Source: Neobacillus sp. PS2-9 (GTDB taxonomy: Bacteria; Bacillota; Bacilli; Bacillales; Cytobacillaceae). From it: DNA of 64,000 bases. Below, in pieces: positions 1 through 64,000 of the stretch (positions within the stretch are counted from its first letter, which is position 1; the number at the start of each line of letters is the position of its first letter). Location of the stretch: assembly GCF_030915525.1 (NCBI RefSeq), contig NZ_CP133269.1, positions 4,234,501 to 4,298,500 on the forward strand, in the 5' to 3' direction. Made by a program: the position numbers and the translations under genes. Below the pieces are notes generated by a model. That model worked only from the letters and a program-made list of their open reading frames with translations, was not told the origin of the DNA and ran no database searches.

Positions 1-25
1 TCGGCTCGATTAATCTTGCCTTCAT
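1..25 (-). CDS. Start of a gene running off the left edge
   Basis: Only the first eight codons (MKARLIEP) are inside the window. The start is supported by a good ribosome binding site, GGGAGG at 35-40 on the minus strand, nine bases before the ATG at 23-25. Nothing can be said about function. Confidence 0.5.
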
Positions 26-130
26 GTTAGTAAACCTCCCTTTTCTAGATTTACTAAAGCAAACTTCTTACCTTCACCATATCATACGATTCTTTAAACG
101 GAAGGATGAATCATTACAAATTCCGTACAA

Positions 131-1441
131 TTACATCCTGACAGTCGTTGGAACTTTTCGACCCTTTTCGGAGTTGGTTTCAACAATCTCCGGATGTGCC
201 TTCCTAATAACAGATGGTCTTGCAAGCACCAAAACCACACCAATGAATAACAAAGCAGATAGAAGCAAGATCCATTGTGCAGGAAAGATATCATAAAGAA
301 AGCCGTACAATACCATTCCTAATGGCATTAATGCCATCGCCATCGTTTCAAGCAGAGAAAATACACGACCTTTAAAATCATCTTCAATTTTTTTCTGCAG
401 CATCACCTGCAGCGGTGTATTGACGATAATGATTAATGCTCCAAGGAAGAACATGATGACCAGGTAAAAACCAAAAACGGAAGTTGACGAAAGGCCCACT
501 AATAACGGAAAGGAAACTGCCGCCATCACACCCCCCATACCAACAATGGCCCACTTTGAAACAAGCAGCGGGTACCTTACTTCTTTTCTAAAAGAAAAAT
601 AAATGGATAGAAGCAGCATACCAACGGCAAATGCTCCTTGGGTAAATCCAAAACGCTGGGAAACCATTTTCATTTTTTCAATAAGAATGAACGAATAGCC
701 CACCTCAAATGCTCCAAAAAGGAAGTTGATCATTAAAGAAATCCAGACAATCGTAACCAAAATTGGCTGAAGTTTTAAATAGCTAATTCCTGCCTTAATA
801 CTCACCCACATGGATTCCTTCTGCCCCGGGATTTCCTTTTCCTTTCGGTTAGCGAACAGCTTAAAATCCATTGTCGATTCAAGTATAACGGCAATACACG
901 AAGCAATCATATACATAATGAGAAAAGTCTGCATCGATACAGCACCATACAATAGTCCGCCTACTGCCGGGCTGGCAATGGCTGCAAAGGAAATGGACAT
1001 TTGGTTTAAAGACATTGCTCTTTGAACTCTCGCTTCATCCACAAGACCAGATATGGAGGAAGTAAAGGTCACCCCGGAAAACATGGAAGTGATGGATAAA
1101 ATACAGGAGGTAATATAGATTGCCGTTAACGATAGGTCGGTGATGAAACTAACCAACAGTAATCCCCCAACTGCAATGGTTGTTGCAACTTGTGATATAA
1201 CTACAATTATTTTTCTTGAATATTGGTCAGCAAGGTATCCAGCGAACGGGGCAGCGAGGGTACGTGGTAATATATTGCAGATAAGATTAGCAGCAAAACT
1301 CGTGGCCGAACCAGTTGCTTGTAAAATATAAAAACTTATAGCAAAAGAATATACTTGTGCACCAAAGGAGGAAATAAGTTTACTTATTGTGAAGGTCCAT
1401 AGATGATAGGTTGCTTTTTTTAGCTTTAAGCCATCATTCAC
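131..1441 (-). CDS. MFS transporter, probable drug/metabolite exporter
   Basis: Major facilitator superfamily protein of about 436 residues with roughly twelve hydrophobic segments and the typical loop after helix 2 (GYLADQYSRK). It resembles the EntS/MacB-like exporters that Bacilli carry beside regulators; the substrate is unknown. The frame stays open up to an ATG at 1486, but that start has only a weak binding site and would place a 17-bp palindrome (1463-1479) inside the coding region. The GTG at 1441 with GGAG ten bases upstream is preferred. The divergent XRE/TPR regulator on the other side of two palindromes probably controls it. Family is certain, substrate is not. Confidence 0.85.
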   Translation of the reverse strand: MNDGLKLKKATYHLWTFTISKLISSFGAQVYSFAISFYILQATGSATSFAANLICNILPRTLAAPFAGYLADQYSRKIIVVISQVATTIAVGGLLLVSFITDLSLTAIYITSCILSITSMFSGVTFTSSISGLVDEARVQRAMSLNQMSISFAAIASPAVGGLLYGAVSMQTFLIMYMIASCIAVILESTMDFKLFANRKEKEIPGQKESMWVSIKAGISYLKLQPILVTIVWISLMINFLFGAFEVGYSFILIEKMKMVSQRFGFTQGAFAVGMLLLSIYFSFRKEVRYPLLVSKWAIVGMGGVMAAVSFPLLVGLSSTSVFGFYLVIMFFLGALIIIVNTPLQVMLQKKIEDDFKGRVFSLLETMAMALMPLGMVLYGFLYDIFPAQWILLLSALLFIGVVLVLARPSVIRKAHPEIVETNSEKGRKVPTTVRM

Positions 1442-1462
1442 ACGATTCACACTCCAAAAAAA

Positions 1463-1534
1463 GTTTAATTTAATTAAACAAATCATATCACACCAAATAC
1501 TTCCATTTCAAGAAAAAGTTTAATATAATTAAAC
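1463..1534. promoter_or_regulatory. Twin palindromic operators in the divergent MFS/regulator promoter region
   Basis: Two nearly identical 17-bp palindromes, GTTTAATTTAATTAAAC at 1463-1479 and GTTTAATATAATTAAAC at 1518-1534, start 55 bp apart, about five helical turns. Both lie between the divergent transporter and XRE-type regulator genes, so they are likely binding sites of that regulator. Inference from position and symmetry. Confidence 0.6.
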
Positions 1535-1562
1535 TACCAACTAAATAGGGTGTGTTTTATAC

Positions 1563-2807
1563 ATGTTAGGAGAACGGATCCGCGAAATTCGGAAAATGAA
1601 AAAAATGACACTTGAAGGACTGGCGGGGGAAGAACTAACCAAAGGAATGCTTAGCCTTATTGAGAACAACAAAGCTAAACCTTCCATGGAAAGTCTGACA
1701 TATATTGCTAAGCGTTTAGGTGTGGAGGTAACTGAGCTGTTAGAAGAAATCAGCGGACACGAGCTACGAGGACTTTTAGAAACTGCAGAGAAATTATACA
1801 ATTCCCAGGTTGAACAATGTCCCGACAAATATAAACAGCTTATTAGCTCGCTCGATCCTTATATGGATAAATTAAATGGTGGGTATGAAGCTGCTCGATT
1901 ATTAGACCTTTATGGCCGCTGCCTTTATCATGAACAACTAGATGACTGGCAGATCTATTGTAATCGTGCAGCGAAAATGTATGATGAGATGAATCTAACT
2001 GCTAAACGAGCAGGGATTGGGATTTTGTACTCGACGGAGAAATTTGTTAAACACGAGTATACCGAATCATTAACGATTTTCTTAGCTGAACGTGCTGCAA
2101 TCGAAGCAACGCATGCGTATGTTGACCCAATTACTCGTGCTGACCTTGATTATCAAGAAGCCATTCTTTACTTTGCAGTTGGCGATTCTGCAGCCGCTAA
2201 GCAGGTGATGGAAAAGGCCATTCAGTTCTCAAAAGAGCATCGGATTTTTTATCGAATTGATGATTTGTACAGGCTTGCCGTGGCCCATGCGATGATGACT
2301 CAAGATGAAGAAAATAAGATGCATTATCTTAAGAAATTAAAACAATATGGGGACTTTGCAGATCATGCACCCTCCATCCTTTTCTATGATTTGTTCAGGG
2401 TCATGTCTCTAATGGAAAAACAGGACTATAATAATTCGCTTGAAATAATTGACCACTACTTGTCCAATCCAAAAACAACGGATTTTTATGAAGTATGGTT
2501 TCTTCTTGAAAAGGGAAAGGCCCTATATAGCCTTAGCCGGTTTCTAGAAGCTATACCGTTTCTTGAAAAAATGACCATTCCTTCTTGGGTGCATCATCCT
2601 TTTGATTTATCACTTCTATATGTAAAGGATTGCTACAAGGCCCTCTGCCTGTTTGAATTAGGCCATAATGATGAAGCCCATCATGCCGCAAAACAGGCAG
2701 TGGATCATTTCGAACCTCTTCCACCCACACCATTTAAGGATTTTGCCCATGAAACATATAACAGAATGAAAGAGAACATCAAAAAAACAAAACCCGCAGA
2801 AGACTAA
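1563..2807 (+). CDS. XRE-family regulator with C-terminal TPR repeats
   Basis: A 414-residue protein. Residues 1-60 form a Cro/C1-type helix-turn-helix (LGERIREIRKMKKMTLEGLA, then the SLIENNKAKPSMESL recognition region). The remaining 350 residues are helical and tetratricopeptide-like, the architecture of NprR/PlcR/Rgg-like and related peptide- or ligand-responsive regulators. It is transcribed away from the MFS gene, with two palindromic sites between them, so it most likely controls that exporter and itself. No short signal-peptide gene for a cognate pheromone was found next to it. The binding site before the ATG at 1563 is weak, but the helix-turn-helix begins immediately so the start is probably correct. 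Confidence 0.85.
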   Translation: MLGERIREIRKMKKMTLEGLAGEELTKGMLSLIENNKAKPSMESLTYIAKRLGVEVTELLEEISGHELRGLLETAEKLYNSQVEQCPDKYKQLISSLDPYMDKLNGGYEAARLLDLYGRCLYHEQLDDWQIYCNRAAKMYDEMNLTAKRAGIGILYSTEKFVKHEYTESLTIFLAERAAIEATHAYVDPITRADLDYQEAILYFAVGDSAAAKQVMEKAIQFSKEHRIFYRIDDLYRLAVAHAMMTQDEENKMHYLKKLKQYGDFADHAPSILFYDLFRVMSLMEKQDYNNSLEIIDHYLSNPKTTDFYEVWFLLEKGKALYSLSRFLEAIPFLEKMTIPSWVHHPFDLSLLYVKDCYKALCLFELGHNDEAHHAAKQAVDHFEPLPPTPFKDFAHETYNRMKENIKKTKPAED

Positions 2808-2833
2808 AAAACGTCACTACTCGGCGGGTTTCT
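2789..2833. terminator. Possible bidirectional terminator
   Basis: AACCCGC at 2791-2797 pairs with GCGGGTT at 2824-2830 across a loop of about 26 bases, followed by T-rich sequence. It overlaps the end of the XRE gene and lies just before the end of the convergent small gene. The long loop makes it only moderately convincing. Confidence 0.45.
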
Positions 2834-2835
2834 TT

Positions 2836-3066
2836 CTATGTTTCTTTTGTTTCATTTAATTCATCTATTAATTGTTTTGTCCTTTTGGCATTTCCTTCAG
2901 CAAAGTTCTCGAGGCGCTCCTTTAGTTCATCATCATCGTGAATCCGCTCTGCTGTAATAAGATACGTCCTCATCAAATCTTCTTCCACCTCAATGGAATG
3001 TTCAAGAACCTGTTCTAATTTGTCCTTCTCTTCCTTATTCTTTCGGTTATCTGAGTTTTGAACCAT
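2836..3066 (-). CDS. Small hypothetical helical protein
   Basis: 76 residues, highly charged (many Glu, Lys, Asp) and almost entirely helix-forming, with no Cys and no hydrophobic segment, so probably a soluble coiled or helical-bundle protein. A strong AGGAGG site stands before the ATG at 3066. No family is recognised. It has its own unit, convergent with the XRE regulator. Confidence 0.65.
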   Translation of the reverse strand: MVQNSDNRKNKEEKDKLEQVLEHSIEVEEDLMRTYLITAERIHDDDELKERLENFAEGNAKRTKQLIDELNETKET

Positions 3067-3149
3067 GAGAAGACCTCCTTTTTTACCATTATCCTTCTCT
3101 ATTCCATACCCAGATATCCATCGTGCTGAAACTTTCCCGTAGTCTAATT

Positions 3150-3533
3150 CTACCTAGTTTTCGAAAAATGATAGGCTTCTTCTAGCCACTTATTCACTTC
3201 GCTAGTTAACTCGGACTCATTCCGAATCATGACATGGTGAATCCAGCGGCCTGGAAATGGTTCTATTGCTTCAACAATTTGGTCGTGTTCAATATATCGG
3301 CCCACGCAAAAGGTTAGAACAATCGCATTTTCTGGTCGATTATTGAGCCACGGCTTGTGCTGCCATACCCAAGCAAATTTAGTTTTGGTTCCGAATGAGA
3401 TTTGGGATTTATTCACTTCAATGGTTTCTGGAGCGATTGAATGGATCATTTCTTTGACAGACTTAAACAATGAAATGAGATATTCTTGATTGGAAAAAAA
3501 GACCTCTACTTTTTTTTCAAGTACAGATTCCAT
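3150..3533 (-). CDS. DUF5655-like domain protein
   Basis: 127-residue soluble protein resembling the DUF5655 family, which occurs alone or at the C-terminus of nuclease-like proteins; its function is unknown. Features include the central SQISFGTKTKFAWVWQHKPWL segment (two adjacent strands with aromatic residues) and the later GRWIHHVMIRNESEL. GAGGGGG and AAAGG lie just upstream of the ATG at 3533. Transcribed alone. Confidence 0.65.
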   Translation of the reverse strand: MESVLEKKVEVFFSNQEYLISLFKSVKEMIHSIAPETIEVNKSQISFGTKTKFAWVWQHKPWLNNRPENAIVLTFCVGRYIEHDQIVEAIEPFPGRWIHHVMIRNESELTSEVNKWLEEAYHFSKTR

Positions 3534-3785
3534 CCTTTATTCCCCCTCTCCTAACCTCTACCGTTTCTTGAATACGTTAGTTACATAATTAACAAAGTCC
3601 TCAATTTAATTATACCTTTATTTTCCATATAAAACTATCCAAAACGTTACTCATGAAGTATGTAACACAATATCCTGTCAAACTTTTTTCACAGTTTCTG
3701 CCCCACAAACTGAATAACATGTGATAATCCATTATGAAATTCCCCTTCATGATGGACCACTTAAGAGTCACGAAGAATTTCTACA

Positions 3786-3965
3786 GATCATGCGAATCGA
3801 ATTGAACAGCTTTCCTTTACTGCCTACGTTCAATCCGATGAGCCACTTAGCCCTCAGCTTGCAGAAAAAATTGCTGACTTAGTCATTAAAAATTGTGGAA
3901 TGATTCAGTCTGTCATTAGCTCTATTGAAGTAAAATTTACTATCAAGTACATAAAAGGGAAATAA
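3786..3965 (+). pseudogene. Possible C-terminal remnant of a decayed gene
   Basis: A plus-strand frame ending at TAA 3963-3965 reads DHANRIEQLSFTAYVQSDEP, then PLSPQLAEKIADLVIKNCGM and a basic end (KYIKGK). It looks like real coding sequence in composition, but there is no start codon or binding site upstream. The rest of the gap from 3534 to 4026 is AT-rich with no other recognisable gene, so this is probably a relic. Confidence 0.3.
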
Positions 3966-3966
3966 A

Positions 3967-4000
3967 AAATAGGGTTACCCATAGAAGGGAACCCTATTTT
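3967..4000. terminator. Bidirectional terminator hairpin
   Basis: AATAGGGTT pairs with AACCCTATT and is flanked by A-run and T-run. It sits between the plus-strand remnant and the minus-strand GlsB-like gene and could serve both. Confidence 0.65.
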
Positions 4001-4026
4001 CTTAGATATAGGCTTATCGCAATAAG

Positions 4027-4281
4027 TTAATCAAATAGTTTAGCAATAATACCAGCTACAATAACTACAATTATAGCCCCTATTATCGATGGGACTAACG
4101 AGAAACCAAGAATCATAGGTCCCCATGCACCTAATAAATATGGACCAACCCATGCTCCCACGAAACCTGCAACAATAGCTCCAGCCCATCCCCCCGGCAT
4201 ATCGAAAGGTGATAACTTGCTTCCCACAACACCAATTACCATCGCAACAATAACAGTAAGAATAAAAGAAAGAATTGTCAT
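4027..4281 (-). CDS. GlsB/YeaQ/YmgE family membrane protein
   Basis: 84 residues with three hydrophobic, glycine-rich segments (VIGVVGSKLSPFDMPGGWAG, GAIVAGFVGAWVG, IIGAIIVVIVAGIIAKLF), typical of the small transglycosylase-associated/GlsB stress-response membrane proteins. The start was set at the ATG at 4281 because AAAGGAG lies eight bases upstream. The longer frame from 4305 would run through that site. The exact role of the family is unknown. Confidence 0.85.
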   Translation of the reverse strand: MTILSFILTVIVAMVIGVVGSKLSPFDMPGGWAGAIVAGFVGAWVGPYLLGAWGPMILGFSLVPSIIGAIIVVIVAGIIAKLFD

Positions 4282-4380
4282 GCCATTAACTCCTTTTTTT
4301 GACATTATATGCAGAACTTGTACAATGTGTTCGGTTTACAAGTATAATAAAAATATACTGTTCCTGGGGAGGATTATTGT

Positions 4381-4656
4381 ATGTATGTTGAAATAGATAA
4401 TGAATCAAAAAAATGGATAGAAGCAAAAGAAAATCAACTAACTGTAAAAATTCTAGAAACAAAAACTTGTTGTGCTCCTGTTGTTCAGGAAGTAGTGGCA
4501 GTTCCAGGAAAGCCCAAAACAACTGATCAGTTTACGGAATTAAAGGTCGATTATCTATCCATCTATGTACATAAAATTATCTGTAACAAGGAAAAACTCA
4601 CACTTAAATTATCGGGTATCAGCTTTTTAAAATCCCTTTCTGCTAAACTTCAATAA
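4381..4656 (+). CDS. CC/Se-motif family protein (cysteine form)
   Basis: 91-residue HesB-like protein of the small CC/Se motif family, in which some members carry selenocysteine in place of one Cys. Here the pair is Cys30-Cys31 (TKTCCAPVVQ), so this is the non-selenium form, in keeping with no visible selenocysteine machinery. A GGGGAGG site precedes the ATG. The function is unknown; a metal-binding or redox role is suggested by the vicinal cysteines. A strong terminator follows directly. Confidence 0.75.
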   Translation: MYVEIDNESKKWIEAKENQLTVKILETKTCCAPVVQEVVAVPGKPKTTDQFTELKVDYLSIYVHKIICNKEKLTLKLSGISFLKSLSAKLQ

Positions 4657-4673
4657 AATGGAGTATAAGACAT

Positions 4674-4713
4674 AAAAAATGCTACTTCTGAACTCGCGAA
4701 GTAGCATTTTTTG
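4674..4713. terminator. Rho-independent terminator, bidirectional
   Basis: AAAAAATGCTACTTC pairs with GAAGTAGCATTTTTT around a nine-base loop. It serves the CC/Se-motif gene on the plus strand and the converging SelO gene on the minus strand. Confidence 0.85.
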
Positions 4714-4744
4714 TACTTTATTAACAAACAAAATATGACTGCTA

Positions 4745-6214
4745 TCAGGTGCCGCAAAACGTTTGATACGAACGACCTGACGGTACAGGCAGAGTGCAGT
4801 ATTCTTCCTGCTCAGGAGAATGAGCGTAGGGTTTTGATAGCACTTGGAGAAGCCTATCCAATACACTGAAATCCCCCTGTTCCACCGCAGCTTCTAAAGC
4901 CTCTTCTACCCGGTGATTTCGAGGAATGACCGATGGATTGCTTATTCGCATTAACTCATGTGATGATTCTTTCGATTCCTGCTGCCTGCCTAATCTCGCC
5001 TGCCACTTCTCATGCCATTGAGCAAATTCCGGATCCACAAACAGTGCTGCATCCTTCAGTGTACCAAAGGTTAATGAAAGGAAGGTGTTGGTGTAGTCTG
5101 CCCGGTGCTTTTCCATCAACTGAAGTAGTTCTTTCACTAGTGACTCATCTTGTTCCTCTTCATTGAAGATACCTAGCTTTGTTCTCATTCCTTCAAGCCA
5201 TCTTTCTTCGAACAATGCACCATAACCTGAAAGAGCTTCTTCAGCGAGCCTCACAGCCTCATCTTGGTTTTCATTTATAAGCGCCAATAGCGACTCAGCC
5301 AATCGTGCCAGATTCCATACAGCAATATACGGTTGATTGCCATAAGCGTATCTTCCTTCCCGATCAATGGAACTGAATACGGTAGCCGGACTATATTCAT
5401 CCATAAAAGCGCATGGACCATAATCAATCGTTTCGCCGCTAATGGCCATGTTATCGGTGTTCATTACCCCATGAATAAAGCCTACCAGCTGCCATTTTGC
5501 AATAAGTGCAGCCTGACGCTTAATCACTTCCTTTAAAAATGAAAGATACTTATTCTCATCATCTTTAATATCAGGATAATGACGGCTAATAGTATAGTCG
5601 GCTAAAGCTCGTAAATCCTCCACAGTACCAAATCTTGCTGCATATTGAAACGTACCGACACGAATATGGCTGGCAGCTACACGGGTTAGTATGGCACCTG
5701 GCAGAGCTGTTTCACGGTATACTGGTTCCCCTGTTGTTACGACAGCGAGACTGCGGGTTGTCGGAATACCAAGCGCATGCATGGCTTCGCTAATGATATA
5801 TTCTCGTAGCATTGGTCCGAGCGCGGCTCGACCATCACCGCCTCGAGAAAATGGCGTTCTTCCAGGCCCCTTGAGCTGAATATCCACTCGTCCATTTTGT
5901 GGAGTAATCTGTTCACCTAGCAGTACAGCCCGCCCATCACCTAGCATGGTAAAATGACCAAATTGATGTCCTGCATAGGCTTGTGCAAGAGGTGAACCGC
6001 CTTCGGGAATCTTATTGCCTGCAAAAACGGCAATACCCTCCTCCCCTTGTAATGCCTGGACATTCACCCCTAGAGATTTTGCTAGTGCGCCGTTTAGAAT
6101 GACCAACTGCGGTGAGTCTACGGGTGTCGGATTGGTGCTTTTATAAAATGCTTCCGGCAGTTTAGTATAACTATTGTCGAAGTTCCAGCCTGGGTCTTTT
6201 ATTTCTTTTGTCAT
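4745..6214 (-). CDS. selO: SelO/YdiU family protein adenylyltransferase (pseudokinase fold)
   Basis: 489 residues, full length for the family. SelO transfers AMP from ATP to hydroxyl side chains of proteins. Visible family signatures are the N-terminal [20 protein letters not shown], the [18 protein letters not shown] block, the ATP-binding [20 protein letters not shown] and the metal-binding [16 protein letters not shown]. The C-terminus ends ...TFCGT, placing a Cys near the end where eukaryotic SelO carries selenocysteine. A good AAGGAG site precedes the ATG. Monocistronic. It neighbours another family that has selenoprotein members (the CC/Se protein), with both here in the cysteine form. 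Confidence 0.92.
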
Positions 6215-6329
6215 TGGGTCTCCTTTATTTCTTCTGTCTTTCTAATACATAATACCTTTGTCATTTTATTATACCCATCCTTGCACATTGTGGCTTGGGG
6301 GAAGCATTTTTTCAATTTCCTAAAACCGA

Positions 6330-7571
6330 TTATTTACTTAGTGGCAATGTGACAAAAACATGTGTCCCTTCCCCTATATTGCTTTTAACCCTAATTTTCC
6401 CCGAATGAGATTGAACAATCCATTCTGCTATCGAGAGCCCTAAGCCTGATCCCTCTAAATGACGGCTCCGTGATTTATCACCACGATAGTATCGGTTAAA
6501 AATATGAGGCAAATCTTCCTTCGATATCCCAATCCCAGTATCCACTATTTCGATTACTGCACGTGAGTTTTTAATACTTCCTTTAATAGATACAGAGCCA
6601 TTTCCCTTTGTGTATTTAATGGCATTATCAATTAGAATAACAAACAGTTGTTTTAGTCTCTCTTTATCTCCAATCATCTGAATAGGAGCAATATCAGCTT
6701 TTAGGTTCACCCCTTTTAAAATTGCTAAGGCATTAAACCCTTTAGTGACTTGATGGATAATTTCATCTAACTGAATGGTTTCATGAATCAACTGGAGCTG
6801 ATTGGAATTAGATCGGGCTAATGTGAGTAAATCTGAAGACATTTTGGATAAGTAGTTAATTTCTTGTATTGCCTGATGAATAGTCTCACTTTCCTGTTCA
6901 ATCGTATTGTCTGGATGGCGAAATAAGCGTTCAAGATTTAGTTTCATAACAGAAAGCGGGGTACGTAATTCATGCGAAGCATCTGCAACAAATTGCTGCT
7001 GCTTTTCCCAAGACAGTTTGATAGGTATTAAAGCTTTATTAGCTAAGTAGATTCCTGCAAAAATAGCAATAAAAACACTTAATATAGACCCGAAACCAAT
7101 CACCATAAGCAAATGGGATAACATTTCTTTTTCGCGTTTTAGGTTATAGATCACCTGAATTTTTTGTACAGGCACATAGTTTTTATTTTTTGAAATAGGT
7201 ATCGTAATTAATCGATAAGAATTATCCCCAATGGAAGTAGATTGCAGCTCTATTTTATTTAATAATTCAGCAAATCTTGCAGTGTCTTGCTTTGTAAAAG
7301 TGTTTGAAGGTATCACTTTATTAAGTTTTTGACCTTTCTCCCATAATAAATAGACAAGACGATGATTTTCCTCACGCTCTTGGTTCAATTCCGTCCCAAT
7401 TCTTTCCCTCTCGTGAAGTAAATGATTTTTCTTTTCTAAAAGATTGTTATCTACTTGATGATACAAACTATAATACGTATATAAATAAATCATGGCTCCA
7501 AAGGAATTCTGGAGAATAAAGAAAACTAGAGAGTTAGTAATAACAAGCCGGCGTTTTGTTTTGGTAAACAT
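6330..7571 (-). CDS. Membrane sensor histidine kinase
   Basis: 413 residues. A first membrane segment near residues 11-30, an extracytoplasmic sensor of about 120 residues and a second segment near 155-180 precede the HisKA domain with H-box DASHELRTPLSVMKLNLERL. The HATPase domain has the N box (LIDNAIKYTKGNG), the G1 box (VDTGIGI) and the G2 box (EGSGLGLSIAEWIV). No clear HAMP domain was seen. Only six bases separate it from the response regulator, so both are co-transcribed. They follow a flavoprotein electron-transfer unit, so the kinase may sense redox state or its substrate; that is inference. Confidence 0.92.
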   Translation of the reverse strand: MFTKTKRRLVITNSLVFFILQNSFGAMIYLYTYYSLYHQVDNNLLEKKNHLLHERERIGTELNQEREENHRLVYLLWEKGQKLNKVIPSNTFTKQDTARFAELLNKIELQSTSIGDNSYRLITIPISKNKNYVPVQKIQVIYNLKREKEMLSHLLMVIGFGSILSVFIAIFAGIYLANKALIPIKLSWEKQQQFVADASHELRTPLSVMKLNLERLFRHPDNTIEQESETIHQAIQEINYLSKMSSDLLTLARSNSNQLQLIHETIQLDEIIHQVTKGFNALAILKGVNLKADIAPIQMIGDKERLKQLFVILIDNAIKYTKGNGSVSIKGSIKNSRAVIEIVDTGIGISKEDLPHIFNRYYRGDKSRSRHLEGSGLGLSIAEWIVQSHSGKIRVKSNIGEGTHVFVTLPLSK

Positions 7572-7577
7572 GACTGA

Positions 7578-8249
7578 TTACTCCCTTACCATATAACCAA
7601 CACCACGAATAGTCCGAATTAGCTTTTCATAATCAAAAGGAGCTAACTTTTTCCGCAAATAATGGATGTAGAGATCCACGATGGCTTCTGTTGTTTCTGA
7701 TTCTATTCCCCAAACTCTTTCAAAAATCTGGTCTCTCGTTAAAATTTGTTCTTTATTTTGAATTAAATAATAGAGCAATTCATATTCTTTAATTGTTAAC
7801 TTTAAACTTTCTTCTTTTATAAAACCTTCGTGTTGGTTGGTATCAAGAAGAATGGGACCATAAGATATTTTCCCTTCAATTCCTATTTTCCCTGACCTGC
7901 GAAGTAACGACCTAATCCTTGCTAAAAATTCCTCAGTAGCAAAGGGTTTAACAATATAATCGTCCGCTCCAAAGTCTAGCCCCTTCACTCGATCCTCAAC
8001 CCGATCTTTTGCCGTCAGGAATAAAGTGGGGATTTGGCATCCTTCACGTTTTAACTTTTTGATTAATGTAAAACCATCCATCTTTGGAAGCATAATATCA
8101 AGTGTGAGTAAATCATACTCATAGGATGAGGCCATAAGATAACCTTCTTCCCCATCTTCCGCCTGATCGACCTCGTATTGTTCTTCTTCTAGTATGGTAG
8201 TAATGATTCTTCTTAACGGTAAATCATCCTCAACGACCAGCACACGCAT
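7578..8249 (-). CDS. OmpR/PhoB-family response regulator
   Basis: 223 residues with an N-terminal receiver domain (acidic pair in VEDDLP, phosphoacceptor Asp51 in LLTLDIMLPK, conserved Lys in DDYIVKPF) and a C-terminal winged helix (LTIKEYELLYYLIQNKEQIL, ending RTIRGVGYMV). It lies 75 bases downstream of the RnfD-like gene and directly upstream of its kinase. Likely target: the same operon, by context only. Confidence 0.93.
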   Translation of the reverse strand: MRVLVVEDDLPLRRIITTILEEEQYEVDQAEDGEEGYLMASSYEYDLLTLDIMLPKMDGFTLIKKLKREGCQIPTLFLTAKDRVEDRVKGLDFGADDYIVKPFATEEFLARIRSLLRRSGKIGIEGKISYGPILLDTNQHEGFIKEESLKLTIKEYELLYYLIQNKEQILTRDQIFERVWGIESETTEAIVDLYIHYLRKKLAPFDYEKLIRTIRGVGYMVRE

Positions 8250-8324
8250 TTTTATTCGCCAACTTCCTTTTAACTCAGTTTAGTATTCTCGAACCTTTAG
8301 CCTCAAATTAATGAATGAAGATTT

Positions 8325-9155
8325 TCATTTATATAGAGCTCTCTGTGAATTTTTCATGCGCTGTTGCTTAAGTTCAGCAGACTTCATCACTGATCGTTTA
8401 TTCCAATAATTATATAGATTCCCCATAAATAAGCCGAAAAATAAATAAGTTAAGCCTCCAAACATTCCATAAACAACAATACCTGAAACGGCTGAAATAA
8501 CACCAAACAAGATCTGATTCTTATATTTAGCAGGCGAAGTAGGAGGATCAGTAAGCATAAAAAGTCCAAAAAATATAGTGGCATTGATAAAGGGTGGGCG
8601 AAGAGCATCTGCCGCATCACCCACTTGAAAATATCCCATAAAAAATAGCAATACAAAAAAGGTCCCCAAAAAGGCAAACACTTGAGGGAATTTATTCACA
8701 CGATCAGTAACAATGTAACCTCCAATCAAAAGGAACATCATTAGCCACCACGGTAAGTCCCCAAACGCTCCCCACCAGCTATGACCTATATGAAAAATAA
8801 AAACAGATACAAATAGTCCTATAGCTGCTGGGTTAAAAATAGGTTTCTTTTTGAATACCAAAAGATGTTTAGACAAGATAGAGATAGCGGCTGTTCCTAC
8901 CACATACGGCCATGAAGTTGTTATACTCAAAACCAACGAAATAATTAAGCCAGTAATAACAACTCCATCCTTGCTGCTTTTGCGATTGATTATCCTACTA
9001 TAGAAGAACTCTATAACAAATGCTGCAACAACGGCAATAAGAGCATTGCGAATCCCATTTAATGTTTTGTATCCAATTGATGCGATAATTAAATATGTTA
9101 TTAAACTAATTGTGACATATCCTTTTGGTGTTTTCATCCATTTAACTGTTCTCAT
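8325..9155 (-). CDS. RnfD/NqrB-like flavin membrane subunit
   Basis: 276 residues with eight to ten membrane helices, of the NQR2/RnfD/RnfE family, whose members carry covalent FMN and move electrons through the membrane. The helix bundle with LTDPPTSPAKYKNQILFGVI near residue 200 is characteristic. It starts one base after the ApbE gene and belongs to one unit with ApbE and an FMN-binding protein. No other Rnf or Nqr subunits are present, so this is a reduced module rather than a full Rnf pump. The electron donor and acceptor are unknown. Confidence 0.82.
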   Translation of the reverse strand: MRTVKWMKTPKGYVTISLITYLIIASIGYKTLNGIRNALIAVVAAFVIEFFYSRIINRKSSKDGVVITGLIISLVLSITTSWPYVVGTAAISILSKHLLVFKKKPIFNPAAIGLFVSVFIFHIGHSWWGAFGDLPWWLMMFLLIGGYIVTDRVNKFPQVFAFLGTFFVLLFFMGYFQVGDAADALRPPFINATIFFGLFMLTDPPTSPAKYKNQILFGVISAVSGIVVYGMFGGLTYLFFGLFMGNLYNYWNKRSVMKSAELKQQRMKNSQRALYK

Positions 9156-10037
9156 TTATATTCCCCCAGCCCTGATAATCTTTAACTCAGGTGTGATCAG
9201 CAACCCCTTAAGATTTAGTTCTTCAATAACCTCTTTCCCCTTCTCTTCACCTAGTAGAAAGGCTACAGTTGAAAAAGCATCAGCCATCATCGCAAAAGGA
9301 GCAACAATGCTACTGCTTACCAAATGATTGGGTGAAGACTTAGTGTTTGGATTAACTATGTGATGTAAACTTGGATTCGTTTGATTCTTTCGCTCATAAC
9401 TTCCAGATGTACAGATTGCTTCATTGGAAAGTTTAATCGTTTCAACCAGAAGATCCCTTTGATACGGATGCTGGATTCCAATTTCCCACGGGCTCCCCAT
9501 TTCATTTAGTCCACCAGCAAATATATCACCGCCAGCGTTGATGACAAACCCTTCAAAGTCTATTAGTTCACGAGCAGCTAAATCAATCGCAAATCCTTTT
9601 GCTACTGCACCTAAATCTATGACTAAAGGTTTCATTATTGTTAAGGTCCTTGTTGCTTGGTTTAATAAAATTTCCTGATAAGTAACTGTTTCAGCATAAG
9701 GACTATTGATCATCGAGCCTGTTAAATAATGACGATTAAATCCGTATTCCTCCATTACCTTCCCTATAGTAGGATCAAATAACCCATTCGTCATTTGAGC
9801 TATTTGAAGGGCAAAGTAAAGCGGTTCGAACAGATACGGGCTAATTTCAACTGGCCTGCCGACATCTTGACAAGCTTTCATTAATTCACTTGAAGGACTA
9901 AAGCGGCTACACGCTTCTTCCACTCGTTGAAAAGCAAGAAATGCACGATTTATTTTCTCTTCAACCTCTTTTACTTCTTTCCGAGTAACAACCTGTATAT
10001 CGACCACGGTATCCATATATAATTTTGTTATTCTCAT
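9156..10037 (-). CDS. apbE: ApbE-type FAD:protein FMN transferase
   Basis: 293 residues, close to the family norm but without an obvious lipoprotein signal. ApbE splits FAD and attaches FMN to a Thr/Ser of target proteins. Recognisable blocks are LYMDTVVDIQV at the N-terminus, DPTIGKVMEEYGF, IDLGAVAKGFAIDLA, INAGGDIFAGG and the C-terminal ALLLG-like metal and FAD region. It lies between the probable target FMN-binding protein (three bases upstream) and the RnfD-like protein, both expected flavinylation substrates. Confidence 0.9.
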   Translation of the reverse strand: MRITKLYMDTVVDIQVVTRKEVKEVEEKINRAFLAFQRVEEACSRFSPSSELMKACQDVGRPVEISPYLFEPLYFALQIAQMTNGLFDPTIGKVMEEYGFNRHYLTGSMINSPYAETVTYQEILLNQATRTLTIMKPLVIDLGAVAKGFAIDLAARELIDFEGFVINAGGDIFAGGLNEMGSPWEIGIQHPYQRDLLVETIKLSNEAICTSGSYERKNQTNPSLHHIVNPNTKSSPNHLVSSSIVAPFAMMADAFSTVAFLLGEEKGKEVIEELNLKGLLITPELKIIRAGGI

Positions 10038-10040
10038 AAC

Positions 10041-10502
10041 TTACCCCACTGTATTAAATGCTTGATTAAGGGCATCTTGAACGGCATCCTCAAATGCTTC
10101 CGTACTATACGTTGCACCTGAAACATTTATCACCCTTGCACCCTGATTCTTCAGGACTTCATCAGGTAGGCCCACAATGTCGCTTTCCGAATAATGCATA
10201 GCAAAATCGCTTATTTCAACATTCGTAATCTTATCGTTCTGAATGGTTACCATAACATCAATAGAACCCCGTCTATTCATCCCTGTACCAGTGAACGTAC
10301 CATCTTTATATAGTTTATTTTTTTGAGCATTGCTAACCGAACCATCATTTACTGCTTTATTATTTGTTTGTATGTTTTTCGCCACTTGATGAATAGGCTG
10401 TTCAATGCTCACTTGATTTTCCGTTGTTAAATAACCAGCTGAGTATACAGCTGCAACTGCCGTGGAACAAAGGATGATCCATTTTTTGTCTGTTTTTTTC
10501 AT
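10041..10502 (-). CDS. FMN-binding domain protein, membrane anchored, ApbE substrate
   Basis: 153 residues. An N-terminal hydrophobic signal or anchor (KKWIILCSTAVAAVYSAGYL) is followed by a low-complexity linker and an FMN_bind domain (DGTFTGTGMNRRGSIDVMVT). It ends with the flavinylation motif SGATYST, whose Thr/Ser is the usual attachment site for FMN by ApbE. The start was set at the ATG at 10502 because AGGAGGG lies just upstream; a longer frame opens at 10535. It is the first gene of the FMN-binding/ApbE/RnfD/two-component unit and probably faces outside the membrane. Confidence 0.85.
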   Translation of the reverse strand: MKKTDKKWIILCSTAVAAVYSAGYLTTENQVSIEQPIHQVAKNIQTNNKAVNDGSVSNAQKNKLYKDGTFTGTGMNRRGSIDVMVTIQNDKITNVEISDFAMHYSESDIVGLPDEVLKNQGARVINVSGATYSTEAFEDAVQDALNQAFNTVG

Positions 10503-10579
10503 AAAGAATCCCTCCTGTAACATCTCAATCACCATTCCACAACAGTTTATCTTAGTAATCTTAGAATTTTATTTGAAAA

Positions 10580-10615
10580 AGAAAAGGAACCTACCAAAGT
10601 TTGGTGGTTCCTTTC
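10580..10615 (-). terminator. Terminator after the metallopeptidase gene
   Basis: A long stem, AAAGGAACC...ACCAAA pairing with TTTGGT...GGTTCCTTT with one bulged base and almost no loop. It lies between the stop of the YgjP-type gene and the start of the FMN-binding gene, so it separates the two minus-strand units. Confidence 0.65.
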
Positions 10616-10743
10616 CTTCAAAAACAAACTAATATTGATGTAAGTTATCGGTTCTCATTGCTCATCCTCTTAAATACATAACCCTTTTCCATGTCAGATC
10701 ACAATTTTTTTTACACCGTTTTAATAAAATACCTTTTGTACAG

Positions 10744-11451
10744 CTATACCGTCATTTTCCAGTTTGATAATGCCAGCCAGTTTTCTTTTTCCTTATAATC
10801 AGGCATGATTTTTCCAACCAGCCTCCAAAAAGAGCGGTCATGATTTAAATGCACCATATGACACATTTCGTGAACAACTACATAATCAATCACACTTTGC
10901 GGCGCCATCGCCAGTCTCCAATTAAAGGTTAATTGAAGTCTTGAATCACAGGTTCCCCATGTAGTTTGGCTATCTGTGATTCGAATTGAACGTGGTTTTG
11001 TTTTAAAGTAACTTTGATATGAGGAGATGCTCTTTTCAACTATTGCTTTACATTGCTGATAATAGAAGCGTTTTAAAGCATGTTTTATTTTCTCATCTTC
11101 TGGGTACTTCACATATATATGTAATTTATCTTCCTCAAATCTTACGTAATCTTGGGCAATGGTACTGTCTTGAAAAATCTGTATGGGAAAGGTATTTCCT
11201 AAGTAAAGAAAGGTCTCACCATGATCATATACCTTTTCCTGCGGTCCTTGGAGCCGATCCTTCATTTCTTTTAATTTTTGCTGAATGGGGTCCCAATTTT
11301 TCTCTAATAGTTGGATTACCTTTTCATCTGGTGTTCCTTTCGGTGCCTGGACTTCCACATTCCCATAGCTATCAATCGTGATCCCCATTGAGGAACGATT
11401 TTTGTACTTAATTTCAAAATGTATCGTCTTATCTAAGTATGTGTGTATCAT
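10744..11451 (-). CDS. YgjP/SprT-like zinc metallopeptidase (DUF45)
   Basis: 235 residues. The C-terminal half carries the zinc motif HEMCH followed by HLNHDRSFW and, upstream, the family signature TDSQTTWGTCDSRLQLTFNWRL. The family is assigned to M48-like or DUF45 peptidases and is often seen near type I restriction systems, though none is present here. The ATG at 11451 was chosen because of an AAAAGGTGATGAA site. The frame upstream to 11529 runs through the dispersed repeat at 11478-11600 and is not real coding. Confidence 0.87.
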   Translation of the reverse strand: MIHTYLDKTIHFEIKYKNRSSMGITIDSYGNVEVQAPKGTPDEKVIQLLEKNWDPIQQKLKEMKDRLQGPQEKVYDHGETFLYLGNTFPIQIFQDSTIAQDYVRFEEDKLHIYVKYPEDEKIKHALKRFYYQQCKAIVEKSISSYQSYFKTKPRSIRITDSQTTWGTCDSRLQLTFNWRLAMAPQSVIDYVVVHEMCHMVHLNHDRSFWRLVGKIMPDYKEKENWLALSNWKMTV

Positions 11452-11477
11452 TTCATCACCTTTTTTAACATCAATTA

Positions 11478-11600
11478 AGAAAAGCGCAAGCGCCTTGTTC
11501 AGCCCAGACAGGCAAATGTTCTTCGGCAATAAAAGTCCGCCTTTTGACTTTTATTGCCGAAGGTTATTTGACCCGAGGGGCTAGGCGCTGGAGCTGGACA
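11478..11600. repeat. Dispersed intergenic repeat with internal hairpin
   Basis: About 120 bp, opening with AAGCGCAAGCGCC and closing with GGCGCTGGAGCTGGACA. An inner hairpin pairs CTTCGGCAATAAAAGTC (11521-11537) with its complement at 11546-11562. The same layout occurs as a multicopy intergenic element in Bacillaceae genomes, as far as I recall. It is the higher-GC island between two unrelated genes. Confidence 0.65.
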
Positions 11601-11642
11601 ATTCTCGAAGTCGAATTTTATACATTCTTATTATGTAAAAAA

Positions 11643-11684
11643 ATAGTGCCTGTCCCTCAAAAGGAACAGACACTATTATTATAA
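11643..11684 (-). terminator. Terminator after the NlpC/P60 gene
   Basis: ATAGTGCCTGTCCC pairs with GGAACAGACACTAT (some mismatches) with T/A runs outside. It is just downstream of the cell-wall hydrolase gene on the minus strand. Confidence 0.6.
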
Positions 11685-11721
11685 ACTATATTAGTTTACA
11701 TCTTAATTTTTTTCTCTGTAT

Positions 11722-12870
11722 TTAAGGTTGTAGGACTCTAGCAGCACTTGTGAATTTTGCAGGGTTATAAGTAGCGATCTTTACCACATCACCTGTTTGT
11801 GGTGCATGGATGTATTGTCCGCCTCCAATATAAATACCCACATGATAAGCAGGTGAACCTCTGAATACTAGGTCTCCAGGTTGTACTTGACTTGGAGAAA
11901 TTCTTGTTCCAACCCTTTGTTGGTCACGTGACACCCTTGGAAGATTGATGCCAACTTGACGGAATACATAGCTTGTAAATCCTGAACAATCAAATCCGTT
12001 TGGCGTTGTTCCTCCCCAAACGTAAGGAACACCCATATATCTTTTCGCTATAGCAATAACATTACTTGCCGTAGCAGAGGTAGATTCATTAGATAAATCT
12101 ACAGAAGGTGCAGATTTTGAAGTTTTGGTTCCTCCAGAATGTCTTTGAGTAAGCTGTTGCTGAGCTAATTGAGCTTGGCGACGTGCCTCTTCCTGTGCCT
12201 GTCTTTGAGCCTCTTCTTGAGCCTGCTGTTGAGCCAGTTGATTATGTTGATTTTGTAATGTACTCTGCGCAGTAGCTAATTCTTTTTGAATTTCTGCTTT
12301 ATCTTCTTGGACCTTTTTTTGTTCAGATGCTAATTCATTTTGGCTATTTTTTAATTGATTGTACTCTTCGTGTAATTTTTTCTCTGCTTCTGTTAATGCT
12401 TGCTCTTTTTCATTTAAGCCGTTTAGTAAAGATGTATCACTTTCCATGATGTTTGAAATAGCAGAAAAACGGGTAAAAAATTCAGAAAGGTTTTCAGATG
12501 AAAGCAAAAGTTCTGCGTATGTAACGATTGATTGTTTTCCCTCTAACTGAATACTCTTAAGTCGTTCTGAATAGACCTCTTTGTGTGCTTCAAGGGACGC
12601 TTTAGCTTCTTCAATTTCAGCCTCTGTTTGTGCAATTTTTCCTTGTTGCGTCTTGATTTCACTATTTAGTTTTTCACTTTTCTCCATTGATTGACTGATT
12701 CGGTCATCTAATTGTTGAATTCTGGTTTCAAAATTATCAATTTGGTCTTCCGTTGCATTAATTTGCCCCTGGATTACTGACGTTTCCGGACTCGCAAAAG
12801 TAGGTGTTACTTGGATTGTAGCGGCAAGAATGGTAGCTGTAACTGTATATTTTAAGAATTTTTTTATCAT
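11722..12870 (-). CDS. CwlO-like secreted NlpC/P60 peptidoglycan hydrolase
   Basis: 382 residues: signal peptide (cleavage near TFA-SPET, residue 26), a long coiled coil to about residue 210, a Gln/Ala-rich linker, then a C-terminal NlpC/P60 domain. Catalytic residues are seen as Cys in NGFDCSGFTSY, His in AYHVGIYIG and the final His in YIHAPQTG. This is the CwlO (YvcE) architecture, a D,L-endopeptidase required for wall elongation in Bacillus and controlled there by FtsEX and WalRK. A WalR-type box lies about 100 bases upstream. Monocistronic with its own terminator. Confidence 0.9.
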   Translation of the reverse strand: MIKKFLKYTVTATILAATIQVTPTFASPETSVIQGQINATEDQIDNFETRIQQLDDRISQSMEKSEKLNSEIKTQQGKIAQTEAEIEEAKASLEAHKEVYSERLKSIQLEGKQSIVTYAELLLSSENLSEFFTRFSAISNIMESDTSLLNGLNEKEQALTEAEKKLHEEYNQLKNSQNELASEQKKVQEDKAEIQKELATAQSTLQNQHNQLAQQQAQEEAQRQAQEEARRQAQLAQQQLTQRHSGGTKTSKSAPSVDLSNESTSATASNVIAIAKRYMGVPYVWGGTTPNGFDCSGFTSYVFRQVGINLPRVSRDQQRVGTRISPSQVQPGDLVFRGSPAYHVGIYIGGGQYIHAPQTGDVVKIATYNPAKFTSAARVLQP

Positions 12871-12968
12871 TACATTATCTCCTCTTGTAACCTATCATTA
12901 ATTCCAATTTCCTAATATATTACTAGTTTATACTCCAAATGGACTAATAACAATGCAATTGGCAGTAA

Positions 12969-12985
12969 TGTAATACAATTGTAAT
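12969..12985 (+). promoter_or_regulatory. Candidate WalR (YycF) box
   Basis: TGTAAT-ACAAT-TGTAAT is an exact direct repeat with a five-base spacer, the known WalR recognition pattern. It lies about 100 bases upstream of the CwlO-like gene but reads on the strand opposite to it. The 12871-13137 gap holds this box and terminator hairpins but no gene. Confidence 0.5.
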
Positions 12986-13049
12986 TTTATGTAGAATAAT
13001 CTGACAAAATTGTCGACATCTGATGATAAATATTTCTTAGCACCATAAA

Positions 13050-13137
13050 AAATAAGCCGCTATATTTAATAGCGACTTTTTAGTTTTTTGTAGATATAGA
13101 TATAAATAGAAAAAAAGGCGGAATATCCACCTTTTTT
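13050..13137 (-). terminator. Terminator hairpins after the MmcQ/YjbR gene
   Basis: Two stems lie back to back. AAAAAAGG.GG pairs with CC.CCTTTTTT at 13111-13137, directly after the stop of the 13138 gene. AAGCCGCTAT pairs with ATAGCGACTT at about 13054-13078 with one mismatch. Both are flanked by T runs. Confidence 0.55.
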
Positions 13138-13509
13138 TCACTTTGTATGTAACTCATTCCATTTCTTAACCAAGCGCTTCGGCGCTGCACGCAAATAGGC
13201 TTCTTGAATGAGATCAGCCAACTCATCCCAGTCTTGTCCCTCTGGATTTTGAATAGACACCCAGCCATGATGTCCTATGTAAGGGGTTTTGAAAAAACAT
13301 TCTTTCTGCAGCAATAATTCCTGTGTTTCCCTGTCTGATTTAAACGACAGGCTGAAACCTTTCTCGCTTTCACCTGATATCACGAAGGATTTCCCATTGA
13401 TTTTAAAAGTATTGTGACCGAAACCGTCGATAATTTCAGTAGATTCAGGAAGTGCAAGACAAATGCTGCGCACTTTTTCAAGCATGCCTGCCGTGTCATG
13501 TGTTTTCAT
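13138..13509 (-). CDS. MmcQ/YjbR family protein
   Basis: About 123 residues of the YjbR-like fold (CyaY-like DNA-binding superfamily). Family marks are FGHNTFKINGKSFVI in the first half, SLSFKSDRETQELLL in the middle and HHGWVSI... toward the end. The biological role is poorly defined. The ATG at 13509 has AGGTG nine bases upstream; an ATG four codons earlier (13521) lies too close to that site. It is separated by only 24 bases from the VOC-family gene upstream and is probably co-transcribed with it. Confidence 0.8.
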   Translation of the reverse strand: MKTHDTAGMLEKVRSICLALPESTEIIDGFGHNTFKINGKSFVISGESEKGFSLSFKSDRETQELLLQKECFFKTPYIGHHGWVSIQNPEGQDWDELADLIQEAYLRAAPKRLVKKWNELHTK

Positions 13510-13533
13510 ATTTTCATTCACCTATCGACCATT

Positions 13534-13929
13534 CTATTTTGCGTTCGCATCAGGTTGATGAATTCCGAAAATATTGCCTTCGGTATCAATATAATAGCCT
13601 TGCCATGCCATTCCAGGCAGGGCATATTTAGGCATGGCGACCTTTCCGCCATTCTCCAGAATTTTCGCTTCCGTTACATCGTAACTTTCTACTCCCATTG
13701 TACAAGCATACCCATTTAATGCTTGATTTGTTTCCGGTGGAGCACTTTGACGCTGCATCAAGGCACCATTGATTCCAGGTTCATTTTCATCGCCAGTCAC
13801 AGCACCAAAGTAAGGCATGCCTGCATACTCACTCCAATCCTGAAATGACCATCCGAATACCTCTCCATAAAACTTCTTTGCCCGTTCCATGTCACTCACA
13901 TGAATTTCGAAATGAACTAATCTTCCCAT
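13534..13929 (-). CDS. VOC-superfamily (glyoxalase/bleomycin resistance-like) protein
   Basis: 131 residues, a single VOC protein with paired beta-alpha-beta-beta-beta units. It begins MGRLVHFEIHVSDMERAKKF and ends YYIDTEGNIFGIHQPD. Metal ligands typical of the fold can be placed at His8 and the late Glu/His region. This subgroup is similar to PhnB/YdeN-like proteins of unknown substrate. TAGGAGG precedes the ATG. First gene of a two-gene unit with the YjbR-like protein. Confidence 0.82.
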   Translation of the reverse strand: MGRLVHFEIHVSDMERAKKFYGEVFGWSFQDWSEYAGMPYFGAVTGDENEPGINGALMQRQSAPPETNQALNGYACTMGVESYDVTEAKILENGGKVAMPKYALPGMAWQGYYIDTEGNIFGIHQPDANAK

Positions 13930-14198
13930 AATGGCCTCCTATTTTTACAAGAATGAACTATTTCTAGGTTGCTTTTCTACTTTAGTAGAGTCTTTGACAC
14001 TTTTCTATTATAGGATATTTTGTGGTAATAAATTCCGTCAACAATAAAAAATTTTGAAAATTCAGGGAAAAATAGTGAACATTTGTAAAAAATAGCTACT
14101 TATATCCTATTTTCACCCCATAAAAAAGCGTTGTAAAAATTTATCAGTCGATTTCCTCTACAATTAACTGGGTATAAAAATCAACAATGTTTTTTAAC

Positions 14199-14501
14199 TT
14201 AATACAGGACAAGAAGCACCTCCTCCCCTGGCATCACGTCATCAATGCAAACCACCAGATGCTCTCCAAGAAGACGAAGCCTATAACGAGTAGCTGCTGT
14301 CACTGGAAGCAGAAGGCCTGGTAATTCGGCTAGGTGGGACGGTTGATTTGGAAAAATATCAGTGGAAGCCGTAATTGCTTCATGGACACGTTTGTAAAAC
14401 TTTGCTCCGTTACCTGTTGCTCTCCTTCTCACCCGGTTCGGGCATGTAACCCCCTTCTTCTTCGTTACCGGTTCATCAAAAAAATCACTTTCCACGAACA
14501 T
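14199..14501 (-). CDS. Hypothetical 100-residue protein
   Basis: No family recognised. A basic N-terminal third (KKKGVTCPNRVRRRATGNGAK) precedes a more hydrophobic C-terminal half (LAELPGLLLPVTAATRYRLR, VVCIDDVMPGEEVLLVLY). Codon use looks like real coding, somewhat GC-richer than its flanks, and AGAAGG lies upstream of the ATG at 14501. Monocistronic. The 13930-14198 gap upstream of the VOC gene holds nothing I can name. Confidence 0.5.
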   Translation of the reverse strand: MFVESDFFDEPVTKKKGVTCPNRVRRRATGNGAKFYKRVHEAITASTDIFPNQPSHLAELPGLLLPVTAATRYRLRLLGEHLVVCIDDVMPGEEVLLVLY

Positions 14502-14656
14502 TAGAAACCTTCTCGAATCTCTATATCCTATAAAAAGCCAGGCATTTAGCCTGGCTCAAGTATCTACCAATAAAATTCTGTGTTGTTCAACTCTTGAAGT
14601 ACCTTAATAATTTCCTTTTCTATATGATTTACTTTCTTTCTCGTCACTTTCGATTA

Positions 14657-14750
14657 TTTACTCGTCAAAATATGATTTACTCGTCTATTTTCCATTTTAC
14701 TCGTCAAACTTCACACTTTACTCGTCAATAACCCCATTTTACTCGCCAAC
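14657..14750. repeat. Short interspersed repeat array TTTACTCGTCAA
   Basis: Five copies of TTTACTCGTC (the last TTTACTCGCC) begin at about 14657, 14676, 14696, 14717 and 14737, so the period is close to 20 bp with degenerate spacers. No protein is encoded. It occupies the gap between the hypothetical gene and the MMPL gene (14502-14876), which otherwise contains only a terminator. Confidence 0.7.
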
Positions 14751-14831
14751 TACTAAACTACACCCACTCTTCCCAAAAAACACCACAATTATCAAAGATT
14801 GTGGTGGGACAGAATTATATACTTTCTTTTT

Positions 14832-14872
14832 AAAAAAGGCAGTTTCCCCTTTGAAGAGGGACTGCCTTTTTG
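14832..14872 (-). terminator. Terminator after the MMPL gene
   Basis: AAAAAAGGCAGT.CCCC pairs with GGGG.ACTGCCTTTTT immediately downstream of the transporter stop codon on the minus strand. Confidence 0.75.
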
Positions 14873-14876
14873 CGTT

Positions 14877-17800
14877 TTACACTATTTTTTTCTCATAACT
14901 TACGTCCGTATCCTTCTTTCTAGAAAATACATTTACTAGAGCTTCCGGAAGAGCCATCAAGGCTGGAACAAAGATTGGAAGCAGAATAAAGCAAAGGATG
15001 ACCAGACCGGCAATAACAGCTATGGCCAGTTCTGATAAAAGGATGATACCCGAAGGCATCAGTGTGGCAAAGGTGCCGCCAAGAATAATTACTGCTGCTA
15101 TAATCACACCGCCTATTTGCTTTGAAGCCAATACGATTGCCTCTTTAGCCGGCATATGTGGATATTCCTTAAACCGCATCATTAAAAATATACTATAGTC
15201 TACTCCCAAAGCGACAATGATGATAAAGGAGAAGAATGGTACGAAGGAAGAAATACCTTCAAGCCCCTTCAAATCTATGAAAATATAATTTATAAGGAAC
15301 ATCGCCGCATAGTATGCCCCAACAAGGGATGCGGTGATGAAAACCGGTGTCCAGAAAGATCGTATAACAAAAAACAGTACAAGCAATACTCCGATAATGA
15401 CGATTGTCGTTGTTTTATTTAGATCTCTGGTCAATACATTATTCATATCGTTTGTTGTCGCACTGGGTCCGGATGTTCCACTCTTTGCATCAGATAGAGC
15501 GGTGCCTTTAAGTCCATCTGTAACCGTTTGATTGATTTTGTCTACGGTTTTTAATGCACTCTCTGAATATGGATCATCATTCAGAACTACCATGAATTTG
15601 GTGATTTTTCTATCTTCAGACATGAATGTGTCAAACGATCTTTTAAAGTCCTTATTAGTCAACGCTTCCTTTGGAATAAAGAAAGTTTTATTCGTATTCA
15701 GCTGCGTTAAGTAACCATTCGTTTGTCCCAGTCCATCAGAGATTTGCTGTAAACCGTTGTTGACATCTGACAGCTTTTCGCCAAAGATACTGAAACCGTT
15801 GAGGCCGTCTGCCAGCTGCTGCTGACCTGACTTCATCTGGCCCAATCCATTCGTGACACTGTTCATATTGGTTACGATGGTGCCAATTCCTGAGGATGCC
15901 TGACCAAGTCCAGATTCAAGCTTTTTCAACCCATCTGCCATTTGTGCTAATCCGCTACTCATGGCGCCAAGATTTTTATTTGCTGTCCCAAAACCGGTAG
16001 TTACTGCATTATAATTAGCATTTAAGGCTTGGATTCCTTCAGGTGTGATTTGACTTAATGAAGAGTTTAACTGTTCGATTGTTTGCTTCAAAGCTAAATA
16101 ATTTTCATCACTTTGAGAATCTTCATAACTGCTCCCTAAAGCCGTAACCATGGACTGCATTTGTGATAAGGCACTTTTCACCCCAAGTAGAGCCTGGGCT
16201 GCATCTTGATAGTGGGTACCCATCTCTACATATCCAGTCTGCATCTTCCCATAATTTTCAGCTAACAAGGCAACACCGCTGCTCATCTTAAAGATATTTG
16301 TTTCAATGGTAACTATACCGTTATTGATCGTCTTTGAATTACTTGATCCATCGTCTATACCCGTTTGGATTTGCTTCAATCCATCAGTTAAGGCAGCCAT
16401 ACCATCTTGAAGCTTTGCCGTACCGTCAACCATTTGACTGACTTTGGAAAAGTCCGCTGAACCGAACCCTTCTTGTGCTTCTTTCAATCCATCATGAATT
16501 TGATCCACACCACCTTGCGTTTGTGACAAGCCATCCGTAACAGCCCCCATTTGACTGTCGACGTAAAAATCATCAATTGGCTTACCTTGAGGTTGTGTGA
16601 TGGAAGAAACCTGCTTCACACCCTTAATACTTTTCAATCTTTCAGTTATATTATCAATGACTGCAAGAGAGTCATTATTATCAAGTGCTTTACCAGTTTC
16701 GATGACAACAGTCGCAGGCATAGCCTGGCCTTTTCCAAAGTGCTTCGATACCAAATTTATCGCTTTAGAAGAAGGGTATTTATCTCCAAGTTCTCCGACC
16801 GTATCAAAGTTAAGCTTTTCCTGATGAAAATACACCATTGGTCCGAGTATCAAAAGAATGATGACAGTCGATATAATAGGGTGCTTAACAGCATAGGAGG
16901 ATGTTTTACCCCAAAACTTATTTTCCTTATGGCCCATTACATTCTTAGATGGCCAGAAAAGTTTTTTACCTAATACCTTCATGACAAATGGCGTTAAAGT
17001 CAATATTTGCAGTAACAATATGGTTACTCCGATTACAACCACAACACCTGATCGATAAATTGGAGATTCGGCAAAAATGAGAGCAAGGAAAGCAATAAAT
17101 ACAGTGAGTATGCTGTATGCAATTGTTTTACCTGCCGTTTTATAAGTGTTTACGATTGATTCATCAATAGAATGTCCATGGGATAATTCTTCCTTAAATC
17201 GATTAAACAGAAGGATGTTATAATCTGTACCAATCCCAAATAGGATAAGGATCAGGAGCATTTGGGTAAGACTAGTTATTGGAAATCCTGCCTTATCAAT
17301 TAATTGGGCTGCAATTCCCATGGAAACAAGGTAGGAAAAAGCTACAGCCACTAAGGAAATCATAGGTGTAACGACTGACCTAAATGCAATGATAAGGACT
17401 ACTAAAATAAAAATAACGGTTAATGCCGCACTCTTTTCGACACCTGCCTGGGATGCCTTCAGATAATCATTATTGATAAAGTCTTCCCCACTAAGATAGT
17501 AGTCAACAGGTACATGATCCAATTTGCTTTCAATTTGTTTTTTGATATCATCTATTTCTCGCCCTCTTTTATCAAGCTTATAGCTCACTATAAGTGTTGT
17601 ACCATCTTTAGATACTAAAGAGCTTTTGGCTTCGGGGATGCTGAAAGGATCCATGATGTTAGCAATACCAAGCTCTGACCTGCTATCGCGTATGTTTTCT
17701 ACAGCATCACCGATTTTCTCCATTTCATCATCTGAAATTTTATTTTTATCGTAAAAAACGATGAGGTTGTTTGTTCCTTTCGTTGTATCCATTTTTTTTA

Positions 17801-17960
17801 AGATACGATCTGCCATTACGGAAGGGCTATCATTACTCGTTCCCTGCTGCCCTTTTTGCCGTAATATGGCATTGATGTCTGGTTGTATGACTGTAAGCAC
17901 GATTGTCGCAACCAACCATATGGTAAATATGGCCCAGCGGCCTTTAATAATCTGTCTCAC
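14877..17960 (-). CDS. MMPL-family RND-type membrane transporter
   Basis: 1027 residues. Two repeats each have one helix, a large extracytoplasmic loop and a five-helix bundle. The MMPL signatures are GTDYNILLFNRFKEEL in the first half and GVDYSIFLMMRFKEYP in the second, with the Asp expected to relay protons. Between them lies a long heptad-like region rich in GL/Q/DG repeats (residues about 470-740), as in YdgH/YdfJ-like and YhgE-like proteins of Bacilli. It starts at GTG 17960 with GGAGG seven bases upstream. It follows a MarR regulator in the same unit, as ydgG-ydgH does in B. subtilis, suggesting inducible export of a lipid or toxic compound. Confidence 0.9.
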   Translation of the reverse strand: MRQIIKGRWAIFTIWLVATIVLTVIQPDINAILRQKGQQGTSNDSPSVMADRILKKMDTTKGTNNLIVFYDKNKISDDEMEKIGDAVENIRDSRSELGIANIMDPFSIPEAKSSLVSKDGTTLIVSYKLDKRGREIDDIKKQIESKLDHVPVDYYLSGEDFINNDYLKASQAGVEKSAALTVIFILVVLIIAFRSVVTPMISLVAVAFSYLVSMGIAAQLIDKAGFPITSLTQMLLILILFGIGTDYNILLFNRFKEELSHGHSIDESIVNTYKTAGKTIAYSILTVFIAFLALIFAESPIYRSGVVVVIGVTILLLQILTLTPFVMKVLGKKLFWPSKNVMGHKENKFWGKTSSYAVKHPIISTVIILLILGPMVYFHQEKLNFDTVGELGDKYPSSKAINLVSKHFGKGQAMPATVVIETGKALDNNDSLAVIDNITERLKSIKGVKQVSSITQPQGKPIDDFYVDSQMGAVTDGLSQTQGGVDQIHDGLKEAQEGFGSADFSKVSQMVDGTAKLQDGMAALTDGLKQIQTGIDDGSSNSKTINNGIVTIETNIFKMSSGVALLAENYGKMQTGYVEMGTHYQDAAQALLGVKSALSQMQSMVTALGSSYEDSQSDENYLALKQTIEQLNSSLSQITPEGIQALNANYNAVTTGFGTANKNLGAMSSGLAQMADGLKKLESGLGQASSGIGTIVTNMNSVTNGLGQMKSGQQQLADGLNGFSIFGEKLSDVNNGLQQISDGLGQTNGYLTQLNTNKTFFIPKEALTNKDFKRSFDTFMSEDRKITKFMVVLNDDPYSESALKTVDKINQTVTDGLKGTALSDAKSGTSGPSATTNDMNNVLTRDLNKTTTIVIIGVLLVLFFVIRSFWTPVFITASLVGAYYAAMFLINYIFIDLKGLEGISSFVPFFSFIIIVALGVDYSIFLMMRFKEYPHMPAKEAIVLASKQIGGVIIAAVIILGGTFATLMPSGIILLSELAIAVIAGLVILCFILLPIFVPALMALPEALVNVFSRKKDTDVSYEKKIV

Positions 17961-17986
17961 CTTGAATCCTCCGTTAGTTTAGATAT

Positions 17987-18484
17987 TTATTTTGTTTTTT
18001 CAGGAAAGTATAAAACATCAAAGAATTCACGATTATCCATTCCTTCTGCCGCCATTTTTTCCTTCACAGCCGAAACCAATAATTTCATGCCCTTCTCGAC
18101 AATTTCTTGTTCAGTTGGATTTAATAGATTTAATACATCTAGTAGTGACTTATTTGCGATCTCCGATATGTCCTCATTGATTCCTTTTGATAATTCGTTG
18201 GAAAGTGAAATCTCCACAGAACGTTTATCATTAGGATTTGGCGTTTTCACTAGAAGCCCTTTTGAAGTAAGTCGTTCAACGATATCTGAAACCGTACTTT
18301 GGGTCATTTTTAGATTTTGAGAAAGATGTTTAATACTGATTTTTTTATGAGCAAACACTTCTCCTATTACTCTTGCTTGAGGAATCGTGACACCCCGCTC
18401 TTCGGAATGTTTCTGAAGACTTTTCATAATATAACTTTGTAATAGATCTATAGATTCCCGAATAAAAATGGCCTTTTCCACCAT
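17987..18484 (-). CDS. MarR-family transcriptional regulator
   Basis: 165 residues with a central winged helix: ISIKHLSQNLKMTQSTVSDI (helix-turn-helix), then the wing ERLTSKGLLVKTPNPNDKRS with the conserved Asp-Lys-Arg. It is the first gene of a two-gene unit with the MMPL transporter, 26 bases apart. A 38-bp palindrome at the transcription start point is the obvious self-operator, so the protein most likely represses its own operon until a ligand binds. Confidence 0.9.
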   Translation of the reverse strand: MVEKAIFIRESIDLLQSYIMKSLQKHSEERGVTIPQARVIGEVFAHKKISIKHLSQNLKMTQSTVSDIVERLTSKGLLVKTPNPNDKRSVEISLSNELSKGINEDISEIANKSLLDVLNLLNPTEQEIVEKGMKLLVSAVKEKMAAEGMDNREFFDVLYFPEKTK

Positions 18485-18508
18485 TTACTAACCACCTTTC
18501 AAAAAAAA

Positions 18509-18578
18509 TAGCACACGATGTATCCCATAAGATACATCGTGTGCTATCTATCGTAAAATTTTATATCTTATTTGTCAA
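18509..18578 (-). promoter_or_regulatory. SigA-type promoter with MarR operator
   Basis: On the minus strand a -35 box TTGACA (18578-18573), a spacer of exactly 17 bases and a -10 box TACGAT (18555-18550) are followed at once by a perfect inverted repeat. Its 16-base arms, beginning TAGCACACGATG, occupy 18509-18524 and 18531-18546 around a six-base centre. The operator covers the expected start point, as in classical MarR repression. Confidence 0.8.
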
Positions 18579-18601
18579 TTAAAAGGTATGTCATTGAAAA
18601 A

Positions 18602-19096
18602 TGTCCTTCATCCGGGTTATGATGGACAAAAATCGGTTGGATACTATGAAAAATGTCCTTCATCCGGGTTATGAAGGACAAAAATCGGTTGAGCTACAAG
18701 AAAAATGTCCTTCATCCAGGTTATGATGGACAAAAATCGGTTGGATACTATGAAAATGTCCTTCATCCAGGTTATGATGGACAAAAATCGGTTGGATACT
18801 ATGAAAAATGTCCTTCATCCAGGTTATGATGGACAAAAATTGGTTGTGCTACAAGAAAAATGTCCTTCATCCGGGTTATGATGGACAAAACTTGGTTGTG
18901 CTACAAGAAAAATGTCCTTCATTCGGGTTATGAAGGACAAAAATCGGTTGGATACTATGAAAAATGTCCTTCATCCGGGTTATGATGGACAAAAATCGGT
19001 TGGATACTATGAAAAATGTCCTTCATCCAGGTTATGATGGACAAAAATTGGTTGTGCTACAAGAAAAATGTCCTTCATCCGGGTTATGAAGGACAA
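18602..19096. repeat. Tandem array of ten hairpin units
   Basis: Ten copies of a 27-bp core, TGTCCTTCAT-CCGGGTT-ATGAAGGACA, repeat at about 52 bp. Each core is an inverted repeat with ten-base arms; many copies carry ATGATGGACA, which leaves one mismatch. The linkers come in two alternating kinds, AATCGGTTGGATACTATG and AATTGGTTGTGCTACAAG, plus one hybrid in unit 2. No open reading frame fits. It fills the gap upstream of the MarR promoter (18485-19240); the remainder of that gap holds nothing recognisable. Confidence 0.85.
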
Positions 19097-19240
19097 ATCC
19101 TAATGTGATTTTTCATGTGAATGAAATGGCTAGAAAAAGTGAGAATAAATCAGAGATTGAACCTACTTTTACAGTTTTGCGCCCTGTAAGTAAACCCGTA
19201 TCACTAGACTGGGTTGGTGGATTATTTATTTACAATTTTA

Positions 19241-19630
19241 TTAGTTTAGTATTTCTTTTGCCTTTTCCTTCATTTCATTAAAACGTTTATTTAATAGGTT
19301 TAGAATCGTGCCGTCGGCCGTAAAATGCATGACGATGGTCTGTATCTCACGTTTATTGAATTTGCCACGTTCATGAATTTTAAATCCTCTGCCATTAAGC
19401 TTAAACCTGATCATAAAACTGTCAGCTTTCCTTTCTTCTCTCGGATAAACTTGTAGAAAATGAAGAACTGCCTCTTGGCATGTACAATCAGGATTCATAC
19501 AATATGAGTCAGCGACCAAAAATAGCTTCCCCATACAATCTAAGGGAAAAAAATCGTTGTCTTGATTAGGGAAAATCTCTGAATAACAAACTGTGACTCC
19601 TTGAGCAATTTTACTCAGAACTGCATTCAT
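19241..19630 (-). CDS. Hypothetical protein with Cys cluster
   Basis: 129 residues, no family recognised. A cysteine-rich segment, DSYCMNPDCTCQEAVLHF, may bind a metal; the rest is mixed alpha/beta (RFKLNGRGFKIHERGKF). The ATG at 19630 was chosen for the AGGAG site seven bases upstream, rather than 19675, which would add 15 residues through that site. Monocistronic. Confidence 0.6.
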   Translation of the reverse strand: MNAVLSKIAQGVTVCYSEIFPNQDNDFFPLDCMGKLFLVADSYCMNPDCTCQEAVLHFLQVYPREERKADSFMIRFKLNGRGFKIHERGKFNKREIQTIVMHFTADGTILNLLNKRFNEMKEKAKEILN

Positions 19631-19822
19631 ACTACCGCTCCTTTTTTCATTCGGATTTAACGGCAACTTTCCCATTTATTCTAGTTATTAAATGAATATT
19701 TTTTTCATCACTTTAATTAGGAAATTAATATAGGACGGCATGATTGTGGATTTAAAATGGTGAAAATCAAAGGGGAAGATTGCAGGTTTCTAGAATGGAA
19801 TCTAAATTACGAAAATATCAAT

Positions 19823-20134
19823 TTAACCAAAATACACTTTTACACTCTCTTCTTTTTTTGCTGTTTCTAAACAGTTTTGTATAAAATCTAGGATTTGTTT
19901 TAGATCCCAATTTTGAGAATCACCATTTTTATATAATTGCTTGTACTTATTCAATGCTTTTTCAATTTGTTGTATGGAGAAGGTAGACCAGTCTCCAGAC
20001 CCACTAACTCCTGCATAGTATTTATTTGCCTCAAGTAGGCTGTACAATATCGTAGCATTATAATTCCTCATGCTAAAACGTGCATAAGCAATTTCTTTTC
20101 CTGCCTTATTGACTCCATAAATATCGTGACCCAT
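19823..20134 (-). CDS. Hypothetical 103-residue protein
   Basis: Begins MGHDIYGVNKAGKEIAYARF. The pattern GxDIYxxNxxGxEIAYxR with a later YYAGVSGSGDWSTFS recurs, from memory, in small uncharacterised Bacillus proteins. No catalytic motif is evident. AAGGAGG precedes the ATG. Transcribed alone. Confidence 0.65.
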   Translation of the reverse strand: MGHDIYGVNKAGKEIAYARFSMRNYNATILYSLLEANKYYAGVSGSGDWSTFSIQQIEKALNKYKQLYKNGDSQNWDLKQILDFIQNCLETAKKEESVKVYFG

Positions 20135-20486
20135 TATTTATCCTCCTTCAAAATTAAAAAATACCAGAAAGTGTAGTGACATTGGAATCTTTAAAAATAT
20201 AATAAGTAGTTACTTTGTTTATCACTCCTTTCAGTTTTTTTAATAGCATTTTATGCTGAAACAGGATGGAATAAGAAAAGGTATATTGGTAGAAAATGTG
20301 AAGATACAATTAGGAGGTTGTTCAGATACGTAGGTATAATTCACTAGTTATTTTCATTTTTAGAGTTTTCATATATATAAGGGTTTAAAATGGGTGTAAG
20401 CGCTAGGGGCAAAGTGAGGTTTTCAATATAATAATTTCATGTTCCTTGAAACTTGTCAATCGCCAACAATTCGACAAAATTCTCGT

Positions 20487-20533
20487 TGCAAAGTAAGAGG
20501 CAACAGCCCAATTTGAGGGCAGCTGCCTTCTTT
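20487..20533 (-). terminator. Terminator after the DUF4179 fusion gene
   Basis: AAGAGGCA.C.GCCC pairs with GGGC.G.TGCCTTCTT next to the stop codon of the 20535 gene. Apart from this hairpin the 20135-20534 gap holds nothing recognisable. Confidence 0.55.
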
Positions 20534-20534
20534 G

Positions 20535-22565
20535 TTATTCCAATGAAATCTTCACAACATCATCCAAATATTTTGTTATATTATATCCGTAAATCTCAAG
20601 CCTTTTGGGAATCAATTTTTCTCCAGTGTTACTCTCTACCTTAATGTTTTGAACTGTAACGAAATAATGGGGCTGCTCGATGTCATCATACGGGACAGCC
20701 ATATCTTCATTGTATTCTACTCCATTTTTGTCAACGAGCACTGCTTCAGAATTCATCTCCATTGAAATCGGTTCATTTTCATCCTCACCCACAACACTAA
20801 TTTGAAGCGACTCAAATGCTCGATTCTCTATTTCATGATTACTTATGACAACTTTAGTTTGCTGTTCCACTTCCACCATGTCGATGGAAATTGTACTTCC
20901 TGCATATTCAAAAGTTTGAGGATATTCCTTAGTGGCATCCAGCTCAATGGTTTTTTTATCTTCAACAGTTATATAAATAGCGCCGAATTTAACGTTAACC
21001 TTTTTTGGCTTTTCTCTAAAAAGAGGGTCAAAGTTTGTTTGAAAAGTACTCCAGTTCATGTCTTGTGATGTATCTAAATAAGAGCCTCCATACAAATCAG
21101 CTTTCGCTTTCTTATTGTTCACTTCTAGATAGTCAAAATTGAGAGCATCTATCCATTTTTCTGACTGGTCATTAGGAATACTATATTGCAGAAGTGTCGC
21201 TGTTGGAGCAATGGTCAGTTTTTCTAATCGAACTGGAATTTCATTGACTTCTATTTTTTCATCCAATGCATATTCTACGGAAGGTTGTTTTGTTACAGGG
21301 ATCTCGAAGTTCCACTCCCCTGTTTCATATTCCATATCCCCGGAAGCACTATAACCATTCTGTTCAGAGGAATTTGGATTCAATTTCAGAAGCTTTGTGA
21401 TTTTCAGTTTGATTGTCCCGTTTTCCTTTGAGAGTGGAAGCAGACTAATCTTCCCGTGATACACGTTCTTTTTTTCGTTTTTTACATTGGATTCAAGATT
21501 AGGAGGATATTCCCTTAGATTTGCTTCATGGCTCATGATTTCATATTCATTCTCCACCAGAACCCCATCTTGATTATTCATTACATATTGATGGTCTTCA
21601 TCCGTATCTTCTATTTCATAAAAAACAATCGTTTGAACATCATCAGCAATCGCACCCATAATCTTAATTTTCACGCCATTGCGTTCCGCTTTCAAGTTCA
21701 GCCTTTCACCCAGGCCCTGTTGAAGATACGCGTGCAATTCCGGATCTTTTTCTTTCCATGAATAATAATGGCTGGCAAACGCCCCTGTAAAATATTCTAT
21801 CCCCATTAACAATGCAAAAACACTTGCAAAAACAAGTCCCATTCTTTTACGTTTCTTATTCTTCTGTTGTCTGTGCTTCTCCACTTCTGCCAGCCTATCT
21901 TTGACGTTCTCCATGAAACCCGATGGCACATGGTAAGCCTCCATCCGTTCTGTAAGATTTAACATGGTTAACATGACATCCTGAAAGGCAGCCAAATCCT
22001 CCTGGCAATTTTGACAATGATAAATATGTTTCTCTAAATCAATCTTTTTCGATCGATCCATAGTTCTTTCTAGGTAATCCAAGTAACTCATATGATATTC
22101 TTTACAGCCATTAAAGGATGTCCCGTACCCCATTACTTTTCTAAGTGACCGGATTCCGGAAAACAAATGCTCTTTCATCTTTTCTTCTGATACTTGGAGA
22201 AGATGTGCCGCGTCCTCTTTGGAGATTCCTTTTATATATGTAAGTACCATCGCATCTTTCTCGTACTCTTTCAATTGATCAAGTGCTTTAAATAAATCCT
22301 GACGTGGTTCACTTTCCTCTGAAGTTAGTAAACTACTATTATCAGAAAGCTCCCGGCAGGTATGTATGAAAATGGATGTAACCGACATTTCGAAAGATGT
22401 TTCATTTTTATTTTGACGCATCTCCTTATGGACTTTTATAATGGTCCGGTAAAAAAGCTCTTCCATTAGCTTTTGACTTCTAAGATAGGACCAACCAAGT
22501 ACATAGAACGATTGTAAATGTTGATCGAACCAATCTACAATGGATTCTATTCTTGCTGGGATCAT
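20535..22565 (-). CDS. Fused sigma-like / zinc-finger anti-sigma-like / DUF4179 membrane protein
   Basis: 676 residues with three parts. Residues 1-150 resemble an ECF sigma factor: sigma-2-like helices, then a sigma-4-like region LKEYEKDAMVLTYIKGISKE and KEHLFSGIRSLRKVM. Residues 155-215 resemble an anti-sigma zinc finger, with His and a CQNC pair (LEKHIYHCQNCQEDLAAF). A single membrane helix near residues 250-270 (MGLVFASVFALLMGIEYFTG) leads to an extracytoplasmic DUF4179 domain and a beta-rich C-terminus. In other operons these parts are separate genes. The cytoplasmic half could bind core RNA polymerase or a separate sigma factor. Monocistronic with its own terminator. Confidence 0.75.
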   Translation of the reverse strand: MIPARIESIVDWFDQHLQSFYVLGWSYLRSQKLMEELFYRTIIKVHKEMRQNKNETSFEMSVTSIFIHTCRELSDNSSLLTSEESEPRQDLFKALDQLKEYEKDAMVLTYIKGISKEDAAHLLQVSEEKMKEHLFSGIRSLRKVMGYGTSFNGCKEYHMSYLDYLERTMDRSKKIDLEKHIYHCQNCQEDLAAFQDVMLTMLNLTERMEAYHVPSGFMENVKDRLAEVEKHRQQKNKKRKRMGLVFASVFALLMGIEYFTGAFASHYYSWKEKDPELHAYLQQGLGERLNLKAERNGVKIKIMGAIADDVQTIVFYEIEDTDEDHQYVMNNQDGVLVENEYEIMSHEANLREYPPNLESNVKNEKKNVYHGKISLLPLSKENGTIKLKITKLLKLNPNSSEQNGYSASGDMEYETGEWNFEIPVTKQPSVEYALDEKIEVNEIPVRLEKLTIAPTATLLQYSIPNDQSEKWIDALNFDYLEVNNKKAKADLYGGSYLDTSQDMNWSTFQTNFDPLFREKPKKVNVKFGAIYITVEDKKTIELDATKEYPQTFEYAGSTISIDMVEVEQQTKVVISNHEIENRAFESLQISVVGEDENEPISMEMNSEAVLVDKNGVEYNEDMAVPYDDIEQPHYFVTVQNIKVESNTGEKLIPKRLEIYGYNITKYLDDVVKISLE

Positions 22566-22712
22566 CTATGTGTTCCCCCCTTTAACATTCTTTTTAGCTT
22601 TCATCTGACTTAACCACTTCTACACCTACTCTAGTAAGTTGATTTAAATTAAAGTCTTTTAAATTATACAACATTTACCAAGAGATACCTTTATCTATCT
22701 CGCAATAAAAAA

Positions 22713-22743
22713 GACAGACCAAAATTTTGTTATTTGGTCTGTC
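22713..22743 (-). terminator. Terminator after the Dus gene
   Basis: GACAGACCAAA pairs perfectly with TTTGGTCTGTC around a nine-base loop, in the gap downstream of the dihydrouridine synthase gene, with A/T runs on both sides. Confidence 0.75.
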
Positions 22744-22811
22744 AATTCAATATTTATTAATCATTTCATTTCTCTTAGAAATGAATATTAACGAAATTGG
22801 GGTTAGTTCTA

Positions 22812-23783
22812 CTAGAACGCACCAAAGTTATCAAGCAATGCACGCACTTCATCTGTTGATTTCGTGTTCATCAATTGATTTCTTAATTCACCAGCCCCAG
22901 GGAATCCTTTAACATAGATCTTAAAAAAGCGATGAAGAGCTGTGAACCGTCGTAGCTCTAAATGCGAATACTTATCATGAAGATCCATATGCAGTCTTAA
23001 GAGATCAAGCAATTCTTGGCTGCTATGAGCTTTCGGCTCCTTTTCAAAGGCAAATGGATTATGGAAAATACCACGGCCAATCATAACCCCATCGATACCA
23101 TATTGATGGGCGAGCTTCAAGCCAGTTTGACGGTCAGGAATATCCCCATTGATCGTCAAAAGGGTATCTGGTGCTACCTCGTCACGAAGTTTCTTAATCT
23201 CCGGAATCAGCTCCCAATGAGCATCTACTTTGCTCATTTCATCCCGTGTACGCAGATGAATGGAAAGATTGACAATGTCTTGTTCCAGTATGTGTTTTAG
23301 CCAGACCTTCCATTCGTCTACATCTGAGAAACCAAGCCTTGTTTTTACACTTACGGGCAATCCTCCCGCTTTTGCTGCTTGTATTAATTCTGCTGCAACT
23401 TCCGGGCGGCAGATCAGGCCACTCCCCTTCCCGTTCTGTACCACATTGGGTACGGGACAACCCATATTGATATCCAAACCCTTAAAGCCCAGTTCCGCCA
23501 TACCAATACTCATTTGCCGAAAGTTTTCAGGCTTGTCCCCCCATATATGAGCGACAATTGGCTGTTCATCCTCTGTAAAAGTCAAACGCCCGCGCACACT
23601 TTTGATCCCATCTGGGTGACAATAACTCTCACTGTTTGTAAACTCTGTAAAAAACACATCAGGTCTGGCTGCCTCACTCACTACATGACGAAAAACAACA
23701 TCCGTCACTTCTTCCATGGGTGCCAGTATAAAAAAAGGTCGTGGTAAATCACGCCAAAAATTATCTTTCATATTCAAATTCAA
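22812..23783 (-). CDS. dus: tRNA-dihydrouridine synthase
   Basis: 323 residues of the FMN-dependent Dus family, which reduces uridine in the tRNA D-loop. Marks: the N-terminal [18 protein letters not shown], the [20 protein letters not shown] loop that carries the active-site region, VSVKTRLGF, then TINGDIPD and [14 protein letters not shown] of the phosphate-binding site. It is a second-type Dus (similar to YfjN/DusC-like proteins) rather than the usual DusB of Bacilli, judged by length. The start is ambiguous among TTG 23783, TTG 23777 and ATG 23771; a GAGAGGA site best fits 23777. Monocistronic. Confidence 0.9.
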
Positions 23784-23903
23784 ATCCTCTCATTATGGGA
23801 TATTTGGCCAAAACCTTGTCCCAAAATTAAAGAGCAGAATGTCCCTGCTTCCTTTACACTTATACCATGTTTAAGTACTTTTTATCAAACTAACGGAACT
23901 TTT

Positions 23904-24013
23904 GGTACCACGGGGACGGTTCTCTTGGCCAGGTACCATGGGGACGGTTCTCTTGGCTTTTTGCGAGAACTGTCTCTATCTTCAAAAAGCCAGCAGAACC
24001 GTCCCTGTGGCAC
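23904..24013. repeat. REP-like repeat with long imperfect palindrome
   Basis: Two direct copies of GGTACCAYGGGGACGGTTCT (23904 and 23932) precede an inverted copy. The stem pairs GGGACGGTTCT-CTT-GGCTTTTTG (23941-23963) with CAAAAAGCC-AGC-AGAACCGTCCC (ending 24005). The GGGACGGTTCT core is a recurrent intergenic palindrome in Bacillaceae, from memory, sometimes linked with Y1-type REP transposases. No transposase gene is in the window. Confidence 0.65.
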
Positions 24014-24017
24014 TTCC

Positions 24018-24059
24018 AAAAAAATAAACAGAAACCTGGTTCGGTTTCTGTTTATTTAA
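24018..24059 (-). terminator. Terminator after the DUF4179 gene
   Basis: AAATAAACAGAAACC pairs perfectly with GGTTTCTGTTTATTT around a six-base loop. It lies 60 bases downstream of the RsiV-like gene. Confidence 0.8.
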
Positions 24060-24070
24060 AAATTATATTC

Positions 24071-24126
24071 GCAATGTATGGACTGTAATAGACAACACAC
24101 GAGATGCTGGTGGGTTTATTTATTCT
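24071..24126 (-). repeat. Copy of the 55-bp island-arm sequence
   Basis: Contains GGACTGTAATAGACAACACA and GCTGGTGGGTTTAT, matching the arms at 43916-43971 and 47172-47229. It overlaps the last codons of the DUF4179 gene. The flanking sequence on the low-coordinate side (AAATTATATTCGCAATGTATGG) resembles that of the 47.2-kb copy. It is probably a relic end of a related integrated element. Confidence 0.5.
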
Positions 24127-25531
24127 CCACTGGAAGTTCAACAGTAAAGGGTTTTAAATCCTTAGATGGGACAAAGCTTGAAAAATCAAATAGCAACATG
24201 GTTTTTTCCAGCTTAAAATTCTCAATCCTTTCTTCTCCGTTTAAGTCAAAAGTAGATTGGAAATGTGCTGTTGCCTTATCAATCATTTTTACTTTATTAA
24301 ACGGAATACCGTGGTTTTTAGGTGGCCATGCATTATCCGGGTCAATCTTGGATAAATAGTCCTTATCAACCAACCAGAAAAGATACTCCAGATTATGGTT
24401 AATCGTTTCAAGTTTACCTTTACTCAAATTCTTCGGAAGCCCTGTCAGTTGATAATCTATGACCAATTCCCCACCTTTTTGAGTAACAGCATTTACCTGC
24501 AGACCTAAATTGAACCTTGTGCTTTTTAATGTAAATGTTTTTTTGTCCAAAAGCTGTTGCACTTTTGGATCTGCTACAGATAACCGAGGATAGAAGGTAA
24601 GTGAAGTAATATCTGAATTGAGCTTAGTCATTTCTCTTCTCATGGTGCTATGATATCCATCTTCTTGTTTCGATTCCTCGAGATAGGTTGGGTTTTCAAA
24701 CCTATACACTTTCCCTCTATTATCAACAGCTTTTTCTATATAAAGTTCATCACCCTTGTATTTCTCCACGGTCTCATAAATAAGCGATGAGGATGCTTTT
24801 GCAGTGAGTATCTCTTTAATACGGATTTTTACCTCGTCCTCCGGATATCCTTGCTCCTGGTTAATAGCAAGTGTACTATTTTTTTCTTGTTTAATTGGAA
24901 TATCAAAATTCCATTCACCTTTTATCCCGTTGATATTATGAATCGTTATAGGAAGAGTAGAATTCTCCTTGAATGATGTATAGGGATAATTCATTTTCCA
25001 TTGAAAATTATATCCATTCTCTACTTTCTTAATATCATTTGACTTTCCATTTAGCCAAGGGTCATGATCCCCTTTATTGTGTTCGAAGTTTACATCAAAG
25101 CTTACTTCACCTTTTTCGTTATGCCCCTTTTCAACATCTTCATCTACAAATCCTGTAATGGATACCACACTGCCATCAAAGTAAGCGCTGGTCAGCTTTA
25201 CCGTTACCCCACTTTTGGTAAGTGTTTGGTTTAATTCTGTAACTGCATCCTGGTTAGCTAATTCTAAACCTGTTGCATCATTAAATTCTTGAAATATCCC
25301 GCCTAGTAAAGGAGTTTTAGCTAATACTCTATTCATTGTAGGATTAACAAACCCTGAGGTAACAGTGATTCCAAGAAGAGCAGCAGCCGTCGCCACACCT
25401 ACAAGAACCTTCTTATTCTTTGCCTTTCCCCTATTGCCTTCCATGTTGATCCCTTTGGAAATGGCACTAAATACTTTTTCTTTGGGCACAGGTATTTGCT
25501 CTATGGCTGTTTGGAATTCCTTTTTATCCAT
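24116..25531 (-). CDS. DUF4179 membrane protein, probable anti-sigma factor
   Basis: 471 residues. A short cytoplasmic N-terminus ([20 protein letters not shown]) and one membrane helix near residues 45-65 ([20 protein letters not shown]) lead to a large extracytoplasmic DUF4179 domain ([20 protein letters not shown]). It overlaps the upstream sigma factor gene by eight bases and has GGAGG before its ATG, the usual coupling of sigma and anti-sigma genes. It most likely holds the ECF sigma factor inactive until an envelope signal. Its last codons lie inside the 24071-24126 repeat, so the C-terminus may have been reshaped by insertion. Confidence 0.8.
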
Positions 25532-26063
25532 GGCATTGGTCCTCCTCATTTTTATAGGACTTTTTTAACTCTGCTTTCCCTCTACTTAAATATGTTTTTA
25601 CAGTACTCTCTGGAATTTCCATGACACTGCTAATCATTTTTATCGAGTAATCGTAATAGTAAAATAAGATAATCACAGTACGGTAATTCTCTCTCAGCTG
25701 CTGAATTGCATTTAAGAGCTGTATAGATTCTTCAATGTTTGAATCTGCCTGGCCCGGCAGGTTCGACACTATCTCATCACTCAACGGAACAACATTGCTT
25801 TTTCTCTTTAGGACCTGTCCCGAACATCGTATGACAATCCTGGTGAGCCAGGTCATAAAATACTCTGGATTTTTTAACGAATGGATTGATGTAAAGGCCT
25901 GATAAGTTGCTTCTTGGACAACATCCAACGCATCTTCTTCGTTATGTACATAAAGATAGGCAGTACGGTAGATTCGTTCATAATGTTGTTGAATTAACTT
26001 TTCAAAGGCGCTTTTATTACCTTTGATTGCTTTCTTAACTAGCCGGTGGCTTTCTATTTCCAT
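25524..26063 (-). CDS. ECF RNA polymerase sigma factor
   Basis: 179 residues with sigma-2 ([20 protein letters not shown], then [20 protein letters not shown], contacting the -10 element) and sigma-4 ([20 protein letters not shown] and [18 protein letters not shown]). Closest in style to SigV/SigW-type ECF factors. It is co-transcribed with the DUF4179 membrane protein, its likely anti-sigma partner. No ECF-type promoter could be identified with confidence upstream. Confidence 0.92.
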
Positions 26064-26182
26064 CTTATTTGCCCCCCCTTTACTAATTAGTGGAATCTAT
26101 ACTCAAGAAAAGTTTCAAAAAGTTAAAGTTTTTATTTTTCTAAGGAAAAGCATAACATGGAAATAAAATCCTAAGTTCAAAA

Positions 26183-26217
26183 AAATAAGCAGAAACCTGA
26201 GTAGGCTTCTGCTTATT
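26183..26217 (-). terminator. Terminator after the ABC importer operon
   Basis: AATAAGCAGAA pairs with TTCTGCTTATT, with CCT/AGG pairing inside. It lies immediately downstream of the ATPase gene stop. Confidence 0.75.
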
Positions 26218-26222
26218 ACAAA

Positions 26223-26966
26223 TCATTTTAACATGGTTGCCTGAAGGAATTCTTTTGTACGTTGCTCCTTTGGTTGATCAAAGAATTCATTTGGCCGATT
26301 TCTTTCAATAATTCTACCATCGTCCATGAGGACAATCCAATCAGCAACCTCACGAGCAAAGCCCATTTCATGGGTAACCACTACCATGGTCATTCCTTCA
26401 TCGGCTAACTCCTTCATGGTTGCCAATACCTCACCAACAAGCAGTGGATCAAGGGCAGATGTCGGTTCATCAAAAAGCATAATATCCGGCTTCATGGCCA
26501 GCGACCTGGCAATTGCCACACGCTGCTTTTGACCGCCTGACAATTTGCTAGGGTAAACATTGGCCTTATCCTCAAGCCCCACCTTTTGTAGCAACTCGTT
26601 TGCTTCAGCAACGGCCTGGTCTTTTGGGATTTTCTTTACCATAATGGGTGCTTCAATGACATTTTCAAGGACGGTTTTATGTGGAAATAGATTAAAGTGC
26701 TGGAAAACCATCCCCACCGTTTGGCGGACATTGTTAATATTGTGGGTTTCCGGGCTAATCTCTTCCCCGCGGATTGAAATTTTCCCACCTCCCCTTTTTT
26801 CTAAAAAGTTAAGGCATCGTAGTAGAGTACTTTTACCAGAGCCAGATGCTCCGACCAAGCAGACAACTTCACTTTCATACACGGACATGTTTATATCTTT
26901 TAATACATGTAAACTGCCATAAGATTTATGTAAGTTTTCTATTTTTATCATTTCTCGATCATTCAC
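26223..26966 (-). CDS. Polar amino-acid ABC transporter ATPase
   Basis: 247 residues with Walker [10 protein letters not shown], the Q-loop [13 protein letters not shown], the signature [17 protein letters not shown], Walker [14 protein letters not shown] and the H-loop VVTHEMGF. This is the GlnQ/TcyN/HisP class that energises uptake of polar amino acids. Third gene of a binding protein/permease/ATPase unit, twelve bases after the permease. Confidence 0.93.
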
Positions 26967-26978
26967 TTTATCGTCCTC

Positions 26979-27644
26979 CTATCGATCACTAACTGCTAAT
27001 CTCTTTTCGAACAGGCTCACCAGCATTGTTAATACTGCAACAAGTAATAGATAATAAACGGCTACTATTAATAAGTAGGTCATTTCATCAAAATTATTGG
27101 AACCCAGTGTCGTCGAAACATTGAACAGTTCATTCATGGAAATAAAGGCTGCCAGAGATGAATCCTTAAGCCCAATAATAAATTGGTTTCCAAGGGGAGG
27201 CAGTGCCCTCTTGAAAGCCTGTGGAAGAATGATACGGCGCATGGCTAGTGTTCTGGTCATGCCGAGAGAGCGGGCCGCTTCCATTTGCCCTTTATCAATG
27301 GACTGAATCGTCCCCCGAAAAATTTCTGCAATATAGGCACCGTTATGAAATGCAAGTGCAAGAGCCGCTGCCCAAAAATCAGGAATGAGGAAAATTCCGC
27401 TGAAGCCAAAATACAGAATGAAAATCTGGACAATGAGTGGAGTTCCCCTTACAAGGAATACATAGGCATTTGAAATATAGCCCAATACTTTAATCCTAGA
27501 TATTTTTAAAAGAGCAAAAAATAATCCGAATAAAATCCCAATTAAAATGGAGACGACTGTAAGCTTTAACGTCAACAACGCCGCATCTATGAAAAGGTTT
27601 TTACTACTAATCAACGTATGTAAAAAGTGAGAAAAACTAGGCAA
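26979..27644 (-). CDS. Polar amino-acid ABC transporter permease
   Basis: 221 residues, HisM/GlnP type, about five membrane helices with the EAA loop EAARSLGMTRTLAMRRIILP that contacts the ATPase. The start is TTG 27644 with AAAGGATG upstream. It lies between the binding-protein gene (35 bases upstream) and the ATPase gene. A single permease gene implies a homodimer. Confidence 0.92.
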   Translation of the reverse strand: MPSFSHFLHTLISSKNLFIDAALLTLKLTVVSILIGILFGLFFALLKISRIKVLGYISNAYVFLVRGTPLIVQIFILYFGFSGIFLIPDFWAAALALAFHNGAYIAEIFRGTIQSIDKGQMEAARSLGMTRTLAMRRIILPQAFKRALPPLGNQFIIGLKDSSLAAFISMNELFNVSTTLGSNNFDEMTYLLIVAVYYLLLVAVLTMLVSLFEKRLAVSDR

Positions 27645-27679
27645 AATAATAACATCCTTTCTTTCTAATAATCAATCTA

Positions 27680-28462
27680 TTATTCTGGTTTTTTCGTAAT
27701 ATCCTCACCAAAATACTTTTGACTGATTCGGGATAGTGTTCCATCGTTACGAAGTCTTTGAAGTGCGTCATTAATCCGCTTGAGCAGGATTGGATTATCC
27801 TTCGGAACAACAATGGCCTGCTCGCTTCGCTCAATTAACTGCTGCCCCTGAATTTTGAAGCCTTCCTTTTTTGCACTTTTACCAGTGACAAAATCAGTAA
27901 TAACGGCGTCATGCCGGCCAATACTTAGTGCTTTTAATGCCGTAATATCACTGTCATACATTTTAATATTGTTGGTATACTTTTTGGCTGTATCCGCATA
28001 GGTGGAGCCCTTTGCTACGGCAACTTCTTTTCCTTTTAAGTCATCTACTGTTTTAATCTTGCTGTCAGGTCTTGTGAAGATCTGTGGACCTGAGTAATAG
28101 TAGGGGGTGGAAAAATCAACTTGTTTGGCGCGTTGGGGGTTAATGGTGTGGCTGGCAACAGCTGCGTCTGCCCGTCCCGTTTTAATCCCCTCAATGAGTC
28201 CTTTGAATTTCATCCTCTTCTGGACTGGTTCAAGGCCTAGCTCTTTTCCTACTGCGTTTCCTACCTCAATATCGAAACCAGTCATCGATAAATCTTCATT
28301 CCTAACATAGCTAAAGGGCTTAAATTCTCCTGAAGCTGCAAAAATAAATTTCTGCTTATCTATCAGCTTTGTTCCATCTGCCAGCTTGTCCTTTTGGATA
28401 CAGCCAGTCAGCATCCCCATCAGAAATAAGCACGATAGAATAATTATGTATCGTTTTTCCAT
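27680..28462 (-). CDS. Amino-acid-binding lipoprotein of the ABC transporter
   Basis: 260 residues. A signal peptide with lipobox (LMGMLTGC) precedes a type-3 periplasmic binding fold: FKPFSYVRNEDLSMTGFDIE, TGRADAAVASHTINPQRAKQ, DFSTPYYYSGPQIF and the family's GKEVAVAKGSTYAD. The ligand is not readable; arginine, glutamine or cystine are the usual possibilities. First gene of the operon. No T-box or S-box leader was seen upstream; the space to 28522 is short. Confidence 0.9.
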   Translation of the reverse strand: MEKRYIIILSCLFLMGMLTGCIQKDKLADGTKLIDKQKFIFAASGEFKPFSYVRNEDLSMTGFDIEVGNAVGKELGLEPVQKRMKFKGLIEGIKTGRADAAVASHTINPQRAKQVDFSTPYYYSGPQIFTRPDSKIKTVDDLKGKEVAVAKGSTYADTAKKYTNNIKMYDSDITALKALSIGRHDAVITDFVTGKSAKKEGFKIQGQQLIERSEQAIVVPKDNPILLKRINDALQRLRNDGTLSRISQKYFGEDITKKPE

Positions 28463-28522
28463 GCTTGATTTTCTCCTCTCTCGTTCAAGCTAAACCGCGG
28501 CTTTCCCAGCATTGATGAAAAA

Positions 28523-28557
28523 GACTGCTCTTCTGCTTTAGAAACAGAAGAGCAGTC
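28523..28557 (-). terminator. Terminator after the DUF1540 gene
   Basis: GACTGCTCTTCTG pairs perfectly with CAGAAGAGCAGTC around a nine-base loop and is followed on the minus strand by a T run. It separates DUF1540 from the amino-acid transporter operon. Confidence 0.85.
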
Positions 28558-28566
28558 CTCATGTTT

Positions 28567-28725
28567 TCATTCATGAAGCTCGAAAGTTTTGCAAGCTGTT
28601 TCTTCCACGGTATCGGCCTTTCTGCTGCCGTGTGAACCTATTACATAAATGGAGTCAGCTACACATTGGTCGCCATCAGCCCAATACTTGCAGTTTTTAA
28701 CATTACATTTCACATCCAATTTCAT
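28567..28725 (-). CDS. DUF1540 domain small cysteine protein
   Basis: 52 residues, beginning MKLDVKCNVKNCKYWADGDQ, with CVADSIYV and a later ETACKTFELH. The four-cysteine pattern CxVxxCxYWxxGxxC...C is that of DUF1540 proteins, abundant in endospore formers, probably metal-binding and of unknown role. A GAGGGGGTGG site precedes the ATG at 28725 and a strong terminator follows. Too short for a routine ORF cut-off but well supported. Confidence 0.85.
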   Translation of the reverse strand: MKLDVKCNVKNCKYWADGDQCVADSIYVIGSHGSRKADTVEETACKTFELHE

Positions 28726-28847
28726 ATTCTGCCACCCCCTCTAAAGGTTTTCTTTTTTAATACCCCCTTCAAAATTGGTTGAAACAAGATTTTTTCACCA
28801 ATACTGTTGCCACTGCCAAAGTAATTCGCCGTTAAAGTGGTTCAATT

Positions 28848-28940
28848 CGCTGATAAATTTGTGAATCCGCTGATAAACTTGTGAATTCGCTGATAAACTT
28901 GTGAATTCGCTGATAAACTTGAAAAAATCGCTGATAAAAC
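28848..28940. repeat. 20-bp interspersed repeat array CGCTGATAAACTTGTGAATT
   Basis: Copies of CGCTGATAAA start at 28848, 28868, 28888, 28908 and 28929, an almost exact 20-bp period, with CTTGTGAATT linkers. Unlike CRISPR, the linkers are repeated too. No gene is encoded. It lies in the 28726-29155 gap next to a perfect hairpin. Confidence 0.75.
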
Positions 28941-28941
28941 A

Positions 28942-28991
28942 GATTCACAAACTAATAAGGTATCGTTTTGCACCTTATTAGTTTGTGAATC
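28942..28991. repeat. Perfect 20-bp inverted repeat
   Basis: GATTCACAAACTAATAAGGT at 28942-28961 is followed, after ten bases, by its exact complement at 28972-28991. Its outer part TTTGTGAATC echoes the linker of the adjacent 20-bp repeat array. There is no T run right after it, so it is not a standard terminator. Confidence 0.8.
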
Positions 28992-29040
28992 GGAGTTCAA
29001 ATGTGTTTAATAACAACATTCTTTACGAAAACAGCCCAAA

Positions 29041-29070
29041 AAAAGACTATTTCTTTCCGAAATAGTCTCT
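29041..29070 (-). terminator. Terminator-like hairpin after the ABC-2 permease gene
   Basis: AAAGACTATTTC pairs with GAAATAGTCT around a short loop about 90 bases downstream of the permease stop codon. Confidence 0.5.
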
Positions 29071-29155
29071 CTGAATTATTTAAATACAAATTGTAAGGTG
29101 TGCATCTATACTTTACAAAATCGGCTGGAATTGGAATTTGTTATTAGCCTTTTTC

Positions 29156-30247
29156 CTATTCCCATTTAAACACTAAACTGGCTAACACAAACCCACCTAA
29201 TAACCAACATCCTAATACAAGAGTGTCCGTTCCCAATTGAAGAAAAGGGGTTCCAAGATTCATCGTCTCCCTCAAGGCAGAACTTAAATGAGCAATAGGC
29301 AGTACCTTAACAATGGGTTGAATAATATCTGGCATATTACTAATCGGAAAGAACACACCTCCAAGAAACAGCATGGGAAACGTAACAAATCCTGCGATTG
29401 GCCCAGCACTTTCAGGATTTTTCGCAATCCCTGCAATAATAAAACCAAGTGACATAAATGCAAGGGTGCCAAGGACAATGAAGAAGATCAAAGAAAACCA
29501 AGAGCCTACGACACTAATACCGAATACTAAATTAGCAATTAGGACGACCAATAGAGCTTGAGTTCCATTAAGTAATAAACGAGCTGTGATTTGAGCAGCG
29601 ATGAAGGTGGAGGCTTTGAGTCTCGTTCCTTGCATTCTCCGCAAGATCCCTCTTTCCCGCCAGGCAGCAATTTGTCCAGCAACACCATTCATGTTATTAC
29701 TCATAATCATCATAGCAACGATTCCTGGGACGAGGAAATCGACATAACGAATATTTCGGGCTTCTATGCCTATTTTTTCAACCGTCACTAAAGGTTTGTA
29801 GCCAACAAGTGCTTTACTATATTGATCAATGATGCCATTTACAACGGTCAGGCCGAGTTCCGAGGTGGTGAGATTTTTCTCATTATAATAAACCGGAAGG
29901 GAAAAGGCGTGTTCCTTTTCCTTCAAGTTTGCTTCATACCCTTTTGGAATTTCAATAAGAAGCTGGATTTCTCCATTTCTCAAGGCTTGTTTTCCATTTT
30001 GAACTTTCCCATAACTTATGGTTTTTAGTCCCTCGTACTTGTCAAACAGTTTCTTTAGATCCTCCGAGGAACTTGTTTGTTCCAAGTCGATTACCCCTAC
30101 GGTTAACGATAGATTATCCTCCTTACCTGCAAAGGAACCAAGAGCTAGCATTAAGATAATCGGAAAGAGTAAGGTAAAGAATAAAACCTGTTTATTGCGA
30201 GCAAAGATTCTTAATTGTGCAAGAGTTAACTGCCAGTAAGCTCTCAT
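29156..30247 (-). CDS. ABC-2 type transporter permease
   Basis: 363 residues. An N-terminal helix (VLFFTLLFPIILMLALGSFA), an extracytoplasmic domain of about 120 residues and five further helices follow the ABC-2 exporter layout with the DrrB-like region GILRRMQGTRLKASTFIAAQ. Overlaps the ATPase gene by four bases (ATGA), so the two subunits are translationally coupled. Probable drug, lipid or peptide exporter. It lies 3.5 kb from the RiPP cluster with a divergent gene in between, so a role in exporting that peptide is possible but not shown. Confidence 0.88.
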   Translation of the reverse strand: MRAYWQLTLAQLRIFARNKQVLFFTLLFPIILMLALGSFAGKEDNLSLTVGVIDLEQTSSSEDLKKLFDKYEGLKTISYGKVQNGKQALRNGEIQLLIEIPKGYEANLKEKEHAFSLPVYYNEKNLTTSELGLTVVNGIIDQYSKALVGYKPLVTVEKIGIEARNIRYVDFLVPGIVAMMIMSNNMNGVAGQIAAWRERGILRRMQGTRLKASTFIAAQITARLLLNGTQALLVVLIANLVFGISVVGSWFSLIFFIVLGTLAFMSLGFIIAGIAKNPESAGPIAGFVTFPMLFLGGVFFPISNMPDIIQPIVKVLPIAHLSSALRETMNLGTPFLQLGTDTLVLGCWLLGGFVLASLVFKWE

Positions 30248-31170
30248 GACTCTCTGATACTCCTTCCTGTCATATGAATAAAAACATCCTCTAATGTTGC
30301 TAAACGTGTTTGTAAATCCTCAATTTTAAATAGATGTTCCGTAGAGGCCTGAATTAAGGATGTTAAAGCTGTTTGTAAATCATCTGTATATAACTGGATA
30401 AAGGTATCTTTTATAGACACTTCTTTAACACCATTTAAATTCAAAAGTAACTCTTTTTCAGGCGGATTGCTTAAATGAAACTCTATGGTGCTCGTTGATT
30501 GAAGTTTCTTCACTAAATTGTCTGGCGTATCAAGAGCAATCAATTCTCCTTGATCCATAATTCCGATGCGGTCACAGAGCACATGAGCTTCATCCATATA
30601 ATGTGTGGAGAGGATAACTGTTTTTCCGCGATCTTTTAAACGTAGTACAATGTCCCACAAGGTTCTTCTTGCCTGTGGATCGAGCCCAGTCGTTGGTTCA
30701 TCGAGAAACACAATTTGCGGGTCATGTATAAGAGCTAAGGCAATAGCAAGCCGCTGCTTTTGTCCGCCGGAAAGTCCTTTAATACGGGCGTTTTTCTTCT
30801 CTGTTAAAAGCATTTCATCAATTAATTCATCGATGTTTACGTGGCTCGGATAGAAACTTCCGTACATTTGTAGAATTTCTTTTACTTTCAATAATTCAAA
30901 TAAAGAAGTGGATTGAAGTTGAACTCCGATGACCTCTTTGACTTTGTTCACTTCCTTTTTCACATCAAAGCCTGCGAGTGCAGCGGTTCCTTCATCTGGC
31001 TTTCTAAGTCCTACTAACATTTCAATCGTGGTTGTTTTTCCAGCACCATTAGGTCCAAGGAGACCAAAAACCTCTCCTTTTTCCACCTGAAAGGATACCC
31101 CGTTAACCGCTGTGTGAGAGCCGTATCGTTTTAATAGACTTTTTACGTCTACCATTATGTTTTTAAGCAT
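30244..31170 (-). CDS. ABC exporter ATPase (DrrA/CcmA-like)
   Basis: 308 residues. Walker A GPNGAGKTT, Q-loop IGVQLQ, signature [15 protein letters not shown], Walker B QIVFLDEPTTGLDP and H-loop ILSTHYMDEA, then the C-terminal domain typical of drug-exporter ATPases. The ATG at 31170 has AAGGAGG seven bases upstream; the open frame to 31266 has no site and overlaps the preceding gene region. First gene of the two-gene exporter unit. Confidence 0.92.
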   Translation of the reverse strand: MLKNIMVDVKSLLKRYGSHTAVNGVSFQVEKGEVFGLLGPNGAGKTTTIEMLVGLRKPDEGTAALAGFDVKKEVNKVKEVIGVQLQSTSLFELLKVKEILQMYGSFYPSHVNIDELIDEMLLTEKKNARIKGLSGGQKQRLAIALALIHDPQIVFLDEPTTGLDPQARRTLWDIVLRLKDRGKTVILSTHYMDEAHVLCDRIGIMDQGELIALDTPDNLVKKLQSTSTIEFHLSNPPEKELLLNLNGVKEVSIKDTFIQLYTDDLQTALTSLIQASTEHLFKIEDLQTRLATLEDVFIHMTGRSIRES

Positions 31171-31266
31171 AGCAAGCCTCCTTAGGACATTTATGTAATC
31201 CTTATATATATTGGAATTTAAGAATTCAAAAAAAGAAACAGCCATTTGAAGCTGTTTCTTTCTCAA

Positions 31267-31692
31267 TTATACGCGATGATGGTCTGCACGCCAATTCCGA
31301 ACAGCCTTTTTAATGTCATCTGGTGAAAGGTTCTCTTGAACAGTTCTCTCAACTAAATCTACGAATTCTTCGTCAGCCGTAAATCTTAGTGCAATCACTT
31401 GCTTCAACGATAGCTTCGAGTCTAATAGCTTCCCAGTTAAACGATAGTAGCGAAAATTTTCCTCCGTACGAATGATTCGATCCTGTAACTGCAGGGCATA
31501 TCCTCTTAATTTAACTGTCACAAAGAAAAACAACAACGCGAAGCCTAACACAATTCCACTTAGCAACAGCTGACTTCTTACATGTTGAAAGAAAAACACA
31601 ATCGATAAAATGAGCATAATAAGTCCAAGCAAAGCTGTCCCAAAATGATAAAGCGGGTCAACTTTTCTGTGATTTTTATAGTTTTGGTTCAT
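31267..31692 (-). CDS. DUF6526 family membrane protein
   Basis: 141 residues with two N-terminal membrane helices (GTALLGLIMLILSIVFFF and LLLSGIVLGFALLFFFVTV) and a soluble helical tail (RIIRTEENFRYYRLTGKLLD...). This is the DUF6526 layout, function unknown. Start at ATG 31692 with AAAGGAGG upstream; the frame opens at 31734 without a site. It lies 97 bases upstream of the exporter ATPase on the same strand and may be co-transcribed. Confidence 0.8.
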   Translation of the reverse strand: MNQNYKNHRKVDPLYHFGTALLGLIMLILSIVFFFQHVRSQLLLSGIVLGFALLFFFVTVKLRGYALQLQDRIIRTEENFRYYRLTGKLLDSKLSLKQVIALRFTADEEFVDLVERTVQENLSPDDIKKAVRNWRADHHRV

Positions 31693-32106
31693 TGTGGGGA
31701 AAACCTCCTTTTTATTAAGTTTACCATCACTCATTCTATTCCTAAATGATTTTCCTTATGCCTTTAATGATTAATTTAACAATAGCCACTACTGCTAGGA
31801 AATCGCAAGCAGGGCTTCCTTTGTTACCGAACAAGACACAACCAATTTTTTCATTTTTTATTGAACTATTCCCACATAGGAAAACCTCATATCATACATC
31901 CTAGTTCGGTTGTATAATATACTTTTATCCTATTTTGATTTGCCCAAGTAAATATAATTCAATAATTGCATTTAATTAAAAAGGGGCAGACTTCAATTTA
32001 GCCCAAAAATCGAATTACATTTTTCACAAAAATAACTTTCAGATAGAAAAAGTAGCTAAATTCTAGTAAGATATTCACATGTGACATTAGATAAGGGGTT
32101 AAAAAA
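31693..32106. other. AT-rich divergent intergenic region
   Basis: No gene is visible. It contains the starts of two divergent units. TATAAT at about 31913 (in GGTTGTATAATATAC) is a possible -10 box for the ABC-F gene, without a convincing -35. No leader peptide or attenuator could be demonstrated, although ABC-F genes often have one. Confidence 0.4.
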
Positions 32107-33660
32107 ATGAGCGTATTAAACGTAAAAAATTTAAGCCACGGTTTCGGTGATCGTGCGATTTTTAATGATGTGTCTTTCCGACTTTTAAAAGGAGAGCACG
32201 TTGGACTAGTTGGGGCAAATGGTGAGGGTAAGTCTACTTTCATGAATATTGTTACTGGGAAGTTGCACCCCGACGAGGGGAAAGTGGAGTGGTCACGAAA
32301 AGTTCGTGTAGGTTATTTAGATCAGCATGCTGTACTTCAAAAAGGTACTACGATGCGTGAAGCTTTGAGTACTGCTTTTCAATATCTATTTGATGCTGAA
32401 GCAGAAATCAATGACCTTTATGCAAAAATGGGTGATGAAGGTGCTGATATCGATGCATTACTAGCAGAAGTTGGAGAACTACAAGAAACTTTAGATAGCA
32501 ATGATTTCTATCAAATTAATTCAAAAGTTGAGGAAGTTGCTCGTGGTCTAGGATTAGACGATGTTGGACTTGATCGAGATGTAGATGATCTTAGCGGTGG
32601 GCAACGTACCAAAGTTTTGCTTGCTAAGCTTTTGCTAGAAAAACCTGAAATCCTATTACTAGACGAGCCTACGAACTATTTAGATGAACAGCATATCGAA
32701 TGGTTGAAGCGCTATTTACAGGAATATGAGAATGCATTTATCTTGATTTCACATGATATTCCATTCTTGAACAATGTTGTTAACTTAATCTATCACATGG
32801 AAAACCAAGAGTTAAATCGCTATGTTGGTGACTATGATAACTTCTTAAATATTTATGAAATGAAGAAGCAACAGCTAGAGTCTGCTTACAAGCGTCAACA
32901 ACAAGAAATTGCTAATTTGAAGGATTTCGTTGCTCGTAACAAGGCAAGTGTGGCGACTCGTAATATGGCGATGTCTCGTCAAAAGAAGCTCGACAAAATG
33001 GATGTTATTGAATTGGGGAAAGAGAAGCCGAAACCAGAGTTTAACTTCAAAGAAGCTCGTGCAACTAGTCGTTATATTTTCACGGCTGAAGATCTTGTTA
33101 TTGGTTACAACGAACCACTTTCTCGCCCGCTGAATTTGAAAATGGAACGCGGACAAAAAATTGCATTCGTGGGTGCAAACGGTATTGGGAAGTCTACTCT
33201 TTTAAAAAGTATTCTTGGGCTGATTAATCCGATTTCGGGTAAAGTGGAACGTGGTGAGTATCAACATATTGGTTACTTCGAGCAGGAAGTTAAACAGTCT
33301 AACTACAACACTTGTATTGAAGAAATTTGGAGCGAGTTCCCAAGTATGAATCAGGCTGAAGTCCGTGCTGCTCTTGCAAAATGTGGATTAACGACGAAAC
33401 ATATTGAAAGTAAAATCGAAGTCCTTTCTGGTGGCGAAAAAGCCAAAGTTCGATTATGTAAAATTTTAAACACAGAAACGAATGTATTAATTCTAGATGA
33501 ACCTACCAATCACTTGGATGTTGACGCAAAAGAAGAATTGAAGCGTGCTTTAAAGGCCTATCGCGGAAGTATCTTGATGGTATCCCACGAACCTGATTTC
33601 TATCGTGAAATTGCGACTGATATTTGGAACTGTGAGGATTGGACTACGAAAGTGTTTTAA
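32107..33660 (+). CDS. yfmM: ABC-F family ATPase, YfmM-like
   Basis: 517 residues with two ABC cassettes and no membrane segment. Cassette 1: Walker A GANGEGKST, signature LSGGQRTKVLLAKLLL, Walker B ILLLDEPTNYLD. The linker of ABC-F proteins (P-site tRNA interaction motif) is rich in Lys/Gln (KKQQLESAYKRQQQEIANLK). Cassette 2: GANGIGKST, LSGGEKAKVRLCKIL, VLILDEPTNHLD. ABC-F proteins act on stalled ribosomes in translation quality control or antibiotic resistance. Length and N-terminus (MSVLNVKNLSHGFGDRAIF) point to the YfmM branch. Has its own terminator. Confidence 0.9.
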   Translation: MSVLNVKNLSHGFGDRAIFNDVSFRLLKGEHVGLVGANGEGKSTFMNIVTGKLHPDEGKVEWSRKVRVGYLDQHAVLQKGTTMREALSTAFQYLFDAEAEINDLYAKMGDEGADIDALLAEVGELQETLDSNDFYQINSKVEEVARGLGLDDVGLDRDVDDLSGGQRTKVLLAKLLLEKPEILLLDEPTNYLDEQHIEWLKRYLQEYENAFILISHDIPFLNNVVNLIYHMENQELNRYVGDYDNFLNIYEMKKQQLESAYKRQQQEIANLKDFVARNKASVATRNMAMSRQKKLDKMDVIELGKEKPKPEFNFKEARATSRYIFTAEDLVIGYNEPLSRPLNLKMERGQKIAFVGANGIGKSTLLKSILGLINPISGKVERGEYQHIGYFEQEVKQSNYNTCIEEIWSEFPSMNQAEVRAALAKCGLTTKHIESKIEVLSGGEKAKVRLCKILNTETNVLILDEPTNHLDVDAKEELKRALKAYRGSILMVSHEPDFYREIATDIWNCEDWTTKVF

Positions 33661-33668
33661 ATAATGAT

Positions 33669-33704
33669 TAAGGGGTACCCAATGAATCACTTGGGTACCC
33701 CTTT
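33669..33704 (+). terminator. Terminator after the ABC-F gene
   Basis: AAGGGGTACCCAA pairs perfectly with TTGGGTACCCCTT around eight bases, followed by T-rich sequence. It may also act on the converging RiPP operon. Confidence 0.85.
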
Positions 33705-33759
33705 TATTAATATTTTTAAAAATCACTTCTATAAAAAATTGTTAATTCTCCTGTCTATC

Positions 33760-35337
33760 CTAGCTATTCAAGCTTCCTTTTAACCAGACGCGGGGACGGT
33801 ATGGACCTACAGGGATTTGTATAAGGCACGTTTTTTCTTTCGAATTGACTCCGTAAAGCTCATCACTTTGGTTAGAGTCGAATCCTAATAGTGGGTGTCC
33901 TCCCATCTCTAGGGCACAGGCTGTCAAGAGCAGCCTTTGCACGAGTATACCAGCTTCCATCTGTTGAATTCTGTATCCTCTATAGCCCAGTTCCTTTTTG
34001 AGGTGGTCCTTGTCTCCAACAACATGCAGGACTAGCGGAACCTGAAACAGATTTACATTAGGCACTGTTAAAGAATTTTGCATATACTCCCGTAAATCCC
34101 CCTTAGATATTCTCCGAAGTGCATGAGTACTTTTGTCATAGACGTAAGCACCATCTTGAACACCTTCCACGTTATAAAAAGTGCCATACATATTTAAACC
34201 AGTCCCAAGCTTCCCTTGTGTATTGTAAAGGTCTTTTTGATATGAAAATGAAAAAGTCTCATGTAACAAAGTGGATACTTTTGTTTGACTGATTTTCCCT
34301 AGCATAAAATCAATATCTGGAGAGTGCCGCTCTCTGCAAACGGATGCTAGATCGTATGAAATGACCTCCGGAAATGGCAGTATGGTTAACTCTGTACCTA
34401 ATGCATTGTTAAGAGGAATATCTTGTTTTATGTTCACAAATGAATGTGTTGTTTCAAACATCGAGGCTTTATTGATCTCTTTCAGCTCTGGGTAATCAAT
34501 GACTCTCTTTGAACGGTTATATGTTACATGCTTCAGCATTGGAACTTCCCGGGACAATTCCGTTGCAGAAATAGAAATATTTTTTTCTATATTAAATTGG
34601 TCAACATTATAAATAGATAATGGGATCACAGCATATACACTTTCATCTTGTTCAGATAGCCCAAGCAAATGATTGATAGAACGATCTAGAAATTGGTAAC
34701 ATACCCGTGTTGAGAACCCCATCCTATCCGCCACTTCTAACGATTGCCCAATTACTACGCCTGTATCTAACCCTTGTAACCTGTAAGAGAAATTATTGTA
34801 TTTATAAAAATTTTTTCCAAAAACCGTCGATACAAAAACAGTACAAAAACAATCTGAGAGATTATAACGATTTCCAAGACTTCTTGATAGATAGGAATCA
34901 TAGTTGCCTTCACGCAGGAATATAAGGCGATGGTGTGCAACATCGTAGTGGTATACTCCCTCAGGTACATCCTCCAACTTTAAGTACACATATAATTCAT
35001 TGGGATACAATGCTCCGCCAGAGGGAACAAATCTGCGAAACAACTGGGCGTAGCTTACAGTAGCTTTTTCCTCGGTGCCTTCAATGAAAGCAGCTTGAGA
35101 GTATCGAGTAAGACCATATACATACCATAAGTAATGACCAAACTCCTCCAAGCTGGGTATTGAATTAGCTTCTCTTCCTTTGAGAGTTAACGGTACATCT
35201 GCGGTAAGTGGAATCTCTGGTAAGCCACGGTACAGTTTATAGGGAAGTGGTGCGTCTTCCCAATCCGGTTGCCAATCCGGCGGAAGAAGTTTATCAGTGT
35301 CAAAATGCAGATTGTATAGGAATGTATCTAGTTCCAA
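33760..35337 (-). CDS. SagB-type FMN dehydrogenase for azoline oxidation
   Basis: 525 residues made of two nitroreductase-like halves. The first carries FVPSGGALYPNELYVYLKLE and EGVYHYDVAHHRLIFL, the SagB/ThcOx signature; the second repeats the pattern near residues 380-500 (GLNMYGTFYNVEGVQDGAYV, LLTACALEMGGHPLLGFDSN). SagB enzymes oxidise thiazolines and oxazolines to thiazoles and oxazoles. TTG start at 35337 with TAGGAGGG upstream. Last gene of the ThiF-like/YcaO/SagB unit. The double-domain size is larger than classic SagB and typical of heterocycloanthracin-type clusters. Confidence 0.88.
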   Translation of the reverse strand: MELDTFLYNLHFDTDKLLPPDWQPDWEDAPLPYKLYRGLPEIPLTADVPLTLKGREANSIPSLEEFGHYLWYVYGLTRYSQAAFIEGTEEKATVSYAQLFRRFVPSGGALYPNELYVYLKLEDVPEGVYHYDVAHHRLIFLREGNYDSYLSRSLGNRYNLSDCFCTVFVSTVFGKNFYKYNNFSYRLQGLDTGVVIGQSLEVADRMGFSTRVCYQFLDRSINHLLGLSEQDESVYAVIPLSIYNVDQFNIEKNISISATELSREVPMLKHVTYNRSKRVIDYPELKEINKASMFETTHSFVNIKQDIPLNNALGTELTILPFPEVISYDLASVCRERHSPDIDFMLGKISQTKVSTLLHETFSFSYQKDLYNTQGKLGTGLNMYGTFYNVEGVQDGAYVYDKSTHALRRISKGDLREYMQNSLTVPNVNLFQVPLVLHVVGDKDHLKKELGYRGYRIQQMEAGILVQRLLLTACALEMGGHPLLGFDSNQSDELYGVNSKEKTCLIQIPVGPYRPRVWLKGSLNS

Positions 35338-35361
35338 CCTGTAACCCTCCTACTCTTGCAG

Positions 35362-37302
35362 TTATGGAAAAGGATGGGGATATGGATTCAACTGTTCATA
35401 TGTTAACGGATGCTTTTTAAATCCGAGTTTCACAGGTACGTTGAGTACCCGTTCAAGACCTTGTATACGTGTAAGGTGATGTCCAAATGTCATTGGCAGC
35501 ATGCCAGGAATCAATACTTTCACACAAAATAAACCGTTCCGTTTGGTTATTGGTGTTGTTTGGTCAACCACAATGACTTCCAAGTCTAGCATTCGAAACC
35601 TATCTAGAATATCCTCAACATCATCCTTCAAATTAGCATTCACAGGTGGGCATTTAAATTCCTCAGCAAATGTACGTAAAGGGCGATTTTCATCTAATAG
35701 AAAACTTAAGTTCTCCTCTGCTTCTCTTAGTCCGTAAAGCATGCCATGGTCCTCCATAGTACGTACTGCAAACGGATCCTGTAACATCGCTTCATATTTC
35801 GGTCGATTTTTCTCCAAGATTTCGTCATGCCTAAACATCATTCCTGCAAGCTCGTAAATCGCACTTTTTACTGCCTTTACAGGATCAGGATTCGCTGCGG
35901 CTGCACAAATGAGGTTTGCTCCCTTGGATGTTCTGTTTTTGGCCACTGCCCAAACGCTTGGAATCTCATGTTCCATCGTCGAATTGTAAAAATGCAGGTC
36001 ATAACCAGCCACCTCACGAATCCGGCTCACCATCAGCTGCAAATCTTTGTCATTCGCAGAACTAAGGTCAAGACGGGGAAGGGGAAGTTGTGCATACCAG
36101 GTTAATAAGAATGAGTCTCGCTCGACTACTTCCATAATGCCATGGAAAATGGCCTCCTCTAAACTTCCTCCTAATGCACAACCGTTGGAGGTCTCATAAA
36201 CAAAGCCTTCTCCATATCCCAAACTGTAATAGGCCAGTAACTCCGGAACCAGAATAGGGCGTTCTTGTAAAAATGAATAACCCCAAACCCAATTCATTGG
36301 TTTATCAGGATGGAAGGGTTTAAATGGAAAATGGGGTCTTGCATACTGTTCCTTCTCATGCAAACCTACTTTTGCAGGATCTAGTGCTTTTTCCGCTAAA
36401 TTGTAATAACTATCACGAACTACCTTCTTTTTGCCGCGAGGTTCGATTCCGCAATATCTCTCCAAACCCTCTAAAATGGCAGTTAGCTCACTCATTTCAT
36501 AAGAATTGGTCCTGCCTGCTACTCCCTCGTCCCCATCAAACAACGGCATGTTCACTAAAACATCGGCGAACGGCAGCTTGATATCCTGCATTTTCCCATT
36601 CATGATTCCCGTTCGATAATCCAGATAATCTTTGACTAGCACGTTTTTTAATTCATCCATCGAACGACATCTGTAACCAGTGGGGTTCAATTTAGGACTA
36701 GGTTCTAACTTTATGTGCGCCAATTCAGATGTGTCTTTAGGTATTTGACTGCACATAGGGCATAACGAATTTGGCAAGAAAAAGTGGCTCGAGATCGTTA
36801 ACGATTTCAGATTTGTAATGAACACCCGTTCTTCTAAGCTGCTTTCTTCTCCTTGAAGAATCTTTTTCACTTCGTTGCTAATCAAGATCGCCATTTGCGA
36901 TAATCCGGTTCGTGATGCCCATGCATCACGCAGTAAACCTTCTCCTGTTGCCACTTTCACCCGAAGCCCCCACATTTCTTGACGGTCAAGCCCAGCTAAC
37001 ATAAGTCGTATGTCAGCACATTGAGAACATCCCGGTACACCAGGGCGTACAAATGGACCAATGATCCCCTCACCCAACAAAACGAAACCTCGAAACCAAG
37101 GAATAGCTAAAGCCCTTAACCTCTCTTCCGCTTTTTGATGAACGGATGGTTTCCAGGTATCATGCAGCACAAGAACTAATTCTGTATTTTCGGGAACCTC
37201 TTCAAGAATGCTTTGGCGCCTAACTAGATAGTTTGGGGACAATTGATCATAGATATAATCCGCTAATACCCCCTCACCATCTATAAGTATATGAGCAGCC
37301 AT
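35362..37302 (-). CDS. YcaO cyclodehydratase fused to leader-binding domain (TOMM)
   Basis: 646 residues. The first 220 form the partner-protein/ThiF-like leader-binding part with four cysteines for zinc (CSQCADIRL and LCPMCSQIP). The rest is the YcaO domain that activates backbone amides with ATP to cyclise Cys/Ser/Thr into azolines: SYEMSELTAILEGLERYCGI, GCALGGSLEEAIFHGIMEVV and ERDSFLLTW. It ends in the proline-rich tail NPYPHPFP expected for azoline-forming YcaO enzymes. The start overlaps the stop of the upstream gene by one base (TAATG), indicating coupling. Confidence 0.9.
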   Translation of the reverse strand: MAAHILIDGEGVLADYIYDQLSPNYLVRRQSILEEVPENTELVLVLHDTWKPSVHQKAEERLRALAIPWFRGFVLLGEGIIGPFVRPGVPGCSQCADIRLMLAGLDRQEMWGLRVKVATGEGLLRDAWASRTGLSQMAILISNEVKKILQGEESSLEERVFITNLKSLTISSHFFLPNSLCPMCSQIPKDTSELAHIKLEPSPKLNPTGYRCRSMDELKNVLVKDYLDYRTGIMNGKMQDIKLPFADVLVNMPLFDGDEGVAGRTNSYEMSELTAILEGLERYCGIEPRGKKKVVRDSYYNLAEKALDPAKVGLHEKEQYARPHFPFKPFHPDKPMNWVWGYSFLQERPILVPELLAYYSLGYGEGFVYETSNGCALGGSLEEAIFHGIMEVVERDSFLLTWYAQLPLPRLDLSSANDKDLQLMVSRIREVAGYDLHFYNSTMEHEIPSVWAVAKNRTSKGANLICAAAANPDPVKAVKSAIYELAGMMFRHDEILEKNRPKYEAMLQDPFAVRTMEDHGMLYGLREAEENLSFLLDENRPLRTFAEEFKCPPVNANLKDDVEDILDRFRMLDLEVIVVDQTTPITKRNGLFCVKVLIPGMLPMTFGHHLTRIQGLERVLNVPVKLGFKKHPLTYEQLNPYPHPFP

Positions 37303-39269
37303 TAGGATCCCCCCTCTTTTACCTGAACACCAAACACCCCTGCCAGCTCTTGTTTTAAAAAAGGCTCAAAGGTAAGGTCATAGATTACTAGCCGCTGGCG
37401 GTTCCGGTTCAATATCTGAATAGACGATTGTAATAGCTCCCGAGACGTAATTTCATCACAAGATGGGATATCCAGTTTGCTTTCATTTTTTTCCAGAAAA
37501 ACAAAAGACTCCGTCTCTTGCATGTCTGTGGAATATACTTGGTTTTGAGCATCCAAAAGCGCTTGTTCCAATGCATTACGTAATGACAGTGTGGTATTTA
37601 GACTTACACTTGTGTACCAACGGCCCTTCGACCTTACCCCTATCACAGGGAATCCTAGTACATCCCCTTTTAGACCAACTGTTGGAGCACCATTTAAGGT
37701 AGTCAAGGCATTAAAATAAAATCTGCATCTCTTATCTTCTAGGGCCCCCACCTTAATACGATAAACCCTACTCTGCTGATCGACCTTTCTCTTTTTCAAT
37801 TCTTCACCTAAATAGACTTGAAGGCCTCTACAAACAGCCTCTGCCATTGTTTCTCCAGAACCGATGCCAATAAATCCCTCAGGTATTTTCGCACCTACCT
37901 TATTTTTCTGATGTTTGTCTCCCAATACGGGCAAATTTATCATTTGTGAAACATACATTTCAATGCCTGTTAGCCCTGCCTCTTTTTTTGCTTCCTCATG
38001 TGTAAGTCCTGCACAGACAACTTCAGGAAGCAGCTCTGCCGGTCCCTCTGAAAAAGAGTTAACTGCTTGAACATAGCACTGTGCAAGTGGAAGTTGGGGT
38101 AAATTTCGTTCCTCCCAAGTATGGAAAATTCCTATTTCTTCTGACGTTAATCGACTGAAATACTCTAAGAGGTTACTCGTTGGTTCATTTCTGTCCGTTT
38201 CCTCTTTGAGGCGTAAATCAAAATCTTCCACCAGTCTTGGAGTATGACATTTAGACGTACCCAATGGATGTGGGATGAAGTAAAGCCAGTCTCCTTCAAG
38301 GGTTTCAAGATCAAGCATGTAAATTTGATGACTCTCATTGGAATCTGTAATCCCTGTAGCCCTTTTGAAAAATTCGAATACTGAAACATTTGCCAGAATC
38401 GATCCCGCTGTTGAAGAGAAGGATTGAGACGGCCGATCTTTTTTTAGTGCTGATTGATGGATTCTGCGCCATGCGGACTCCCAGCATTCATCTGTATCCG
38501 GTTGATTGAATGGACCAGAAAGCCCCACCTGGTCTAAATAGATCGCTGGCATAAATGCCTTCTTTTCTTCTTTGCAAACCAGATTAAGATCCCTTAGCTC
38601 ATTTATATTGCCATCCTGAGAGACATATAGAATCCAATCATAGGGCTGAACTGCTTCTCTCCAGAAACTGCTTCCTGCGTCTTTATGAAAGGGCACATTC
38701 TTTATCTCGACTTCAGAATCGGTCTTACGGGCATTTTGCACCAGTTCATTTTGCCTCTGCCAATTGGTAGGAACGGAATCTGTGACCAAGACATTTAATT
38801 TGGGAAGACCCGATTCGATTAACGAGGAAACCAATGAACCCATAAAGGGGCCAGAGCCGACAACCAGAACTTTCGCCTGACGATATTCTTGAAAATGGTA
38901 AGCACCAGACCCCTTAATATTCTCAATAAATTCGATTTGTGATGCATACTTTTCAAGAAGGTTTTGATTCAATTGGTGGGGTTTATCCTTGCTTAGATCG
39001 CGTACAAAACCGTTGTTGTGCAACGTTTCTCCTATTTCGTATACCCTGTCCCGATAAGGGGCAGTTAATCCCATTGTTAACTCTCCCATTGTATGCTCCC
39101 CATTAAACATTGGAAGCAATTTTTCAATCCACTGATAGATTGTATTACCTTCTATTCTGAATGAGCTTAAGTTGTTTCTTAAATACACACCGCCATGTGG
39201 ATGTGGATCTGGAAGAAAGAAAGTATCCCTTTTGACCTTAAGACGTGAGGACGAGTCAAGTTTTGTCAT
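37302..39269 (-). CDS. ThiF-like thiazole-containing bacteriocin maturation protein
   Basis: 655 residues. The middle has an E1/ThiF-like Rossmann segment (QAKVLVVGSGPFMGSLVSSL, residues about 130-150), while the N-terminus and the C-terminal YcaO-like remnant are family-specific. It matches what I know as the putative thiazole-containing bacteriocin maturation protein of heterocycloanthracin clusters; it probably binds the leader peptide and presents the precursor. AAGGAGG precedes the ATG. First gene of the maturation operon, 250 bases after the precursor gene with a terminator-like hairpin in between. Confidence 0.85.
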   Translation of the reverse strand: MTKLDSSSRLKVKRDTFFLPDPHPHGGVYLRNNLSSFRIEGNTIYQWIEKLLPMFNGEHTMGELTMGLTAPYRDRVYEIGETLHNNGFVRDLSKDKPHQLNQNLLEKYASQIEFIENIKGSGAYHFQEYRQAKVLVVGSGPFMGSLVSSLIESGLPKLNVLVTDSVPTNWQRQNELVQNARKTDSEVEIKNVPFHKDAGSSFWREAVQPYDWILYVSQDGNINELRDLNLVCKEEKKAFMPAIYLDQVGLSGPFNQPDTDECWESAWRRIHQSALKKDRPSQSFSSTAGSILANVSVFEFFKRATGITDSNESHQIYMLDLETLEGDWLYFIPHPLGTSKCHTPRLVEDFDLRLKEETDRNEPTSNLLEYFSRLTSEEIGIFHTWEERNLPQLPLAQCYVQAVNSFSEGPAELLPEVVCAGLTHEEAKKEAGLTGIEMYVSQMINLPVLGDKHQKNKVGAKIPEGFIGIGSGETMAEAVCRGLQVYLGEELKKRKVDQQSRVYRIKVGALEDKRCRFYFNALTTLNGAPTVGLKGDVLGFPVIGVRSKGRWYTSVSLNTTLSLRNALEQALLDAQNQVYSTDMQETESFVFLEKNESKLDIPSCDEITSRELLQSSIQILNRNRQRLVIYDLTFEPFLKQELAGVFGVQVKEGGS

Positions 39270-39410
39270 TCAGCCCCTCCTTATTCATATTCGTACTAAT
39301 TATGCACTATCAGTTTATGTACGATTTTTTGTCCAATATGATAAGAAATGCAAAAGCTCCAATCAACTACGCTAAAAAATCAACAATGAGCTTTAAAACA
39401 GCCTTAAATT

Positions 39411-39453
39411 TAAAAAGTGCCCCTGCGGGAAAATTACGCAAGGACACTTTTGA
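39411..39453 (-). terminator. Intercistronic hairpin between precursor and maturation genes
   Basis: AAAAAGTGCCCCTGCG pairs with CGCAAGGACACTTTT allowing G-U pairs, with T runs outside. It lies just after the precursor gene on the minus strand. Such leaky terminators usually raise precursor expression relative to the enzymes. The rest of the 39270-39519 gap contains no gene. Confidence 0.65.
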
Positions 39454-39519
39454 TTTACATTATTAATTTTTTCTTTAGGAAATGTTATCGGTATATAACG
39501 GCTCAAACTGCCAAAGCAA

Positions 39520-39807
39520 TTAAATGAAACCGAAACAGCTAAAACCGATGCCAAAGCCGAAACAGCTGAAACCGAAGCAGCCAAAACAGCCAAAACCACC
39601 ACAACGGAAGCCGCCACAGCCGCCACAGCCTCCACATCGAAATCCTCCACAACCGCCGCAACGAAAGCCTCCACAGCCACCGCAATGTCCACAGCCACCG
39701 CAACGTCTAGCCATCATTTGCAGGTCCTGGCTCTGAGTATCCATAGGAACTAACTGACCAACTTGGTAAGGGTCGATTCCCAACCCCTGTAGCTCATTTT
39801 GAAACAT
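39520..39807 (-). CDS. Heterocycloanthracin/sonorensin-family RiPP precursor
   Basis: 95 residues. The leader MFQNELQGLGIDPYQVGQLV, followed by PMDTQSQDLQMMARR, has the pattern of the heterocycloanthracin/sonorensin family. The core is built of CGGC, CGGF and FR repeats with 14 cysteines and two serines, ending in F/G/C-rich CFGF repeats; Cys and Ser are the residues that become thiazoles and oxazoles. ATG 39807 is preferred, with GGGGAGG about ten bases upstream; the frame to 39828 lacks a site. It lies next to its enzymes, whereas in the B. cereus group the precursor is often far away. Confidence 0.88.
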   Translation of the reverse strand: MFQNELQGLGIDPYQVGQLVPMDTQSQDLQMMARRCGGCGHCGGCGGFRCGGCGGFRCGGCGGCGGFRCGGFGCFGCFGFSCFGFGIGFSCFGFI

Positions 39808-40103
39808 ATTGTATTCTTTCCTCCCCATTATATTTAATGATCTAAGTTAATCTTGACTAAAGAGTAAAAAAGTCAATACCAGGTCTGTGTAAACGAAATC
39901 ATTAGTTACGATGTATACTCTCTTCAACAAATTATGTTTTCATTTAGGTGTCTGTTACTAAACTAAGAGCCTATTTCGCGTTGAAGTATATTAAACTGTT
40001 GCTAAAATAATACTTATGGTTGATGCCCATATTCAGTCCGCATATTTTTTTCCATATATTTAGTTGGTCCATCACTCCCCCTCTTAGCCTTTAATTTCCA
40101 TAC
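39808..40103. other. Upstream region of the RiPP precursor
   Basis: No gene. A weak inverted repeat, TTGACT...AGTCAA with twelve bases between (39853-39876), lies about 50 bases upstream of the precursor and may be a regulatory site. A -35-like TTGACT occurs on the minus strand, but no good -10 box was found at the correct spacing. Confidence 0.35.
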
Positions 40104-40142
40104 AAAAAAGTCTCTCCACTTTACAAGCAGAGAGACTTTTTT
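40104..40142. terminator. Strong terminator, possibly the original yfjO terminator
   Basis: AAAAAAGTCTCTC pairs with GAGAGACTTTTTT around a loop of about 13 bases. It stands 20 bases downstream (minus strand) of the fossil methyltransferase end at 40161-40199, the position a native terminator of that gene would occupy. Confidence 0.75.
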
Positions 40143-40160
40143 ACACACACAACCTCATCT

Positions 40161-40199
40161 TTATTCGCTTAAAACTAAAAGTGAACAGGACTCAACGTG
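40161..40199 (-). pseudogene. Fossil C-terminus of an RlmD-family methyltransferase (copy 1)
   Basis: A 13-codon minus-strand fragment reads HVESCSLLVLSE and stop, opening with the catalytic HVE motif that ends TrmA/RlmD-family enzymes. Upstream codons give HSS. The intact gene at 61331 ends [14 protein letters not shown] in the same orientation. A terminator follows. It is interpreted as a gene end displaced by integration of elements into the 3' end of the methyltransferase gene. The fragment is short, so chance cannot be excluded for it alone. Confidence 0.45.
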
Positions 40200-40268
40200 G
40201 CTTGAATGGTCATCACGGATATACTGATGTAGTATTGATTTTACCTCTCCCCGAAAAGACGAAAAAAT

Positions 40269-40868
40269 TTATCGCAGTGTTTTTAATGCTCCGCTCCAAG
40301 CAACAACTTCATCTAGCATCGCATTTACATTATTTAGATGTAACTCTTGTGGTTTAAACTCTGACCCATTAACAAAATCGGTAAATAGACTTAAAGTTGG
40401 GTGTGTACGAACATCTGCTACTTTCTGTTCGGCAAGAATTCCACGTAAATGTTCAGCTGCACGAGCTCCGCCAGTTGAACCATAACTTACGATACCAGCT
40501 GCCTTGTTGTACCACGCTTCACGTGCAAAATCGATAGCGTTCTTTAATGCACCTGTAATACTGTGATTGTACTCTTGAACGATGAATACAAATCCATCCA
40601 GGCTTGCAAGTTTTTCATTCCATGCTGCAATTCCAGGCTCCGTTCCATCTGTTGTTCCTAAAAACGGAAGATTAAAGTCAGCAATATCTACAATTTCATA
40701 ATTGGCATCTCCACGCTCGTCAGCAATTCCTTTCACCCATTCTCCCACTTGAGGGCTCACACGTCCTTGACGAGTGCTTCCTAAGATAATTCCAATGTAT
40801 AATTTTTCTGTTGTCATTGTAACGTCCTCCTTAGTTTGTTTCCCAAATATTTTTTCTAATAAACCCAT
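40269..40868 (-). CDS. NADPH-dependent FMN reductase (flavodoxin-like)
   Basis: 199 residues. Flavodoxin-like fold of the NAD(P)H:FMN/azoreductase family: the phosphate loop IILGSTRQGRVSPQVGEWV, then FVIVQEYNHSITGALKNAID and GIVSYGSTGGARAAEHLRGI. It probably supplies reduced FMN or reduces quinones, which suits the adjacent LLM oxidoreductase. Two starts are possible: ATG 40868 with GGCGGTG upstream, giving an extra N-terminus MGLLEKIFGKQTKEDVT, or ATG 40817 with AAGGAGG upstream. Part of a unit with the LLM and VOC genes. Confidence 0.87.
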   Translation of the reverse strand: MGLLEKIFGKQTKEDVTMTTEKLYIGIILGSTRQGRVSPQVGEWVKGIADERGDANYEIVDIADFNLPFLGTTDGTEPGIAAWNEKLASLDGFVFIVQEYNHSITGALKNAIDFAREAWYNKAAGIVSYGSTGGARAAEHLRGILAEQKVADVRTHPTLSLFTDFVNGSEFKPQELHLNNVNAMLDEVVAWSGALKTLR

Positions 40869-40891
40869 TTTTTAACACCGCCTATAAACAG

Positions 40892-41953
40892 TTATTTACT
40901 TGTTTCTCTTCGAACGATTGGGGCAATTTCAGTTGCTAACATTTCAATACCTTTTGCTACATTTTTAAAAGGTTGACCACCTATATCTAACTGTGCAAGA
41001 AATCGATGGTGCCCAAAGAGTTCGTATTGTTGAAGGATTTTCTCGATGATTTGCTGTGGACTCCCCACGAACAATGCAGTTTCCGGACTAGCCATATGTT
41101 CGAAATCGTTCCTTGACATCCTTGTCCCCATACCACGTTGACGGTTTACATATTCCCAGTAATTGGAGTAATAAGGATAAAACTCGTCCTTGGCTTGCTG
41201 TGTTGTCTTAGCTATATAAGCATGACCTGTTACACCAATTTTCAACATTTCTGGTGAATGTCCAGCATCTATTCCAGCTTGACGATAAAGATCGACAAGG
41301 GGTTTAAAACGGCTTGGATGACCACCCAAAATAGCTAAAGCCATCCCCACCCCAAATCTCCCAGCACGAACAGCACTTTTTGGGGTCCCACCAACGCCAA
41401 TCCAAATTGGTAAATTTTCTTGTACCGGTCTTGGTGCAATTTCAGCATTCCTTAAGGAAGAACGGAACTTCCCCGACCATGTGACGGTCTCATTCTGGGT
41501 CAGTCGTAATAGGAGGTCCATATGTTCTTCAAACAATTCATCGTAATCGTTTGTACTATAACCAAAAAGAGGAAATGATTCTATAAATGCTCCCCTTCCT
41601 GCCAGTATTTCTGCCCGACCATCCGAAAGTAAATCCAATGTAGCAAAATCTTCAAAGAGACGAACAGGGTCAAGTGTACTAAGAACACTTGTTGTACTTG
41701 TTAATCTAATTTGTTTTGTTACTTGCGCAATAGCAGCCAATAGAACCGCTGGAGAAGAAGAAGCATAATCCAGTCGATGATGTTCTCCTACTCCAAATAC
41801 ATCTAGTCCTGCCTCATCAGCAAGTTTTGCGGCTTGAACAATTTCATTTACTCTTTCCTTAACCCCTATGGTCTTTCCAGTCAGGGGGTCCGGACCAATA
41901 TCAGCAAGTGTATAAATACCAATTTCAATACCGGCACTTTCTTTTGCAGCCAA
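40892..41953 (-). CDS. LLM-class flavin-dependent oxidoreductase
   Basis: 353 residues, a luciferase-like TIM barrel that uses reduced flavin. Marks: GVGEHHRLDYASSSPAVLLA, RLFEDFATLDLLSDGRAEIL and GRGAFIESFPLFG. The start is TTG 41953 with GGGAGG upstream. The upstream VOC gene and downstream FMN reductase lie 15 and 23 bases away, so the three genes form one operon; the reductase could provide its FMNH2. The substrate is unknown. Confidence 0.88.
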   Translation of the reverse strand: MAAKESAGIEIGIYTLADIGPDPLTGKTIGVKERVNEIVQAAKLADEAGLDVFGVGEHHRLDYASSSPAVLLAAIAQVTKQIRLTSTTSVLSTLDPVRLFEDFATLDLLSDGRAEILAGRGAFIESFPLFGYSTNDYDELFEEHMDLLLRLTQNETVTWSGKFRSSLRNAEIAPRPVQENLPIWIGVGGTPKSAVRAGRFGVGMALAILGGHPSRFKPLVDLYRQAGIDAGHSPEMLKIGVTGHAYIAKTTQQAKDEFYPYYSNYWEYVNRQRGMGTRMSRNDFEHMASPETALFVGSPQQIIEKILQQYELFGHHRFLAQLDIGGQPFKNVAKGIEMLATEIAPIVRRETSK

Positions 41954-41968
41954 TCGTATTCCTCCCTT

Positions 41969-42820
41969 CTATACGGCTAACTCTATTGTGTTTCCAGAAG
42001 GATCAATGGTGATAACATGATTATTTTCTTCTACTACCTCCGCACCGATCTGCTTCAAATTCGTCACTGCTTGTTTACGAGCCTCTTCATTATCAAAAAT
42101 AAGCGTAAACGATTGGAGACCCACACTATTTTTAGCGGGAGCTTTTGCCCCTACGCCATTCCAAGTATTAACCCCTACATGATGGTGATATTTTCCGTAA
42201 GAGAGGAATAAGGCCTGCGATCCAAACCGATTAACAACATCCATACCGAGTCCCTTCACATAAAATTCTTCTGTCTTAGGTAGTTCTGACACGTGTAAAT
42301 GAATGTGTCCCATTACCGTTTCAGCAGGCATTCCCTGCCAGGGTCTATCCGGTGTGGAAGACTTGAGCAAGTTCTCAAAATTTAATGGATCAACAGCCAT
42401 TGCCACTTCAGCGTTATTCCATTTCCATTCAAAAGGAGCTCGATCACGGTAAATTTCAATCTCATTTCCATCTGGATCATGCAGGTACAATGCTTCACTG
42501 ACAAGGTGATCAGAAGACCCAAAGCGAATTCCTTTGTTCACCAAATGAATAACAATATTAGCTAAATCTATCTCAGTTGGTAATAGAATGGCAAAATGGT
42601 ATAAACCAGTTGTTCTTCCCTGTTTTGGGATAACATTTTCAGGTTGCTCCAGTGATAAAATACTTGTTTTCCCATCAGTAGTTAGTTTTGCTGTTGAAGT
42701 TGTTTGCTCCAAAATATTGAAACCAAGTATATCCTTATAAAATTGAATTGAACGGTCTAGTTTTTCTACTTTAATTTTGACATTTCCCACGAATGTAGTG
42801 GGCTTTGAATGAAATCCCAT
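41969..42820 (-). CDS. CatE-like VOC protein, probable catechol 2,3-dioxygenase type
   Basis: 283 residues with two VOC modules (residues 10-130 and 165-283), the organisation of the extradiol dioxygenase CatE (YfiE) of B. subtilis. Motifs: TGLYHFAILLPTEIDLANIV, EALYLHDPDGNEIEIY, GHIHLHVSELPKTEEFYV and YHHHVGVNTWNG. Metal ligands are expected at the His of GLYHFA, the His of HLHVS and a late Glu. ATG 42820 with TAGGAGGG was chosen over 42892. First gene of the operon, divergent from an HxlR regulator, as catechol/quinone-response genes often are. Confidence 0.85.
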   Translation of the reverse strand: MGFHSKPTTFVGNVKIKVEKLDRSIQFYKDILGFNILEQTTSTAKLTTDGKTSILSLEQPENVIPKQGRTTGLYHFAILLPTEIDLANIVIHLVNKGIRFGSSDHLVSEALYLHDPDGNEIEIYRDRAPFEWKWNNAEVAMAVDPLNFENLLKSSTPDRPWQGMPAETVMGHIHLHVSELPKTEEFYVKGLGMDVVNRFGSQALFLSYGKYHHHVGVNTWNGVGAKAPAKNSVGLQSFTLIFDNEEARKQAVTNLKQIGAEVVEENNHVITIDPSGNTIELAV

Positions 42821-43078
42821 AATTACCCTCCTAGTATTCTTTTTATGACTTGAAAAACTTTTGATCCAATGATAGTTGAGCTTTAACTGCAAATACGAAA
42901 TATATTGATATGGCTAATTAAACGAGTTCAAGTTCATATCCAAAAACCAACTGTATTTGACATGCCACCCTGGAACTTTGAAATCCCATGAATAAAAGAT
43001 ATAAGACCTACTACTACTCTTAATATAACTTTTCCAATATCGTTCTTAATCAATCTGCATTCCCTTTTTTAAGGCAAG

Positions 43079-43095
43079 TTACTTTATGTAAGTTA
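43079..43095. promoter_or_regulatory. Candidate YodB/HxlR-type operator
   Basis: TTACTTTATGTAAGTTA closely resembles the YodB box of B. subtilis (TTACTATTTGTAAGTA, from memory). It lies in the divergent gap between the CatE-like operon and the HxlR gene. The rest of 42821-43188 is AT-rich, with a second loose TTAAGTAATGTCAAGTAATT region and no gene. Confidence 0.5.
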
Positions 43096-43188
43096 TTATA
43101 TTTATGTTATTAAGTAATGTCAAGTAATTAAGTTCATATTTATAATTAAGTATGGTACAATAGTTATTAAGAGAGGTGGATTTAAGAT

Positions 43189-43524
43189 ATGAAACAACCT
43201 ACAATTTGCCCAAAATTTGAAAAGGCAATTTCATTATTAAGTCAGAGATGGACAGCATTAGTTATCTATCAATTATTATCGGGACCACAAAGATTTAACG
43301 AAATTCAATCTTCTATTGGTATAAGTGGAAAGGTATTATCAGATCGTTTAAAGGATTTAGAGTACCAAGGGGTGGTAAAACGGGAGGTTATACCAGAAAC
43401 ACCAGTCATCATTGAATATTCTTTAACGGATAAAGGGCATTCCATGGAACCCATTTTAAGAACAATTGAAAACTGGTCTCAGGCTTGGGTTAAAGTGGAA
43501 TTAGATTCAACTGAAAGTAATTAA
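43189..43524 (+). CDS. HxlR-family redox regulator, YodB/CatR-like
   Basis: 111 residues with the HxlR winged helix: ISLLSQRWTALVIYQLLSGP, RFNEIQSSIGISGKVLSDRL, then the wing LEYQGVVKREVIPETPV. Cys7 in TICPKF corresponds to the conserved N-terminal Cys that senses quinones and diamide in YodB and CatR. It is divergent from the flavin-enzyme operon and probably represses it. GAGGTGG stands nine bases before the ATG. Confidence 0.87.
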   Translation: MKQPTICPKFEKAISLLSQRWTALVIYQLLSGPQRFNEIQSSIGISGKVLSDRLKDLEYQGVVKREVIPETPVIIEYSLTDKGHSMEPILRTIENWSQAWVKVELDSTESN

Positions 43525-43822
43525 AGGAATTACAGATTTGATGGAGTTTATTTTGGAAATTAAAAAAGACATTAACATAGTTTTACTTTTCGTAGTTACT
43601 ATGGCTAATGTCTTATCTTTTTTCTGGGGGCAGACAAGGAAACATTTACAGTGTATCTTCTTCAGGTCCAATCGCGACGATTTCCGTATCTTTCTACGAA
43701 TTTATTATATTTTTGATGCAACTGGATCATATGCTTACTGCAAAACGTTCAAACAATCCCTCTACCACAATCTTCTTCATCAGTACTAAAGTCTCCACAA
43801 GTTATGATAACCGGTAGGGGAA
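43525..43822. other. Gene-free stretch left of the fossil gene ends
   Basis: About 300 bases after the HxlR stop codon. Overlapping short frames exist in several phases on both strands, but none has a binding site or recognisable motif. It may be decayed coding sequence. No hairpin terminator was found. Confidence 0.35.
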
Positions 43823-43858
43823 TTATTTTAAAACTAGCTGACACACACATTCAACATG
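43823..43858 (-). pseudogene. Fossil C-terminus of an RlmD-family methyltransferase (copy 2)
   Basis: Twelve codons on the minus strand read HVECVCQLVLK and stop, preceded by HSS, like copy 1. Compared with the intact end [14 protein letters not shown] it keeps the catalytic HVE motif and seven of the following residues. The DNA just beyond it (GGCTTGAGTGATGGTC) matches that next to copy 1 (GGCTTGAATGGTCA), as expected for two ends of the same class of element. Confidence 0.6.
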
Positions 43859-43879
43859 GCTTGAGTGATGGTCGCAGAC

Positions 43880-43915
43880 TTATTTCAAGATTAACTGCGA
43901 TACACACTCAACATG
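43880..43915 (-). pseudogene. Fossil C-terminus of an RlmD-family methyltransferase (copy 3)
   Basis: Twelve codons on the minus strand read HVECVSQLILK and stop, preceded by Thr. This differs from the intact gene end at 61331 by a single residue (Ile to Val) over eleven, while most codons differ at synonymous positions. That is strong evidence of a once-functional gene end rather than chance. It is fused directly to the 55-bp arm at 43916-43971 and is the likely left attachment junction of the defence island. Confidence 0.75.
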
Positions 43916-43971
43916 TGTGGACTGTAATTGAAAACACAATGGGATGTTGGTGGGTTTATCAACATTCTTGA
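43916..43971 (-). repeat. Left arm of the island (copy 2 of 3)
   Basis: Contains GTGTGGACTGTAATTG, AAAACACAATGGGATG and TTGGTGGGTTTATCAACATT, matching the arms at 24071 and 47172. It abuts the fossil gene end at 43880-43915, so it probably represents the element half of attL. Between it and 44136 nothing else is recognised. Confidence 0.6.
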
Positions 43972-44136
43972 GGCTTTCCTGCTTAGAATATTACAATTGT
44001 CAAACTAACTCACACATTTATAGAGCAGGAAAAAATACTATTAGTCTTTTAAAGAATTCGTTAGATAAGTGCTAAAACTTGTAATTTTAAAAAATACCCC
44101 CTTATAATTAAAAAGAATGAGTTGGGAGGTATTCAA

Positions 44137-44811
44137 ATGTGGATTTCAGACTACAAAGCTTTTTGGGATTCTTTTTGGGCAGGGCTTTTTTCAGGTACTA
44201 TATACAGTATTATTGTAGGTTTAATTGTTGGTTACATTCTTTGGAGGTTTCAAAAAAATTTTGAAGAAACTGAGTTAAAAATCCAAAGCGAACGGGAAAT
44301 AAGTGTTTTTTCCAGGAACCTTGCCACCTCATTAAGATTACCCAAGGTCATAAAGATACAAGATAAAGCTGAACTTTTTTTACCTATGAATGTCTTAGAT
44401 ACCCTTGAGGTTATTTCAAAACAACCGATTGATTACTGGAGTAACCATTTACCAATTGAATCAGATCAGAAGAGCAGGATAGAACAACTACAAAAAGTCC
44501 AAACAGAGCATTCTGAATTTATAATAGCTTCAAATAAGCTAGATATAGCCCTAACTGCTCAATTAAGAACTATATATGCAAATCCAAATACATATAAGAA
44601 CGAAATTTCAATATGCCTCGCACTAATTAATTCTATTAGCAATGAGGAAATATCAAAGTGGTTTCCCAGTTTTAATCAACATTCAATTGAAAACTTTAGT
44701 AAAATCGCTAATGATAATTATGAACTATCAGAAGCAATATCCTACTATACATTAATCAAAGATGATTATTTACTTCCTTCAATAGAAACCTTAAAGCCCT
44801 TATTCATTTAA
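44137..44811 (+). CDS. Membrane-anchored hypothetical protein
   Basis: 224 residues, no family recognised. One membrane segment near residues 15-35 (GTIYSIIVGLIVGYILWRF) precedes an all-helical soluble domain with regular hydrophobic spacing. ATG 44137 was chosen for GGGAGG eight bases upstream. Base composition is AT-rich like the rest of the island. First cargo gene after the left junction, followed by its own terminator. The topology, a single anchor with a cytoplasmic helical domain, is common in anti-phage membrane effectors, but no functional motif supports this. Confidence 0.65.
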   Translation: MWISDYKAFWDSFWAGLFSGTIYSIIVGLIVGYILWRFQKNFEETELKIQSEREISVFSRNLATSLRLPKVIKIQDKAELFLPMNVLDTLEVISKQPIDYWSNHLPIESDQKSRIEQLQKVQTEHSEFIIASNKLDIALTAQLRTIYANPNTYKNEISICLALINSISNEEISKWFPSFNQHSIENFSKIANDNYELSEAISYYTLIKDDYLLPSIETLKPLFI

Positions 44812-44829
44812 CATCAAATTATAAGATTT

Positions 44830-44861
44830 AATAAGATGCAAATAATTTTTTGCATCTTATT
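44830..44861 (+). terminator. Terminator after the membrane protein gene
   Basis: AATAAGATGCAAA pairs perfectly with TTTGCATCTTATT around six bases, followed by a T-rich stretch. Confidence 0.8.
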
Positions 44862-44938
44862 TCTTATTAAGAAAATGATGCCTTATGTTTGATCGAGTGA
44901 AACCTTTATTCTAGCTGAACTTAAACTAAGCTCTCTTA

Positions 44939-45091
44939 TTAGGAAAAATCGTCTTGTTCATCATAGTAATGAAATCCATCTTCAATTTTCTTATCACATT
45001 TTGACCAATGTAGGCAGTATCCCCATTCTCATTGCACGGGATATACACTCTCAATATTTACACACACAAAAAATTCATTTTCCTTAATCAT
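44939..45091 (-). pseudogene. Decayed small zinc-ribbon-like gene with in-frame TGA
   Basis: From ATG 45091 the minus strand reads MIKENEFFVCVNIESVYPVQ, then TGA, then EWGYCLHWSKCDKKIEDGFH, YYDEQDDFS and TAA at 44939. The Cys pattern and acidic end look like a small zinc-binding protein. The single in-frame TGA at codon 21 breaks it. The remaining gap 44862-45269 shows nothing else. Confidence 0.4.
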
Positions 45092-45269
45092 CCCTAAATT
45101 AATCCCTTCTATTGTTTAAATCTTTTCCTCTAGAGCACCATTTTAACTCCCTATTAACCTGAGCTATCCTGATAATTCTATCTCTAGAAATGGCCTGTAC
45201 ACTATAATCCATTATTTTCTTTTATAATAATAACTTTTCAAGCAATTAAGATACGGAAATCTGAAGAAA

Positions 45270-46058
45270 TTAAATTACATTAACTCGTGTAAATTTAAAA
45301 TACTTTCCTGAAGATCGATCAAACATAAATATTTCACTAGATTCTAGCTCGGTAGCTTTTGTAAAAATTATTCTTTCTTTATCCAATGAGTAGTTAACAA
45401 TTAGAATAGAGTCATTAAATTCTTTTTCACTTATTATCTTGCAAATGTATTTGTAATCAATTCTTTTGTGAAAGGTACGGTAAAGATACAACAATAACAT
45501 CGGAAAAAATAGCAAGAAGATAATGCCACTTTGAGCTTTACCAATAGATTTGAAAAGAAAGGTTTCCAAAAGGGAAGCATATACAATAAAACTCATATAC
45601 ACATTTAAATTAAAAAAGTATCTAATAAATCTAATATGAAATATTTTTTTAAATAAATTTATTTTTTTTGTAGTTTTCTCCCCTAGTATCTGGAGAAAGA
45701 TAACCTTTAAAATGATAGGAATAAAAGTAAGAAGAAAAATCCACTGAAACAAGTTTATAAATAAGAGACCTATAATTGAATTATTAATATGAGAAATAAT
45801 TATAGAAAGAAAGAATCCGGGTAGAAAATATAAAAAACAAAATAAAAAGTAATCAATAATTGTTACTATTTTTTGCTGTATACTTTTTTCGTTTTTAGAT
45901 ATAAGCAATCGGTCAAATTCATTATATGATTTTATCGTATAGAGTTTATTTAGTAATGGATAAATAGTAAGAAGTAAAGAAATGATAAAAAATACTATCT
46001 GGGTAGGTCCATTTATACCATCTTTCCACAGTTCTAAAATCTTTTCCAGTTGGTCCAT
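45270..46058 (-). CDS. Polytopic hypothetical membrane protein
   Basis: 262 residues with about five hydrophobic segments (GPTQIVFFIISLLLTIYPLL, FLFCFLYFLPGFFLSIIISH, IGLLFINLFQWIFLLTFIPI and two more). It ends in a 70-residue soluble domain (FNDSILIVNYSLDKERIIFT). No family recognised. ATG 46058 with AGAGGAAG upstream preferred over 46085. Lies alone on the minus strand inside the island. Confidence 0.65.
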   Translation of the reverse strand: MDQLEKILELWKDGINGPTQIVFFIISLLLTIYPLLNKLYTIKSYNEFDRLLISKNEKSIQQKIVTIIDYFLFCFLYFLPGFFLSIIISHINNSIIGLLFINLFQWIFLLTFIPIILKVIFLQILGEKTTKKINLFKKIFHIRFIRYFFNLNVYMSFIVYASLLETFLFKSIGKAQSGIIFLLFFPMLLLYLYRTFHKRIDYKYICKIISEKEFNDSILIVNYSLDKERIIFTKATELESSEIFMFDRSSGKYFKFTRVNVI

Positions 46059-46287
46059 ATTGCTTCCTCTTATCTCAAAATTCAAAACTCTTCCATATTA
46101 TAACAAAATAATATAACTACGGATATAGCTTTTTAAAACTATGCTCCCTGTTCAACTACTTACTGGTTCATTAATGTAACAAGAAAATAGATTTTAACAG
46201 TAACTCAAATAGAGCCGCTTTATTATTCGTTTTTTGAATATGTTTTCAACTTTTTGCCAATACCTTTAGTATTAAGGAGGCGGAAAA

Positions 46288-46887
46288 ATGCTTATATCAG
46301 AAATTTTAATTGCTATTTTATTAGCATTAGCTTTTGTCCATTTTCAATTAACAAAAAGGAAAAATACTTATCAAACATCTATGTTAATTCAACATATAGA
46401 TTCAAGCGAAGAAATGAAAAAAACCTTAGCGATGGGATTATATCTACGATTCAAAAAAGAAAATCAAGATAATCCTCCTAACTATTCCTCAATTTATATT
46501 AAGGAAGATCCACTAGTGTTTGAATTGTTTGTAGCTGATGTAATTCAGAAAATAAGAGGTGGATCCATATGGGTATCACCACCATCAGGAGATTTTGGTG
46601 TAGATTTTGAACATACAACTGACAAAGGGATGTTCTTAGGTCAAGTAAAATGTTACCAGGGTGATTTACCCTTTGACCCAATAGCATTAATACATTCAAA
46701 TATGATTAAAAAAGGTGCTGTTGGCGGGTATGTAATTACTACCGGATCTTTTACTCCAGCTGCGAGGGAATATACTGATGGATTGAATATTGAATTAATT
46801 GATGGAGTTAAACTCGTTGAACTATGGATTAATGGGTTGGTGAATGTTGAAGAAGAAATAAAAAAATTGATACCGGAATTTATTTAG
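46288..46887 (+). CDS. Membrane-anchored Mrr-like restriction endonuclease
   Basis: 199 residues. An N-terminal membrane helix (ISEILIAILLALAFVHFQL) precedes an Mrr_cat/restriction-endonuclease-like domain: FELFVADVIQKIRGGSIWVS, the acidic DFGVDFE and GQVKCYQGD, which supply the D...QxK catalytic set of this fold, then GAVGGYVITTGSFTPAAREY. Mrr-type enzymes cut modified or foreign DNA. A membrane anchor on such a nuclease is unusual but known in defence islands. AAGGAGG precedes the ATG and a terminator follows. Monocistronic. Confidence 0.78.
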   Translation: MLISEILIAILLALAFVHFQLTKRKNTYQTSMLIQHIDSSEEMKKTLAMGLYLRFKKENQDNPPNYSSIYIKEDPLVFELFVADVIQKIRGGSIWVSPPSGDFGVDFEHTTDKGMFLGQVKCYQGDLPFDPIALIHSNMIKKGAVGGYVITTGSFTPAAREYTDGLNIELIDGVKLVELWINGLVNVEEEIKKLIPEFI

Positions 46888-46888
46888 A

Positions 46889-46920
46889 TAGCAACCCTTT
46901 CTCCGAAAGGGGCTTTTTTT
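46889..46920 (+). terminator. Terminator after the Mrr-like gene
   Basis: AGC.ACCCTTTC pairs with GAAAGGGGCT around three bases and is followed by seven T. Confidence 0.75.
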
Positions 46921-47048
46921 GAAATACATTTACTTAAGATACATTGATATTCTATTGCCAAGATGATAATAGCTGACAATTAAACCACCTACTATAATTA
47001 AAACCTAATTGAACCTGATAAAAGGAATGATAAGTTTAGACACATAAA

Positions 47049-47082
47049 AACCCACCCTTAAGTGTTTAAATTAGGGTGGGAG
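47049..47082. terminator. Hairpin in the 46.9-47.4 kb gap
   Basis: CCCACCCTTAA pairs with TTAGGGTGGG around a loop of about nine bases. With the arm copy at 47172 it is the only structure in the gene-free stretch 46888-47378. Confidence 0.5.
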
Positions 47083-47171
47083 CATTGGTGAACACCAATG
47101 GATTTTCTACTATTATTATATCTCTATTCGTATAATTTAATTCACTAACACTTTATTTTAAAATTATCAGC

Positions 47172-47229
47172 GTATTGTGTGGAGGTAATTGACAACACAC
47201 GGGATGATGGAGGCTTTATCAACATTCCT
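47172..47229 (-). repeat. Internal copy of the island arm (copy 3 of 3)
   Basis: Reads TGTGTGGAGGTAATTGACAA, then CACACGGGATGATGG and TTTATCAACATTCC, about 75-80 percent identical to the arm at 43916. Its low-coordinate flank (AAATTATCAGCGTATTGTGTGG) matches the flank of the 24.07-kb copy. It probably marks the left end of an older or nested element. Confidence 0.55.
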
Positions 47230-47378
47230 TTAGAACAATTCAAGTAAAATGTTGATTGAGTTTTTATCACTAGGAACTGTAGTAAACTGAAAAACATATC
47301 CTAAATTTAAGATCATAATAATACATTCCACCTCATTGTTTAATCACTTTATTACATTTATTTTTAACTAAACTTCTA

Positions 47379-48311
47379 TTAAGATCGCGTCTGAAAATGA
47401 TTAATAAATTCTGTAAAAGTATATCCTTGGTTATTTATTAAAGGTGTTTCGTTTAGCTTATATTTACTACTGTTACAGCCAATACTTTCTAAATATTGAT
47501 TAATTAATCTAGCTTCATTATTAGGTATAATTAATTTTTTTAGAATTCTCTCTTGAAGTTTATTATCACCTGAAACAATTTCTTGGATATATTGCCGCAT
47601 ATCTCTGAATTCTTTTGGAATAAAAACAAAATGACCATATTGGCTATACATCCGTTCGATATCATTTGAAGCATAGACACCAACACTATCACTAATAGAG
47701 CTTATTGCCGCTCCCAAATCTTGATTTATCCCCAATATATATGCATTAACAAAATTCCCATACGTGTTATCTGGCTCAGGATGTTGCAGTTGATAGCTTC
47801 CACGTAGTATTTCGTTCATTTTTTTAGGTTCAAATAACCATAGTACAGCATCTTCTTCGCTCAAATGAGCTTTTTCTGTTGCAAAAAACAAAGATGTATT
47901 CAAATCTTCTGACCAATCTATAAATCGAGTTGGAATACCATAATGTTGCATAAAAAATACTATATCCCACCCATTTTTTGTTATACTTTGGTATAAATCC
48001 ATATTTTTCTCTTTTAGTTCATCCGTAAATTTATCATAAATCCACTTTTCATATCGATGAATATTATCAAAAGTGGTTAAATAACTTAATTTTCGTTCAT
48101 CTAGCTCACCATTAAAATTCATCTGTCGATACAATGTTGATGGCATACTATCATATATCTTTGATTCACCTCTATACCATAAATCAAATAGTTTTATATT
48201 GTTCTCTTCGATATGAGACAATATATTACGTTTCACTAACTCATAAGCCCTTTTTTGATTTTCCAAATAAAACAGCCCCTTGTCATAATAATTAACTATT
48301 AATTCCTTCAA
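47379..48311 (-). CDS. FRG domain-containing protein
   Basis: 310 residues. The FRG signature is LWYRGESKIYDSMPSTLYRQ (residues 43-62), followed by MQHYGIPTRFIDWSEDLNTS and LFFATEKA, all typical of this family. FRG-domain proteins are frequent in mobile and defence regions; the biochemical role is not established. The start is uncertain: TTG 48311 has no clear site, and a TTG about 14 codons later follows AAGGGG. Divergent from the PD-(D/E)xK-like gene across 220 bases of very AT-rich DNA. Confidence 0.82.
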   Translation of the reverse strand: MKELIVNYYDKGLFYLENQKRAYELVKRNILSHIEENNIKLFDLWYRGESKIYDSMPSTLYRQMNFNGELDERKLSYLTTFDNIHRYEKWIYDKFTDELKEKNMDLYQSITKNGWDIVFFMQHYGIPTRFIDWSEDLNTSLFFATEKAHLSEEDAVLWLFEPKKMNEILRGSYQLQHPEPDNTYGNFVNAYILGINQDLGAAISSISDSVGVYASNDIERMYSQYGHFVFIPKEFRDMRQYIQEIVSGDNKLQERILKKLIIPNNEARLINQYLESIGCNSSKYKLNETPLINNQGYTFTEFINHFQTRS

Positions 48312-48534
48312 AGTTTAAAAATCAATTTTCCTTCGATTTTATTAATGAATAATGTATTATTAAATTTTACATTTACATTAATATCTAAAAAACTTTGCAT
48401 TTTCTATTATGTTTTTTTGTTTACATTAAAATTTCGATATATTTTTTTAATATTTGTATTTTTATATTATATATTAATAACGTTTAAATGTGGTAATATC
48501 TTCTAGTAATCAAAGAGGAAGGAGTAAAGATTAG

Positions 48535-49134
48535 ATGAGACATTCTTTTAATTTTCCGGAACATATTCGGACTTCAGTGAAAGATTATATAAATTCCAAA
48601 ATTAAAGCGACAAATCCTGAACGTTTTAATCAAGAGCCAACTTATACAACCGCCTTATTGTCCAAATTAGAAGGCGTGGTCTATAGTGATACTGATTGTC
48701 ATATCGAAATAACAACAACCGTTTTCGATGATAGAGGAAGGAACTCAGCAGAAAGTAAGTGGGGTGCAGATTTTGCAATTACAGCTAAAATTTCAGATAG
48801 AACAAAAACAATTAATAAAGCCATTTTAGTACAAGCGAAAAAAGAAGAGAACGATTTAAATAGTACAGATTTGGCTGATCAAATAAAAAAGATGAAGAAA
48901 TTAACTAAATCACCTAAAGTAATGATATTAAACTCCAAAGGTAATACGAGAGATCCCTATATTTGTAGTGGGAATAAAATCATTGAGGGCAAAAAGTTCA
49001 GTAAAGATAAACTTGCTGACTATTTTACAAAGAGGGTATTAACAACATTTGATGGGGATACACGGAGTGATTTTGTTGAAAGAGTACAACATAGTAATTT
49101 AAATATTTTGCACATTTCTGTAAATAAGAAATAA
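48535..49134 (+). CDS. Hypothetical protein, PD-(D/E)xK nuclease-like
   Basis: 199 residues. No named family, but ESKWGADFAITAKI followed by KAILVQAKKEEND gives the GxDF...QAK pattern of restriction-endonuclease-fold proteins, and the length suits a single nuclease domain. The C-terminal part (FDGDTRSDFVERVQHSNLNI) is helical. GGAAGGAG precedes the ATG. It may form a two-gene system with the divergent FRG protein; this is inference from adjacency only. Confidence 0.6.
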   Translation: MRHSFNFPEHIRTSVKDYINSKIKATNPERFNQEPTYTTALLSKLEGVVYSDTDCHIEITTTVFDDRGRNSAESKWGADFAITAKISDRTKTINKAILVQAKKEENDLNSTDLADQIKKMKKLTKSPKVMILNSKGNTRDPYICSGNKIIEGKKFSKDKLADYFTKRVLTTFDGDTRSDFVERVQHSNLNILHISVNKK

Positions 49135-49653
49135 GTTATTACTCTTCGTATTTCTTCCAAATCGCTAATATAAGAGTTAGTCCAAAACAATAAATGCAAA
49201 AATGGTAATTTCGGTATGTCTTATTACATACTTTATATTCTTGAGTTCCGTTTGTATCAAAGTCAGCTACGACCGGTAGTTACCCTTTGCTTTTATATTG
49301 AATTCGTGAAAACAAACACAACGGTCACCTATACGACTTGGAGTTAATTAATTTCTCATTTATTAATGGCAAGTCGAATTGGATATTGTTGCTTTTAACT
49401 CCTAAAAATTTATAATGATTTAGCTAAAGAAGAATAAAGAATAGACTGGTAGCATTTATTCGCCTTTAAGTTGCAAAGGATAGGGAAAAAACATTGAATT
49501 TTTAACAAATTCAATGCTTTTTTTGTTTTTTTGAATTAAAGAACCCGCATTTCAATCTAAAAACCCCAATTACTAAATATTTCTTAAAATTCCATAATTA
49601 CAATCATTATTTGATATACTTAAATCAGTTATATAAAATTTGAGGTGATAATT
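49135..49653. other. AT-rich gap with terminator, upstream of Kiwa
   Basis: No gene was recognised over about 500 bases. The only clear structure is a terminator hairpin at about 49489-49524, AACATTGAATTT pairing with AAATTCAATG and then a T run. It is far from the preceding stop codon, so a lost gene or a small RNA may have ended there. The Kiwa promoter probably lies at about 49600-49635 but no consensus was certain. Confidence 0.5.
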
Positions 49654-50238
49654 TTGCTCAAAAACAACTGGGATAAAATAGAGCTTTATATAATATCACT
49701 GTGGTTACTTTTTTTATTAATACTTATTGTTACTATCAAAATACCAATTTGTTTTGGAGATAATTGTAGTTTTATAGGGATTAAAAAAATTATTGCTTTA
49801 AATTGGGTTCCCATTTTAGCACTATGCTTTTTGATTTTTGGGATTATCTGTGTATTTAGATTCAAATATAAAATTTCTGGTAGTGAGCAAACTCCGATTA
49901 CAATTAATAATATTGAAAATAAAAACTATGAGCATTTAACGTTTTTGTCAACTTATATTATTCCTTTAATTGCATTTGATTTAACAAAGCCAAGATATTT
50001 AGTTGTTTTGTTAGTCTTACTTCTCGCTATCGGTATTATTTATTTAAAAACAAATCTATTTTATTCTAATCCAACATTAGCTATACTTGGTTACCGCATT
50101 TACAAAGCTGATGCAAAATTTAGGATCGAAAATCGATCTAATATAATTTTAATATCTAGGGAAGATCTTGAAGTTAATCAAAGAGTAAGTTACAGAAAAA
50201 TTGATGAAAATATTTATTATGTGAGGGTTATCAGATGA
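49654..50238 (+). CDS. kwaA: Kiwa anti-phage protein KwaA
   Basis: 194 residues with four membrane helices (IISLWLLFLLILIVTIKI, NWVPILALCFLIFGIICVF, LTFLSTYIIPLIAF, YLVVLLVLLLAIGIIYL) and a short soluble tail. Size and topology match KwaA, the membrane sensor half of Kiwa, which detects phage infection at the envelope and works with KwaB. The best start is TTG 49654, five bases after GAGGTGA; GTG 49645 overlaps that site. The stop overlaps the kwaB start by four bases (ATGA). Identification rests mainly on topology and the partner gene. Confidence 0.75.
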   Translation: MLKNNWDKIELYIISLWLLFLLILIVTIKIPICFGDNCSFIGIKKIIALNWVPILALCFLIFGIICVFRFKYKISGSEQTPITINNIENKNYEHLTFLSTYIIPLIAFDLTKPRYLVVLLVLLLAIGIIYLKTNLFYSNPTLAILGYRIYKADAKFRIENRSNIILISREDLEVNQRVSYRKIDENIYYVRVIR

Positions 50239-51197
50239 ATAAATCAGAGTTAGTAACTGTTATTAAAACCTTTATAGATAATCAAAATGGATTTGTAGCA
50301 GAAATATTTTTTGTTTTAAAGAATTCAGCAGGAGATATTTTAAAGAGAGCTGACTTAGAAAGTGCTGCCCAAACTAATTTAAAAAATGAATTTATTGTAA
50401 ATCTAAATGAAAGAATAATCAAAAATGAAGAACTTAGTATCTTACCTATTTCAAATTTTGACGAAAGAAAAAATGTTTTATTTGAATATGATTTAGATCA
50501 AATTCCAGTAGGATTGAATATCTTAGAAGAACTCCAAAGAACAGAAGATTTCCCTCTTTTCTCGTTTAGTAATGATCGTCTAGATGATATTACTGGGATA
50601 ATATTTCTCATTCATTATAACGACAATACATTAATATCCTATAAAAGAAACTATCCAATAAATTTATATAAAAGAGATAGAAATGGTATTCCTTTAATAA
50701 AATGGGGAAACGAAACTCGATTTAAAGAAATGCCGGACGACATTTTAAGAATATATCCAGATTTTGATTTCTTTCGATTAAATGATGAACTTTTTATAAG
50801 GAATATTAATATTCTAGAGAAATTTTTTAGTTTTCACGAGATTATAAAATCAACTGCGGTTAGAGCATTAAGTGAAATTGAATCTGCAAATTTAATCGAG
50901 GATATTGATTCACTTGAAGAAATGATAGATGACATTACTTTTGCTCGTAAACTAACTAAGATTGGCTCACATTCTCCAGTTCTTAATAGAATTCCTGCGG
51001 ATACTATCATTGAATTCGTTAACACTTATCCAACGTTAAAAGGTAAATTTGAATTTAATGAAGATAATTCAAGGATTAAACTAACAACAAAAAAATCAAA
51101 AAGATTATTTTTAAAATTACTAAATGATGACTACCTTCAATCTCAATTAACTGAACTTCACTATGATAGTCTAGCAAAAGAAGCTGTCGAGATATAG
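50235..51197 (+). CDS. kwaB: Kiwa anti-phage protein KwaB (DUF4868)
   Basis: 320 residues, close to the 315 of the E. coli protein. The DUF4868 domain covers most of the chain: GLNILEELQRTEDFPLFSFS, GIIFLIHYNDNTLISYKRNY and FDFFRLNDELFIRNINILEK. KwaB is a DNA-binding effector that halts phage replication downstream of KwaA. Translationally coupled to kwaA. Its end faces the end of hamB, with a shared terminator. Confidence 0.8.
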   Translation: MNKSELVTVIKTFIDNQNGFVAEIFFVLKNSAGDILKRADLESAAQTNLKNEFIVNLNERIIKNEELSILPISNFDERKNVLFEYDLDQIPVGLNILEELQRTEDFPLFSFSNDRLDDITGIIFLIHYNDNTLISYKRNYPINLYKRDRNGIPLIKWGNETRFKEMPDDILRIYPDFDFFRLNDELFIRNINILEKFFSFHEIIKSTAVRALSEIESANLIEDIDSLEEMIDDITFARKLTKIGSHSPVLNRIPADTIIEFVNTYPTLKGKFEFNEDNSRIKLTTKKSKRLFLKLLNDDYLQSQLTELHYDSLAKEAVEI

Positions 51198-51221
51198 TTA
51201 TAAACCACCTTTTTTCCTACA

Positions 51222-51250
51222 AAAAAGCCTTGAAAATATTCAAGGCTTTT
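51222..51250. terminator. Bidirectional terminator between kwaB and hamB
   Basis: AAAAGCCTTGAA pairs perfectly with TTCAAGGCTTTT around four bases, placed between the two converging defence operons. Confidence 0.85.
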
Positions 51251-51256
51251 AAACTT

Positions 51257-54200
51257 TCAATAAATTAAATTAAATGAAAGGACTAACTTTATATCAATAA
51301 ATGTTTCCTCATTTACTATATCCATACTTTTAATTGTTAATGAGTAATCTGTATTTAAATCTAGATAATATGAGACTTCCTCATTAATCTTTCTCGGTAT
51401 GTAACCAATCTTCTGGTCTTTAAAATAAACTTCAATTGCGTATTCATCGTAGAAATTATTGACTTCTCTTTTTAACTTAAGCCCCGCTCCATTAGTTAAT
51501 TCAATTAACACGGCATCCCTATTTGGTAGTTTGCATAAGTAATATTTAGTACCTGCCAAATAAGTTTCTACGGTTTTCCCATCATCTAGCAAAGATGTAA
51601 TATCTTTATAGTTGTTAGTTAGATTTACAAGTTTTCTCACCTCAAATGGTGAAAGTTTTTCTTTTTCATCCAAGAATTCGATAGGATCAATAGATTTTAA
51701 ATACTCTTTTAATTCCTCCAAGCTCTCATATGTTGTATTGGTTTGTATATGAACGGATAGATCTTTTACAGTTTCCCTAGAATTAAATCCTAATTTAAAT
51801 AAATCAGCATCAACACTATTATCAATACCATATTTGATAAAAATCGGAAGATATGCAAAATAATTAACAAATCCTAGTTTCTCTAAAATCAAACTTGAAA
51901 GGGTTCCAAACACCCAAGGAAGTTTAAACTCAAACATATCTTTTACATACTCTACAATTCTGCTCATTTGGTAATTAGGGTCAACTGAACTAAAATACTT
52001 AATTGAAAGTTCTTGAAGAGTCAGATTGCTTTCTACCCAATCAATTAAAAGATTATAATCATCAATTTCTATTGTTCCTGAGGTAGAAGTACTTTTTTTA
52101 ACTTTGAATTTTGCACTTTCCGGCAGACTTAATATTTTAATATATGATTCTTTAGTCAAAATATCTTTTAGAAAAAATAATGGACCATCTGTTTTATAAT
52201 TTTCTACTACCTCTTCTGCAATATTTGTTAATAATTTAAATGATATAAAAGATAAACCACTTTCTTGAACTCTTAATAATTCTTCCCTTGGTCTAGTATC
52301 ATAAAATGAATAAACACTTTTCGATAGATTTGTAAGTTTCTTGAATTTTTCATCTCCTATTTGCCTTGCAAAAAGAGTGTTTCCTAATAGAACTTCAACA
52401 TCCTTTACTTCATCAGATAACGAATTATAGTAGAGTAATAAAGACTTAATAAAGTTTTTCTCCGTTATTTTAGTAATAAAATTTTCTCTTTGTTCACTAT
52501 CTATCGATTCTAATTCTTCTATGGATTTAAAAAGTTCTTCATCGTTTAAAATAGAACTCTCAACATTATTAGTATAAACTTCATAATTTAAGTGCTCTTC
52601 AATTATATTTCCATTATTTCTATAAAAATCAATATATATAATTTGCCCAAATGTACTTTGGTATGCTCTTCCGGCTCTACCTACAATATTTTTGAAATCT
52701 CCGGGGGAAAGAGTTCTCAGTCCTTCGTACTTTTTTCCAGTATGAATAAAATTTTGAATTGGGAAATTAACCCCCTCTACTAGAGTGGTAGTACAAACCA
52801 TTATTTGTATGTAGCCTTTAGCATAGTAATCTTCAAGTGCTTCTCTTATATCCATTGGTAAACTTCCGTGGTGATACACAAGGCCTTTTTTTAAACCTAC
52901 AACTAATAAATGATTTATACCAAGTCTTTTTTCAATATAAACTATTAGATGCTTTACCTCTTGACTTAGGTGAAGCTTTTCAGGAAAGTAGGGTTCGTAA
53001 TTTCTTACAAAGTTTTCACATTCTTCCCTAGTATGAAAGAAAATTAAACTTCCACCCATATTTTTAAGTTTTTGTGCTACACCCATAATGAAATTTTCAT
53101 ACTTAAGGTTTTGATTCTTAACTAGCGTATTATTAGTCTTATAATGATATCTAGGAAAATCAAAGATATTAATATCAATTTCCCTCTGACCAATTAAATA
53201 CCTTATTTTTGATTGCGCAAAAAATGCATTGTACTGTTCCTTATAATACTTATGTTTCTCGGGAACTGATATCCATCTATTTCTACTTGTTGTTTTATAT
53301 TCGTATTTTGCAAGCCCTCTTATTTTATTCGTTGGTCTCCACGAATTAGGAATATAGTCTGAACTTGAACCGTTTTCATCATCAACCCAATTAATAATTA
53401 TTGGACCATTATCAATAATTGCAGATAGAAACATAAGCTTGATATTTTTAAATTTGAGGTGATTTATTAAAAAAACAATACTACCTTCTATTATCCATCC
53501 TCTACTTCTATCCTGAATCTTTTGAAATTCATCAAATATTATTAATGAAGTTTCACTAAGTATGTCTTCCGATAAATTATTTTTAATTATCATATCTAGC
53601 TTTTCCGGTGTTGTTACTATTATATGTTCTTCAAAGTAATTCCCATAAACTAGATCAGGTTCGTAACCATTAATTGAACTCGACACGTTATATCCTAATC
53701 TCCTAAATCTTTCACGAAGACGTTTAGTTACTTCATATACTAATGCATTAGTTGGTACAATATAGAAACATTTTTTAGTAATATCAGTTTCTAATTCTTT
53801 AACAATTGCAAACTCAGCAAGTAAACTTTTCCCCCCACTAGTAGGAAAATTAACTAGTGTCCTTTTTATAGAATCATTCTTTAGAAAACTGTCTTTATTA
53901 TTAATAACTTCTAGTTGATTAGGCCATAATTCTATCACTGGTGGTCTAGATTTAATTAACTGTTGTATATAGTTTCTTGAAAAAATACCTTCCAAATTAT
54001 TCCAAACACAATTATTAATAATTTTCCCTAAACAAAGCTTTACGTATCGTAAATGCCAATAATAATTGGTATCAAATAATTCTAGGGACAACTTAATTTG
54101 CTCATCCAATATAGAATAAAGAACATTAATAAATCTTACTTCTCCAGATTGGATAAATTTTCGCAAATTATGAAAAATATCAATTAATGCCGGATCTTCT

Positions 54201-54769
54201 ATATAATCTTCAATGTTACTAATTGTTTGCCGGCTTAATAGATAATAGGAAAAGGTGAATATATCCTTTTTATCTTTAATAATTGTATGGTTTTCCTGTA
54301 ATTCTAATAAAACATTACGCAACTTTTTAGCAATTACTATGCTGTTCGGGGCATTATCACCTAAAGTATAAGCAACTGAAGACTTCCAATAAGATTTTAG
54401 TTGTTTAAATAATATTTTCTCAATATTTAGTGATGTTAATTCTGTTTCATTAACGTGTTTTAAATAATCTCCAACCTTATCTGAAACAAGTGCAGTTAAT
54501 TCCATTGCTTTATTTTTAGTTTCATTATCATAATTTTTATATGTATTATTGTATTCAGAAAATAGATAAATTGAAATTTTATCAAGTATTCTTATAAACT
54601 TAATACTTCTTTCTATACTTTCTTCACTAATATTTATCTGATTAACATCCAAATTAATACAAAGAATAAAGATATTTTGAAGTATTCTTCCAAATTCAGT
54701 GACTTCCTTAGTGTTCTTTAATTCTTTTAAAAGACTCTCCAGATTTACATCGCTTGTAACCTGTTCCAT
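51257..54769 (-). CDS. hamB: Hachiman helicase HamB
   Basis: 1170 residues of superfamily 2 helicase, SKI2-like. Motif I is PTSGGKSLLAEFAIVKEL near residue 310, motif II IIFDEFQKI near 415, motif III SAIID near 450. Motifs V-VI appear as MVCTTTLVEGVNFP and VGRAGRAYQSTFGQ near 650-700. Large N- and C-terminal regions are family-specific. In Hachiman, HamB scans DNA and holds the nuclease HamA inactive until it meets damaged or phage DNA. It overlaps hamA by 25 bases, so they are coupled. The ATG has GAGGGA upstream. Confidence 0.88.
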   Translation of the reverse strand: MEQVTSDVNLESLLKELKNTKEVTEFGRILQNIFILCINLDVNQINISEESIERSIKFIRILDKISIYLFSEYNNTYKNYDNETKNKAMELTALVSDKVGDYLKHVNETELTSLNIEKILFKQLKSYWKSSVAYTLGDNAPNSIVIAKKLRNVLLELQENHTIIKDKKDIFTFSYYLLSRQTISNIEDYIEDPALIDIFHNLRKFIQSGEVRFINVLYSILDEQIKLSLELFDTNYYWHLRYVKLCLGKIINNCVWNNLEGIFSRNYIQQLIKSRPPVIELWPNQLEVINNKDSFLKNDSIKRTLVNFPTSGGKSLLAEFAIVKELETDITKKCFYIVPTNALVYEVTKRLRERFRRLGYNVSSSINGYEPDLVYGNYFEEHIIVTTPEKLDMIIKNNLSEDILSETSLIIFDEFQKIQDRSRGWIIEGSIVFLINHLKFKNIKLMFLSAIIDNGPIIINWVDDENGSSSDYIPNSWRPTNKIRGLAKYEYKTTSRNRWISVPEKHKYYKEQYNAFFAQSKIRYLIGQREIDINIFDFPRYHYKTNNTLVKNQNLKYENFIMGVAQKLKNMGGSLIFFHTREECENFVRNYEPYFPEKLHLSQEVKHLIVYIEKRLGINHLLVVGLKKGLVYHHGSLPMDIREALEDYYAKGYIQIMVCTTTLVEGVNFPIQNFIHTGKKYEGLRTLSPGDFKNIVGRAGRAYQSTFGQIIYIDFYRNNGNIIEEHLNYEVYTNNVESSILNDEELFKSIEELESIDSEQRENFITKITEKNFIKSLLLYYNSLSDEVKDVEVLLGNTLFARQIGDEKFKKLTNLSKSVYSFYDTRPREELLRVQESGLSFISFKLLTNIAEEVVENYKTDGPLFFLKDILTKESYIKILSLPESAKFKVKKSTSTSGTIEIDDYNLLIDWVESNLTLQELSIKYFSSVDPNYQMSRIVEYVKDMFEFKLPWVFGTLSSLILEKLGFVNYFAYLPIFIKYGIDNSVDADLFKLGFNSRETVKDLSVHIQTNTTYESLEELKEYLKSIDPIEFLDEKEKLSPFEVRKLVNLTNNYKDITSLLDDGKTVETYLAGTKYYLCKLPNRDAVLIELTNGAGLKLKREVNNFYDEYAIEVYFKDQKIGYIPRKINEEVSYYLDLNTDYSLTIKSMDIVNEETFIDIKLVLSFNLIY

Positions 54770-55557
54770 ATATTATCCCTCAAATCAGTCAGTAGATTAT
54801 CAAGAAGTTCAACAAATAAAAATTTTACAAGACGTTGTTCTTTAGAAATTTCGCCTAAGAAACATTCTGCGAATTTTTTAAAAGTGTCTTCGGTAGTGTT
54901 ATCAACGGGGGATATCCCTGATGCACCTATACAAAATCTCTCATCACGGTTAATAACAATATTATACAGATCCCACACAACTTCCTTTAGACCACTTTCC
55001 GCTTCATTATTAAACAATTGCTGCATAGCCGTAATCTCTGTATCAATGTTTTCTTCAAAACTCCCATCTTCACTAAAAAAGTCATATATTTGACTTGCTC
55101 TGGTTGTAACTGAATTTTTTGTGGTTTTTGTTTCCCAAACTGTAATCTTTATAGTTTCTTTGACTTCTTTATTACCGGTAAAAGTTATAAAGTCAATACC
55201 AGGTTCAGCTGAAGACCTACCTTTTGGCCCGTGTGCCCATAATAAGTCAACCACCATTTTATGATAATAAAAGGCAAATAAGTGCTCACCAACAATGCCC
55301 TTAAAGTGTTGATCATTAGCAAAGATTCTTCTTAAACTATTTTTCAAATGTCTTAAGTCTTTAAGATCTATTTCAACACCATCAAGAATCAATAGGAAAT
55401 TTTCGAATGGAATTGGCGATAATATGGCTCTAAGAAAATACCTTTGAAATTCTTCAAAAAATCTATTATAAGTATCTTTATCATCCAATACAAAGTTTAT
55501 ATGCTTCTTAATAAATTCGTGAGTAACAGATATATCTTCAGTTAAAATATAACTCAC
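54745..55557 (-). CDS. hamA: Hachiman nuclease HamA (DUF1837)
   Basis: 270 residues of DUF1837, a PD-(D/E)xK nuclease. The fold's conserved parts are GIVGEHLFAFYYHKMVVDLL (helix with Glu), then PGIDFITFTGN (metal-binding Asp) and VWETKTT (ExK). HamA degrades DNA in the cell once released by HamB, giving abortive defence. GTG start at 55557 with GGGGGG upstream. First gene of the hamAB operon; it is divergent from the small-ORF/recombinase operon. Confidence 0.88.
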   Translation of the reverse strand: MSYILTEDISVTHEFIKKHINFVLDDKDTYNRFFEEFQRYFLRAILSPIPFENFLLILDGVEIDLKDLRHLKNSLRRIFANDQHFKGIVGEHLFAFYYHKMVVDLLWAHGPKGRSSAEPGIDFITFTGNKEVKETIKITVWETKTTKNSVTTRASQIYDFFSEDGSFEENIDTEITAMQQLFNNEAESGLKEVVWDLYNIVINRDERFCIGASGISPVDNTTEDTFKKFAECFLGEISKEQRLVKFLFVELLDNLLTDLRDNIWNRLQAM

Positions 55558-55623
55558 TAAAATCCCCCCGTAACTTACCTACAAGCCCAATTCTACATAT
55601 ATATACATATTTTTACAAACTAA

Positions 55624-55857
55624 ATAATTAAATGTGATGCAAAAAATGATATTAATAATAATTTTAGAAAGGTTTTTACAGAGTTTATCCTCATAGAAGA
55701 ATTGTTTGTATCCTAATTTGATGATGAAAAAATATTTTATTTTTTTCTAGAAACCTTGGTTTTTGAAAAAATTAAAGAATATAATCCGTATGAAAAATTT
55801 AAAACAAGAGATTTGGAAGTAATTCAACCAATAATTAAACACTTACATAAAAGATAG
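55624..55857 (+). pseudogene. Decayed small ORF upstream of the recombinase operon
   Basis: A plus-strand frame reads DINNNFRKVFTEFILIEELF, VS, then TAA at 55714-55716, then FDDEKIFYFFLETLVFEKIK and EYNPYEKFKTRDLEVIQPII, ending at TAG 55855-55857. Its composition is clearly protein-like; the stop and the lack of a start codon suggest a relic. It was probably the first small gene of the recombinase operon. Confidence 0.4.
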
Positions 55858-55922
55858 AGTATTGAGCTTTAGTTACATCCATTTTTCAGACATATCATCA
55901 CAAGAATAAGGAGAGATATTCT

Positions 55923-56084
55923 TTGAAAGTTTTCCGCTGCTATGCTTCACAAGAAAATGCACTAAATGTAAAAACAATTATCCAAGAGTTATTAGTTTCT
56001 GAATTAGAAAGAATGATAGACCAATCAGCAAAAGATAATAACCTACTCGATAAAAATAGACAGTTTGGAAGTGATTGTTCTTGA
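55923..56084 (+). CDS. Tiny ORF 1 of the recombinase operon
   Basis: 53 residues, beginning MKVFRCYASQENALNVKTII. TTG start with AAGGAGAG eight bases upstream. Family unknown; charged and helical. Its stop codon overlaps the next start as TTGA, so the small genes are coupled. Confidence 0.5.
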   Translation: MKVFRCYASQENALNVKTIIQELLVSELERMIDQSAKDNNLLDKNRQFGSDCS

Positions 56085-56239
56085 GAACTACAGAACAAGA
56101 TTTTTCATTAACAAGATTAGCCCACAATAACTTTGCAGAAAAATTGGTACGTCTACAGGAGGATGGCTACATATCACCATTCCTACTACAGCAATTTCTA
56201 ACTTATAAATATGGGAGGATAAACAATGAAAGAAAATAA
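56081..56239 (+). CDS. Tiny ORF 2 of the recombinase operon
   Basis: 52 residues, beginning MRTTEQDFSLTRLAHNNFAE. Starts at TTG 56081 within the previous stop (TTGA), with GGAAGTGA upstream. Overlaps the start of ORF 3 by 14 bases. No family recognised; helical, possibly DNA-binding. Confidence 0.45.
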   Translation: MRTTEQDFSLTRLAHNNFAEKLVRLQEDGYISPFLLQQFLTYKYGRINNERK

Positions 56240-56366
56240 CATCAAGTCTTTTCCAGGCCAAGAGAAGGGAATTATCCAAATACTAATTAAACAAACAGAT
56301 GTAGAAGAGTCTGTTCAGCTAAGATTTGATTTGGAATTCGACGATTCGTGCCCTAAGAATAGTTAG
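56226..56366 (+). CDS. Tiny ORF 3 of the recombinase operon
   Basis: 46 residues, beginning MKENNIKSFPGQEKGIIQIL and ending with an acidic stretch (FDLEFDDSCPKNS). ATG with GGGAGG seven bases upstream, the best supported of the tiny ORFs. Family unknown. Confidence 0.55.
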   Translation: MKENNIKSFPGQEKGIIQILIKQTDVEESVQLRFDLEFDDSCPKNS

Positions 56367-56389
56367 TTAAGTTTCCTTAACCGTATAAA

Positions 56390-56429
56390 ACACACCTATT
56401 TCCGTCAAAGATGAAATACGGAGGTGTGT
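56390..56429 (+). promoter_or_regulatory. Hairpin covering the ribosome binding site of tiny ORF 4
   Basis: ACACACCT (56390-56397) pairs with AGGTGTGT (56422-56429) and CCGT (56402-56405) with ACGG (56418-56421), so the GGAGGTG site for the ATG at 56435 is inside the stem. The geometry fits translational control of ORF 4 and the overlapping first recombinase gene. Confidence 0.5.
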
Positions 56430-56434
56430 TGTTT

Positions 56435-56620
56435 ATGCGGAAGAAAATTAATATACAAATGGAATCTGAGATGAATCCTGTAGCTGATATTTGGTTTCAA
56501 CATTTAATCCAGCGAATAATTGTTGAGCAATTAGATGTACCTCATCGGCTTCAGGCGAAGTTACTTTATCAAGACATCGTAAAGGAAAGAAGCAACAATG
56601 GTTCAAACAATAAAAAATAA
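56435..56620 (+). CDS. Tiny ORF 4 of the recombinase operon
   Basis: 61 residues, beginning MRKKINIQMESEMNPVADIW, helical and basic at the end. GGAGGTG site upstream, sequestered in a hairpin. It overlaps the first recombinase gene by 23 bases, so it is probably its coupled co-factor or regulator. Small partner proteins of this size are known for some large serine recombinases (recombination directionality factors); the assignment here is a guess from position. Confidence 0.6.
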   Translation: MRKKINIQMESEMNPVADIWFQHLIQRIIVEQLDVPHRLQAKLLYQDIVKERSNNGSNNKK

Positions 56621-58007
56621 AAACAAGTATAAAGTCTTTTTTCGGAGAGTGAGCACCATCAACCAAGATTTAGCTATGCAGGAATCTGCTGATGCTATGT
56701 ACCGAGAGAATTACATCCCTGATGAGGTATTAATTATGAATGAGGATGGAGTTTCTGCTAACAAACTCGATATTGAGAAACGGCCGCAAATGAAGAAACT
56801 CATTCAAATGATAATTAATGATCAAGTTGATATTATCTACGCCTTTGATCGTTCAAGATTGTTCCGGGACTTTTATGAGTCAAATTACTTCGTTTCTCTG
56901 TGTAAAAAACATAAAGTGAAGATTTTCTTTACATCGTCGGGGAACGGTCAGCAGGCAACAGATAGTACACTTCTTGAAGGCGTAATGAACATTGTAAGTG
57001 ATGTTGAGGGAAAAAACATTGCTAGGCGAACTGAAGAAGCTAGAAAAAGATATCCACCTCGCAAACTTGGATATATAAAGCAAAAAGAAACCAAACAGTA
57101 TAGTATGGATCCTGCGAAAAAGGATAATTTATTCTTATATTTTTCGGCAATCAAGGAAGTTACAACACATAAAGATTTGGAAAAAGCTTTAAAGCAATTT
57201 AAAAAAATTCTCAAAACCACTCCAAATCAGTTATTAAAAATTGTGAACGATCCTTTTTATGCCGGTTATGATCTGACCACAGGAAAGAACAAACTTTCAC
57301 ACGTTGATCCTTACCTTAGCTATGAAGAATTCCAAAAATTGCAAGCTAAAAATGCCGTAATTATATCCTATCAAGAGATTGAACAGTCACTAAAAAATCA
57401 AGATATCTATGATGTGTACTGCGGTATTTGTAGAAAGCCAATGAAATTTCACTTTAATGTCCTTGATCAAAAAGCCTGGTACTCCTGTTCAAGTAAACAT
57501 CCAAAATCTTTAATAGCAACAGAAGATTTATCTCCTATTATTAATAAGTCTTTGGAGAAAATCATTGAGCACCTAGATACAGAAGATCTACTTAAAGATT
57601 CTAGGCATTTTTTCCATTTACTCCGCAAAAGCATTGAAATAGAACTAAAAGCATTGGAGATAAAAAAACATTACTTGATGGAAAAAATCATTTTAGAGAC
57701 TGATGATTTTAGCAATTGGAGAGAGAACACCCACTACGTTGATTTAAATAAATTAGAGAATGAACAAAAGGAGTTCCTTAACCAAATAGAAGAAAAAAAA
57801 GACCTTTTATTAGAAAACGAGAGCTTGGTGGGACTAATAAAAGATTATTTACATAAAAGCAGACAGGCAAATCCTTTTTTCCTTACATCGGTGCTTATCC
57901 GGAGCTTATTTGTTTATCCAAACGAGGTAAACATTGAGGTTAGCAAATTTGACTATCTACAAGATTTTCAGTCCCAATATATTTTTAACGGAGATGATTT
58001 ACTTTGA
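56598..58007 (+). CDS. Large serine recombinase 1
   Basis: 469 residues. The N-terminal resolvase domain has the nucleophile Ser19 in FFRRVST and the arginine region YAFDRSRLFRD. It is followed by a recombinase domain (FYAGYDLTTGKNKL) and a zinc ribbon (CGICRKPM...WYSCSSKH) with a coiled coil at about residues 340-420. These enzymes insert or excise DNA by double-strand cleavage through Ser-DNA links. Its stop overlaps the start of recombinase 2 as TTGA. It is shorter in the recombinase domain than its two neighbours, and GYIKQK replaces the usual PYGY, so it could be a specialised subunit. Confidence 0.9.
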   Translation: MVQTIKNKNKYKVFFRRVSTINQDLAMQESADAMYRENYIPDEVLIMNEDGVSANKLDIEKRPQMKKLIQMIINDQVDIIYAFDRSRLFRDFYESNYFVSLCKKHKVKIFFTSSGNGQQATDSTLLEGVMNIVSDVEGKNIARRTEEARKRYPPRKLGYIKQKETKQYSMDPAKKDNLFLYFSAIKEVTTHKDLEKALKQFKKILKTTPNQLLKIVNDPFYAGYDLTTGKNKLSHVDPYLSYEEFQKLQAKNAVIISYQEIEQSLKNQDIYDVYCGICRKPMKFHFNVLDQKAWYSCSSKHPKSLIATEDLSPIINKSLEKIIEHLDTEDLLKDSRHFFHLLRKSIEIELKALEIKKHYLMEKIILETDDFSNWRENTHYVDLNKLENEQKEFLNQIEEKKDLLLENESLVGLIKDYLHKSRQANPFFLTSVLIRSLFVYPNEVNIEVSKFDYLQDFQSQYIFNGDDLL

Positions 58008-59488
58008 AATTAGCATTTGCTTATATCCGTCGTTCTTCGTATAAACAACAAAAAAATAACAGTGTTGAAATCCAGAAACAGCATATTCAAGAATTCGCTA
58101 AACGGAATAACCTTTTTGTCCCTGTTGAACTAATTTTCATCGAAGATGTTACTAGTGCTTATTCCAAACGTGCAGCCCAACGAAAACAATTAATGAAAAT
58201 GTCCGAAAAAATGGTTGAAATGAATATACCGACCGTTATTTTCCACGATATTTCTCGGATGGATCGTACCGGTTATTCATTCACGATTGATTTTTACAGA
58301 CCTATGCTAGAAAAACTGCCGGAACTTGAGGTTTACACCACGGATTCAAATAAACCACTTGATCCGGAAGATACTAGTATAAAAATGAATTTCTTGTTAT
58401 TCCAGCACGAATCAGAAGTAAAATCTGAGCGTGCAGTAGGAAATTTAACAACCTTTTTAGAAAATAATGAAACATTCAGACCTGGATCAAAAACTCCTTA
58501 TGGATATAATCAGATAAAAAAACAAAAACACCAACAACAATTGGAACCGAATGAAAATGCGGACATTGTAGCATTTATTTTTTTCCTGTCAAGCTGGGGA
58601 AAATCTTTACAAAAAATCGCCATAATTTTAAATGAAGCAAATATTCCCTCACCGAAGGGAGGTACTTGGCGGTCCAGCACAGTTGAAAATATCCTTAAAA
58701 ATCCAGTATATACAGGAAAATTAACCTGGGATATACCTAAACGGACAGATGGTGGAAAAAAGCAATTTGTTTTTGAAGATTCACATCCCGCAATTATAAA
58801 CAAATTCCAACCACAGTTAATAAAGTTAAATAACCAACTTCAAAAAACTTTCGGCAGAATAGATACACCATTTCTTTTTTTAAACAAGGTGAAATGCAGA
58901 CATTGCAATCAATTGTTAAGTACTCAAAATGCTTCGACCAGACGAAATGGTATCAAGTATCCTTATTATTACTACGTATGTAAAAATTGCGGTTATAAAG
59001 TAAACATCCAAGAGGTTCACGACAGGTTTATCCCTTTGATTTTAAAGCGTGTAATGGAGCTATTATCTAGACACCAGATAGAACCTCAAACCTTATCATT
59101 TATCAATCAAATGATTGATGAGGTTGAAAACAGTATCAACTCTAAAGATCAACTCTTAAAGAAACTCGAGGAAAAATTAAAAATTGCAAGAGATCTTAAA
59201 GATCGAGAACTTGAGCTGAAAATTTTGGAATTTATTCAAGAACACAAAAATTCTTTAAAAGAATACACGATTTGCCAAGAAAATTTAAAGACAACTTATC
59301 AACTTGTAGAAAAGGACCAATTCTTTTCCAGATTTAATGAGATACTGGATCATCGATTAGGGGCAGATGAGATAAGACTCATCATCCTGTATTTTGTAGA
59401 CTACCTTGTTCTCTCTACTGACCAGGAACCACAATTACATTTCAAATCAAATATCTTCTCCAATCTAATTGATAAACCTATTGGATGA
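58004..59488 (+). CDS. Large serine recombinase 2
   Basis: 494 residues. Catalytic Ser in AYIRRSS (Ser11 or 12), the DRT-containing FHDISRMDRTGYSF, the recombinase domain (TPYGYNQIKKQK, PSPKGGTWRSSTVENILKNP), a zinc ribbon (CRHCNQLL...YYVCKNCGY) and a coiled coil, residues about 365-440. TTG start inside the stop of recombinase 1, with GGAG upstream, so translation is coupled. Two such coupled recombinases recall CcrA/CcrB, which work as a pair. Confidence 0.9.
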   Translation: MKLAFAYIRRSSYKQQKNNSVEIQKQHIQEFAKRNNLFVPVELIFIEDVTSAYSKRAAQRKQLMKMSEKMVEMNIPTVIFHDISRMDRTGYSFTIDFYRPMLEKLPELEVYTTDSNKPLDPEDTSIKMNFLLFQHESEVKSERAVGNLTTFLENNETFRPGSKTPYGYNQIKKQKHQQQLEPNENADIVAFIFFLSSWGKSLQKIAIILNEANIPSPKGGTWRSSTVENILKNPVYTGKLTWDIPKRTDGGKKQFVFEDSHPAIINKFQPQLIKLNNQLQKTFGRIDTPFLFLNKVKCRHCNQLLSTQNASTRRNGIKYPYYYYVCKNCGYKVNIQEVHDRFIPLILKRVMELLSRHQIEPQTLSFINQMIDEVENSINSKDQLLKKLEEKLKIARDLKDRELELKILEFIQEHKNSLKEYTICQENLKTTYQLVEKDQFFSRFNEILDHRLGADEIRLIILYFVDYLVLSTDQEPQLHFKSNIFSNLIDKPIG

Positions 59489-59606
59489 ATTATCGAAATG
59501 TAATAGTTGATTATTGGGCAAATAACCGAACATTTAGCTGTTGGAGATATCGCCAACTTAGACTATACCCAGAACCCCTATAGCAAGGGGTTTCATTTGA
59601 GGCTTG

Positions 59607-59654
59607 TTCGGTACTTTGTCCAGATTGGTATACCATTACGGACAAAGTATCGAA
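59607..59654. promoter_or_regulatory. 48-bp imperfect palindrome between recombinases 2 and 3
   Basis: TTCGGTACTTTGTCC (59607-59621) and GGACAAAGTATCGAA (59640-59654) are complementary with one mismatch; the centre is TGGTATACCA. The size is right for a serine-recombinase site, but the symmetric centre fits an operator better. It lies in the 233-base gap upstream of recombinase 3, which contains no convincing gene. Confidence 0.6.
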
Positions 59655-59721
59655 AAATTATTATAAGTATGGACGAACTACCGAAATTTATACATAAGTA
59701 AAATAAAAAGGAGATATCAAA

Positions 59722-61314
59722 ATGTACTTAAACTCAACTCAGATAAGCTCAGCAACTATTGGTAATGCTATAGTCATAAACCCACCAACATCTCAATACT
59801 TTACTACTTATGGTGGTGATCGTGTTTTGAGATGTGCAGTATATGCTCGTGTCTCCACTGAGATGGATTCACAAAAAACATCTATAGATAATCAAAAGGA
59901 TTTATTTAGGAATTACGCTTCCCAACACAATTGGGAAATTGTAAATTTCTATGAAGACAAGAAATCTGGAACAAAAGAGAATAGACCTGGTTTAAAAAAA
60001 CTAATTGAAGACGGTAAGGCTGGTTTATATGATGTGATTTTAGCTAAGGAACTTTCCAGATTAGCTCGTAACGGTAGATTATCTTATGAATTAAGGGATA
60101 TCTGCTTACAAAATAATATTCATATTGTCTGCCTTGATAATTCAATTAATACGATTACCGGAGACGTACAAAACTTTGGTCTTTTTGCTTGGCTGTATGA
60201 AAATGAGTCAGCCACTAGCAGCCGGAGAAATAAGGCTGCCAAACGTACAAAAGCTAAAAGAGGATTATTTGTAGGTTCTAACCCACCTTATGGATATTAT
60301 TCGGACAAAGGTAAGCTAAAAATTCGTGAAGACAACACTCCGGAAATCGTTAGACGAATTTTTAACGAATACTTGGATGGAAAAGGAATGGATTCAATAG
60401 CAAAAAGTTTCACAGCAGAAAAAATCCCTACCCCATCGCAAATTGCTAATAAGACTAATCAATCACCTTTATGGCACGCCTCCACAATAAAAAACATCTT
60501 AAATAATCGACATTATTGTGGTGATCTTGTTCAAAACAGAACTGAAACAATCTCAGTAACAACAACAAAAAGAAGAACTATTGAAGAAGACCAAGTTACA
60601 TTTATAGAAGGTAAACACGATGCTATCATCTCAAGAGAAACATTTCAGGCAGTGAAAAAAATGCTCCAAACAAGAACACGCACAACTACCGCTCCAAAAA
60701 AGCATCTGTTTACGAACGTTTTTTTCTGTGAAGATTGCCAAAAAGGAATGTGGTACAAAACAAATCAAAAAGGGTATAGATGCGGAGGCAATATTAAGTA
60801 CGGTGATACGTTCTGTCTAAATAAAGTTGTTATTAGAGAAAAAGAACTAAAACAAATTATCCTAGAGGATTTACAGCAACTATTCCAATCCATTCAAGAT
60901 GGTGAATTTATAAAGAGTTTACACAAAAGATTGGATCAAAAGAAGGTTTCGATTACAAACGAACTAAAGAAAATTGAACATAAAGCAACTAAATTACGTT
61001 CTAGAAAGAAAGATTACCTTGATTTGTACGCTGACCAAATTATATCTCGAGAAGAACTGGTTGAATATAGAAAGCAGATAGACCAGGAAGTAGCAGAGCT
61101 CGAAACAGCCAAGATTGAATATCAAGAAAAACTTGAGGAATGCGAAAGTGAGAACTATGCAATTGATTTAAGTAAGAAGCTTAAAGACGTTTCATTACTA
61201 GATGATTTAACTCCTCAAGTCTTGCACTCGTTGGTGAATAAAATAACCTGTAGCATAAAAGGTAATCTACGTATTCATTACAACTTCGTAAATCCTTTCG
61301 AAGAACAAAAATAG
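59722..61314 (+). CDS. Large serine recombinase 3
   Basis: 530 residues. A 35-residue N-terminal extension precedes the resolvase domain (AVYARVSTEMDSQKTSIDNQ, Ser45; LAKELSRLARNGRL). Then follow the recombinase domain (NPPYGYYSDKGKL, TPSQIANKTNQSPLWHASTI), a zinc ribbon (CEDCQKGMWYKTNQKGYRCG) and a coiled coil. AAAAGGAG precedes the ATG. Its stop codon lies inside the terminator hairpin of the methyltransferase gene, so it forms the extreme right end of the island, where an integrase gene is expected. Confidence 0.92.
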   Translation: MYLNSTQISSATIGNAIVINPPTSQYFTTYGGDRVLRCAVYARVSTEMDSQKTSIDNQKDLFRNYASQHNWEIVNFYEDKKSGTKENRPGLKKLIEDGKAGLYDVILAKELSRLARNGRLSYELRDICLQNNIHIVCLDNSINTITGDVQNFGLFAWLYENESATSSRRNKAAKRTKAKRGLFVGSNPPYGYYSDKGKLKIREDNTPEIVRRIFNEYLDGKGMDSIAKSFTAEKIPTPSQIANKTNQSPLWHASTIKNILNNRHYCGDLVQNRTETISVTTTKRRTIEEDQVTFIEGKHDAIISRETFQAVKKMLQTRTRTTTAPKKHLFTNVFFCEDCQKGMWYKTNQKGYRCGGNIKYGDTFCLNKVVIREKELKQIILEDLQQLFQSIQDGEFIKSLHKRLDQKKVSITNELKKIEHKATKLRSRKKDYLDLYADQIISREELVEYRKQIDQEVAELETAKIEYQEKLEECESENYAIDLSKKLKDVSLLDDLTPQVLHSLVNKITCSIKGNLRIHYNFVNPFEEQK

Positions 61315-61340
61315 GCAACAACCACGAGGGTTAGTTGCCT
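61313..61340 (-). terminator. Terminator of the RlmD-family gene
   Basis: AGGCAAC.ACC pairs with G.TTAGTTGCCT on the minus strand and is followed by ATTTTTG. It overlaps the stop codons of both converging genes. Confidence 0.7.
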
Positions 61341-62719
61341 TTCTTTAAAATGAGTTGCGAGATACACTCGACGTGCGCCGTATGCGGAAACATATCCACA
61401 GGTTGAATATACTTAACCTCATACTTTGAACTTAACGTCTGAATATCTTTCGCCAAAGTGGACGGGTTGCAAGAAACATAGATCAATTTTTCAGGCTTCA
61501 CTTGCAAAATGGTTTGAAGCAGCTGGTTGTCCAGTCCGGTTCTCGGTGGGTCGACCACGATGACATCCGGCTTCCAGCCTTTTTTCACCCACTTAGGCAA
61601 AACTTCTTCCGCTTTACCTGGGACGTATTTCGTATTGGTGAATCCGTGACGTTTGGCATTCTTCTTCGCGTCATCAATGGATTCTGGAATTATGTCCATG
61701 CCGCGCACTTCTGCTGCCTGATCCGCCAGCCACAATCCAATCGTTCCCACCCCACAATAAGCATCAACAATTTTCTCTTTACCTGTCAGAGCGGCCGCTT
61801 TTTTCACCTCGTCGTAAAGCTTGACGGTTTGGATTGGATTTAGTTGAAAGAACGTTCTTGCTGACAGCTCAAACTGCAGGTCCCCTAGTGTCTCTTGGAT
61901 AAACTCTTCGCCAGCTAGCGCAAGGGTTTCCTCCCCAAAAATCAGCGACGTTTTTTCACCGTTGATGTTTTGAACAATTGATTTTACCTTAGGAAGTCGT
62001 TTTTGAATTTCTTCTATAATTAAGTCCTCTTTAGGTAACTCTTTTTGTGTAGTAATAAGGACGACCTGAAGCTCTCCCGTTTCCACTCCTACGCGGGCAA
62101 CGATTGTTCTAACAATACCTTTACTCCTTTTTTCATTATAAATTGGAATTTGCAGGTCCTCTAAGACTGATTTTACCTTTGTGACCGCTTCGTTTGTTTG
62201 TGAATGCTGGACCGCACAATGTTCAATATCAATGAGCTGGTGCGAATTCATTCCATATAATCCGGCTAACACCTTACCATTTTTCTGAGCCACTTGGAAA
62301 CTGCTTTTATTCCGGTAGCCCCACGGATTTTCCATTCCAATCGTTTCACGGATATCCAGCTTGTTGACTGCTAGTTTTGTATGCCGCTCAAGCGATTGAA
62401 TGATGATATCGCGTTTTTCTTTTAATTGCTGTCCGTACTGTAAATGCTGCAGCTGACAGCCACCACATTGCTCATAAACCGGACATGGCGCTTGTACACG
62501 ATGCGGTGATTGGATACGGATTTTCTTAATTTTTGCCTCAGCGAATTTAGGATTGATTTTCGTCGCCTCAACCACTACCTCTTCACCAGGAAGCGCACCC
62601 GGTACAAACACGACTTGCTTTTTAAAATAGCCGACGCCTTCCCCATTAATCCCTAGTCTTTTGATCGTTAACGGAAAAGTCTGCTTCAGTTGAATTTTAA
62701 TACTTTGCTCGGTTTTCAT
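61331..62719 (-). CDS. yfjO: RlmD-family 23S rRNA (uracil-C5)-methyltransferase, YfjO type
   Basis: 462 residues, full length. N-terminal TRAM domain, then four Fe-S cysteines ([17 protein letters not shown] plus Cys near 167), the SAM-binding [16 protein letters not shown], the catalytic Cys in [12 protein letters not shown] and the catalytic Glu in AHVECIS near the C-terminus. It methylates uracil C5 in RNA. Position next to yfjP and pdaA matches yfjO of B. subtilis rather than rlmCD (yefA). Its last 15 codons, from HVE onward, are the presumed integration target and may be element-supplied. Confidence 0.88.
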
Positions 62720-62731
62720 ATGTTCACTCCA

Positions 62732-63592
62732 TTATTCAAGGCTTCTCCATAAATACAAAGAAACGTAGCTTTGATAAGGCTCCCAGCCTTGTTTATAGTG
62801 TTCCATTTCTTCAAAAGTTGGCTTTGTCTCCAACTTGTACAATTTTTTCAGTGCATTTTGAATGCCAATATCGGCCATCGGAAACAGGTTAGGCCTCCCC
62901 ATGCCAAACAATAGGAAGTTCTCAACCGTCCATTTGCCAACCCCACGTATCAACGTTAATTTTTGAAAAATTTCTTCGTTTGTTAGCATTTTGAGAGCCT
63001 GTAAGTCCAGACCTTTTTCAACGATTTCCTTCGCAATTTGAATCATGTATTCCGCTTTCCTACCGCTAAATTGTAGCTCACGCAATTGCTCTACTGTTAG
63101 GCTAGCTACTTTTTCAGGCGGAGGAAAGAACCAAACACCGTCGATTTCATAGCCAAATGTTTTTACAAAACGCTCCGTTAACCGATAGGCAAACGTCATA
63201 TTTATCTGCTGGTGGATAATACACTTGATGAGGCTATCAAATAGACCGAAATCAAGGACGAGCGGTGTGCCAATGAATGTGTCGAAGATGTCCTTAAGGT
63301 CGGTTTGTTGAAAGTGATTATGGATTGGTTTTAAAGATATATTCCATTGAAAAAGTTCGGATATATGTTGTATGACAGCATCCTAATCCGTTTGTCCTTT
63401 TACGGTAAATGCAGGCTGATCGACCGTACCAATTGCCGTCACATCTATAACCTGTGAGTGGTTGTCAATAACAACAGGTACTCTGATGGACCGAGCTTCT
63501 ATATCTACCTGTTTCAATGGATCTGGTTTATGCCTCTGCAATACACTGACAAAATGATAAGGACCTTCGAAATGAATCTCTTCTCTCCACAC
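62732..63592 (-). pseudogene. yfjP: yfjP DNA-3-methyladenine glycosylase interrupted by an amber codon
   Basis: A single frame from GTG 63592 to 62732 encodes the whole glycosylase (about 286 residues) apart from a TAG at 63383-63385, after VKGQTD. Upstream of it is the N-terminal domain (MWREEIHFEGPYHFVSVLQR). Downstream is an unbroken continuation through TPLVLDFGLFDSLIKCIIHQ and the helix-hairpin-helix with catalytic Asp (LTLIRGVGKWTVENFLLFGM...PMADIGIQ). No frameshift is needed, so this is a point nonsense mutation, readthrough or a sequencing error. The 155-residue C-terminal frame alone would lack the N-terminal domain. Confidence 0.75.
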
Positions 63593-63656
63593 GGGCCGAT
63601 TCCATCCTTTAGTATTTTCCCCGTATTATAGCACGAAAAATCTTGAAAAGGGAAAA

Positions 63657-63681
63657 ACCGAATTTCTCTGTGAAATTCGGT
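63657..63681 (-). terminator. Terminator of pdaA
   Basis: ACCGAATTTC pairs perfectly with GAAATTCGGT around five bases, then TTTTTCCC on the minus strand, just downstream of the pdaA stop. Confidence 0.8.
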
Positions 63682-63688
63682 TAGTCGA

Positions 63689-64000
63689 TTATTCTTTAAA
63701 CTTATCAAGGCTCTTGAATTTATAGCCTCTCTTTTTCAAATCAATAATTGCCTTTTCTAGCGCATCGGCGTTATCCTGTGATATCGAATGCAGCAGCATC
63801 ACACAGCCGGGGTGAGCCTGTCTCATGATGTTGTCATAGGCATATTGCCAGCCTTTTTGCTGATTGACATTCCAATCAACGAACGCCATCGACCAAAAGA
63901 CATGTGTGTACCCTTCTTCTTTCGCAATCTGCAAAGTTCTTTCACTGAAAACTCCACGTGGCGGACGAAGGTATTTCATCTTTTTTTGACCAGTGATTTC
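63689..64000 (-). CDS. pdaA: Delta-lactam-biosynthetic de-N-acetylase PdaA, 3' part
   Basis: The last 103 codons of a gene that continues past the right edge. NodB-type polysaccharide deacetylase fold: KYLRPPRGVFSERTLQIAKE, then VFWSMAFVDWNV and GCVMLLHSISQDNADALEKA (catalytic and metal His in LLHS). PdaA removes acetyl groups from MurNAc to form muramic delta-lactam in the spore cortex. Its place before yfjP and yfjO matches B. subtilis and supports a spore-forming host. Confidence 0.88.
   Translation of the reverse strand, partial: EITGQKKMKYLRPPRGVFSERTLQIAKEEGYTHVFWSMAFVDWNVNQQKGWQYAYDNIMRQAHPGCVMLLHSISQDNADALEKAIIDLKKRGYKFKSLDKFKE

What the first reader, a model, noticed from the sequence alone, without database searches (positions are those of the whole stretch)
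40161..61375. Ladder of fossil methyltransferase gene ends marks successive integrations at the yfjO 3' end
Three minus-strand fragments, 40161-40199 (HVESCSLLVLSE), 43823-43858 (HVECVCQLVLK) and 43880-43915 (HVECVSQLILK), each start at the catalytic HVE motif and end in a stop, like the intact gene end at 61331-61375 ([14 protein letters not shown]). They share its orientation and lie on the side where displaced 3' ends would be pushed. Differences from the intact end are largely synonymous, so they were functional ends. I infer that elements repeatedly cut the gene at the HVE codons, restored it with their own 3' end and left the old ones behind. The oldest copy still has a terminator right behind it. 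From memory, streptococcal elements with serine integrases use the same region of rumA/rlmD.
Basis: partly seen in the sequence, partly recalled or inferred. Interest (0 to 1): 0.88.

Follow-up and report, generated by a model that had tools for sequence, protein, structure and literature searches.

The report
Stacked mobile cassettes re-ending one gene
Mobile DNA cassettes, here carrying anti-phage genes, appear to have inserted repeatedly at the last codons of a ribosomal-RNA methyltransferase gene, each time giving the gene a new tail and leaving the old tail behind, so the DNA keeps a readable record of the insertions.

Summary
A sister species without the island (G054) supplies the empty site: its rlmD-type gene ends in the sequence now stranded at 40161-40199, followed by the same terminator and neighbours; the two flanks overlap by 11 bp at the HVE codons. 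The window therefore holds three stacked units: A (43916-61375; three serine recombinases plus defence cargo with Kiwa), B (57 bp: cap plus end only) and C (40200-43858; no recombinase found). Of 78 loci encoding relatives of the outer recombinase, 65 have an HVE...stop 'cap' just behind the recombinase, about 1 expected. The cap follows the recombinase lineage, not the host gene, and related recombinases use paralogous RlmD-type genes. Two corrections: the 'oldest' end is probably itself a cap from an earlier element, since five relatives have another end type beside the next conserved gene; and arrival of A-C en bloc is not excluded. A serine-recombinase element at these codons is published for Streptococcus (PMC13214566), so this is a new, SCC-like variant of a known kind.

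The parts
61331..62719 (-).
   Evidence: TIGR00479 rumA/RlmD 606 bits against cut-off 183.6; best hit among solved structures 5xj1 SP_1029
61331..61375 (-). Cap of unit [15 protein letters not shown], the present 3' end of the gene
   Evidence: Nearly the same cap nucleotides on RlmD-type genes of other genera and on a paralogous gene, with related recombinases; also on several genes of the genus without an R3 hit
61365..61375 (-). 11-bp core CACGTCGAGTG (His-Val-Glu-Cys), region of the exchange
   Evidence: Overlap of the two flanks in the G054 comparison
43916..61375 (.). Unit A, youngest element, 17,460 bp
   Evidence: Bounded by the core in the gene and the core at 43905-43915
55706..61375 (+). 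Conserved recombination module of unit A
   Evidence: 79-90% DNA identity to L122, L123, L124, L125, L136, the matches starting within 21 bp of the same border; no DNA match to the window's cargo beyond it
59722..61314 (+). Large serine recombinase R3 (outer), convergent with the target gene
   Evidence: PF00239, PF07508, PF13408
58004..59488 (+). Large serine recombinase R2 (middle)
   Evidence: PF00239, PF07508
56598..58007 (+). Serine recombinase R1 (inner)
   Evidence: PF00239
54745..55557 (-). 270-aa gene overlapping the helicase gene; a HamA-like role is inferred from position only
   Evidence: No Pfam hit; weak PDC-M12B hit E=2e-4
51257..54769 (-). DEAD-box helicase with HIRAN domain, HamB-like
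   Evidence: PADLOC PDC-M23B 2e-74, HamB 4e-70; Pfam
50235..51197 (+). KwaB of a Kiwa anti-phage system
   Evidence: PADLOC KwaB 2e-108; PF16162
49645..50238 (+). KwaA of Kiwa
   Evidence: PADLOC KwaA 4.5e-77
47379..48311 (-). FRG-domain protein, candidate defence gene
   Evidence: PF08867; PDC-S15 9e-21
46288..46887 (+). Mrr-type nuclease-domain protein, candidate defence gene
   Evidence: PF04471; PDC-S02 3e-9
43916..43975 (-). Distal end of unit A (family I end: CACCAACATC...TCCACA before the core)
   Evidence: Similar sequence before stranded caps in G035 (two), G009, G015, G037, G043
43859..43915 (-). Unit B, 57 bp: cap HVECVSQLILK* directly followed by a 21-bp family II distal end
   Evidence: Same cap-stop-end arrangement in G044
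40200..43858 (.). Unit C, 3,659 bp: cap HVECVCQLVLK* (43823-43858), HxlR regulator, glyoxalase-, luciferase-like and FMN-reductase genes; no recombinase found
   Evidence: Pfam; same gene block about 14-17 kb downstream of the gene in G023, about 86% DNA identity
40200..40222 (-). Distal end of unit C (family II-like, ...ACCATTCAAGC before the core)
40161..40199 (-). Stranded former gene end HVESCSLLVLSE*
   Evidence: Working end in G054, 37 of 39 bases identical
40104..40142 (-). Former terminator of the gene
   Evidence: Same hairpin behind the working gene in G054
33760..39828 (-). Heterocycloanthracin/sonorensin-type bacteriocin cluster, probably cargo of a still older layer (inferred)
   Evidence: TIGR03601, TIGR03693, TIGR03604; lies between the CCSLL-type cap and the ABC-F gene that follows the gene directly in G034 and G051

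Best explanation
The 3' end of an RlmD-type gene is the attachment site of a group of serine-recombinase cassettes. Recombination between the His-Val-Glu codons of the gene (attB) and the matching codons in a circular cassette (attP) splices the cassette in. The cassette supplies a new stretch of codons after HVE (the cap: the rest of the C-terminus, with a stop), so the gene still encodes a full-length enzyme; the old codons and terminator are pushed to the far end. Because the new gene end is again an attB, cassettes stack, youngest next to the gene. In the window, unit C, then unit B, then unit A went in at a gene that ended as in G054. Shown by sequence: the empty site, the borders, the cap exchange, stacking in several genomes, and the link of cap to recombinase. 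Inferred: that R1-R3 catalyse it, that the cassette circle exists, the order of events in this lineage, and that the capped enzymes are active.
For: (1) Empty site in G054 with 11-bp overlap at HVE. (2) Stranded AVAKLILK-like ends beside the ABC-F gene in G035, G009 and G043, where G034 and G051 have such an end on the working gene. (3) 65 of 78 recombinase loci have a cap starting within -30 to +120 of the recombinase end; expected 0.93. By category: 47 next to an RlmD-family gene, 15 next to a gene-less cap, 16 other, 2 of them at contig ends; with a looser pattern and wider windows 12 of those 16 have a cap on the opposite strand behind the recombinase, 16-77 nt behind its stop in 11 and 313 nt in L171. 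(4) Cap similarity follows recombinase similarity (Mantel r=0.37, p=0.0005, n=44), not gene-body similarity (r=0.007, p=0.44); the nearest recombinase neighbour shares the first six cap residues in 34 of 44 (chance 0.20) but the target paralog in only 19 of 44 (chance 0.46). (5) Stacks with recombinase genes in two layers: L133, and L147 with pieces. (6) Same core as the 18-bp repeats of a streptococcal rlmD element. (7) A solved relative appears with Gln in place of the Glu of HVE (5zq0 sequence, alignment), which fits a catalytic role of that codon.
Against: The crossover base is not fixed and the two sides disagree. Third bases of His, Val and Glu vary among genes whose elements carry related R3 recombinases, while the following bases vary much less (where the family was picked by those very bases and the contrast is partly built in): this points to the right of Glu. 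Yet stranded ends keep the third bases of their presumed originals (G000 v. G054; G035 v. G034), which points to the left. Unit C has no recombinase, and only 11 of 59 other genomes have an R3-like hit within 500 bases of the gene end. No genome of the 60 was found with C alone or B+C alone at this site. 4 of 78 loci show neither gene nor cap (L136 and L174 at contig ends; L154 and L199 unexplained). The Mantel test takes no account of tree structure. Excised circles were not looked for.
Confidence: 0.92

Rival explanations
1. The three units were assembled elsewhere and arrived together as one 21-kb composite island; only one integration took place in this lineage.
For: None of the 60 genomes shows an intermediate state with C or B+C alone.
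Against: Unit C's gene block occurs without a unit A hit 14-17 kb downstream of the gene in G023; units A and C have distal ends of different families. Assembly anywhere still needs stepwise insertion at HVE.
Confidence: 0.2
2. The fragments are partial duplications of the gene end by ordinary homologous or illegitimate recombination.
For: They are short copies of a gene end in the same orientation.
Against: None carries gene sequence upstream of HVE; they are preceded by end motifs shared across independent loci, and their caps differ from the gene's present cap.
Confidence: 0.03
3. Chance matches to a short motif.
For: The fragments are only 36-39 bp long.
Against: 0 hits on the opposite strand and 0 in 5.2 Mb simulated, against 12 on the gene strand; 37 of 39 bases identical to the G054 end, with terminator and 14 kb of flank.
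Confidence: 0.01
4. Recombinase-less units (B, C and others in the genus) are only decayed leftovers of once complete elements, not cassettes moved in trans.
For: Recombinase genes at some of these loci are broken or partial: R1 and R2 of G015 lie in two pieces each, and G008, G036, G041, G042 and G045 give only partial R3 matches beside the gene.
Against: Unit C is compact with both ends readable; G035 holds two stacked units for which no recombinase hit was found.
Confidence: 0.55

Closest known systems
Streptococcal elements with a single serine integrase in rumA/rlmD (PMC4701971; PMC13214566)
   Same: Serine integrase, same gene family, same codons (published repeat CAGACGCATCACGTGGAG = QTHHVE), exchange of the gene's 3' part
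   Different: There one integrase whose own 3' part is exchanged with that of rumA, with a change of frame, on conjugative elements. Here three recombinases, R3 ending outside the cap, no conjugation gene recognised, stacking, paralogous targets
Streptococcal ICEs with triplet serine integrases (PMC4701971)
   Same: Three tandem serine recombinases in one orientation, clustered by position
   Different: There they disrupt mutT, traG or hsdM; here the gene end is replaced and the frame stays open
Staphylococcal cassette chromosome, SCC, and SCC-like islands (PMC10581047; PMC7581432)
   Same: Large serine recombinases, an rRNA methyltransferase gene as site, direct repeats, cargo that differs between elements, restriction systems among it; SCC-like islands in rlmH are reported also for Bacillus cereus and Geobacillus (PMC10581047)
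   Different: Target rlmH (or rimL for ccrDE islands); CcrAB or CcrC. R3 scores 99.9 against the CcrA cut-off of 700
Erysipelothrix prophage phiEr670 beside RlmD (PMC12785378)
   Same: RlmD gene flanks the element; the paper says RlmD flanks prophages in other Gram-positives too
   Different: Prophage; no gene-end ladder in the passages read

Membership tests
SCC (staphylococcal cassette chromosome) | Inserted in rlmH | tested here: not met
   Target is RlmD-type, TIGR00479
SCC (staphylococcal cassette chromosome) | ccrA/B/C recombinases | tested here: not met
   R3 shows remote similarity only: 99.9 of 700, 88.8 of 900, 72.8 of 900 bits
SCC (staphylococcal cassette chromosome) | Target gene kept open, repeats at both ends, stacking (works like) | tested here: met
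Streptococcal rumA/rlmD serine-integrase elements | Crossover at the HVE codons of rumA/rlmD | tested here: met
   against the repeat quoted
Streptococcal rumA/rlmD serine-integrase elements | Single serine integrase whose own 3' end is exchanged | tested here: not met
   Three recombinases; R3 stop at 61314 lies outside the cap
Streptococcal rumA/rlmD serine-integrase elements | Conjugation or mobilization genes | tested here: not met
   No relaxase or VirB4 among Pfam hits of the 14 unit A proteins scanned; several of them have no Pfam hit, and small overlapping ORFs were not scanned
Triplet serine-integrase modules | Three tandem serine recombinases, order kept across elements | tested here: met
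   In one search, 21 of 78 loci show R1, R2 and R3 in that order on one strand; L128 has a short R1 match on the other strand; most of the rest show only R3, and the weaker R1/R2 matches are about 30% identical
Kiwa | Adjacent kwaA and kwaB | tested here: met
Hachiman | HamA plus HamB | tested here: inconclusive
   HamB-like helicase found, but its partner matches no HamA model at E 0.001

The most novel reading that the evidence does not exclude
The RlmD 3' end works as an acceptor for a cassette array, in the manner of an integron. Recombinase-less units, each a coding cap plus a small operon plus a distal end (unit C, the two units of G035, perhaps the 57-bp unit B), are captured in trans by recombinases of resident elements, so the methyltransferase gene is the fixed platform of a growing chromosomal array and its C-terminus a memory of the last capture.
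Probability: 0.25. Interest if true: 0.82.

Novelty: new variant of a known kind. Interest (0 to 1): 0.62.

Why it matters
It shows defence-carrying serine-recombinase cassettes living at the end of an rRNA methyltransferase gene other than rlmH, over many genera of Bacillota. The site lies on codons that paralogs and species share, so related elements can be found in different genes and hosts. Stranded caps give a relative order of insertions at a locus and explain 'variable' C-termini of these enzymes; the caps also give one half of attP for dozens of recombinases. No description of this in Bacillaceae turned up in the searches (listings; open-licence PMC papers only; several of these returned no paper).

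Tried and rejected
Rejected: chance; duplication of the gene end (no upstream gene codons in the fragments); membership in SCC or in the streptococcal rumA group proper (see membership table); the idea that the 40161 end is the original chromosomal end (relatives show another end beside ABC-F). Tried without success: fixing the crossover dinucleotide from third-base variation (the two sides disagree); a fuzzy search for family II ends that found only the window's copy and missed the known one in G044, replaced by a pattern search, which also showed such an end in G036; a trace of the AVAKLILK end left of the bacteriocin cluster in the window (none that I could read); caps behind the two paralogous genes of the same genome (only their own ends in 20 kb each). 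PMC2359905 held none of the terms searched. PMC10083194 (passages) holds neither 'rumA' nor 'methyltransferase'. B. subtilis gene names and the role of the Glu as general base are recalled; here only the Gln variant bears on the latter.
Full report
What was checked. The window lies at 4234501-4298500 of a single 5.19-Mb contig. The gene at 61331-62719 is an RlmD/RumA-family 23S rRNA methyltransferase; the genome has two paralogs of the same family.

Empty site. I searched 61 genomes of the genus with the protein; 60 have it at E<=1e-150, and I fetched the downstream DNA of the 59 others besides the window's own (up to 20 kb each, several cut short by contig ends). In G054 the gene ends CACGTTGAGTGCTGTTCACTTTTAGTTTTTAGCGAATAA, then the terminator; the window's 40161-40199 differs at two bases. 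G054 1-103 aligns to window 61467-61365 (93%) and G054 93-14000 to window 40199-26212 (97%). The two flanks overlap by 11 bases, His-Val-Glu-Cys. The bacteriocin genes left of 40161 begin at base 464 of the G054 piece; their proteins are 96-98% identical. So 40200-61375 is inserted, and 40161 is the displaced end.

A deeper layer. In G034 and G051 the gene ends AVAKLILK* or VVADLILK*, and the 3' end of an ABC-F gene (97-98% identical to window 32107-33660) lies roughly 120-135 bases beyond. In G035, G009 and G043 that ABC-F gene (96-98%) has a gene-less end of the same type before it (AVAKLILK, AVVKLILK, TVAKLILK), while the gene itself lies about 9.9, 6.7 and 7.4 kb away with another end. G043 was missed by the pattern and seen. 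In seven further genomes with ABC-F in view, the window's and G054 among them, no such end is left (in G052 a possible remnant). CCSLL caps also sit on Paenibacillus and Cohnella genes next to elements of this kind (L164, L166, L171).

Anatomy. Unit A (17,460 bp) has R1-R2-R3 next to the gene. From 55706 to the cap it is 79-90% identical in DNA to L122, L123, L124, L125 and L136 (Neobacillus, Bacillus, Alkalicoccobacillus, Fredinandcohnia), the matches starting within 21 bp of one another. Beyond that point the window carries Kiwa, a HamB-like helicase with a partner gene, an FRG protein and an Mrr-type protein. I scanned 20 proteins of seven relatives, chosen from the ORF lists, against PADLOC at 1e-10: 9 of 10 and 6 of 10 had hits, namely type I restriction-modification genes (L122/L202, L123, L124, L125, L136), PDC-S06 (L122, L126), a bSEFIR protein (L128) and a Gabija/Old-like protein (L180). 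One protein without a hit, in L125, is an Ig-domain surface protein by Pfam. Unit C has four metabolic or regulatory genes and no recombinase. Unit B is only a cap and a 21-base end; G044 has the same arrangement in its working gene.

How general. One scan of named genomes with an alignment of 11 R3 proteins gave 78 loci (119 relatives, the best 80 kept). 47 have an RlmD-family gene convergent with and next to R3 (25 of the second paralog type, 18 of the window's type, 4 of the third), 15 a gene-less cap in the same place, 2 end with the contig, 14 neither. Of these last 16, 12 have a cap on the other strand behind the recombinase, found with a looser pattern in wider windows, where two further matches on other strands look like chance. 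In three of the 12 (L164, L166, L171) the host gene is in view at the other end with its own cap: there the recombinase lies at the far end and points at the stranded old end. With one strict pattern, 65 of 78 have a cap starting within -30 to +120 of the recombinase end, where 0.93 is expected from the pattern's frequency in the same loci, a frequency that includes the caps themselves.

Cap belongs to the element. For 43 gene-adjacent loci and the window, cap similarity follows recombinase similarity and not gene similarity; neighbouring recombinases share caps but not target paralogs. In 71 cross-paralog pairs with recombinases over 60% identical, the last 120 residues of the gene before HVE are 49% identical on average and the caps 74%. 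A stack with recombinase genes in both layers is seen in L133 (R3 with a gene-less cap, then a second R3 beside the gene) and, with recombinase pieces, in L147.

What is not settled. Among the window and 14 loci with close R3 relatives, the third bases of the His, Val and Glu codons depart from the commonest base 7, 8 and 5 times, the next 21 positions together 10 times, as if the three codons came from the host. But the stranded ends in the window and G035 keep the bases of their presumed originals, as if the exchange lay left of them. One reconciliation is that these bases are the little-contacted centre of the site and drift freely while the flank is held by recombinase binding. GA, the central dinucleotide reported for CcrAB (PMC10581047, passages), is present in the Glu codon; I have no test of it here.

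Known background. PMC4701971 (passages incl. abstract; section 23) describes single serine integrases that enter rumA and exchange 3' parts of rumA and integrase, and triplets that disrupt mutT, traG or hsdM. PMC13214566 (passages) gives the rlmD repeat that encodes QTHHVE. PMC12785378 (passages) reports prophages beside RlmD. PMC7581432 and PMC10581047 (passages) cover SCC; the latter cites SCC-like islands in rlmH of Bacillus cereus and others. The site is therefore known; the stacked, cap-swapping, defence-carrying three-recombinase cassettes of Bacillaceae and their use of paralogs were not found in the searches listed under 'why it matters'.

Noticed in passing
window 33760-39828: Heterocycloanthracin/sonorensin-family bacteriocin cluster with ThiF-like and SagD-type maturation proteins, present in G054 but with no hit in the 20 kb downstream of the gene in G052.
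   Followed up: partly
window 43859-43915; L029 (G044) gene end: A 57-bp unit made only of a cap and a distal end, in the same arrangement in two species; how such a minimal unit forms is unexplained.
   Followed up: partly
L069 (G035), about 0.1-10 kb downstream of the gene: Two stacked units with ORFs that look metabolic or transport-related by eye and no recombinase hit; possible trans-mobilised cassettes.
   Followed up: partly
L164, L166, L167, L171, L196: Second layout: recombinase at the far end pointing at a stranded old end, with a shared end GTGACCGACACTCAAGT before the core.
   Followed up: partly
L147 and L190: Gene-less caps preceded by the same 24 bases in two genera, perhaps the far end of a shared second element.
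   Followed up: no
L154, L199: R3 relatives with 4.4 and 2.9 kb of flank but no cap found; possible change of target.
   Followed up: no
window 44122-44811, 45270-46085, 48535-49134: Three unit A genes without Pfam or PADLOC hits, lying among defence genes.
   Followed up: no
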